Program-made: the position numbers and the translations under genes
Assembly: GCA_905480285.1 (NCBI GenBank)
Contig: CAJQPT010000157.1
Coordinates: 1 to 33,446, forward strand
DNA: 33,446 nt
Source: an uncultured bacterium
GTDB taxonomy: Bacteria; Planctomycetota; UBA1135; GCA-002686595
Direction: 5' to 3'
The notes under the pieces: generated by a model
What the model was told of the DNA's origin: nothing
Databases searched by the model: none
Seen by the model: the letters and a program-made list of their open reading frames with translations, nothing else
Shown: one piece after another, positions 1-33,446 of the stretch
How positions within the stretch are numbered: the stretch's first letter is position 1
Layout of the letters: every line of letters starts with the position of its first letter

Positions 1-1783
1 CGCCAGCCGCGGCGATTCGGTCCCGGACCTGACGCCGCAGACTCCAGACCGAGTCGGTCAGGCCGTCGGTGATGAGGACGATCATGCCCTGAGCGCGTTC
101 CCCAGCCGGGTCCCCAGCCGGGCCCCCAGCCGGGCCCCCAGATGAGCTCGCCAACAGGCCTCGCTCCCGTGCCGCGGCGAGCCCGTCCAGGGAGTAGAGG
201 ATGTCGGTCGACCCCCCTGGCACCCGCGCACGCACCAGCCCCTCCACGGCCTCCCGCCGCTCCAAGGCACGCTCCGGACCGCGATCTGCCGAGGCCTCGA
301 ACACGAGCTTGGGCTGCGTGACGACCTGGGTGAAGAAGCGGAGCTCCATCCGATCGCGCGCCGCGGTGGTCGGCACCACCGCGCCCAGCGCATCCCTCAC
401 CCGCTCCCACCGCTGCCCGCCCATGCTGCCCGAGCCGTCCACCAGGAAGACAACGTCCATGGGCTGACGAGGTTCGCGGTCAGGGACGAGGGCGAGGAGC
501 GGCTCGAGCTCGGGCCCATCCTCTCGAAGCGCTGTCCAACCGGCGCACCGCAGCCACCCTCCCCCAGCGAGGACGAACCGCGAGAGCGCGGCGCCGGGCA
601 GGCCAGCAAGGGGCACGTCGAGGGTGACGACCACGTCCGGCGGGTCATCACCGAGCAACCGAGGCCGCAGGTCTCCGGGCCCGATGAAGTCGAAGTCGAT
701 GCCGTCGAAGGCCTCCCCCTGGAGCCCTCCCCGTCGCGACCCGAGGCGGCCAGTCCCGCCCGCGGCCTCGGCCCCTCCCGGTTGGACGACGAGCACCCGA
801 ACCGGAGCCCCGACCTCGAGGAGCCCGGCCGCACGATCGTTCTCCGGGAAGAGGTCGGGGACCTCGGGGGGCAAGGCGGAGAGCCTCACGGCCACCCCGA
901 GCTCCCCGACCCCGGTGGAGAGAGGGGGCAGCTCCACGTTCACGGAGAGCGAACGCAGGCCCGCGGCGGCCCGAGCGGTGGCGGGCACCGCGGCCTCCTC
1001 GCGCCCCCGGATCGTGCGCGAGGCCTCCATCTTCGTGGAGCTCCTGAAGCGGAGCTCCCACTCGACGATCAGCGCCGGCTCGTCGCCACCGGCGGGTAGG
1101 GCGCCGTCCACAAAGAGGTCCAGGCGCACCGGAATCCGCGCGCCAGGCTCGGCGGGGTCAGGCAGGTGCAGGGCTCGGACGCCGACGTCGGGCAGCAGGG
1201 CGGCAGGGGACTCGACGAGCCGGACGGCCCGGACCATGGGGTCCAGGAGCGCCTCGGGGAGCTGCCCTGCTGCGGCCCTCCCATCCCCGAGGATCACGAC
1301 CTCGCCAGGGGGGCGGTCGCCGCCACCGATGACCTCGAGCGCGACCTCGGAGGCCCCCACCAGGTCCGTTCCCAGGTCGCCGGCGGTCGACGACCTCAGC
1401 CCCCCCGCCGCATCGCCGCGGCGCAGCCACCCCATGAACTCGTCGGCGCTCGCGGGCCCGAAGCGGCGCTCGACGCCTCGGTCGAAGGCCACGAGGACGA
1501 TGTCCTCGCCGTTCTCCGCGGCCCCGCGGGCCTCGGCCGCCAGCCGCTGGATCGCCCAGCGCTGCCAGCCCGGTCGCCCCCTCGTCGCGCTCGCGGAGCG
1601 GTCAAGGAGCAGCGCCCGGATCGCCGCGTCGCCCGGGTCTCCGGCCGGCTGCCCGGAGCTCCCGAGCAGCGAAGAGAGCGCAGCGAGCACCGCGAGGGCC
1701 ACGCCGAGCGTCAGGAGGTCCGCCCCAGGCGCCCTTGACCCCGCCGCGGTGGGGCTCCCGTGCCGAGCCGTGAAGGCGGTCAC
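1..1783 (-). CDS. VWA-domain membrane protein (partial, C-terminus off window)
   Basis: About 594 codons are open from a GTG start at 1783 to the left edge without a stop. The start overlaps the mnmA stop as GTGA. The N-terminus has one membrane helix (about residues 23-42: DLLTLGVALAVLAALSSLLG). A first von Willebrand A-like domain follows, with a degenerate MIDAS (DRSAS, about 61-65) and a VVILGDG strand. Then comes a beta-rich CARDB-like segment and a region resembling a class I glutamine amidotransferase fold (VVVTLDVPLAGLPG). A second VWA domain has an intact MIDAS core, DGSGS at about 449-453, and a late MIVLITDG strand. The layout resembles planctomycete BatA-like 'VWA/glutamine amidotransferase-like' membrane proteins, whose molecular role is unknown; metal-dependent protein binding is inferred. 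A 12-bp repeat (101-136) encodes GPAG copies in a loop of the second VWA domain. No ATG- or GTG-initiated shadow frame here shows domain matches. Confidence 0.85.
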   Translation of the reverse strand, partial: MTAFTARHGSPTAAGSRAPGADLLTLGVALAVLAALSSLLGSSGQPAGDPGDAAIRALLLDRSASATRGRPGWQRWAIQRLAAEARGAAENGEDIVLVAFDRGVERRFGPASADEFMGWLRRGDAAGGLRSSTAGDLGTDLVGASEVALEVIGGGDRPPGEVVILGDGRAAAGQLPEALLDPMVRAVRLVESPAALLPDVGVRALHLPDPAEPGARIPVRLDLFVDGALPAGGDEPALIVEWELRFRSSTKMEASRTIRGREEAAVPATARAAAGLRSLSVNVELPPLSTGVGELGVAVRLSALPPEVPDLFPENDRAAGLLEVGAPVRVLVVQPGGAEAAGGTGRLGSRRGGLQGEAFDGIDFDFIGPGDLRPRLLGDDPPDVVVTLDVPLAGLPGAALSRFVLAGGGWLRCAGWTALREDGPELEPLLALVPDREPRQPMDVVFLVDGSGSMGGQRWERVRDALGAVVPTTAARDRMELRFFTQVVTQPKLVFEASADRGPERALERREAVEGLVRARVPGGSTDILYSLDGLAAARERGLLASSSGGPAGGPAGDPAGERAQGMIVLITDGLTDSVWSLRRQVRDRIAAAG

Positions 1784-2985
1784 GGCGTCGCGGGCGTGCC
1801 GGCCTCCTCGGCCGCCTCCAGCCCACCCCGCCGGGCCGTCCGGATCCAGCCTCCACCAAGAGAGAGGTCCCCGCCGGTCCCGTCCGCCTCCAGCTCGTAG
1901 AACGCTGCGCCCTGCCCTGGCGCCACGGCCATCTGAGGCTCATCGAACTCCACCCGAGCCGACGCCCCGTCCGGCTCCACCTGAACCGTCGCAGGCGCTG
2001 CTCGGTGGCGATAACGGACCTGCACCGCGCACCGGAACGTGCCGCTCGACGGCACCTCGAAGCCGAGCCAGTTCAGGTCCTCCACGACCATGGTCGGCGC
2101 CTTGCACTCGGCCTCTGTGCCGATGACCACGAGCCCCTCTTCTGGGTGGATCTCGACCACGTACATCGGAACCCCGACCGCCACCCCGTGGCCGCGGCGC
2201 TGGCCGATCGTGAAGTTCTCGGTGCCCGTGTGCGGCCCATGGTCCTTGCCGAAGACATCAACGATTCGCCCCGGGTGCAGCTCCACGCCCCGCTGCTCGA
2301 GGAGCAGCCGGTAATCGTTGGAGGGGACGAAGCAGATCTCTTGGCTGTCCTTCTTCGCGAACGTCCTGAGGCCAGCCGACCGCGCGAGCTCCCGCACCTC
2401 CGGCTTCTCGAGGTCGCCGAGGGGCGTCGCCGTGCGCATGAGGTTCGCCTCGGCGACGGGGAACAGCTGATAGGACTGGTCCTTCGCCCGATCGACGCCA
2501 CGCCGCAGTCGGACACGACCATCCTCCACCGAGACGCGGGCGTAGTGCCCGGTCGCCACCCCGGCACAGCCGAGCTCGTCGGCGAAGTCCATGAGCTTCC
2601 CCATCTTCAGGTCGCGGTTGCACACCGCGCAGGGGTTCGGCGTACGCCCTCGGCCGTACTCGGAGACGAAGTAGTCGATCACCTCCCCGAACTCCTCCTT
2701 CAGGTCCATGGCCTGGAAGGGCACGTCCAGCCTGGCCGCCACCATGCGCGCGTCCCGTGCGTCCCCCAGGGAGCAGCAGGACTTCTTGGAGACCTCAGAT
2801 TCCTTGATGTTGACGCCGTTGCGCATGAACAGGCCCACCAGATCGTGACCCGCCTCCCGCAGCATCCAGGCCACGGCCGAACTGTCCACGCCGCCGCTCA
2901 TGGCGACGACAAGCCTGTCAGAGGAGTTGAACTGTGTTTGCATGGCGAGGGCTGGGGGCGCCGCCCTTTCGGCGGGGGCCCCCAT
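1780..2985 (-). CDS. mnmA: tRNA-specific 2-thiouridylase MnmA
   Basis: MnmA adenylates U34 of tRNA Lys/Glu/Gln and inserts sulfur to make 2-thiouridine in the cytoplasm. The 401-residue protein has the PP-loop ATP-binding motif SGGVDSS (about 30-36). The family catalytic cysteines are visible as NPCAVC (C119) and SQEIC (C218), and the C-terminal beta-barrel includes GQGAAFYELE. A CCSLGDARDAR segment (about 70-80) is typical of the family. The ATG at 2985 has GGAG nine bases upstream. A second ATG at 2943 (MQTQF) lies closer to the usual N-terminus but lacks a ribosome binding site, so the first 14 residues are uncertain. The stop overlaps the start of the downstream VWA gene by four bases, suggesting coupled translation of two functionally unrelated genes. 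Confidence 0.96.
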   Translation of the reverse strand: MGAPAERAAPPALAMQTQFNSSDRLVVAMSGGVDSSAVAWMLREAGHDLVGLFMRNGVNIKESEVSKKSCCSLGDARDARMVAARLDVPFQAMDLKEEFGEVIDYFVSEYGRGRTPNPCAVCNRDLKMGKLMDFADELGCAGVATGHYARVSVEDGRVRLRRGVDRAKDQSYQLFPVAEANLMRTATPLGDLEKPEVRELARSAGLRTFAKKDSQEICFVPSNDYRLLLEQRGVELHPGRIVDVFGKDHGPHTGTENFTIGQRRGHGVAVGVPMYVVEIHPEEGLVVIGTEAECKAPTMVVEDLNWLGFEVPSSGTFRCAVQVRYRHRAAPATVQVEPDGASARVEFDEPQMAVAPGQGAAFYELEADGTGGDLSLGGGWIRTARRGGLEAAEEAGTPATP

Positions 2986-3301
2986 CCTATTAGGCTCCAG
3001 CCCCCCGGATCTCTCCTGCGCCGCTCAGAGATCCACTTTCGCGCTCTGCCACCGCCACCACGGCGCACCACAATCTGGGCCGGGCCCGGTGGGGCACTAC
3101 CTGATCCCGCTGGATCTCCATCCGGCAGCCGCGCTGCCTGGCCCCTGGCCCCGATCATCGGCCTCCCCTTCGGCCGCCCACTGCCGCTCACTCTGCCACT
3201 CACCCTGGCCCTCTCTCTGGTCCACCCCTCGCTCCACCCTCTGGTCCGCCCCCTGGGGCTTCCCAGGGGGGCAGACCTCACTGACGAATCAGCCTTCACC
3301 C
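2986..3301. other. divergent intergenic region between mnmA and yajC
   Basis: About 316 bases without a credible gene, between divergent mnmA and yajC. The stretch 3170-3250 is pyrimidine-rich and loosely repetitive (CTCTGGTCC(A/G)CCC occurs twice). A perfect 9-bp stem with a GCTT loop, CCCCCTGGG/CCCAGGGGG, sits at 3249-3270, about 30 bases before the yajC ATG. No T-run follows it, so it is more likely an mRNA leader hairpin than a terminator. I see no convincing -35/-10 pair. Confidence 0.5.
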
Positions 3302-3685
3302 ATGACTGCGCCCTCCGCCCCCAACAGCCCCGTCCCGTTCACCTTCTTCCAGGAGAGCCAGCCCTCCACCGAAGAGACCTCCGTGATCGGGCCGCCGAGC
3401 CCTGACGGCGGGGACATGGACGCCGAGGCGCCCTCGCTCTTCGGCGGGATGCTCCCCTTCCTGGCCATGGGTGCTGTCCTCTACTTCGTCCTCTTTGCCC
3501 CGGAGAAGAAGGCCCGCAAGAAGCGTCAGGCCATGCTGGATGCCATCAAGAAGGGCGACAAGGTCGTGACCACCAGCGGGCTCCACGCCGAGGTGGTCGC
3601 CGTCCGAGAGCACGAGATCGATCTCTCGGCCGGGGGCTCCCGCTTCACCTACAGCCGCGCCGCGGTGAACGAGACCCTCGACTGA
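3302..3685 (+). CDS. yajC: Sec translocon accessory subunit YajC
   Basis: YajC is a small single-pass membrane protein that associates with SecDF and the SecYEG translocon. From the ATG at 3302 the protein is 127 residues. One hydrophobic helix (about 48-66: FGGMLPFLAMGAVLYFVLF) is followed by the family signature: a basic stretch APEKKARKKRQAMLDAIKKGDKVVTTSGL, then a short beta region. That stretch spans about residues 67-95. The N-terminal 45 residues are polar and longer than in proteobacterial YajC. An ATG at 3416 (MDAEAPSLFGGM) preceded by GGCGGGG would give an 89-residue protein closer to the usual length, so the start is not certain. No secD or secF gene is in the window. Confidence 0.9.
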   Translation: MTAPSAPNSPVPFTFFQESQPSTEETSVIGPPSPDGGDMDAEAPSLFGGMLPFLAMGAVLYFVLFAPEKKARKKRQAMLDAIKKGDKVVTTSGLHAEVVAVREHEIDLSAGGSRFTYSRAAVNETLD

Positions 3686-3852
3686 GCGGCCTTCGCCCTG
3701 GCGGGGCCACACGCGACCATCCGACCACCGCGTCGCGCAGGCCTCCCGCCTCCTGGACTCGTCGGCTCGGAGACCGGCGGGGACGTGCCTCCGAAGCCAT
3801 CTGGGCCGCCTGGCTCCGCGTCGCGCCGCGGCGTTGGCTGGAGCGGGCCGCC

Positions 3853-4260
3853 ATGACCCGAGGCTCACTCGGCACCGCACAACTCGGCCGGATCGGCGAG
3901 GAGCTGGCCGGACGGGCCCTCCTCGACCTCGGGTGGCGAATCAGACATCGCAACCTGCGAGCTCCTGAGGGCGAGTTGGATCTGGTCGGGACGGACGGCG
4001 AAGTCACGGTCGTCGTCGAGGTCAAGACCGGCAGGCGCCCCCCACAGGGATGGTCCCCCGCACGCATGCCTCGGCATCGCTTCAGGTCGGAAGCCCTGAA
4101 GCGACGGCAGCGTGCGGCCCGCCGCCTCGCCCGAGACCAGAGGGGCGCACGGGGCCTCAGCCGGGTTGACCTGATCGAGGTCCAGGTGGATCCCGGCGAG
4201 CCTCGTCCCCGGCTGGTCCATCTCCGTGACCTGGCCGCCAGGGCTGAGCCCTGGCGCTGA
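3853..4260 (+). CDS. yraN: UPF0102 (YraN-like) endonuclease-fold protein
   Basis: A 135-residue protein of the UPF0102/YraN family, which has a restriction-endonuclease-like fold and no firmly established role. The family core is clear: GRIGEELAGRALLDLGW (about 12-28), then the nuclease-type residues in GELDLV (E41, D43) and VVVEVKTGR (E56, K58). These correspond to the E/D...ExK pattern of PD-(D/E)XK enzymes. The C-terminal basic helix ALKRRQRAARRLA is also typical. It follows yajC on the same strand after 167 bases, so cotranscription is possible. A strong hairpin at 4398-4440 lies downstream. Confidence 0.88.
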   Translation: MTRGSLGTAQLGRIGEELAGRALLDLGWRIRHRNLRAPEGELDLVGTDGEVTVVVEVKTGRRPPQGWSPARMPRHRFRSEALKRRQRAARRLARDQRGARGLSRVDLIEVQVDPGEPRPRLVHLRDLAARAEPWR

Positions 4261-4276
4261 TGGCAGACGGCTGATC

Positions 4277-4312
4277 GCCCCTCGTCGGGCGCCCCTCGTC
4301 GGGCGCCTCGTC
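4277..4312. repeat. 14-bp tandem repeat, 2.6 copies
   Basis: Two identical 14-bp units GCCCCTCGTCGGGC (4277-4304) and a partial third to 4312, starting 16 bases after the yraN stop. The unit itself is nearly self-complementary at its ends (GCCC...GGGC). Confidence 0.85.
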
Positions 4313-4326
4313 AAGGGGGTCCATCG

Positions 4327-4396
4327 CGCGGAGCCCACCGCGCGGAGCCCATCACGCGGAGCCCATCACGCGGAGCCCATAACGCGGAGCCCACGG
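4327..4396. repeat. 14-bp tandem repeat, 5 copies
   Basis: Five copies of CGCGGAGCCCATCA start at 4327, 4341, 4355, 4369 and 4383, exactly 14 bp apart, with variation only in the last three bases. The array ends directly against the 4398-4440 hairpin. Its unit is unrelated to the one at 4277. Confidence 0.9.
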
Positions 4397-4397
4397 A

Positions 4398-4440
4398 ATG
4401 ACCCCGTCCGGACGCGTGAGGCGCGTCTGGACGGGGTCAT
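4398..4440. terminator. long bidirectional terminator-like hairpin
   Basis: ATGACCCCGTCCGGACGCG pairs with the inverted copy ending in GGACGGGGTCAT across a TGAG loop. The stem is about 19 bp with a single G-U-type mismatch. It lies between convergent yraN (+, stop 4260) and the HTH gene (-, stop 4485), where a bidirectional terminator is expected. No T-run follows on either side, so intrinsic termination is inferred from position and stem strength. Confidence 0.65.
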
Positions 4441-4484
4441 GTGCCGGAACAGCGGCCCAGCGGGATCGCCGGGCCGGGGGGCGA

Positions 4485-5090
4485 TTACTCGGCGTCCGAG
4501 GCGTCAGCGTCAGCGTCCGTCGCGTCAGCGTCCGCGGTCGCGGCCGGAGCCATGTTCGCTTGATCGAACTCGGCCCCGAACATGCCGGCGACGCCCTTGG
4601 CGAGGCCACCTGCGTTGCCGGTCGAGAGCGAGAGCAGAATCGGAGCGGCGAGCAACAGCATCAGGGAAGAGATCATGAGCATGCCCGTCAACCAGGCCGG
4701 CTCCAGATCCTCATCGTCCTCCATGGACGCTGCCGCTGCGGTGCGCTTGACCGGCCGTGCAGAAGAACTGCTCCGCGAGGTCGGCGCCGACTCGATGGGC
4801 TCGGGATCGTCCACAAGGGTCTCGACGTCGAGCTCCTGCGTGGCCATTCCGGCGTCCGCGTCGAGGTCGGAATCGTCCTCGAAGACGAGCTCCTCCACGG
4901 TCTCGTCGAGATCCGCGACGTCGGAGTCCAGCTCGGAGCGAAGGAGTTCCACGTCCGCGCGGCGGATCTTCATGGTGTCTCCCTTCCGGAAGGCGCGGAG
5001 CTCGCCCTCCGACACAAGTCGCTTGAGCTCTTCTTCCTTGAGCTTCAGTTCGTCGAGGGCTTCATCGAAGCTGTAGAAATCGTCGGCCAC
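4485..5090 (-). CDS. helix-turn-helix protein with C-terminal membrane segment
   Basis: From GTG 5090 the protein has 201 residues. Residues 4-50 (FYSFDEALDELKLKEEEL, then RLVSEGELRAFRKGDTMKI) resemble the excisionase/MerR-like winged helix domain found in many planctomycete proteins. An acidic linker (about 52-130, rich in D/E/S) follows, then one membrane helix (about 133-155: LTGMLMISSLMLLLAAPILL). A short tail of Asp-Ala repeats ends the protein. This suggests a membrane-tethered DNA-binding or protein-binding factor, but the helices may serve another role and no target is known. The GTG at 5096 is also in frame, but the AAGGAG at 5096-5101 is five bases from GTG 5090, which decides the start. 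The gene lies downstream of the 154-residue gene on the same strand. Confidence 0.8.
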   Translation of the reverse strand: MADDFYSFDEALDELKLKEEELKRLVSEGELRAFRKGDTMKIRRADVELLRSELDSDVADLDETVEELVFEDDSDLDADAGMATQELDVETLVDDPEPIESAPTSRSSSSARPVKRTAAAASMEDDEDLEPAWLTGMLMISSLMLLLAAPILLSLSTGNAGGLAKGVAGMFGAEFDQANMAPAATADADATDADADASDAE

Positions 5091-5095
5091 GGGCA

Positions 5096-5101
5096 CTCCT
5101 T
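5096..5101 (-). promoter_or_regulatory. Shine-Dalgarno deciding the HTH gene start
   Basis: AAGGAG on the minus strand, five bases upstream of GTG 5090. It overlaps the alternative GTG at 5096, making the downstream GTG the likelier initiator. Confidence 0.75.
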
Positions 5102-5157
5102 ATTGGGGGGGCTCTGGGGCAGGACTGGGCGCGAGCGCCGTCCTACCGGGGGTCTGG

Positions 5158-5172
5158 TCCGGTACAACCGGA
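5158..5172. other. short inverted repeat between two minus-strand genes
   Basis: TCCGGT-ACA-ACCGGA, a perfect 6-bp dyad with a 3-base centre. It lies 35 bases after the stop of the 154-residue gene and about 68 bases before the HTH gene start. It could be an operator or a weak mRNA hairpin. Confidence 0.4.
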
Positions 5173-5206
5173 TCCGGGGAATCGAGGGGGAGCGAATACT
5201 CCCTTG

Positions 5207-5671
5207 CTAACGTTCGTCCACTTCCACGTCGAAGCGTGCTTCGAGTTCCTTGTAGGGAAGAGGGCGACCGTCCAGCGTGGTCTTGTCGTTGAACCCGTCG
5301 AGCTGCAGGTCGAGGTCGATCCTGCGGGCCGCGACGAGCTTGATGTTCTGGGTACCCGACGCTCCGCCCGAAGCCTGGTACACGGCGAGGTGCGGGTTCA
5401 CCGAGTCGATGACGTAGAGCACGGACTGGCCCGTGATGTCGACGCCCGTCACCGCGATCATCCGGTTGTTGGAATCGGCAGCCATCCCGCTCGCGCCCAT
5501 CGGGACGGGGCGAACCACTGTCGTCTCCTGGGGCCCGGGGCTCGCGATCGCAGGCCCGAGCAGCATGAGGGACGCGCAGGACGCCACCGCGCCCGCAGCG
5601 AACCAGGCAATCCGCTGGGCCCTGCCGGACCCGGCGCGGAGATCTTTCTCGGTCGACTCGTGTGACTGCAT
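5207..5671 (-). CDS. conserved planctomycete membrane-anchored protein
   Basis: A 154-residue protein with a short cytoplasmic N-terminus and one membrane helix or uncleaved signal (about 22-44: AWFAAGAVASCASLMLLGP). The soluble domain contains RMIAVTGVDITGQSVLYVIDSVNPHL in its middle. It also has a late KLVAARRIDLDLQLDGFND and an acidic PYKELEARFDVEVDE end. I recognise this pattern as a small family recurrent in planctomycete genomes next to helix-turn-helix proteins, but no function is known to me. The repeated hydrophobic strands suggest a small beta domain outside the cytoplasm. It sits 57 bases downstream of the second CNNM gene on the same strand and may be the distal part of that transcript. 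Confidence 0.8.
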   Translation of the reverse strand: MQSHESTEKDLRAGSGRAQRIAWFAAGAVASCASLMLLGPAIASPGPQETTVVRPVPMGASGMAADSNNRMIAVTGVDITGQSVLYVIDSVNPHLAVYQASGGASGTQNIKLVAARRIDLDLQLDGFNDKTTLDGRPLPYKELEARFDVEVDER

Positions 5672-5728
5672 ATCGGCGCCTAGCCTAACGGGAACACCGG
5701 GTTGCGGCCATGCTCCGGCAAAATCCGC

Positions 5729-6769
5729 TCACCGGACCACCTCGTGGGAGATCCGCTCGAGGAGGTCGTTGACCGAGACGAGGCCGAGGATGGCCTCCCG
5801 GGGGAGCGGGCCAGAGTCTCCGGCCACGTCCTCCGTGACCACCAGGGCGATCCGCCGCCCGCTGGCCGCGAAGGTGTTCAGCGCCCGATCCACCGGGACA
5901 TCCCGGGCGAGGCGCGGTAGGGGCCTGATCTGCTCCAGCACATCCGGCAGCTCGCCCTCCTCTCCCAGGGCGTGCCAGCGGTGGAGGATCTCCATCTGGT
6001 GGACGTAGCCCTCGATCCGCAGCAGCCCCCCCTGGTCCTCCAGGACCGGGAGACGCGAGAAGCGAGACTCGCGCACCCTCTTGAAGAGGTCTTCTCTGGC
6101 CGCCCCCCGGTCGAGGACCGCGACCTCCCCCCAGGGCACCATGCTCTCGGAGACCGGGATCGCGCGGAGGCGCAGGGCGTTGGCGGCGAGGGCCTCCGCC
6201 CGCTGGGAGAGGACCCCATGTCGGCGCCCCTCGGCGATGAATCCCAGCACGGCAGCCCGTCCGCCGACGGGCGCGGTCACCTCTGCGCCGAGCCCAAGGA
6301 GCCGCTCCAGGGCCAGCGTCACCAGGCGCAGCGCTCGCTCCAGGGGCCAAAAGAGGATCCTCGAGAAGGCGATGATCGGCACCACCAGCGCCGTGGTGCC
6401 GTGGGGCCGCTGCCGGAAGACGTCCTTGGGGAGGGCCTCACCGAACAGGAAGACGAGCGGGGTCAGCGCAGCGGTGACGACGAGCGCGATCGTCGCAGGG
6501 TCGTGCGAGCCGGTCAGCTGCACCGTCATCGACTCGGCCACGTGGGTGGCGAGCTCGAGCGCGAGGTTATTGCCGATCAAGATGGTGATCAGCAGCGCGC
6601 TCTCGTTCCTCAGCAGCCAGCGCATCAGCACGGCGCGGCGCGAGCCACTCCGCGCGTCGATGTCGACCTGCACGGAGGAGAGGCTGTAGAAGCCCGTCTC
6701 CGACCCGGAGTAGGTGGCGCTCAGGCCCACGAGGAGGAGCAGGAGCGCGGATTCCACGAGGATGCTCAT
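5729..6769 (-). CDS. CNNM/CorC-type membrane protein 2 (DUF21 + CBS)
   Basis: A 346-residue protein of the CNNM/CorC (HlyC/CorC) family, linked in other bacteria to Mg2+ or other divalent cation export. The DUF21 membrane domain covers about residues 1-155, with the family marks ATYSGSETGFYS (18-29), NNLAL (67-71) and GEALPKDVF (110-118). A CBS pair spans about 205-345 (MVPWGEVAVLDR, then SRLPVLED and GLVSVNDLLERISHEV). The CorC_HlyC C-terminal domain is absent, unlike in its upstream partner. The ATG overlaps the stop of the upstream CNNM gene as ATGA, so the two are probably translated together and may form a heteromer. The transported ion cannot be told from sequence. Confidence 0.92.
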   Translation of the reverse strand: MSILVESALLLLLVGLSATYSGSETGFYSLSSVQVDIDARSGSRRAVLMRWLLRNESALLITILIGNNLALELATHVAESMTVQLTGSHDPATIALVVTAALTPLVFLFGEALPKDVFRQRPHGTTALVVPIIAFSRILFWPLERALRLVTLALERLLGLGAEVTAPVGGRAAVLGFIAEGRRHGVLSQRAEALAANALRLRAIPVSESMVPWGEVAVLDRGAAREDLFKRVRESRFSRLPVLEDQGGLLRIEGYVHQMEILHRWHALGEEGELPDVLEQIRPLPRLARDVPVDRALNTFAASGRRIALVVTEDVAGDSGPLPREAILGLVSVNDLLERISHEVVR

Positions 6770-8055
6770 GAGCTCAACTCCCGATCGTCCCGGCCCCGAT
6801 CGCCGCCCACGAGGGCTTCGCCCTGCCGGCTCATGAGGGTCAACGTCACCACTCGGCGGCCGCGAACCTCGTCGATGACCCCCGTCAGGCCAGCGCCGAG
6901 ATCAACCTCATCGCCGGCCTTCGGAATACGCCCGAGCACGGCGCTCACGAATCCGCCAACCGTCTCGAAGGCCGCGGGCACCACCTGAAGCCCGAAGGAG
7001 TCATTCCAATCACGGACAGAGAGGCTCCCCGAGACCCGGAAGCGCCCCTCACCCACGCCGACGATCTCCGGAGCCTTCTCCTCGCCCTCGACGCGCAGCT
7101 CACCGACCAGCTCCTCGAAGACGTCCTCAAGGGTGACGACCCCCGCGGTCCCCCCCCACTCGTCGATGACCACGGCCTCGGAGACCCGGTCGAGGTGGAA
7201 GTCCATCAGCAGCGCCCCGAGCCGCGCGACCTCGGGCACGAGCTTGACCGGCATCACGAGCTCCTCGGGATCCCTTCCCGGAGCCAGCAGCAGGTCGCGG
7301 ACACCGATCCCGCCCGCGACGTGGTCGGCGCCCCCACGAATCGCTGGGACCCATGTCATCCGGCCGCGTCGCGCCTCGTCCAGCACCCGCTGCCGCTCGG
7401 CCGAGCCGTCCTCCTCCGCGAGGTCGAACATGACGAGGTCGACCCGCGGCGTCATCGCCTCGCCGACTCGAAGCCGCTCCAGCTCCACGATCTCGCCGAG
7501 CAGGTTCGCCTCCTTGGCCGCGAGGACACCCTCGCTGCGGCTCCTCTCGAGGACCTCCGCGAGCGCCTCCGGCGTGACCCCCTTCTCCGAGCGCTCGTCC
7601 TCTCCGATCAGGCGCCGGGAGAACTCCAGCGCACCGCTCACGAGCTGGCGTGCCGGCCCGAGGGCGCGAACCACCACGGTGACGGGCGCCGAGGTCAGCC
7701 GCGCCACCGCCCGCGGCGCCCTGAGGGCCACGGCCTTGGGGAGGATCTCGCCGCTGATCAGCAGGATCACCAGCGCCCCGAAGCCCCCCGCGAAGGAGGC
7801 CTCGTCGGCAGAGAGCCCACCCGAGGTCTCGATCAGCTGCCCGAGGGCCGTGGGGGCCACGGCAAAGAACGCCAGGTTGACGATGAGGTTGCCGAGCAGG
7901 ATGGTGACCAGCAGCGACCGCGGGTCCTCCAGGAGGCGGCGGACCCTGGGCGACGCGAGGGCACGCTCGCTCTCATCCAGCTTGAACAGCGCCGTCTCCG
8001 AGCTGCTGAGGGTGCCCGAGACCAGCACGAGGAGCATGATCGAGACCCAGATCAC
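6766..8055 (-). CDS. CNNM/CorC-type membrane protein 1 (DUF21 + CBS + CorC_HlyC)
   Basis: From GTG 8055 the protein has 429 residues. The DUF21 domain (about 1-150) starts MIWVSIMLLVLVSGTLSSSE and has LLGNLIVN and GEILPKAVALR. The CBS pair follows (VGEAMTPRVDLVMFDL, TWVPAI, then AVVIDEWGGTAGVVTLEDVFEEL). The C-terminal CorC_HlyC domain ends ...GDEVDLGAGLTGVIDEVRGR. All parts expected for the family are present. The frame is open much further upstream (to 8328), but that part lies inside the kinase gene in another frame. The GTG overlapping the kinase stop (GTGA) is the natural start. Both ends overlap neighbours by four bases. Confidence 0.93.
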   Translation of the reverse strand: MIWVSIMLLVLVSGTLSSSETALFKLDESERALASPRVRRLLEDPRSLLVTILLGNLIVNLAFFAVAPTALGQLIETSGGLSADEASFAGGFGALVILLISGEILPKAVALRAPRAVARLTSAPVTVVVRALGPARQLVSGALEFSRRLIGEDERSEKGVTPEALAEVLERSRSEGVLAAKEANLLGEIVELERLRVGEAMTPRVDLVMFDLAEEDGSAERQRVLDEARRGRMTWVPAIRGGADHVAGGIGVRDLLLAPGRDPEELVMPVKLVPEVARLGALLMDFHLDRVSEAVVIDEWGGTAGVVTLEDVFEELVGELRVEGEEKAPEIVGVGEGRFRVSGSLSVRDWNDSFGLQVVPAAFETVGGFVSAVLGRIPKAGDEVDLGAGLTGVIDEVRGRRVVTLTLMSRQGEALVGGDRGRDDRELSS

Positions 8056-9701
8056 GACGCCGCCCCCCCCGCTCGATGAACAGGCAGCTCGATCGCCACG
8101 CGGAAGCCCTCGCCCTCGACGCTGGAGACGAGGACGCGCCCGCCGTGGGCCGCAACCACGTTGTGGACCATGGCGAGCCCCAGGCCTGTGCCCTTGCCCT
8201 GCTCCTTCGTCGTGAAGAAGGGATCGGCGGCCCGCTCCAGGACCTCTGCCCCGACGCCGGGACCATCGTCCTCGAAGACCAGTCGGACTCCCCCTGCGTC
8301 GGTCAGCCCAAGCTCCACGGAGATGCACCCGCGGGTCGCCGGGAGGCTCCCGCTCTCACGGCCCCCCTCGATCGCGTCCAGCGAGTTGACGAACAGGTTC
8401 AGGAAGACCTGGCCCAGCTCGTTCGCCGCGCCGCGGAGCACGGGAAGGCCCCGGATCCGCTCCATGGATGCAGGCAGGAAGGGGTCGAGGACCTCCTTAC
8501 CTGCGCTCGACTCCAGCTGGAGTTCGAGCTGTACTCCGAGCCGTTCCGCCCGGTGGCGAATCAGGCCCAGCGAGTCGGCGAGGGGTCGATCCACGCGCAT
8601 CTCCTCGAGCGTCGCCTCCCGTGGAGAGAGCCGCAGGAGCCGGCCGACCGTCTCCCCCATGCGCTGCAGTCCGCCGCTCACCAGCTCGAGGTACTCCCGA
8701 CGCCGCGCGGTCGGGAGGTCCTCCCGCTTGAGCGCCTCGACCGCGTTCGCGAGCCCGCCCAGCGGGTTGTTCAGCTCGTGGGCGATCCCTGCTGCGAGCT
8801 CGCCGGTGGCCGCCAGGCGGCGCTGCGTCATCGCCGCCGCCTCGGCGCTCCTGACCCGCTCCGTGGCCTCCTGAACGGCCACCTCGAGGTCGCGGTTGTA
8901 GCGCTCCAGGCGAGCCGCCATCGCGTTGAACGTCCCGACGAGTCCGCCGAGCTCATCCTCCTGCCGGCCCCGCGCGAGGGCTCGCGCGGAGAGGTCGCCG
9001 GACTCCAGACGACCGGCTGCTCGTGCGAGCCCCGCGACGGGGTCCAGGACCGTCCGCCGCAGCAGCACCAGGGTGCTCAAGGTGACACCTGCGAGCACCA
9101 GCAGAAAGGTCGGCACGATCTCACGGGTCCGGGACGCCGCAAATTCGATGGGCGAGATCCGGAACCACGCCGCCCCCCACGCGACCCCGTTATTGGTCAG
9201 CACCGGCGCCGCCGCGCCGAAGCTGTTGCTCACCAGCTCTCGCCGCTCGACCGCCTGCGACATCATCCGCAGCGCCTCGTCCTCCCTGAAGTCAGCGGGC
9301 CTCTGCGCGCGCCCGAGGGGGTTCAAGTACACGCCCGCCACGTCGAAGGTTCCATCGGACAGCTCCTCCGGCGCCTGGGCCACGATGACATCGTCAAAGT
9401 TCCTCCAGCCGTTCCAGCCCATCACGGCGTCGGGCCGGAGGCGAACCCCAACGACCACGTCATCGAGGAAGGCGCTCAGTTGCAGGGAGTAGTCGTAGGC
9501 GATCACCTCACGATCGGACCGAGCAGCCGCCTCGTTGAGGGCTGCCAGCACAGCGAAGGAGACCAGGTTGGCGACGATGACCGCCGCAGCGATCGGACCG
9601 CGAATCGAACGGCGCCAGGGAAGCCCCGGTCGGCCGTTGCTCGGCTCCCCCGCAAGCGAGCGAGAGGGGGGCTGGAAGTCTGATCTTTGTTCTGGGTCCA
9701 A
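8052..9701 (-). CDS. orphan membrane sensor histidine kinase
   Basis: A 549-residue kinase starting at TTG 9701. The first membrane helix is at about 34-56, with a periplasmic sensor of about 140 residues (57-195) and a second helix at about 196-214. A HAMP domain follows (about 215-270, then a coiled stretch). The HisKA H-box GIAHELNNPLGGLAN has phospho-acceptor H308. The HATPase has its N box (NLFVNSLDAI, about 435-444), DDGPGVG (478-484), PFFTTK (494-499) and GTGLGLA (504-510). The HELNNPL signature is that of NtrB/PilS-type kinases, which usually pair with sigma54 activators, yet no response regulator is in the window. It lies 36 bases after the pilC/gspF gene and overlaps the first CNNM gene, so it probably belongs to that transcript. 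A G8 run sits in its last codons (8063-8070). Confidence 0.92.
   Translation of the reverse strand: MDPEQRSDFQPPSRSLAGEPSNGRPGLPWRRSIRGPIAAAVIVANLVSFAVLAALNEAAARSDREVIAYDYSLQLSAFLDDVVVGVRLRPDAVMGWNGWRNFDDVIVAQAPEELSDGTFDVAGVYLNPLGRAQRPADFREDEALRMMSQAVERRELVSNSFGAAAPVLTNNGVAWGAAWFRISPIEFAASRTREIVPTFLLVLAGVTLSTLVLLRRTVLDPVAGLARAAGRLESGDLSARALARGRQEDELGGLVGTFNAMAARLERYNRDLEVAVQEATERVRSAEAAAMTQRRLAATGELAAGIAHELNNPLGGLANAVEALKREDLPTARRREYLELVSGGLQRMGETVGRLLRLSPREATLEEMRVDRPLADSLGLIRHRAERLGVQLELQLESSAGKEVLDPFLPASMERIRGLPVLRGAANELGQVFLNLFVNSLDAIEGGRESGSLPATRGCISVELGLTDAGGVRLVFEDDGPGVGAEVLERAADPFFTTKEQGKGTGLGLAMVHNVVAAHGGRVLVSSVEGEGFRVAIELPVHRAGGAAS
8063..8070 (-). other. G8 tract / potential slippery site at kinase-CNNM junction
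   Basis: The minus strand reads GCG GGG GGG GCG in the kinase frame, a run of eight G, three codons before the kinase stop and eight bases before the CNNM1 GTG. A one-base backward slip of the ribosome, or a G9 allele, would move reading into the CNNM1 frame, which is open through this junction. The run also sits where a Shine-Dalgarno for CNNM1 would be. Confidence 0.5.
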
Positions 9702-9737
9702 CGTCTTTCTCTGGGAGGGAGGGCAGCTGAGAGCCGC

Positions 9738-10880
9738 TCAGCCCTGTGAGCCGATGGTGCTCATCATCTCCGTCAAAGGCAAGATGAGCGCGACCACGAG
9801 CCCGCCGATCAACACCGCCATGAGCACCAGGATGGCCGGCTCAAGCACCTTGAAGAGCGCCGCGAGCTTCCTGTCAACCTGTTCATCATAGGCGTCCGCG
9901 ACCTTGAGGAGCATCGAGTCGAGCTCCCCCGTCTCTTCACCGACGTCCACCATGTTGGTGACGACGTCATCGAAGAGCCCGGTCTCACCCATCGGGCGCG
10001 CGATGCCCTCACCCTCGCGGACGGTCCGGCGGATGTCCTCGACGGCGTCCACCAGGACCTCATTACCGCTCGCGTCCCGGACGATCCCGAGGGCGTCGAG
10101 GTGAGGTACGCCGGCCTGAACGAGCGTCCCAAAGGTGCGGGCGAACATGGCCGTCATCGAGCGGTTCAGCACCGTCCCGAGGAACGGAATCTTCAGCAGG
10201 ACGGCGTGCCAACCCCGCCGGTACCCACGGTTCCGACCGATCGCAACCTTGTGCCCGACGAAGGCGAGCGCCGGCACACCGAAGACGAGGTACCAGTACG
10301 ACGTCATGAAGCCGCTGAGGCCGAGGAGGATCAGCGTCGGCTCAGGGAGGTCGACATCGAAGCTCTTGAAGATCTCATCGAAGGTCGGGATCACGAAGAT
10401 GATCACCGCGGACACGACGACCACCGAGACCATGATCAGGATCGTCGGATAGATGACCGCCTGCTTGATCTTCGAGCGGATATCGGCGGCCTTCTCGCGG
10501 AATTCGGCGAGGCGATCGAGCACGCGGTCCAGCACGCCGCCGACCTCGCCCGCGCGGACCATCGACGAGTAGAGGGTGTCGAAGACCTTGTCGTGCTTCG
10601 CCAGGGCATCCGAGAGGGGCGCTCCGCCGGAGACGTCCTCCGTGATCTCACGGAGGATGTCCTTGAACGGCCCCGGTTCGGTCTGCCCCTCGAGGATCGT
10701 CAGGGCCTTCACCACGGGGATCCCCGCGTCGGAGAGCGTGGCGAGCTGCACCGTAAAGTCGGTGACCAGGGCGGCGTTCACGCGGCCGCCCTTTCGCTTG
10801 CGCGCGGGGGCCTCCCCGGGGGCGCCGGCTACCTGGGCCCGCTTCGGCGCGGGGGTGGATCGCTGGATTCTCTTTGCCAT
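9738..10880 (-). CDS. type IV pilus / type II secretion inner-membrane platform protein (PilC/GspF)
   Basis: A 380-residue GspF/PilC family protein, the inner-membrane core on which the cytoplasmic ATPases act during pilus or pseudopilus assembly. Two T2SSF domains are visible: about 38-165 (FTVQLATLSDAGIPVVKAL, then MVRAGEVGGVLD, and IKQAVIYPTIL) and about 245-365 (FARTFGTLVQAGVPHLDAL, VDVGEETGELD, LEPAILVLMAVLIGG). Membrane helices lie at about 142-166, 180-210 and 347-370. The N-terminal 35 residues are basic and Pro/Ala-rich. The ATG is one base past the stop of the ATPase gene upstream. Sequence alone does not settle pilus against T2SS, but the neighbouring pilT argues for a type IV pilus-like system. 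Confidence 0.93.
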   Translation of the reverse strand: MAKRIQRSTPAPKRAQVAGAPGEAPARKRKGGRVNAALVTDFTVQLATLSDAGIPVVKALTILEGQTEPGPFKDILREITEDVSGGAPLSDALAKHDKVFDTLYSSMVRAGEVGGVLDRVLDRLAEFREKAADIRSKIKQAVIYPTILIMVSVVVVSAVIIFVIPTFDEIFKSFDVDLPEPTLILLGLSGFMTSYWYLVFGVPALAFVGHKVAIGRNRGYRRGWHAVLLKIPFLGTVLNRSMTAMFARTFGTLVQAGVPHLDALGIVRDASGNEVLVDAVEDIRRTVREGEGIARPMGETGLFDDVVTNMVDVGEETGELDSMLLKVADAYDEQVDRKLAALFKVLEPAILVLMAVLIGGLVVALILPLTEMMSTIGSQG

Positions 10881-10881
10881 A

Positions 10882-12564
10882 TCAGACGAGCGTCTCCCGG
10901 ATGACTTCTTCGATCGTGGTGCGTCCCTCAGCGGCAGCCCGCAGGCCTGCCTCCCGGAGGGACCTCATGCCGCCGTTCAGCGCCGCCTCACGTAGCTCCT
11001 CGATCGAGGCGTTGGCCTCGATCAGCCGGCGCACCTCATCGTCGATCGTCATGATCTCGAAGAGGCCCGTCCGGCCACGATAGCCCGTGTGGTGGCACTT
11101 CTCGCAGCCCTTGCCGTAGGACAGCGTTCGCCCCCGGACCAGGTCGGCGTCAGGGCCCAGCTCCATGAGGACTTCCTCATCTGGCTCGAACTCGATGCGG
11201 CAGTCCGAGCAGACCGAGCGAACGAGCCGCTGGGCCACCACCGACTCAAGGGTGGCCGAGATGAGGAAGGGCTCCACCCCCATGTCCACGAGCCGCGTCA
11301 CCGTGCTGGGCGCGTCGTTGGTGTGGATGGTGGCGAACACCGTGTGGCCGGTCAGGCTGGCCTCCACGGCCGTGGCGCCTGTCTCCTTGTCGCGGATCTC
11401 GCCCACGAGGATCTTGTCTGGATCCTGGCGCAGGATCGAGCGCAGCACGCTCGCGTAGGTGACGCCGATCTCGTCGTTGATGGGCACCTGAACGATCCCG
11501 GCGATGTCGTACTCCACCGGGTCCTCCACCGTGATGATCTTCGTGTCCGGAGAGTTGGCCTCGGAGAGCATCGCGTAGAGCGTGGTCGTCTTGCCCGAGC
11601 CCGTGGGCCCGGTGACCAGCACGATGCCGTGGGGCAGCGTCGTCATCGCCCGCAGAGCCGCCTCGTCGTGGGGCTGCAACCCCAGCGCCTCGAGGTCCAG
11701 GCTCACCGCCGAGCGGTCGAGCACTCGCATCACGCAGCCCTCACCCGCGGCCCCTGGCAGCGTCGCGACGCGCAGGTCCACGGGGCGCCCATCGATGGCC
11801 AATTCGATGCGCCCGTCCTGCGGCACCCGCCCCTCGGTGATATCCAGATCGGCCATCACCTTGATGCGGCTCACCAGCGGCACGGCCAGGTGCGGAGGCG
11901 GCGCCTCGACCTCGTAGAGCGAACCATCGACGCGGTACCGGATGCGGAACACGTCCTCGTACACCTCGAAGTGCACGTCGCTCGCACGGTCGCGAATCGC
12001 GCGGTGCAGGATGGAGTTGAGCAGCCGCACCACCGGCTTGCTCTGGGCGGCGCTCTCGGCGTCGCCGCCAATCGAGGCGTTGGCTGCGTCCGCGATGGCG
12101 TCCGCCAGCGTGGACTCCTCGCCGTAGAGCTCCAGGACCAGGGAGCGGATCAGCTCCCCGTCCGCGACCACGGCGCGGGTCTCGTAGCCGGTGGTGAAGG
12201 AGAGGTCCTCGAGCACCGCGGTGTTCATCGGGTCCGCGAGCGCCACGAGCAGGACGCCTCCCTCGAGGCGAAGGGGCAGGACGCCGTAGGCGTGCGCGGC
12301 CGAACCATCGATGGTGCCGATCGCCTCCTCCGTCGGGCGCTCCTGGCTCAGGTCAACGGTCTCCATCCCCGCCTGCTCGGCGAGGGCCAGCGCGAGGTCC
12401 CCGGGCGTGCACGCCCCCATCTCGACCAGCGCCTGACCGATCAGCCCGCCGTGGGTGCGCTGCTCGCCGAGGGCGGCCTGCACCTGACTCTCACGGATGA
12501 TCCCGCGGGCCTTGAGGACCTGCCCGAGGAGCGGGCGGCCCGGAGAGGGTCCTCCTTCGGTCAC
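10882..12564 (-). CDS. PilB/GspE-family assembly ATPase 1
   Basis: A 560-residue traffic ATPase that would power pilin or pseudopilin extension. The N-terminal MshEN-like domain covers about 10-150, followed by the N2/CTE region (SDVHFEVYEDVFRIRYRVDG, about 195-214). Walker A is GPTGSGKTTT (319-328). The Asp/His boxes are normal (VEDPVEY; RQDPDKILVGEIRD, with Walker B ending at 392; IHTNDAP). The zinc tetracysteine motif is CSDC (452-455) and CEKC (487-490). All catalytic features are intact. The start is GTG 12564, with GGAGG seven bases upstream inside pilT, and overlaps the pilT stop as GTGA. Confidence 0.94.
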   Translation of the reverse strand: MTEGGPSPGRPLLGQVLKARGIIRESQVQAALGEQRTHGGLIGQALVEMGACTPGDLALALAEQAGMETVDLSQERPTEEAIGTIDGSAAHAYGVLPLRLEGGVLLVALADPMNTAVLEDLSFTTGYETRAVVADGELIRSLVLELYGEESTLADAIADAANASIGGDAESAAQSKPVVRLLNSILHRAIRDRASDVHFEVYEDVFRIRYRVDGSLYEVEAPPPHLAVPLVSRIKVMADLDITEGRVPQDGRIELAIDGRPVDLRVATLPGAAGEGCVMRVLDRSAVSLDLEALGLQPHDEAALRAMTTLPHGIVLVTGPTGSGKTTTLYAMLSEANSPDTKIITVEDPVEYDIAGIVQVPINDEIGVTYASVLRSILRQDPDKILVGEIRDKETGATAVEASLTGHTVFATIHTNDAPSTVTRLVDMGVEPFLISATLESVVAQRLVRSVCSDCRIEFEPDEEVLMELGPDADLVRGRTLSYGKGCEKCHHTGYRGRTGLFEIMTIDDEVRRLIEANASIEELREAALNGGMRSLREAGLRAAAEGRTTIEEVIRETLV

Positions 12565-13610
12565 AGCCGCGCCTCCAGATCCCTGGGGTCCTGGGCGTAG
12601 TCGAGGGCCGTCTGCGCAGAGATCTCGCCTTCGCGCACGAGGTCCATGAGGTAGTCGTCCAGGGTCACCATGCCCATGCGCTTGGAGGTCTGGATGGTGG
12701 ACTGGATCTTGTTCGTCTCGTTCTTCCGGATGAGGTTCGCGATGGCGGGGTTGTTGATCATCACCTCGAAGCCCGCCACGCGCCCCTTGCCGCCGTCCTT
12801 CGGCATGAGCACCTGGCTCACCACCGCGACCAGCGCGACGCTGAGCTGGGCCCGGACCTGCTCCTGCTGGTTCGCCGGGTAGGCGTCGATGATCCGGTTG
12901 ATCGTCCGGGCGCTACCCGTGGTGTGCAGCGTGCCGAAGACCAGGTGGCCCGTCTCGGCTGCGGTGAGCGCCGCGGAGATGGTGTCCAGGTCTCGCATCT
13001 CCCCGAGCAGGATCACGTCGGGGTCCTGGCGAAGGGCGCGCCGCATGGCCTCGGGGAAGTCCGGCACGTCCTGGCCGACCTCGCGCTGCGTGACCAGCCC
13101 CTGGCCGTGGCGATGATAGAACTCGATCGGGTCCTCGATCGTGATGATGTGCCGGTCGAGGCTCTGGTTGATCCAGTCGATCATCGTCGCCAGCGTGGTG
13201 GACTTGCCTGAGCCGGTCGGCCCGGTGACCAGGACCAGGCCCCGCGGGCGGCGCAGCAGCTGCTGCACGGTGTCCGGCAGGCCGATCTGATCGAACGTCA
13301 GGAGGTCGCTCGGGATCAGGCGCAGGACGGCGCCGAAGCGCCCGCGCTGCTTCATGCAGCTCACCCTGAAGCGGGTCCCCGACTCGTGGGCCAGGCCGAT
13401 ATCGGTGGTGCCCACCTCCTGCAGCTCATCCCAGTGCTTGTCGTCGCAAAGCTCACGACACCAGCGCTCCGCCGTGGCGTCGTCGACCGTCTCCGTGGAC
13501 AGGGACACGAGCTTGCCGTCGACCCGTCCGACAGGTGGCCGGCCGGGGTTCAGGTGGAGGTCCGAGGCGCCGACCTCGATCGACAGGGTCATCAGTTCCT
13601 TGGCATTCAT
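12561..13610 (-). CDS. pilT: twitching motility retraction ATPase PilT
   Basis: A 349-residue PilT-like ATPase, the usual motor for type IV pilus retraction. It begins with the PAS-like N-domain (SIEVGASDLHLNPGRPP, VGRVDG). Walker A is GPTGSGKS (130-137), the Asp box IITIEDPIEF, and Walker B VILLGEMRD (199-207). The His box is TLHTTGSARTINRIID. The PilT C-terminal AIRNLIRE motif appears here as AIANLIRKNE. It has no tetracysteine motif, as expected for PilT against PilB. PilT could equally serve a retractile adhesin or uptake pseudopilus. It lies 48 bases downstream of the second PilB-like gene and is translationally coupled to the first. Confidence 0.94.
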   Translation of the reverse strand: MNAKELMTLSIEVGASDLHLNPGRPPVGRVDGKLVSLSTETVDDATAERWCRELCDDKHWDELQEVGTTDIGLAHESGTRFRVSCMKQRGRFGAVLRLIPSDLLTFDQIGLPDTVQQLLRRPRGLVLVTGPTGSGKSTTLATMIDWINQSLDRHIITIEDPIEFYHRHGQGLVTQREVGQDVPDFPEAMRRALRQDPDVILLGEMRDLDTISAALTAAETGHLVFGTLHTTGSARTINRIIDAYPANQQEQVRAQLSVALVAVVSQVLMPKDGGKGRVAGFEVMINNPAIANLIRKNETNKIQSTIQTSKRMGMVTLDDYLMDLVREGEISAQTALDYAQDPRDLEARL

Positions 13611-13658
13611 GGGAGCTTGTTGGGCCTTCGCCCGCTGCGTCCTCGACGGCGACAGCCG

Positions 13659-15362
13659 TCAGGCCGAGAGGGACGCCTCCTCCTCGGGAGTCAGACCGTC
13701 AGTACCCACGACTCGGAGTACCTCGGTCACGCTGGTGACGCCCTCGGAGACCTTCCGCGCGCCGTCTTCGACGAGACCCCGGAGCGCGCCGGAGGCCTCG
13801 GCGGTCCGGCGTACGTCCCCCTGGGCCGCGCCCCGGAACGTCATGTCCCGGATCGTGTTGTCCATGCTCATGAGCTCGTACAGGGCGACTCGTCCCTGGT
13901 AGCCGCTCCCCTCGCAGCTGCGGCAGCCGCGCGGTCGCTTGAAGCGCACGTCGCTCCCCGCCGCGAGGACCGTGCCAGGGTCCAGCCCGAGCGCGTTGAC
14001 CTCGACCTCCGACGGCGTGTACGCCTCGGCGCAGTCCGAGCAGAGCCGGCGAACCAACCGCTGGGCGAGGACCCCCTGCACCGAGGCCGAGACCAGGAAG
14101 GGCTTGACGCCGAGGTCTGCGAGGCGGGTGAGTGCGCTCGGCGCGTCGTTGGTGTGCAGCGTCGAGAACACCAGGTGTCCGGTCAACGCCGCCTGGATCG
14201 CGATCTCGGCGGTCTCAAGGTCACGGATCTCGCCCACGAGGATCACGTTGGGCGCGCAGCGGAGCATGGCCTTCAGGATGCGAGAGAAGGAGAGCCCGAT
14301 GCGCGGCTCGACCTGCACCTGGTTGATGCCCCGGATGTGGTACTCGACCGGATCCTCGGCCGTGATGATCTTCACGTCTGCGCGGTTCAACTCCTGCAGC
14401 GCCGCGTAGAGCGTGGTCGTCTTGCCCGACCCCGTGGGACCGGTCACGAGCACGATCCCGTTGGGCCGCGTGATCATCTTCCCGAACCAACGCTGGTCGT
14501 CGATGCCGAGTCCAAGGTCACCGAGGCCAAGCAGGCTCTTGCCCCGATCGAGGAGCCGCATGACCATGGTCTCACCGTGGTTGGACGGGAGAATCGACGC
14601 GCGGACGTCGACGTCTCTGCCGCCCAGCTTCAGGCCAATGCGGCCGTCCTGTGGCTTGCGCTTCTCCGCGATGTCCATGCGCGCCATGATCTTGAGGCGG
14701 CTCATGAGCGGCGCGGAGAGGTGGTCGGGGTGCTCGGCAGCGTCACGCAAGAGACCGTCGACCCGATAGCGCACACGGACCCGGCCGTGACCCGGCTCGA
14801 CGTGGATATCCGAGGCGCGCTGGTCGAGCGCCTGCCGGAAGATGTTGGTGACCAGCCGGATGATCGGGGCGTCGCTCTCGTCGTCGTCGCCGTCCACGGC
14901 GGCGCCCATGGACTCCGCCACGGCGTCCTCGACCCCGGCGCCGTAGGCCGTCGCGATGGCAGCCTTGAGGGCCGAAGGCGTGGCGATCGCGCAGGAGACC
15001 TCCAGGTCCCCCAGGAGGAACTGCAGCTGGTCCGCGACGATCCGCTTGAAGGGGTCGTCGATGGCGACGATCAGCCGGCCCCCCTTCTCCATCACGGGCA
15101 TGATCCCTTGCTCGGTGGCGAACTCAGAGGGGACCTGCCCCACGACCTCGTCCGCGACCTTGCCCTTGGAGAGGTCCACAAACGGCATGCCCTCCGCCTT
15201 GGCGAGCGCCCGATAGACGGTGGGCTCGTCCACGAGTCCGAGGGAGGCCAACGCCTCCTCGAGGGCCACGCCACCGTTGCGCTGATGGGCCCTCGCGCGC
15301 TGAAGGTCGACCTCCTGGAGCGCGCCGGAGGCTACGAGGATTTCACCGAGGTCCTGGCTCAC
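13659..15362 (-). CDS. PilB/GspE-family assembly ATPase 2
   Basis: A second 567-residue traffic ATPase, clearly divergent from ATPase 1 although both lie in one locus. It starts at GTG 15362 with an MshEN-like domain (about 1-140). Walker A is GPTGSGKTTT (308-317), and ITAEDPVEYHIRGINQVQV matches the Asp box. TLHTNDAPSALTR is the His box, and CSDC (441-444) and CRSC (480-483) form the zinc site. The Walker B block reads LRCAPNVILVGEIRD where ATPase 1 has LRQDPDKILVGEIRD. The usual RQDPD is replaced by RCAPN, while the catalytic GEIRD glutamate is kept. The pair may serve two different machines or form a mixed motor. It is the first gene of the pil run, and the DUF1573 gene upstream is separated by a strong hairpin. 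Confidence 0.92.
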   Translation of the reverse strand: MSQDLGEILVASGALQEVDLQRARAHQRNGGVALEEALASLGLVDEPTVYRALAKAEGMPFVDLSKGKVADEVVGQVPSEFATEQGIMPVMEKGGRLIVAIDDPFKRIVADQLQFLLGDLEVSCAIATPSALKAAIATAYGAGVEDAVAESMGAAVDGDDDESDAPIIRLVTNIFRQALDQRASDIHVEPGHGRVRVRYRVDGLLRDAAEHPDHLSAPLMSRLKIMARMDIAEKRKPQDGRIGLKLGGRDVDVRASILPSNHGETMVMRLLDRGKSLLGLGDLGLGIDDQRWFGKMITRPNGIVLVTGPTGSGKTTTLYAALQELNRADVKIITAEDPVEYHIRGINQVQVEPRIGLSFSRILKAMLRCAPNVILVGEIRDLETAEIAIQAALTGHLVFSTLHTNDAPSALTRLADLGVKPFLVSASVQGVLAQRLVRRLCSDCAEAYTPSEVEVNALGLDPGTVLAAGSDVRFKRPRGCRSCEGSGYQGRVALYELMSMDNTIRDMTFRGAAQGDVRRTAEASGALRGLVEDGARKVSEGVTSVTEVLRVVGTDGLTPEEEASLSA

Positions 15363-15417
15363 GGAGGGTCTGCGGTTGAGGGGAGGGGTGGCGCGCGATG
15401 GCGCGGTGGAACAGGAG

Positions 15418-15449
15418 AGGGGCCGCGGGGAATATCCCCCGCGGCCCCT
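15418..15449 (-). terminator. terminator-like hairpin after the DUF1573 gene
   Basis: A perfect 13-bp stem, AGGGGCCGCGGGG (15418-15430) and CCCCGCGGCCCCT (15437-15449), with a six-base AT-rich loop. It lies 72 bases past the DUF1573 stop and 55 bases before the first pil-locus gene. It separates the two transcription units unless it is a leader element. There is no T-run. Confidence 0.65.
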
Positions 15450-15521
15450 GATGGTACCGCCCGCGAGCCGGAAACGTGTCCGCCCTCGAGGACCTGTTGT
15501 GAGCCGGCTCCCGGCCTGGGG

Positions 15522-17204
15522 TCAGCCCCCCTTCTTTCCGCTCGGTACGGGACGCGCGACGTTGCGAGCCGTCTTGCGACAGACCCCGGAGAAGCGCACG
15601 AACTCGGAGGGCTTGGTCGGGTGCCCGGTCTCGATCGCGATGCGGCCCCGGAAGGAGCCGTCAGCGTCCGCCGGGAGCCCGTTGAGCCGCAGCTCGATGT
15701 CGACCGCGTTGCTCCCGCTGACCGGCTTGACGCTGACCTTGAAGCGGTCCGCCCACTGGAGGGGTTGATTCCCCTCGCCCGTCAGCGTCGCCTTGACGTT
15801 GGACAGGTCGAAGTCAGCCTCGTGGCAGGTCAGGCGCACGTTGCGGACCACCGGCTGGTCCGGCCGGACGAGGCCGAGGGACAGGTACTGCGTCTGGAGC
15901 GAGATGGCGCCGAGGATCGTGTAGTTGACGTTGGCGGTGACCTGGTAGACGGTCGGCGCCCCGGCCTTTCCGGCCGCCTTGTCCGGCAGGCCGGGATTCT
16001 TGGGCAGCTCGACGTCGCTGTTGAGGCGCACGGCGTAGCTCTTCCCGCCCTCTGGCGAGTCCTTCGCGACGGTGAAGGTGGCGCGCCAGACGCTGGCCTT
16101 GCCCGAGTCGTCCGCATTGACCGGGGCGAAGTCCATGGACAGTCCCGCGGGGAGCGGGATCGGCCGGGTCGGGTCCTGGGAGAGCATGATGCGGTCCCCG
16201 GTCGACGTCCGGAAGTCGATTGTTCCGGTCCGCTCGGTGCCCTCGCGGATCTGGCCAAACTGAAGGAACGGCGGCGAGGCCACCAGGAACGGCTCCACGT
16301 TCGCCGCGAGGGAGAGCATGGTGACCCCGGTCTTCCCGTCGTTCGAGTAGACGTTGATCCGGACGTTGGTCTTGTTCTTCTTGCTCTTGGTGTCGAGCGT
16401 CGCGCTGATCTGGACCTCCGAGCCGGGCTCGATGGCATCACCGAAGGTGTAGAGCGCGGGGACCTCCTCACCCTCGGCGAGGACCTTGACCTCCCCCAGC
16501 GTGCAGCCGCAGGTCGGGCTGGCCTGGGAGATGACCACCGGCTCGGCGCCGTTGCTCTTGAGCTTGAAGGTGTGGATCAGCAGGTCACCCTGCCGCGCGC
16601 GACCGAAGTCGTGCTTCTCCATGCCGAAGGGGATCTCCAGCTTGGCGTTCGGATTCCGCGGGGGGCGCGGCGCAGCGGCAGGCTTCTTGCCCTGCGCTTG
16701 CTTCAACTTGGCCTCGTACTTGGCCTTTTGGTCCAGCTGCTCGGGCGTCATCCCCGCGGCAGTCGGCAGCGGAGCCGGGATCCCTCCGCCCGACTTGGCG
16801 GCCTTCTCGCTGAGGTCCATCCCTGAACCCTTCTTCGCTCCGTTGGCGGGGACCGCCACGGGCGCGACGATGCCGCCGCGGGTGCTCCGGGAGGGACCCG
16901 GGATGGAGGCTGGCTTCGGCGGCGCACCGCGACCCGAGAGTCGGCTTCGCTTGACCGGGGCGCTCTTCTGCGGGGCGGCGCCCTTCTGCGGGGCGTCCTG
17001 GCCCTTGGCCGCCTTCTTCTCCGCCGAGGCCTTTTCCTGGGCCTGCTGTATCTGAGCCGAGGCGTCGTCCTGGGGCGCCGCCTGGGCGGCTGGAGCGGCC
17101 CAAAGATTGAGCGCGAGGCCCAGCGAGGCGAGGGTCAAGAATCGTGCGGCGGTCCGGAGGTTCGAGGGGCGAACGTCGGCGCTGAGGGGTGCGTGATCGA
17201 GCAT
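15522..17204 (-). CDS. secreted DUF1573-domain protein
   Basis: A 560-residue exported protein. The signal peptide has a hydrophobic core at about 21-36 (RFLTLASLGLALNLWA) and a likely AQA-AP cut near 42. Residues 45-185 are a low-complexity Ala/Lys/Pro/Gln linker. The DUF1573 domain starts near 188 (KLEIPFGMEKHDFGRARQGD) and carries the signature SPTCGCTLGEV (C232, C234). More beta-rich Ig-like segments follow to the end. DUF1573 proteins are abundant in planctomycetes and Bacteroidetes and are of unknown function; the fold resembles Ig-like/ASH domains. The paired cysteines could form a disulfide or bind metal. It is divergent from the lipoprotein gene and is followed by a hairpin. Confidence 0.88.
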   Translation of the reverse strand: MLDHAPLSADVRPSNLRTAARFLTLASLGLALNLWAAPAAQAAPQDDASAQIQQAQEKASAEKKAAKGQDAPQKGAAPQKSAPVKRSRLSGRGAPPKPASIPGPSRSTRGGIVAPVAVPANGAKKGSGMDLSEKAAKSGGGIPAPLPTAAGMTPEQLDQKAKYEAKLKQAQGKKPAAAPRPPRNPNAKLEIPFGMEKHDFGRARQGDLLIHTFKLKSNGAEPVVISQASPTCGCTLGEVKVLAEGEEVPALYTFGDAIEPGSEVQISATLDTKSKKNKTNVRINVYSNDGKTGVTMLSLAANVEPFLVASPPFLQFGQIREGTERTGTIDFRTSTGDRIMLSQDPTRPIPLPAGLSMDFAPVNADDSGKASVWRATFTVAKDSPEGGKSYAVRLNSDVELPKNPGLPDKAAGKAGAPTVYQVTANVNYTILGAISLQTQYLSLGLVRPDQPVVRNVRLTCHEADFDLSNVKATLTGEGNQPLQWADRFKVSVKPVSGSNAVDIELRLNGLPADADGSFRGRIAIETGHPTKPSEFVRFSGVCRKTARNVARPVPSGKKGG

Positions 17205-17402
17205 GGGTTCTACGAGTGAGATTCGGGCGCTAGAAGATTGCCAGCAGTACCGACGGGGAGCGGGTCTTTTTTGAGGTTCCGTCGGTCCCGGGATCGCTAC
17301 AAGGGGTGTCAGGGGGTCAACCCCCGTTCGTTATCGGCAGGTCGGGACCAGGAGTCACAGGCGGGTATGAATCGGATGCATCAGGAATCGGGGGGCGGCG
17401 AA

Positions 17403-18131
17403 ATGTCGCCTCCGCGGCAAGCTCCCCGGCGGGGAGCCGTGGGTGAGGTCTCTCGATGGGTCAGCGAACCCCTTTCCAGGGGCTGGAGGGCCCTCCTGGG
17501 GCTCCTGTTGGTTGGACTCACGACAGCCTGTACGGTTCCCCCCCCTACCGTTCAACAGGGGTTGGAATATGGATTTCGAACCCCCAAGCAGGCCTTCGAG
17601 TCCTGGCGTACGGCCGTTCAGGGCGACCTGTTGGTGGAAGAGTACCGGTGCTTTTCCCGGCGCTGGAGGGCCAGGAACGGCGTGACCCTCCTCAAGTACG
17701 GTGAGGCCCGTGACGAGCTGCTGAGCGAGGTCCCCAAGCTCCGCTGGGCTCTCTACCGCGCGGACGCCCCTGAGTTCCTGGACCGCCAGGAGCGCTCGGC
17801 CCTGCTCGTCGCGCGGGTCCCCGGCCCGCTGTGGGTCAACGACCAGTACCTGCTGGTCACGCTCCGGCGGCAGGGCTTCTGGGAGCTCTCCGTCGAGGAC
17901 AGCCCGCTGGAGCCCGAGTTCGGAGATCAGGTGGAGGACCCCTTCCGCTCCCAGCTGTTCTGGTTCGACGAGGAGGGCGACCGCTTCTTCGTCATCATCG
18001 ACGAGTTCGGCGCGAGGGCGGAGGGCGCCGACCCTGACTCGATCCACCTCGTCGCCGCGGGTTGGGAGTGGAAGATCGACGACTTCACGGTCGTGGACGA
18101 GCTGCCCGCGGGCATCGAGTCCATCGAGTGA
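17403..18131 (+). CDS. putative lipoprotein of unknown function
   Basis: From ATG 17403 the protein has 242 residues. A hydrophobic segment (about 29-42: RALLGLLLVGLTTA) leads to a cysteine (C43), an imperfect lipobox (LTTAC). The mature part begins TVPPPTVQQGLEYGFRTPKQAFESW and continues as a charged alpha/beta domain (EEYRCFSRRWRARNGVTL, LRWALYRADAPEF). It then has beta-rich stretches ending in ...WKIDDFTVVDELP. The pattern fits planctomycete outer-surface lipoproteins with an NTF2-like or stress-type domain, but I cannot name a function. The ATGs at 17367 and 17376 and a GTG at 17439 are also in frame. The chosen start gives a plausible signal length and has a G-rich stretch upstream. It converges on the 365-residue gene with only three bases between stops. 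Confidence 0.75.
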   Translation: MSPPRQAPRRGAVGEVSRWVSEPLSRGWRALLGLLLVGLTTACTVPPPTVQQGLEYGFRTPKQAFESWRTAVQGDLLVEEYRCFSRRWRARNGVTLLKYGEARDELLSEVPKLRWALYRADAPEFLDRQERSALLVARVPGPLWVNDQYLLVTLRRQGFWELSVEDSPLEPEFGDQVEDPFRSQLFWFDEEGDRFFVIIDEFGARAEGADPDSIHLVAAGWEWKIDDFTVVDELPAGIESIE

Positions 18132-18134
18132 TGC

Positions 18135-19232
18135 TCAGCGGCTGGACGCCTCCCGCTCGAGGAACGCCTCCATCGGGAAGTCCAGCTTGACCGGATGGCG
18201 CCCTGGCTCGGAGGGGATCTCCACCGTGGCGGGGCTGCCCTCGAGTCGAAGGGTGATGGCCCGGCGAGGGTCGACGGGCGCGAGCCACCAGGCCGCGGCG
18301 TACACGCCTCCGCGGGCCAGCGCGAGCTCCGCCCCACGGTCCTTGACCTCCACGACCTGGGGGCCGGCGAGGGCGCCGATGGACGGCCCCTCCGTGTCGT
18401 AGCCAACGGACGGCCGGAGCTCCCTCGGCTGGAGCGAGAGCCGGACGCTCCAGGTCGCCGGGTCGGGCATGGGCCCCACGGACTCGAACAGGGCCAACAC
18501 CCCTGGGCCGAGGTGAATCTCCTCGTCGTCGAAGAGCCCCTCGAAGAGCTCGGTCGCAGCTCCCGGCACCAGGGGAACCACGTCGAGGCAGGGCCCGGTC
18601 GCCGGAAAGATCGCGCGGCCCCGCTCGATGACCGCGTCCCCTGTGAAGGCGCGCGTTGCGTCCTCCGCCGAACCCGCCTCGCGCCAGACGAGGTGCCCGG
18701 CAGTGGCCGGCGCGCCCTCATCGTCGAAGATGCGCAGATCGAACCAGTGCAGGCTGGCGCCCAGCTGGATCGGGTCCAGTCGCGGATCGATGGGCACGTC
18801 TTCGCCGAAGACCACGCCCTCGGCGCGCCAGATCTCTGCGCCGCTGCCCAGCTGAACCGCCACCGACCCGGTCCCCTCAGGCAAGCCCAGGATCTCGAAG
18901 GTCCCGGTCGAGCTGACCTCGGCCACCCGGCGGATCGCGAGCGATCCATCGTGGGACTGTGCCTGCACCGTGACCCTCAGGCCGTCGAGCGGACGGGGAG
19001 CCTCGGCCTCGCCCCCTGCGCCCCACGCCGCGCCATCGACCGCCGGCGCCGCGTCGAGCGAGACGCGGCCCCGCATGAGCCCCGAGAGGTGGCGCACGTT
19101 GTCGAACAGAAACTGCGGGTCGCTCCGGAACACCACGGTGGTCCCGCCGCATTGGATCGGCAGCGCCCCCACCGCCCACAGGAGGCCGGTCAGGCAGAAG
19201 AGCTGGAAGAGCGTGCGGAGGGGCAGGGACAC
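18135..19232 (-). CDS. membrane-anchored extracytoplasmic protein of unknown function
   Basis: A 365-residue protein from GTG 19232. The N-terminus has one hydrophobic helix (about 8-26: LFQLFCLTGLLWAVGALPI). The rest is soluble, beta-rich and presumably outside. A segment at about 80-170 (GLRVTVQAQSHDGSLAIRRV, then VSSTGTFEILGLPEGTGSVAVQLG) looks like a carboxypeptidase-regulatory-like beta sandwich; later parts repeat similar strands. No catalytic motif is visible. It lies 60 bases downstream of the ECF sigma factor gene on the same strand. It could therefore be the output or sensory partner of the kinase-sigma pair, which is inference from position only. Confidence 0.75.
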   Translation of the reverse strand: MSLPLRTLFQLFCLTGLLWAVGALPIQCGGTTVVFRSDPQFLFDNVRHLSGLMRGRVSLDAAPAVDGAAWGAGGEAEAPRPLDGLRVTVQAQSHDGSLAIRRVAEVSSTGTFEILGLPEGTGSVAVQLGSGAEIWRAEGVVFGEDVPIDPRLDPIQLGASLHWFDLRIFDDEGAPATAGHLVWREAGSAEDATRAFTGDAVIERGRAIFPATGPCLDVVPLVPGAATELFEGLFDDEEIHLGPGVLALFESVGPMPDPATWSVRLSLQPRELRPSVGYDTEGPSIGALAGPQVVEVKDRGAELALARGGVYAAAWWLAPVDPRRAITLRLEGSPATVEIPSEPGRHPVKLDFPMEAFLEREASSR

Positions 19233-19292
19233 GGCTCGAAGCCTACCCGGTCCGAGTCATGAGGGGACCGAGGCCGCCCCGGGCGATCCGGT

Positions 19293-20204
19293 TCACCTCG
19301 CGCGGGACCGGAGCCACCGGATCGAGGACCCCTGGACCGCCTCGAGGGCCTCACCGTGCCCCTGCTCGCGGGCACCGACGAGGTCATCGCGGTTGGCCTC
19401 GCACCACTCGCAGCCCAGCTCCTCGATGTGGAAGGCGATGAAGCGCGACGGGCCAGGCTCCAGGCTCCCGTCCAACCAGCGCGCGATCCAGCGCCGCGAC
19501 GGGCAGGACACCCGCCGATCCCGCCATACGGACTGGACGTCCATGGGCGCGTCAGCCTCCACCGCCAGCCCGTCGAGAGAGGCCCCGATCTCCTCGGCCC
19601 CCTCCTTGGCGAGGAGCAGCTCACGGATCTTCTTCAGCGCACGGAACTTGATACCCGCCACCGAGACCTCGTCCCGGAGGCCGAGCGGCTCCCAGAGATC
19701 TCGGTTCCGCTTGCCACCGCGCAGCAGACCCTCGACGACCATCAGCCGGGTCATCTCCCCCGAAGCCCAGGTCAGCTCGACCCACTCCTGAAGCGACGCG
19801 GCCAGGAGGTCCCGCCCGCGATCCGCGAGGTCGGTGCGCCGGAGGATCCGGCTGGGGGTCTGCTCGTCGGTCGCGAGGCTCTCGAGATCGAGGCTCGCCG
19901 CGGCGCTGTCCTCCTCGCCGCCCCGGCCCCGGACCTCGTGGCGCCGGAGCTGGTCGATCGTCCGATTCCGGCAGATCCCGAAGAGGTACTGCTCGAAGCT
20001 GTAAGCGGTGTCGAACGACTCGATGCCCCGCACCGCGCCGAGGAACGTCTCCTGCACGATGTCCTCCCGCGCCTCGACGTCAGCGACGCGACGGGACACA
20101 TAGGAGAGCAGCCGCCCTGCGAAGGCGGCCTCGACGCGAGCCCATTCCCCCTCGTCGAAGGCGGCGAGCCGCGCGGAGTCAGGGCCCCAGTCCGCGTCGG
20201 TCAT
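19293..20204 (-). CDS. ECF sigma factor with C-terminal zinc-finger-like (anti-sigma-like) extension
   Basis: A 303-residue sigma70-family protein, about 110 residues longer than a usual ECF factor. Region 2 is at about 25-95 (SRRVADVEAREDIVQETFLG, FEQYLFGICRNRTIDQLRRHE). Region 4 is at about 135-200 (SVAGIKFRALKKIRELLL). The tail at 230-275 reads C234PSRRWIARWLDGSLEP...FHIEELGCEWCEAN, with H259, C265 and C268. It matches the layout of zf-HC2/ZAS zinc-finger anti-sigma domains (C, LxxYLDGxL, HLxxCxxC). The chosen ATG 20204 overlaps the kinase stop as ATGA; GTG 20213 is an alternative. The upstream Ser/Thr kinase is the probable regulator, as in the planctomycete STK-linked ECF groups. Confidence 0.88.
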   Translation of the reverse strand: MTDADWGPDSARLAAFDEGEWARVEAAFAGRLLSYVSRRVADVEAREDIVQETFLGAVRGIESFDTAYSFEQYLFGICRNRTIDQLRRHEVRGRGGEEDSAAASLDLESLATDEQTPSRILRRTDLADRGRDLLAASLQEWVELTWASGEMTRLMVVEGLLRGGKRNRDLWEPLGLRDEVSVAGIKFRALKKIRELLLAKEGAEEIGASLDGLAVEADAPMDVQSVWRDRRVSCPSRRWIARWLDGSLEPGPSRFIAFHIEELGCEWCEANRDDLVGAREQGHGEALEAVQGSSIRWLRSRAR

Positions 20205-21598
20205 GACCCCCACCCCAGCTGCTCCACCGCGTTGATCCCCAGCAGGCCGAGTAGCGTGGCTCCGAACCCGATGGTCGCCATCAGGAGGAGGAAGAGGGCA
20301 AAGCGAGACGTCCTTCCCAACCAGCCGCCCTGCCGGCTCCGGACGAGCTGGTCGGAGACAGAGCGGTAGCCCGCCAGCACACCCCGCATGACGGCCACAA
20401 CCGAGCCCACAAAGACGTCAAAGGCGACGCGATTGGTCTCGGCGAGCGTGCCCGCGAGTCCACCACTCACGCGCGGAGGGACGGGGATCACGGCGGGGAC
20501 AGAGACCGCGGAGGTCTCCTTGAGCGCGTCCTCCTCCGCCCCGGCGACGCCCTTCGACTCGGCCGCCAGCTCCGCGACCAGCGCGCGGGCACGGCTCGCT
20601 GGGCCGCGCCCCGCCCCTGACCCAGCCGCCGCCTGGCCACCGGATCCCGCGGCCCCATCGTCGACCTCGAACCCGCCATCGAGGAGCGAGCGAACGAGCG
20701 GTCTAGCCTCCGGCTTGAGGCTCGTCGAGGGGCCGCTTCCGACCGTCAGGCGGGGCACCTCGAAGGAGATCTCGTCTCCAGCCAGCGCGGATTGGCCGAG
20801 CATCCCGAGCACCTCCCGCACGCTCTCGGGCCGGTCATCCGGGTCGAGACGCAAGCAGGCCCTCGTGGCCTCTAGCGCGACCGCCGGGAAGCCCTCGGGG
20901 AACTCGGGGGGGTCGTCGTGGTCGCGGACCACGAACGCGCCGCCGGCGCTGCCCGGGAACGGCACTCGTCCCACCAGGGACTCGTAGAGGATGACGCCGA
21001 GGCTGTAGAGGTCCGCCCGGTGGTCCGCCCGCTGCACGAGCATCTCCGGCGCCATGTACAGCGGCGTGCCCCGCCCGAAGGTCAGCGTCATGCGCCCGCC
21101 CTCGAGGAGCTTCGAGAGCCCGTAATCCCCAAGGCGCGCGTTCTCTCCGCGGATGAAGATGTTGCTGGGCTTCAGGTCGAAGTGAACGATCTGGCGCTCA
21201 TGCAGCGCGACCAGGCCCCGCGCGGCCTGGGTCACATGGCGCAGCGCCTCTGCCATCGTCGGCCGCCCCTCCTTCAGCCGTCGCGCCAGGGTCTCCTCCC
21301 CGGCGTAGCCCATGATCAGGTACGGCACCCCCATCACCGACCCCAGGTCTTCGATCGTGACCAGGTTGGGGTGATCGATCGACGCGAAGCTGCTGGCGAG
21401 GTCGAGTTCTCGCTCCACGGCGGCGCGCTGATCGTCGTCGTCCACCTTCAGGAACTTGATGGCATACGCCTTCCCGATGGAGGTCTTCCGCGCCTTGTAC
21501 ACATCCCCGAAGGCGCCCCCGCCGAGGCGGTTCTCGATCTCGTAGCCCGGGACAAAGTCCGGCCGCCGGAACGAGTTGTAGAACGCCTCCCAATCCAT
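20201..21598 (-). CDS. membrane Ser/Thr protein kinase, non-RD type
   Basis: A 465-residue Hanks-type kinase. The glycine loop is LGGGAFGDVYKA (25-36) and the catalytic lysine K48 is in YAIKFLK. The catalytic loop reads HFDLKPSN (139-146, D141), the metal site DYG (158-160), and APE 183-185. The usual HRD is HFD and DFG is DYG; these keep both aspartates, so activity is expected. Loss of the Arg makes it a non-RD kinase, less likely to need activation-loop phosphorylation. A disordered Ala/Gly-rich linker follows, then one membrane helix (about 433-455) near the C-terminus. An in-frame GTG at 21649 exists, but MDWEAFYNSFRRPDFVPGYEI is the N-terminus I expect for this planctomycete family. It overlaps the sigma gene by four bases. 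Confidence 0.9.
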   Translation of the reverse strand: MDWEAFYNSFRRPDFVPGYEIENRLGGGAFGDVYKARKTSIGKAYAIKFLKVDDDDQRAAVERELDLASSFASIDHPNLVTIEDLGSVMGVPYLIMGYAGEETLARRLKEGRPTMAEALRHVTQAARGLVALHERQIVHFDLKPSNIFIRGENARLGDYGLSKLLEGGRMTLTFGRGTPLYMAPEMLVQRADHRADLYSLGVILYESLVGRVPFPGSAGGAFVVRDHDDPPEFPEGFPAVALEATRACLRLDPDDRPESVREVLGMLGQSALAGDEISFEVPRLTVGSGPSTSLKPEARPLVRSLLDGGFEVDDGAAGSGGQAAAGSGAGRGPASRARALVAELAAESKGVAGAEEDALKETSAVSVPAVIPVPPRVSGGLAGTLAETNRVAFDVFVGSVVAVMRGVLAGYRSVSDQLVRSRQGGWLGRTSRFALFLLLMATIGFGATLLGLLGINAVEQLGWGS

Positions 21599-22011
21599 GT
21601 CAGGAGACGAGGCTAGCGGGGAAGGAGCCCGAACGCGACGCGCAAGCACGCGCCGGCCGGAAGTCCCGCCTCCTCGGCCGTCTCCCGGCCCAATTCGAGT
21701 ACGGGATCATGGCTGCGGCACCCGCTCGGGGACCGGAGCTCTGTGGCCGTGCCCTAACCTCAGGAGCTTCGGGCCGCGGGAGCGGCGCGTCGGCCCGAGG
21801 AGGGAGCAGCGCCGAGGCTCGCCGCCTCGAAGCCGAGACTGCGGGAGCCCCACCTCCCGGCGTGCCTCACGCTAGCCCCCTCATCGAGGCGGCCTGCGCT
21901 CAGCGCAACCTCCTCTACTGGAGCCACTCAGCGGGAGTCACTCAGCAGCAGTGACTCAGCGGCAGTCACTCAGCAGCAGTGACTCAGCGGGGTGATCCCA
22001 GAGCGCGGAGC
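21599..22011. other. noncoding gap with 14-bp repeat array
   Basis: About 410 bases between the kinase start and the stop of the GGDEF-like gene. I see no credible gene. The kinase operon promoter should lie in its left part, but no clear -35/-10 pair stands out. The right end carries the 21926-21990 tandem array. Confidence 0.5.
21926..21990. repeat. 14-bp tandem repeat, about 5 copies, forming stem-loops
   Basis: ACTCAGC recurs at 21926, 21940, 21954, 21968 and 21982, exactly 14 bp apart; the unit is ACTCAGC(A/G)GSAGTS. Alternate units are complementary, giving two identical hairpins AGTCACT-CAGCAGC-AGTGACT (7-bp stem, 7-base loop) at 21936-21956 and 21964-21984. The array lies 22-86 bases past the stop of the GGDEF-like gene and could act as its transcript end. 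Confidence 0.85.
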
Positions 22012-23019
22012 TCAGAGCGCGGAGACGACGATGCCACCGCCCGCCTCGCGCGCCTCAAGGAACGCCTCGCGGGCTGCGCCGTAGAGGTCCTCGCGCTGGT
22101 CGATGTCAGGGCTCGGGTAGTTCCCGATCCCGATGGCGATGTCGATGCGGTCGCCCACCAGGTCGAGCAAGCGGCGCTCATCGGCGCTGTCCGCCACGCG
22201 TCGCGCCATGATCTCCGCACCGTCCGGTCCCGTGTTCGGGAGGAGGAAGAGGAAGGAGTTCTCGTCGAAGCGCCCCAGCACATCGGTGTCGCGGGAGGCG
22301 TCGAGGAAGATCGCGGCCAGCTCGCGCAGGACGTCGTCGGAGGCCTGGCTCTCGAAGCCAAGCATGGCGCAGGCCAGCGGCGCGTGGAAACGTCGGGCGC
22401 GCTTGAATTCCTCGTCGAGCTTGTAGGAGAGGAAGGAGAAGTTGAAGAGGCCCGTCACGGGGTCGATGACCGCCTTGAGCAGGGCGTCGTCTCGGGTCTC
22501 TCGCTGGGGCGGCGCAGTGTTCGAGAAGGCCGCGCCGGTGACGAGGGTCTCCAGCAGCGCCTCGGGGAGCTGGTCCTCTCGCGTGGCCCCCCGGTCCTGG
22601 GCGGGCAGCATCGGACGCGGCCCGCCGTTGAGGCCCAGGAGCGACGTCAGCTTGCTCGCGCTGATGGGCCGCGAGAGCGATCCGGTCGCGCCGCAGAAGC
22701 GCGCGATGGACTGCGCCTCGGCGTTGTTCTGATCGACGAGCAGGAACGTACGGCAGCGCGTCCGACCCGACAGCTGGCGCAGGACCTCGTAGACGTTGCG
22801 GTCGTCCGGCCCCGTCGTCCGCATCCAGGCGTCGACGATGACCACGTCCCCCGGAGCCGGGGGCGCCTCGATGAGCTCCCTCCAGTTCTCCACGTGGGCA
22901 ACACTCCACCCAGCGAGGGCGTCGTCCCTCAGTGAGGAGGACTCGATGGCCGCCCTGGCCGAGGCCAGCACGGAGTCATCGTGGGTCGCGATTCGAATGG
23001 AACGGAGGCCGTCGCCCAT
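22012..23019 (-). CDS. REC-like / degenerate GGDEF signalling protein
   Basis: A 335-residue protein from ATG 23019. Residues 6-130 resemble a receiver domain (IRIATHDDSV, VVIVDAW with D63 at the usual acceptor strand, LLVDQ, SLSRPIS). The second half (about 183-335) has the GGDEF entry motif DPVTGLFNFSFLSYKLDEEFKRARR. The signature position reads LGRFDENSFLFLLP (248-261), so GGDEF is replaced by GRFDEN. Diguanylate cyclase activity is therefore unlikely; a nucleotide-sensing or scaffold role is inferred. The frame is open to 23160, but residues upstream of 23019 are low-complexity and unlike the family. It stands alone, with a repeat array after its stop. Confidence 0.8.
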   Translation of the reverse strand: MGDGLRSIRIATHDDSVLASARAAIESSSLRDDALAGWSVAHVENWRELIEAPPAPGDVVIVDAWMRTTGPDDRNVYEVLRQLSGRTRCRTFLLVDQNNAEAQSIARFCGATGSLSRPISASKLTSLLGLNGGPRPMLPAQDRGATREDQLPEALLETLVTGAAFSNTAPPQRETRDDALLKAVIDPVTGLFNFSFLSYKLDEEFKRARRFHAPLACAMLGFESQASDDVLRELAAIFLDASRDTDVLGRFDENSFLFLLPNTGPDGAEIMARRVADSADERRLLDLVGDRIDIAIGIGNYPSPDIDQREDLYGAAREAFLEAREAGGGIVVSAL

Positions 23020-23596
23020 GGGAGATGTCGTGGCAGGGCCCCCCTTTCGAAGGGGCGATCTGGGGTCTCGTTGCGGGGCCGGTGCCCGCTCTTGGACGAG
23101 GGTGCAGATCTGACCCCTCGGATTCAAACGGCACGGGGCTGAATCCGGGACCGTGCCCATGGGCCCATCCCGCGGGCCGGAGGTCGACCCGGAGGTCGGC
23201 CCTTTCAGCGGGGGCTTTCGGCGCCGGGCTTTGGGCGCGGGGTGATCGGCGCCGCGCCCGCGGAGCCGGGCTCTCTGATCGGGCCCTTCGGGTCAGGTAC
23301 CTCCGGATCCAAGACGGTGCGACGGCACCCAGCGCAGACGATGGCGCCCTCTCCTCTGCGACCACCGGCATCCCGGGCGAGCATCGCGGGCTGGCCCTCC
23401 CCGCCCTGGAGGCCGCTCCGAAGAGCCCAGCGGGAGCACCTCGCCTGTGAGCTCGGCCTAGCTGTAAGCTCGGCCCAACGGCCAGCTCAGCTCAACGGCC
23501 AGCTCAGCTCAACGGCCGGCTCAGCTCAACGGCCGGCTCAACGGATCAGCACGCCGAGGCCACGGACGGCCCCGGCTGGCGAGCCGAACGAGCAGC
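23020..23596. other. noncoding gap upstream of the GGDEF-like gene
   Basis: About 577 bases without a credible gene on either strand. It holds the 17-bp repeat array at 23476-23544 and GC-rich simple sequence around 23170-23240 (GGAGGTCG repeated, GGCTTTSGGCGC repeated). I see no RNA gene. Confidence 0.5.
23476..23544. repeat. 17-bp tandem repeat, about 4 copies
   Basis: CAACGGCC starts at 23476, 23493, 23510 and 23527 (17 bp apart), and a shortened unit starts at 23539. The unit is CAACGGCC(A/G)GCTCAGCT. Related GAGCTCGGCC/AAGCTCGGCC copies extend it leftwards to about 23449. The array lies 53-121 bases past the yebC stop. Confidence 0.85.
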
Positions 23597-24382
23597 TCAA
23601 CCGGCGAGCTCTTCCATCCACTCTTCCGGGATGTCGTAGTTCGCGTAGACGTTCTGGACGTCCTCGTTGTCCTCGAGGCGGTCGATGAGCTTCAGGATCT
23701 TCTCGGCGTCCGACTTCGAGGCCACCTCGATCGTGTTCTGAGGGACGTACCCCGTCTCCGCCGAGAGGAGCACGGCGCCCCCGGCCTCGAGGGCGGTCTT
23801 CGCGTCGAGGAAGTCGGTCGCGCCGGCGAACACCGTGGCCACGTCGCCCTCGACGAGCACGTCATCCGCGCCTCCCTCGAGGGCGATCTCCATGAGCCCC
23901 TCCTCGTCCAGCGCCTTGCCGTCGAAGTCGTCCGCCGCCTGCTCTCCGGTCATGTCCACCACGAAGATGGACCGGAAGTCGAACATGAACGACACCGACC
24001 CGCTGGTGCCCATGTTGCCGCCACCGCGCTCGAGCGCGAACTTGACGTCCGGAGCGGTGCGATTGCGGTTGTCGGTCAGGCACGAGATCAGGAGCGCGAC
24101 GCCCCCGGGGGCGTACCCCTCGTACATGAGCTCCTCGAAATCGTCGCCGTCCTTGGACCCCGCCCCACGCTTGATCGCGCGCAGGATGTTGTCCTTGGGC
24201 ATGTTGGCTGCCCGCGCCTTCTCCACCGCGTACTTCAGCTTGATGTTCGTGTCCGCCTCGGCACCGCCCTGGCGAACCGCCGAGATGATGTTCCGGGCCA
24301 GCTTGCTGAAGATCTTGGCTCGCTTGGCGTCCACCGCGTTCTTGCGGTGCTTGACGTTCGATGCGTGAGAGTGGCCTGCCAT
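23597..24382 (-). CDS. yebC: YebC/PmpR-family protein
   Basis: A 261-residue YebC (DUF28) family protein; members have been described as transcription regulators and, more recently, as translation factors acting on stalled ribosomes. The N-terminal signature is present as MAGHSHASNVKHRKNAVDAK, then RAKIFSKLARNI (usual MAGHSKWANIKHRK). Later come AVEKARAANMPKDNILRAIKRG and EELMYEGYAPGGVALLI, then TDNRNRTAPDVKFALERGGGNMG, all typical. Length is slightly above the usual 240-250, with small insertions in the central domain. It follows rpsI by 197 bases and probably has its own promoter there. Confidence 0.95.
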   Translation of the reverse strand: MAGHSHASNVKHRKNAVDAKRAKIFSKLARNIISAVRQGGAEADTNIKLKYAVEKARAANMPKDNILRAIKRGAGSKDGDDFEELMYEGYAPGGVALLISCLTDNRNRTAPDVKFALERGGGNMGTSGSVSFMFDFRSIFVVDMTGEQAADDFDGKALDEEGLMEIALEGGADDVLVEGDVATVFAGATDFLDAKTALEAGGAVLLSAETGYVPQNTIEVASKSDAEKILKLIDRLEDNEDVQNVYANYDIPEEWMEELAG

Positions 24383-24412
24383 CGCTCGGAGAGGATTGGG
24401 GTCGGAGGGAGA

Positions 24413-24430
24413 CTGGCGCCGGTGCGCCAG
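24413..24430. other. hairpin in the rpsI-yebC gap
   Basis: CTGGCGC-CGGT-GCGCCAG, a perfect 7-bp stem with a four-base loop, 31-48 bases upstream of the yebC ATG. It may be a yebC leader hairpin or the end of the rplM-rpsI transcript. Confidence 0.45.
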
Positions 24431-24452
24431 GTCCCCAGATGATAGCGGGAGA

Positions 24453-24467
24453 GGAGTGCAGCACTCC
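24453..24467. promoter_or_regulatory. 15-bp perfect dyad upstream of yebC (candidate operator)
   Basis: GGAGTGC-A-GCACTCC. It is about 8 bases upstream of a TATCAT -10-like box (minus strand, 24439-24444), where the -35 region would be; no good -35 hexamer is present. The one-base centre makes an RNA hairpin impossible, so a dimeric protein site is the likelier reading. Confidence 0.4.
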
Positions 24468-24579
24468 CGATGGGATCAAAACGGTCACGCCCGCCTCCGC
24501 GGGAAGCCCAACCCGAAGGCCAGAGCTCGCGCAGGGGCGGGCGTGGGGAGGCGGAGCGTCCAGCGGGACGCGACGCAGA

Positions 24580-24978
24580 TCAGCGCTTCGAGAACTGGAA
24601 GCCGCGACGGGCGCCGCGACGACCGTACTTCTTCCGCTCCTTCATACGCGAGTCACGGGTCAGCAGACCCTCCTCACGCAGAGCGTCGAAGGACGCCGGG
24701 TTGATGGTCTTCAGCGCGCGGGCGATGCCGAGCGAGACGGCCTCGCTCTGTCCCGTGGGGCCGCCGCCGTTCACGTTGCAGAAGACGTCGTACTGACCCG
24801 CCGAGCCCGTGGCGGCCAGGGGTTGACCTGCACGCTGACGCGACTGGGTGGTGACGAAGTACTGGTCCATCGGCTTGCCGTTGACGACAAAGCCACCGGC
24901 ACCGGGCTTGAGACGGACGCGGGCGATTGCGGTCTTGCGGCGACCGAGGCCCCAGGTCCAGGGATTGTTGACTGCCAT
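24580..24978 (-). CDS. rpsI: 30S ribosomal protein S9
   Basis: A 132-residue uS9 protein. It has GLGRRKTAIARVRLKPG at the start, FVVNGKPMDQYF, NVNGGGPTGQSEAVSLGIARAL, and the C-terminal signature LTRDSRMKERKKYGRRGARRGFQFSKR. The last three residues SKR form the tail that reaches P-site tRNA in the ribosome. Length is normal. It follows rplM after 18 bases, the order found in most bacteria. Confidence 0.98.
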   Translation of the reverse strand: MAVNNPWTWGLGRRKTAIARVRLKPGAGGFVVNGKPMDQYFVTTQSRQRAGQPLAATGSAGQYDVFCNVNGGGPTGQSEAVSLGIARALKTINPASFDALREEGLLTRDSRMKERKKYGRRGARRGFQFSKR

Positions 24979-24996
24979 TGGAATCTGGTCCTTGGA

Positions 24997-25428
24997 TCAG
25001 AGGGTGTCGACCTTCACCGGCTGCTGAGCCCCGTGCGGGTGCTCTTCGCCAGCGTAGACCTTGAGGTTACGGAGGAGGTCCCGGCCCAGGCGGGTCTTCG
25101 GGAGCATCCGGCGCACGGCGAGGGTGACGATGTCAGCCGCACGACGCTCGGCGACCTTCTCGATCGCGACGTGCTTCTGTCCATCGGGGTACCCCGAGTA
25201 GTGCCGGTAGATCTTTTCGGTGCCCTTGGAGCCGGAGAGCTTCGGGCTCGCACCGTTGATCACCACAACGTGGGCACCCGTGCGCTCGCTCGGGGTCCAG
25301 GTCGGACGGTCCTTCCCTTGAAGGACGGTGGCGATCTTGGCTGCCATGCGGCCAAGGTTGTTCTCGGTGGCGTCAAAGAGGAGCCAGCGCTCCTCGACGT
25401 CGTCGCGTCGTACGTGTGTGGTGGTCAT
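24997..25428 (-). CDS. rplM: 50S ribosomal protein L13
   Basis: A 143-residue uL13 protein, an early-assembling component of the large subunit. It shows ERRWLLFDATENNLGRMAAKIA-like start residues (read here as EERWLLFDATENNLGRM), HVVVINGASPKLSGSKGTEKIYRHYSGYPDG, and MLPKTRLGRDLLRNLKVYAGEEHPHGAQ. These blocks span residues 12-140 in normal order. The first gene of the rplM-rpsI operon, it has a promoter at 25579-25607 and a leader of about 140 bases. No strong Shine-Dalgarno precedes the ATG. Confidence 0.98.
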   Translation of the reverse strand: MTTTHVRRDDVEERWLLFDATENNLGRMAAKIATVLQGKDRPTWTPSERTGAHVVVINGASPKLSGSKGTEKIYRHYSGYPDGQKHVAIEKVAERRAADIVTLAVRRMLPKTRLGRDLLRNLKVYAGEEHPHGAQQPVKVDTL

Positions 25429-25490
25429 GGGTCGCGTGGCCGCATCGTGAGCGGCGCGGGGGGCCCTGGAGAGGCGACTACCGGAGGGCA

Positions 25491-25527
25491 GCCGTCCTCT
25501 TTGGACGGCGCTGGCGGGGGCCGCCAG
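25491..25527 (-). promoter_or_regulatory. tandem hairpins in the rplM leader
   Basis: Two adjacent perfect stems: GCCGTCC-TCTTT-GGACGGC (25491-25509) and CTGGCGG-GGG-CCGCCAG (25511-25527, plus-strand reading). They lie 63-99 bases upstream of the rplM ATG and inside the transcript predicted from the 25579-25607 promoter. They could be the site of L13 autoregulation, as known in other bacteria, or a terminator for the gene ending at 25653. Confidence 0.5.
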
Positions 25528-25578
25528 ACGCGTAGCACGACGCCGGGACAGAGGTCTCGGCGCAGCGCGAGGGCGAGA

Positions 25579-25607
25579 AGATTAGAGGCCCGGCCACTCC
25601 GCCGCAA
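25579..25607 (-). promoter_or_regulatory. sigma70-type promoter for rplM-rpsI
   Basis: On the minus strand TTGCGG (25607-25602) is followed by a 17-base spacer and TAATCT (25584-25579). This is a near-consensus pair with ideal spacing in a very GC-rich background. Predicted transcription start is near 25572, about 145 bases before the rplM ATG. Confidence 0.7.
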
Positions 25608-25652
25608 CGGTCGAGGGGCGATTCCTCCACGGGCCTTCGGGCCTGAACCGGG

Positions 25653-27395
25653 TCATCGGCCCGTCGATGGAGCCCCTCCGGTGAGCCGGAGCCAGACCTC
25701 GGCGCCCCGCTCACCGGGGTCCTCCGGGCCCGCACTCCCCCCAGGGTGGCCCGTCCCGGACCCCTCCAGGCCCCGATAGCCCTCGCCTGACAGCCGCCCC
25801 AGGATCACCCAGTCGGCACCTCCCATTCCCCCATCAGGCCCTCGGACAGGCCCTCCAGCGGGCCCCCCACCGGGCCCCCCACCGGGCCCTCCGTGGGCCC
25901 AAGCGGGGAGGCCCGCCGACCGCCCTCCAGGCCCCGCAGCCGGCGAGGAGAGCCGATCCGCTCCGCCGGCAGGAGGCGCGGGAGCCCCGCCATCCCCGAC
26001 GCCCCACGGACCCCGGGAGCTCAGGGCTCGCCACCCGAGAGGCTCCTCGCGGATCCACGCAGGGTCCATGTCGCCCCAGCCGTTGAGCTCGGGCCTCAGC
26101 ACCCTCAGCCCCGGGTCGAGGGGCCGCAACAGATCCGCGATGACCCCCTCATCGAGGACCAGCTCGAGCCGGCCGCCGGGAACCGTCGCGTCGAGTGAGC
26201 ATCGCCGAAGTCCGCTGCCCCACAGCTGAATCGCGGCCCGAAGCGAGTCCAGCCCCTCGATCACAAGTCGCCGCCTCACGCGGTCGATCTGTAGCCAGGC
26301 ATCACTCCCGGCGGCCCCCTCGAGGACTCGGACGCAGGGTGCCCCCGGCGCACCGCCACCCAGGATCGCTGGCCTCCTGCCCCCGTCGAGCGGAAACGAG
26401 AGCCCCGCGAGGCCAAGGGTCAGGAGGCACCCGAGCACCGACCCGGTGATGGCGCCCGTCCGGGGCCTGCGCGCACGGAGCCGCGCCCAGGCGCCGAGGA
26501 GGCAGAAGAGGCCGCCCCAGGCCACCAGGAGCCCAGACGTCGGCGGCGCGCGGCGCCATTCGCGGGGCACGGGCGGCCGCGGGCGGGCGGCGAGCGAGGG
26601 GGGCGGCGACCACGGGGGAACCACCTCGGCGCGGACGCGCGACCCCGGTCCCGGCGGCAGGACCCCGCCCACCTCCAGGGCGACGGGCCCCGGGGCCCTG
26701 TCAACGGGGGCTGGAAGCCAGGCCAACAGACGACGCGTGGCCCCCTGACCGAGCGCTGCGCGGATCTCCATCGGGGGAGCATCGCCGATGCGCACCTCCC
26801 CTGAATCCAGCGGCCCCTCCAACTCAAGGGTCACGGGCAGCAGCTCCAACGCCGGGCCGTGGGCCAGCGGTTGGGGCTCAGCCCCTCCGGCTCCGAGCGA
26901 GCCCACCAGCGCGGCAAACGCCACGGCGGCCGCGGCTCCGGGCCACCCCCCGAGCCTCCCGGCGAGCACGAGCGCGGCCGCGGCCCCGCCCAGTGCCAAC
27001 GCTCCCCCGGCGCCAGACACGCCGCTTGCTCCGCTTGCGACAGAGGCTGCGGGGGGCCCGGGGCCTCCCGCCAAGCCGACGCCAGCGGCGGACGCCGCGA
27101 GGACAGCGAAAAGCCCCACCGAGGCGGCCGCCACCGTGAGATCGAGCCCGCTCCGGGCGAGGGTGGTTCGGGCCGTTGGCGGCCATCCGAAGCAGCCGAC
27201 ACCCGCCAGCAACAGCAGCACGAGAGCGCCGTCGATCCCCCGCCAGGGAGCCAGGTCAAGCCCGAGGGCCTCCGGGGCCGTGAGCACGACCGTGGCGATC
27301 ACCCCGAACAGGAGAGCGCGGAGAATGAACCCTCCCGCGCCAGCGTGCGCGGCCCCTGCCTCTGGCGCGGCCCCTGGCCCTCCCCGCGGGCTCAA
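25653..27395 (-). CDS. polytopic membrane protein of unknown function
   Basis: From TTG 27395, overlapping the upstream stop as TTGA with GGAAGGGGG just before it, the protein has 580 residues. About five membrane helices lie in the first 170 residues (23-41, 54-71, 86-110, 131-147, 151-168). An Ala/Gly/Val-rich outer domain follows (about 175-285), then two helices (287-305 and 317-335). A soluble C-terminal domain (about 345-460) has WLQIDRVRRRLVIEGLDSLR. The tail (about 465-580) is Gly/Pro-rich, partly encoded by a 12-bp repeat (25859-25894, giving GGGPGGGP). I recognise no family. The frame stays open upstream to 27761, but that part lies within the FtsQ-like gene and looks like shadow sequence. 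Confidence 0.7.
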   Translation of the reverse strand: MSPRGGPGAAPEAGAAHAGAGGFILRALLFGVIATVVLTAPEALGLDLAPWRGIDGALVLLLLAGVGCFGWPPTARTTLARSGLDLTVAAASVGLFAVLAASAAGVGLAGGPGPPAASVASGASGVSGAGGALALGGAAAALVLAGRLGGWPGAAAAVAFAALVGSLGAGGAEPQPLAHGPALELLPVTLELEGPLDSGEVRIGDAPPMEIRAALGQGATRRLLAWLPAPVDRAPGPVALEVGGVLPPGPGSRVRAEVVPPWSPPPSLAARPRPPVPREWRRAPPTSGLLVAWGGLFCLLGAWARLRARRPRTGAITGSVLGCLLTLGLAGLSFPLDGGRRPAILGGGAPGAPCVRVLEGAAGSDAWLQIDRVRRRLVIEGLDSLRAAIQLWGSGLRRCSLDATVPGGRLELVLDEGVIADLLRPLDPGLRVLRPELNGWGDMDPAWIREEPLGWRALSSRGPWGVGDGGAPAPPAGGADRLSSPAAGPGGRSAGLPAWAHGGPGGGPGGGPAGGPVRGPDGGMGGADWVILGRLSGEGYRGLEGSGTGHPGGSAGPEDPGERGAEVWLRLTGGAPSTGR

Positions 27396-28393
27396 CGGCC
27401 CCCTTCCGGGCTTCCTTCCCAACGAGCCTTGAAGTCGAGCACGTCGGCCTCGGAGAGGAGCACCGGACGGTCGAAGCGCGCGTCGAGCAGCCGCCAATCG
27501 TCGCCCTCCAGCCCTCGGCCGAGCGCCAAGCGCAGGTGGCCCCACTTGAAGTTCACCGGCAGCTCGCCCTCGTGAAGCGGATGCGGCGGGCGCCCGAAGA
27601 ACACGCGCCGCCCCTCCTCCAATTCGATCACCACCCCGCCAGGGAGCCGCCGGGGTGACACGGATCCTCCCTCCCGGTCGAAGATGGGCGCATCGGCGGC
27701 CGAGGCGTCGATCACGACCCTCCCCAGCTCTCGAAGATCGTCGGGCCCCAGGTGCCTCCACATGGAGTCCGCGACGTCGAGCGCCGCGAGGAGCTCGGGG
27801 ACGCTGAGCTTGTCGCCAGGGCGAACCTGCCCCTGCTCGCGATCGAGGAGGTCGAGGGGGCCCAGGGCAGGCAACCAGCCGCCGTAGGCCAGGTGCGGCG
27901 TGATCGAGTACCCACCGAGGACGGTCCCGTCGCTCGAGACGGGCAGGAAGTCTCGCCCCCCCACGCGAACGCAGGCCACGGGCTCCCGGAGCCGAACGGG
28001 CAGGTTCAGCCCGTCGGGCCAGCGGACGCTCGGCGGGCCCACGGCCTCGATGAAGGGCAGCGCCTCCACCTGGGAGGCGAGCTCGGCGATGGCCTCCTGA
28101 TCATCCGCGTCCACGGACTCGGCCTCGAGCAAGAGCTGCTCCAGGGCCTCGTACCACTCGTCGTTGAGCCAGGGCGCGTCGGTCTTGAGGCCGTAGCGGG
28201 TGACGTCGATGCGGGCCAGCCCGCGATCGCGGGCGTCCGCCTCAAGCCACCGGAGGCCGAAGATCAGCGACAGGAAGAGCAGCGCGAGGGGCACCCACGC
28301 GGGGACTCGTCCGGCCTCGGAACTCCACGTCACCCCCTCGCCCCCGGCCGGGCGCGATGCGTGCGTGTTCCGAAGCGGCGAGTGATCGATCAA
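27392..28393 (-). CDS. FtsQ-like single-pass protein with POTRA-type domain
   Basis: A 333-residue protein starting at TTG 28393 (GTG 28333 is an alternative with a G-rich site before it). After a short cytoplasmic part there is one membrane helix (about 33-50: WVPLALLFLSLIFGLRWL). The outer part at about 105-165 reads QVEALPFIEAVGPPSVRWPD, then GLNLPVRLREPVACVRVGG, then SSDGTVLGG. This follows the FtsQ/DivIB pattern: 'P-hydrophobic-V, RWPdtL.v.v.ErePvA, lvd.dG.v'. A second part has DLRELGRVVID and GGVVIELEEGRRVFFGR, like the FtsQ beta domain. FtsQ is a divisome scaffold. The resemblance is by motif only and the identity is tentative. It is coupled to the 580-residue membrane protein and follows the 101-residue gene after 54 bases. 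Confidence 0.6.
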   Translation of the reverse strand: MIDHSPLRNTHASRPAGGEGVTWSSEAGRVPAWVPLALLFLSLIFGLRWLEADARDRGLARIDVTRYGLKTDAPWLNDEWYEALEQLLLEAESVDADDQEAIAELASQVEALPFIEAVGPPSVRWPDGLNLPVRLREPVACVRVGGRDFLPVSSDGTVLGGYSITPHLAYGGWLPALGPLDLLDREQGQVRPGDKLSVPELLAALDVADSMWRHLGPDDLRELGRVVIDASAADAPIFDREGGSVSPRRLPGGVVIELEEGRRVFFGRPPHPLHEGELPVNFKWGHLRLALGRGLEGDDWRLLDARFDRPVLLSEADVLDFKARWEGSPEGGR

Positions 28394-28447
28394 CGGTCCC
28401 GGGGGACGAGCGCGGCTCCGGTCGCCCGCGCCGTGCTCGGTCCCCGC

Positions 28448-28753
28448 TCAGTTCCGCGTCGGGGCGAGCTGAGTGTCGATCGCGGCCCCGGGGACCTCGA
28501 TCGGAACGGCGCTCGTCCCCTCGGAGACGGCCTGCGGGCCGAAGTTCCCGCCAGAGCGGCCGCCCATCCGCTTGGTGGCTTCCTCGATGAAGAGGTCGAG
28601 GGCGACCTGCATCTCCACCACCTGCTCCCGAGAGAGCGCGACGGCCTTGGCGCCGCCCTGGGAGTGAAGCTCGTGGCCGAGGAGGCGCGAGACGAGCTTG
28701 AGTTGCGCCAGGTGGCGCTCGAGGTGAGTTCCGTGTTTGTGCTGTGAATTCAT
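28448..28753 (-). CDS. small helical protein of unknown function
   Basis: A 101-residue protein. Residues 8-62 are amphipathic helix (GTHLERHLAQLKLVSRLLG, then LSREQVVEMQVALDLFIEE), with a polar, Gly-rich tail. No domain is recognised; it may be a cytoplasmic coiled-coil adaptor. The start is well supported: GGAGGG on the minus strand at 28757-28762 is three bases before the ATG. It is the likely first gene of a three-gene run with the FtsQ-like and membrane protein genes. Confidence 0.7.
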   Translation of the reverse strand: MNSQHKHGTHLERHLAQLKLVSRLLGHELHSQGGAKAVALSREQVVEMQVALDLFIEEATKRMGGRSGGNFGPQAVSEGTSAVPIEVPGAAIDTQLAPTRN

Positions 28754-28910
28754 GGTCCCTCCGGGGGCGTGCGGACCCCTGGTCTATCCCATGCCCGGGG
28801 CCGGAACAAGGCCGAGGCCTGAGCTTGCGAAGGAAGTCCGATCGGAGAGCCCGCCACCGGCCGGCTTCCGCCGACGATTCCGGCCGCGAGGGCCGCCCGT
28901 GCGGGCCCCA

Positions 28911-28982
28911 CTGCTGGCCTTACCGCTGACCTCACTGCTGACTCCACTGCCGACTCCACTGCTGACTCCACTGCTGGCCCCC
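28911..28982. repeat. 12-bp tandem repeat, 6 copies
   Basis: Six adjacent 12-bp units with consensus CTGCTGACTCCA, slightly diverged at the ends of the array. Confidence 0.88.
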
Positions 28983-28997
28983 ACCAGCGCGGCCACC

Positions 28998-29049
28998 GGG
29001 TTGGCCTACCGGGTTGGCCTACCGAGTTGGCCTACCGAGTTGGCCTACC
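28998..29049. repeat. 13-bp tandem repeat, 4 copies
   Basis: Units GGGTTGGCCTACC, GGGTTGGCCTACC, GAGTTGGCCTACC, GAGTTGGCCTACC, then a diverged fifth to about 29062. The array begins 15 bases after the 12-bp array but has an unrelated unit. Confidence 0.9.
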
Positions 29050-29184
29050 GGGTCGGCCACTCCGGGCCTGGCCGCATCGGCATCGGGACACCGGCCGGGC
29101 CCTTCCTGGCGTCAGAGCGTGCGCCGACCGGAGCGCGGGACGACTGGAGGGGTCCGGGATCGCTCGCCCGAGCGGACTTCCTTC

Positions 29185-29240
29185 CGGGGTCCCACTTTCG
29201 GGGTCCCACTCTCGGGGTCCCACTCTCGGGGTCCCATCGC
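29185..29240. repeat. 14-bp tandem repeat, about 4 copies
   Basis: CGGGGTCCCACTTT once, CGGGGTCCCACTCT twice, then a partial CGGGGTCCCAT, 14 bp apart from 29185. It is about 246 bases past the stop of the secreted protein gene. Confidence 0.9.
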
Positions 29241-29485
29241 CGCGACGCCCTGGATTGAACCGGCGAGCCGGGCCCCCCCGCTCGAGCGGCCTGGAGCCGA
29301 GGTCCCCGGGTGCTCGGTAGCCGAGGTGCCCGAGGGCCCGAGGGCCCGGGAGGCCGGGAACTCGGGAGGCCGGACCTGAAGCCGCTCACGCCGCACCAAG
29401 ACCTGCCCCGCCGGTCAACGGCGCCGTGGTCGGCGGGCCCCCTGCTCCCCCTGTCCGCGATGCCGGATAGAGGGGAGGCATGGGA

Positions 29486-30469
29486 TCACTGGAAGTCGAC
29501 CGTCAATCCATCGGTGAAGTTGGACGTCGGCTGCCCGGCGACCGAGTCTCGATACCAGGCCTGGAAGCTCCAGGTGTCTCCTGCCGCCGCCGACGCGAAT
29601 CCAGTCGGCTGGGGAATCGCCGTCAGGTCGAGGGGGAGAGCGATCTCCCCGACGGAGTCCGCCTGCTGGATCTGCCCGGGGCCCACATAGCGCCCGATCG
29701 AGCCGCCAAGGCAGAGGTTGCCCTGGCTCCCGCCGGGGTTCGAGGCGAGCCCGGTGGTCTGGCTGGTGAGGAAGAACCCGAATGATCCGGGCGCCAGGCT
29801 GCTCGCCACCAGGGTCAGGTTGTTATCCGACGCGACGGCGCTGCCCTGGGCGCTGATCGAGGCCTCGAGGCCGAGGCTGTTCTGGTTGGCGCCGCAGTAG
29901 TTGGCGCCGAGCCCCGGGAGCGTCACGGAGACCTCGTCCACGAAGAACTGGGCCAGGCTTCCGCTGTTCGCGCCGTTGACCACCGCGAACTGCAGCGTCA
30001 CGCCGCCGCTGACATCCGACCCCGCCACCGCGGTGAAGACGAACGGCTGCCAGGAGCTGGTCAGGTTCAGGGGTCCACCGGTGAGGATCTCAGCCGACGA
30101 GACGCCGCCGCCGTTGATCTCGGAGAAGAACTCCGCGAACGCCACGCCGCCGTTGGCGAAGGTGCCCTTGGCCGAGAAGCTGATCGTGATCACGTCCCCC
30201 GGGCTCACCACGCCACCCCCGAGGTTCGCCTGCTTGATGACGGCCGCGGTGGTCTGGTCGGGGTTGAAGACCTCCCCTCCGAAGCTGCCGCTGCTGGCAT
30301 CCGTCGTGGCGGCGAAGGTGGAGTTGGGAGTGGGGAAGGACACCCACGAGCTGGTGTCGCCGGTCTCGAAGCCACCGTTGGTCGTCAGGTCGGTCTGGGG
30401 CGCAGCCGTCGCCACGCCGAGGGACAGGGCGACAGGGACGGCGAGGAGCGTGGGAGCAGAGAGCTTCAT
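29486..30469 (-). CDS. secreted CBM-like protein with planctomycete C-terminal domain
   Basis: A 327-residue exported protein. The signal peptide is MKLSAPTLLAVPVALSLGVATA, with a likely cut before APQ. Residues 26-185 (TTNGGFETGDTSSWVSF, KQANLGGGVVSPGDVITISF, SLAQFFVDEVSV) match the carbohydrate-binding CBM4_9-like/DUF642 jelly-roll pattern. Residues 190-327 (YCGANQNSLGLEASISAQGS, GSFGFFLTSQTTG, GSQGNLCLGGSIGRYVGPGQ, WSFQAWYRDSVAGQPTSNFTD) form a domain I know from many secreted planctomycete proteins. Two cysteines (C192, C254) may form a disulfide. Function is unknown; surface or envelope attachment is inferred. The start lies inside a repeat (30469-30557). The base use is A/T-richer at the third position in Ser/Thr/Asn-rich parts only because of composition. 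Confidence 0.85.
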   Translation of the reverse strand: MKLSAPTLLAVPVALSLGVATAAPQTDLTTNGGFETGDTSSWVSFPTPNSTFAATTDASSGSFGGEVFNPDQTTAAVIKQANLGGGVVSPGDVITISFSAKGTFANGGVAFAEFFSEINGGGVSSAEILTGGPLNLTSSWQPFVFTAVAGSDVSGGVTLQFAVVNGANSGSLAQFFVDEVSVTLPGLGANYCGANQNSLGLEASISAQGSAVASDNNLTLVASSLAPGSFGFFLTSQTTGLASNPGGSQGNLCLGGSIGRYVGPGQIQQADSVGEIALPLDLTAIPQPTGFASAAAGDTWSFQAWYRDSVAGQPTSNFTDGLTVDFQ

Positions 30470-30557
30470 GGTGGTCAGGCCCGTAGGTTGATCAAGGCCA
30501 TGACCCGTAGGTTGATCAAGGCCATGAGTTGGTCAAGGCCGCGTGGTGGTCAGGCCC
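30469..30557. repeat. nested direct repeats upstream of the secreted protein gene
   Basis: Two identical 24-bp units CCCGTAGGTTGATCAAGGCCATGA (30480-30503, 30504-30527) and a partial third (GTTGGTCAAGGCC, to 30540). The block is flanked by exact 14-bp copies of TGGTGGTCAGGCCC at 30469-30482 and 30544-30557, 75 bp apart. The first copy includes the start codon of the secreted protein gene. TTGATCAA inside each unit is a perfect palindrome. Confidence 0.85.
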
Positions 30558-31133
30558 CGGGACTTGAGGATGGTTGGGCGCGGTGATGGGTGCCGACGGC
30601 GTGCCGGATCGCGCTGCGCGTTGGAAGCTAAGCGTCAGGCAGAGGCGACGGGTCGAGCAAATCGGATTGCAGCGCCGGAGGCGCCAGCCTGGGACCAGCG
30701 CCGCTTCCCCGACAGGCGACGCCTGCGCCGCGAGGGTGCGGCTGATTGCCGCAGGCCAAGATCCGCGGCGCGCCGACAGGCGTCCCCCATCGCCGGACGC
30801 CGGCTCACTCGCCGTTGGCCGCTGGCATTGTTCTACCCCTGCCCCCGCCTCTTCGTGAACGGTCCCAGCGCCGGTCCGCGGCGGCGGCCGCCGATCCCCG
30901 ACCGTCGCGGCCCCGCTAGCCGCGCACGGATCGCGGGTCGAGGGGGCCGCGGCTCACGCCTCTCGACCTTCGCCGCGGGCCAGTCGCAGGGGACCGAGTG
31001 CATGGCCTGGCCACGGACGCTGGACCTCGGTCAGGGTGGACACCCAGCGCACGGCTTGCGATCAGGCGAGCCCCTCTCAGGCCGGCGCCTTCCGCCCCCC
31101 AGGTCGGCCCGCGCAGGCCTGGCCCCCGGCCGC
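30558..31133. other. noncoding gap with short hairpins
   Basis: About 575 bases without a credible gene. It includes a perfect dyad CAGGCG-A-CGCCTG (30713-30725) and a hairpin TGCGGC-TGATT-GCCGCA (30737-30753). I looked for tRNA, RNase P, tmRNA and SRP signatures here and saw none. Confidence 0.4.
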
Positions 31134-32513
<1,380 letters not shown>

Positions 32514-32678
32514 CGTTCCAGGCCTATCGACCACCGCCCCCGCGAGGCTGAAACCCTCGCATCGCGGGCGGCAGATCGCGGACCTCCGCGCGGGGTGCGG
32601 TGCAGAGCACCTCGCGGCGTGCACGGGACCGGTGGATGCGCCCAGAGGGCCGGCGAGATGCCCTAGGATGCTCGCCCA

Positions 32679-33320
32679 ATGACCCAGCTCGAACACCTTC
32701 GGCAGGACACAAGAGAGCTCCCCTGGGCACCGGAGGGCGCGCCCGGCGTCGAGGAACAACTGCTCGCGCCCCCGGACGCTCAGGACTCCGCTCGCACCGC
32801 GAGGGTGCGGCTGGCGGCGGGTACCCGATGGGCCCCGCTCGACGGCGTCGCGGTGCTGGTGCTGGAGGGGACCTGGTCCACCGCGCGCGGCGAGCTCTCC
32901 TGCCAGGAGTACGGCCGCCTCCCGTCGAGCTCCGGTGAGATCACCACCAGCGCCGAGGGCTGCACGCTGTTCGTCAAGAGCTACCCCGCCGGCACCCCTG
33001 GCGCCGACCTCCCCCCATTGCACGTGGCCTCGGCGGGTCACCCGTGGCTTCCCGGCCACGGGGGCCTCCAGGTCAAGCCGCTGGCCGACGACCCGCGACA
33101 CGGCGCAGCCCTGGTCCGCTGGCCCAGCAATGAGCGGTTCGTGCGGCACCAGCACTTCGGTGGCGAGGAGATCCTGGTGCTCTCTGGCACGTTTCAGGAC
33201 GAGCACGGCAGCTACCCCGCGGGTACCTGGCTGCGGAGCCCTCACCTCTCGGTGCACCACCCCTACGTGGAGGAAGAGACCCTCATCTTCGTCCGCACGG
33301 GCCACCTGAAGGCCGAGTGA
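32679..33320 (+). CDS. two-cupin ChrR-like protein
   Basis: A 213-residue cytoplasmic protein with two cupin folds. The N-terminal one (about 20-115) lacks clear metal ligands. The C-terminal one (about 135-210) reads RHQHFGGEEILVLSG...DEHGSYPAGTWLRSP...SVHHP, with H157, H159, E163 and H193/H194 as likely metal ligands. This is the ChrR-type cupin (cupin_7) pattern, known from the C-terminal sensor part of ChrR anti-sigma factors and from stand-alone proteins. The zinc-finger anti-sigma domain of ChrR is absent and no sigma gene adjoins, so an anti-sigma role is not supported; stress sensing or small-molecule binding is possible. The ATG is nine bases past a TAGGAT box, so a leaderless or short-leader mRNA is conceivable. 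Confidence 0.85.
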   Translation: MTQLEHLRQDTRELPWAPEGAPGVEEQLLAPPDAQDSARTARVRLAAGTRWAPLDGVAVLVLEGTWSTARGELSCQEYGRLPSSSGEITTSAEGCTLFVKSYPAGTPGADLPPLHVASAGHPWLPGHGGLQVKPLADDPRHGAALVRWPSNERFVRHQHFGGEEILVLSGTFQDEHGSYPAGTWLRSPHLSVHHPYVEEETLIFVRTGHLKAE

Positions 33321-33446
33321 TCCCTCCGACGCTTCGCGGCCGTCGAGCCCTGCAGTTGGTGCCCGACGCCTGATCCAGGCAGGCCGCGGCGCCCAGGCGA
33401 CCGCAGCGCGCCGCCCGGCCATTGACCGGCGTTCGCCGCTCCGTCT

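Follow-up and report, generated by a model that had tools for sequence, protein, structure and literature searches.

INTRODUCTION

Satellites of bacterial genomes, head-to-tail arrays of units of at least 10 bp, were surveyed by Subirana and Messeguer in 2019 (PMC6749651). About 40% of them are unique in sequence, and their birth is ascribed by the authors to DNA replication anomalies; the densest bacterial entry carries 23 satellites per Mb, and group medians range from 0 to 3. In the same survey, short-repeat satellites of Burkholderia (12, 14, and 16 nt) derive from 6- to 8-nt microsatellites and form families. Prokaryotic genomes have also been surveyed for close direct repeats, and in some of them intergenic tandem repeats are over-represented (PMC4060949); the TAACTGA direct repeats of Beggiatoaceae are abundant, short, and intergenic, with one shared consensus (PMC4679880). 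In yeast deficient in rad27/FEN1, duplications mediated by direct repeats turn ABA into ABABA, with B of 1 to 91 bp and A of 1 to 21 bp, and include an intergenic 16-bp unit repeated two to four times (PMC5677150).

Here, we describe short tandem arrays in a 33,446-nt stretch of DNA (the window) and in the genome it belongs to, G000, a Planctomycetota MAG of the same genus as the isolate Poly30. The arrays share with the satellites of PMC6749651 the head-to-tail arrangement of units of at least 10 bp, with those of Burkholderia a GC-rich genome and similar unit lengths, with the PMC4060949 survey an excess of intergenic tandem repeats, and with the Beggiatoaceae repeats their abundance as short direct repeats in the gaps of a bacterium. 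Unlike the latter, they have no common consensus that we could find. Their junctions are identical in anatomy to those of rad27/FEN1-deficient yeast, i.e., duplications between short direct repeats, but the yeast size range is wider. The sharp 12- to 18-bp band of unrelated noncoding units is a feature of G000 that goes unreported in the portion of PMC6749651 drawn on here; in the portion of PMC4060949 used, no simple-repeat pattern has units longer than 11 nt, and units measure 6 to 11 bp in the strong cases, versus 12 to 18 bp here.

RESULTS

Arrays of the window

Arrays were detected with Tandem Repeats Finder (TRF), and intergenic arrays were counted at scores of at least 50. Genes were called with a home-made caller that misplaces some window genes (for example, a minus-strand gene at 3865–4221 was called over a plus-strand UPF0102 frame), and distances to stop codons were taken from open frames and Pfam matches. 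The main features are as follows:

3137–3256: gap with weak 7- to 12-bp tandem rows (scores 32 to 45)
4276–4307: 14-bp array, 2.3 copies, 16 bases past the UPF0102 stop (4260, plus strand); exact two-copy duplication with 4 bases of junction microhomology
4321–4393: 14-bp array, 5.2 copies, with a unit unlike that of the neighboring 4276–4307 array
21925–21991: 14-bp array, 4.7 copies, alternatively a 28-bp higher-order form with 2.4 copies; ends ~20 bases from the stop of a GGDEF gene (22012, minus strand)
23212–23272: weak 14-bp array, 4.4 copies, 68% match, in the same gap as the next array
23467–23540: 17-bp array with 4.4 copies, lying 3′ of yebC; ends ~57 bases from the YebC/TACO1 stop (23597, minus strand)
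28909–28942 and 28925–28976: 12-bp array in two overlapping TRF rows (2.8 copies, score 40, and 4.3 copies)
28991–29058: 13-bp array, 5.3 copies
29185–29236: 14-bp array, 3.7 copies
30480–30527: perfect two-copy 24-bp duplication immediately 5′ of a minus-strand ATG (30469); it falls outside the 12- to 18-bp band and lacks junction microhomology

All eight of the intergenic arrays listed in the initial annotation were thus recovered by TRF, which shows head-to-tail tandem arrays with units of ~10 bp or more, as in bacterial minisatellites. With the home-made caller, 12 arrays scoring at least 50 fall into window gaps. Arrays at 25849 and 26572 are probably coding, being inside a 702–amino acid open frame (25653–27761); the status of the array at 32392, inside a 762–amino acid open frame (31134–33422), is ambiguous. 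The initial annotation also placed several arrays within ~20 to 120 bases past a stop codon. This holds for the arrays at 4276, 21925, and 23467 but not for those at 28925–29236, whose nearest called stop (29486) is ~250 bases or more away, nor for the duplication at 30480.

Arrays are in excess in the genome of the window and patchy among its relatives

The initial annotation proposed comparing arrays with shuffled gaps, and the excess was borne out: 129 intergenic arrays were found in a 759-kb sample of the 4.5-Mb MAG, from which six pieces had been dropped, versus 4.0 in shuffled gaps. An earlier 540-kb sample with no piece dropped gave 92 arrays (score of at least 50) versus 2.35. Tandem duplications of 12 to 18 bp and of essentially unrelated sequence are strongly over-represented in the intergenic DNA of this species. 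With a criterion close to that of PMC6749651 (at least four copies and units of 10 to 200 bp), G000 contains 42 arrays in 0.759 Mb (~55 per Mb; the home-made caller assigns 12 to genes), a figure obtained with a detector different from the one used in that survey. The same criterion yields four arrays in 0.16 Mb of the sister species G003, one in 0.30 Mb of Poly30 (G007), two in 0.22 Mb of G024, and none in G002, G008, or G004.

At the TRF threshold, Poly30 has 15 arrays versus 0.4 in shuffled gaps and G024 has 14 versus 1.4, both at densities below that of G000. Array-rich members are G000 and G003; G002, G004, G005, and G008 are array poor, with two intergenic arrays in G002 and none in G004 or G008. 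Among 20 wider relatives sampled at 16 to 20 kb each, arrays whose unit is not a multiple of three were present in G009 (one), G024 (three), G033 (one), and G028 (one) and missing from 16, and among eight further relatives sampled at 3 to 8 kb each, one genome had one array; samples of this size are only indicative. The array habit is patchy among close relatives.

Inside genes, arrays occur in G000 at 0.139 per kb (TRF score of at least 50), compared to 0.133 in G002, 0.111 in G004, and 0.075 in G008. Since coding arrays are about as dense in the array-poor G002 and G004, these figures do not prove that duplication became more frequent throughout the G000 genome. Coding loci of G000 are found exclusively at multiples of three (11 at 12 bp, 19 at 15, 9 at 18, 6 at 21, and 5 at 24; no other lag between 5 and 39 is occupied).

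Unit lengths mostly fall between 12 and 18 bp

The clustering of unit lengths at 12 to 17 bp seen in the window is real genome-wide and is better stated as 12 to 18 bp. In G000, 95 loci have lags of 12 to 18, compared to 20 at lags 5 to 11 and 12 at lags 19 to 25. The counts for lags 10 through 20 are 2, 3, 18, 5, 17, 14, 14, 14, 13, 0, and 3, and the two halves of the sample contributed 48 and 47 band loci. Because the exact-run criterion requires more than two copies at lags below 10, only the edges at 11/12 and 18/19 are free of detection bias; five isolated 11-bp duplications indicate that the lower edge is not absolute.

The band includes 35 of 46 two-copy loci and 29 of the 35 loci with more than 3.7 copies; its hold is weaker on loci of 2.7 to 3.7 copies (11 of 22). 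Its presence in the two-copy class makes the birth step its most likely source. Arrays within the same gap of G000 do not tend to have similar periods (permutation test over 28 gaps, P = 0.48). An origin from 6- to 8-nt sub-repeats, as in the Burkholderia satellites described in PMC6749651, was rejected: loci at lags 5 to 11 are the minority, units of 13, 15, and 17 bp are also present, and there are no families. A few single arrays may have had a microsatellite-type origin.

Units are unrelated in sequence and fold no better than random intergenic DNA

The view that every array has its own unit, with size kept and sequence free, was essentially confirmed genome-wide. Only one of 8256 array pairs has a common 12-mer, versus 2.6 in random windows; shared 7- to 10-mers are slightly above random (24 versus 16.4 for 10-mers), and any similarity among units exceeds that of random intergenic words slightly at most. 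Among 6-mers, CAGCGG ranks first, with 15 of 129 units versus 4.7 expected (P = 1e-4), which is not significant among ~2080 tests. Given loci without a common consensus, a shared-consensus repeat (a Leptospira-type transposed satellite or a REP-like element) was rejected, as was a mobile repeat. When six window gaps were compared by BLAST to the sampled genome, four gave no hit, the only match of gap A was to its own inverted repeat, and gap C matched at 69.5% along one stretch covering its array; in the whole genome, the 4321 array matched a single second place, at 82% over 39 bases. Apart from the gap C stretch and this second place, the arrays are, as initially noted, not mobile-element like.

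Of seven window stretches, three have good RNA folds (z scores of −3.4, −3.5, and −3.0). Across 115 arrays, however, units are not hairpin biased compared to random intergenic units made tandem (P = 0.96). As such pseudo-arrays fold equally well, an origin from hairpins or quasi-palindromes was rejected, as was an RNA-structure role. Sense-strand skew was not detected in 80 arrays (mean of −0.025, P = 0.40).

Arrays lie in length-variable gaps

In G000, arrays occur at 2.81 per kb in convergent gaps, 1.37 in tandem gaps, and 0.58 in divergent gaps (P = 0.001 for convergent versus divergent). Tandem gaps contain 21, 16, 18, 14, and 8 arrays in successive parts from the stop to the start end. 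Avoidance of promoter DNA accounts better for the closeness of arrays to stop codons. G000 alone demonstrates the gap-type bias, the G003 and Poly30 samples being too small for confirmation; the Poly30 arrays (three divergent, three tandem, none convergent) are off the G000 pattern.

Orthologous gaps were compared to those of G003, whose aligned DNA is 85% identical overall. With one gap of more than 1500 bp excluded, all six array gaps differed in length by more than 20 bp, versus 2 of 49 other gaps (P = 1e-6), an association that is partly built in because arrays themselves add length; with array bases subtracted, four of six array gaps still differed, versus 2 of 49 others. One of these two differing gaps without a called array is 3137–3256, and the window gap 4222–4484 failed the flank test of this comparison. 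Non-array gaps also differed by more than 20 bp in 3 of 25 cases for G002 and 2 of 22 for G008. Arrays lie in length-variable gaps and, in G000, are sparse in divergent ones. No decayed array is visible in the extra DNA of array-bearing gaps, and array growth was rejected as the source of all of it, since no residual local repeats were found there.

Nine array gaps have an orthologous counterpart in G003, and one of them keeps the same unit there. In the window, this is the array at 21925–21991, whose copies and copy identity differ in G003 (a single locus, compared between sister species). Nothing was called opposite the 4321–4393 array in G003, G002, or G008. The gap of the 23467–23540 array contains different 13- to 21-bp arrays in G003 and, in G002, G008, and G005, 79 to 92 bp between aligned edges with no array.

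Most duplication junctions carry microhomology

Most isolated two-copy duplications have 2 to 5 bases of junction microhomology in an ABA to ABABA pattern. At least 2 nt were present in 17 of 24 cases versus 26% in the null (P = 6e-6), in 12 of 16 in G000 alone, and in 15 of 21 when one duplication per gap was counted (P = 2e-5); the remaining 7 of 24 have 0 or 1 base. Because of this microhomology, the local duplication mechanism suggested in the initial annotation fits the data best.

In 74.8 kb of aligned DNA, 3 of 52 insertions of at least 5 bp in G000 are tandem-duplication-like (13, 14, and 14 bp), as is 1 of 26 in G003 (9 bp). In the array-poor pair G002/G008, the corresponding figure is 3 of 12 (9, 18, and 27 bp). 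Clean births are few in the G000-G003 alignment, and the pair is too diverged for an indel catalog.

No gene separating array-rich from array-poor genomes was found; eight candidate families do not discriminate. MutS family proteins occur in 41 of 41 genomes, ExoVII and a Y-family polymerase in 10 of 10, and matches to the PolX thumb and SbcD C-terminal models in 0 of 10. RNase H (PF00075) is absent from both rich (G000 and G003) and poor (G002, G004, G005, and G008) genomes and present in G001, G006, G007, and G024. Whereas rad27/FEN1-deficient yeast lacks its 5′ flap nuclease, the 5′ nuclease domain family PF02739 is present twice in each of 10 genomes. In the alignment of Pol I residues 1 to 330, two columns split G000 and G003 from G002, G005, and G008; both fall in a segment where the other five genomes vary as well.

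DISCUSSION

We think it somewhat probable that the arrays arise by a lineage-specific, microhomology-mediated short tandem duplication in the 12- to 18-bp range, tolerated in unconstrained gaps, and that they are mutational products rather than functional elements. During DNA synthesis, a segment between two 2- to 5-bp repeats 12 to 18 bp apart would be copied twice, either through slipped mispairing of the nascent end or because a 5′ flap that escaped processing re-anneals and is ligated. Subsequent slippage could raise the copy number to between 3 and 9, and old arrays would decay by point mutation while new ones arise. Purifying selection would clear arrays from promoters and, except for multiples of three, from genes. 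The size limits may stem from the geometry of whichever enzyme or intermediate is at work. More tentatively, some lineages of the family could have a duplication process with a built-in size range, in which an unrecognized enzyme or replication intermediate copies 12 to 18 nt twice, independently of sequence beyond the 2- to 5-bp microhomology, and which is gained or lost between sister species.

A less likely, though serious, alternative is that duplication proceeds at an equal rate in all kin, and that G000 and G003 tolerate arrays since selection leaves more intergenic DNA unconstrained in them (small population, drift). The similar density of coding arrays in several array-poor kin fits this scenario, as do the location of arrays in length-variable, expanded gaps and the slightly higher intergenic fraction of G000 (0.128 versus 0.094 to 0.111 in G002, G004, and G008). 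However, the intergenic DNA of G008 (13.4 kb, P = 1e-8) and G004 (10.3 kb, P = 6e-7) is free of arrays, frame-preserving 12-, 15-, and 18-bp coding loci are most frequent in G000 (5.89 per 100 kb versus 0 to 3.81 in six other genomes), and tolerance alone does not explain the size band.

Judging from work on paired nicks in plants, duplications of fixed size and free sequence would also be expected from paired staggered breaks ~12 to 18 bp apart that are filled in and rejoined, or as target-site duplications of a departed element; the junctions with 0 or 1 base of microhomology fit such an origin. This origin is improbable given the microhomology at most junctions, the lack of an insert between copies in the window arrays, and the distribution of Ku (PF02735), found in none of nine same-genus genomes and in 7 of 41 overall.

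We regard as very improbable that the arrays are functional, i.e., selected for length as 3′-end RNA structures, terminator insulation, spacers, or protein-binding sites. The well-folding window stretches and the enrichment in convergent gaps of G000 are in line with such a function, but units fold no better than tandemized random ones, are seldom kept in orthologous gaps, and have similar lengths inside genes, as multiples of three. The structural or spacing role raised in the initial annotation is likewise unsupported, the lengths of array-bearing gaps being unconserved and arrays sparse near gene starts and in divergent gaps of G000. An artifact of short-read MAG assembly is hardly credible: the assembly consists of 339 contigs and is 84% complete, but arrays are also found, at lower density, in the single-contig Poly30 and two-contig G024 genomes, and copies differ by point mutations (median match of 87%).

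The birth of minisatellites has mostly been inferred from a few laboratory reporters. G000 offers many independent natural births with a sharp length spectrum, along with nearly syntenic sister species without arrays, so that a comparison of a few genomes could test the birth step and what causes it genetically. Should the band be mutational, it would point to a physical ruler acting on slippage or flap ligation in bacteria. The arrays are also a warning that the repeat content of bacterial gaps can shift greatly between close species without function.

Tandem arrays in the window and its genome

All eight arrays that the initial annotation had placed in intergenic gaps of the window were recovered by Tandem Repeats Finder (TRF) with the positions and unit sizes it gave. 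Genes of the window assigned with Pfam are as follows:

Before the 4276 array: UPF0102 gene
Adjoining the 21926 array: GGDEF protein gene
Adjoining the 23467 array: YebC/TACO1 gene
Among the genes near arrays: protein kinase gene
9738–13610, minus strand: one T2SSF and two T2SSE-type genes, consecutive

As contig C157, the window forms part of a metagenome-assembled genome, G000 (4.5 Mb, 339 contigs). Its YebC protein is 95 to 97% identical to those of MAGs, some titled Planctomycetota, and 81% identical to that of the isolate Poly30.

An inverted repeat at 4398–4440 (83.7% over 43 bases) adjoins the 4321 array, and, by eye, the matching gaps in the sister species G003 and in the same-genus genomes G002 and G008 hold hairpins differing in sequence; these are perhaps two-way terminators whose shape is kept while the sequence turns over. 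At 30472–30556, also by eye, a third, imperfect copy comes after the 24-bp two-copy duplication, and the word GTGGTCAGGCCC is repeated on the flanks, which suggests nested duplications over a 5′ leader.

The abundance of arrays was estimated in 70 pieces of G000, including the window; six were dropped, as three were low in GC and the other three read as N, leaving 64 pieces and 759 kb, in which genes were called roughly with a purpose-written codon-usage caller. We observed 129 intergenic arrays (TRF score of at least 50), compared to 4.0 under first-order (dinucleotide) resampling. The density is 1.33 per kb (97 kb intergenic), and arrays occupy 7.6% of intergenic bases, with a median of 3.0 copies and a median match of 87%. 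Of the 129, 117 come from sampled DNA other than the window, and at least one occurs in 38 of the 64 pieces. By a survey-like criterion (at least four copies, unit of 10 to 200), there are 42 arrays in 0.759 Mb, 30 of them intergenic. This corresponds to ~55 per Mb, whereas the top bacterial entry of a published satellite survey, made with a different detector, is 23 per Mb (PMC6749651).

Unit lengths form a 12- to 18-bp band

To characterize unit length free of TRF thresholds, we recorded, for every lag (the distance at which the sequence matches itself), all exact runs of at least 10. In G000, intergenic loci at lags 12 to 18 numbered 18, 5, 17, 14, 14, 14, and 13, compared to 2 and 3 at lags 10 and 11, 0 and 3 at lags 19 and 20, and fewer than one at each of lags 10 to 20 in shuffled sequence. 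The proposed clustering of unit lengths is thus real: 95 loci fall at 12 to 18, 20 at 5 to 11, and 12 at 19 to 25, and the two halves of the sample contribute 48 and 47 in-band loci. Two copies suffice at lags of at least 10, so detection does not account for the 11/12 and 18/19 edges; at shorter lags, the test requires more than two copies.

Intergenic multiples of three are not favored (40 loci at three lags versus 44 at the other four, window excluded). Coding loci of G000 at lags 5 to 39 occur at multiples of three only, mostly 12, 15, and 18. The band is already present in two-copy loci (35 of 46) and in those with over 3.7 copies (29 of 35), is weaker in the 2.7- to 3.7-copy class (11 of 22), and holds 20 of 63 loci whose run is below 0.8 of the lag. 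When G003, Poly30, and the wider relative G024 were pooled, 11, 29, 6, and 10 loci were found at 5 to 11, 12 to 18, 19 to 25, and 26 to 32, respectively. Poly30 also has a second lag group at 29 to 34 (6 of 20 loci) beside the band. We found no report of such a band of unrelated noncoding bacterial arrays in titles and abstract openings of the open-licence literature.

The units themselves are at most slightly alike across G000. Among 8256 array pairs, 82 have a common 9-mer (random intergenic windows, 64, SD 9), 24 a common 10-mer (16.4, SD 2.1), and one a common 12-mer (2.6). The 4321 array recurs at one place in the whole genome (82% over 39 bases), within another array. Idealized arrays, built from each of 115 units in turn, folded no better than random units (p = 0.96); three of seven window stretches had a folding z of about −3 or below.

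Most isolated duplication junctions carry microhomology

We collected 24 isolated exact two-copy duplications with units of 10 to 40 and no sub-period, 16 from G000 and 8 from three other genomes. Extra matching bases at the junction numbered 0, 1, 2, 3, 4, 5, and 8 in 4, 3, 4, 5, 4, 3, and 1 duplications, respectively. Microhomology of at least 2 was present in 17 of 24, compared to 26% for random duplications in the same gaps (p = 6e-6), in 12 of 16 from G000 alone, and in 15 of 21 when one duplication per gap was counted (p = 2e-5). These junctions match the ABA to ABABA pattern, duplication between short direct repeats, described for rad27-deficient yeast (PMC5677150).

Array position and gap length

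In G000, array density is 2.81 per kb in convergent gaps (24 arrays), 1.37 in tandem gaps (79), and 0.58 in divergent gaps (12), and in tandem gaps arrays dwindle toward the start codon (21, 16, 18, 14, and 8). This gap-type bias is shown in one genome, G000: the numbers for G003 (2 convergent, 8 tandem, and 2 divergent) are too thin to confirm it, and those for Poly30, also thin, depart from the pattern (0, 3, and 3).

Gene order is common to G000 and its relatives. Array-free gaps were within 20 bp of the relative's length in 47 of 49 cases for G003, 22 of 25 for G002, and 20 of 22 for G008; among those of 100 bp or more, 2 of 17 differed from G003. Array gaps differed by more than 20 bp in 6 of 6, 4 of 4, and 3 of 3 cases, and still did so in 4 of 6, 4 of 4, and 3 of 3 after array bases were subtracted. 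For G002, four array gaps could be compared; together they span 1828 bp in G000 versus 819 bp in G002, with arrays making up 371 bp of the former; the remaining extra DNA in array gaps gave no residual repeat signal. Nine of the 82 array gaps in the G000 sample have an orthologous gap in the G003 sample, and the 21926 gap alone keeps its 14-bp unit. The 23467 gap has several arrays in G003, all different; five others are array-free, another shows just a weak 7-bp array, and the last falls within a probable gene and has different arrays.

Distribution among relatives and possible causes

Intergenic arrays per kb numbered 0.85 in G003, 0.55 in G024, 0.26 in G006, 0.19 in G002, and 0.13 in G005; Poly30 gave 0.88 in a first sample and 0.52 in a larger one. 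None were found in G008, G004, or the just 1.8 kb available for G001. Density differed from G000 in G002 (p = 5e-5), G008 (p = 1e-8), and G004 (p = 6e-7) and did not differ in G003 (p = 0.06). The same picture comes from a count independent of gene calls, which took periods of 8 to 40 other than multiples of three. Per 10 kb, it gave the following: G000, 1.05; G003, 0.88; Poly30, 0.70; G004, 0.30; G002, 0.26; and G008, 0.08.

Inside genes, TRF arrays per kb are about equal in G000 (0.139), G002 (0.133), and G004 (0.111) and lower in G008 (0.075); the similarity of the first three counts against a genome-wide mutator. Exact 12-, 15-, and 18-bp coding loci are most frequent in G000. Under relaxed selection, duplication would be equally frequent among kin, and G000 and G003 would tolerate its products; we consider this account of the arrays rather unlikely, though it gains slightly on our main reading because one genome alone shows the gap-type bias.

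None of eight gene families separates array-rich from array-poor genomes, and in G000 and G003 the nuclease domain of Pol I is unaltered at positions otherwise conserved; therefore, no cause of the size band was found there.

G000, G002, G003, G004, G005, and G008 (4.2 to 4.6 Mb) gave no match to the RNase H family PF00075, which is present in G001, G006, Poly30, and G024 (6.9 to 7.7 Mb). Models of the SbcD C terminus and the PolX thumb had no match in the nine same-genus genomes and G024; among 14 control genomes, they match in 6 and 5, respectively.

Overall, we hold with moderate confidence that the arrays arise by microhomology-mediated slippage or flap ligation within a 12- to 18-bp size range. 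The size band and the junction pattern are directly demonstrated. Either process would yield tandem duplications of that size, presumably through an enzyme and a ruler that set the range, and selection, for which a filtering role is supported, would then act on the resulting arrays.
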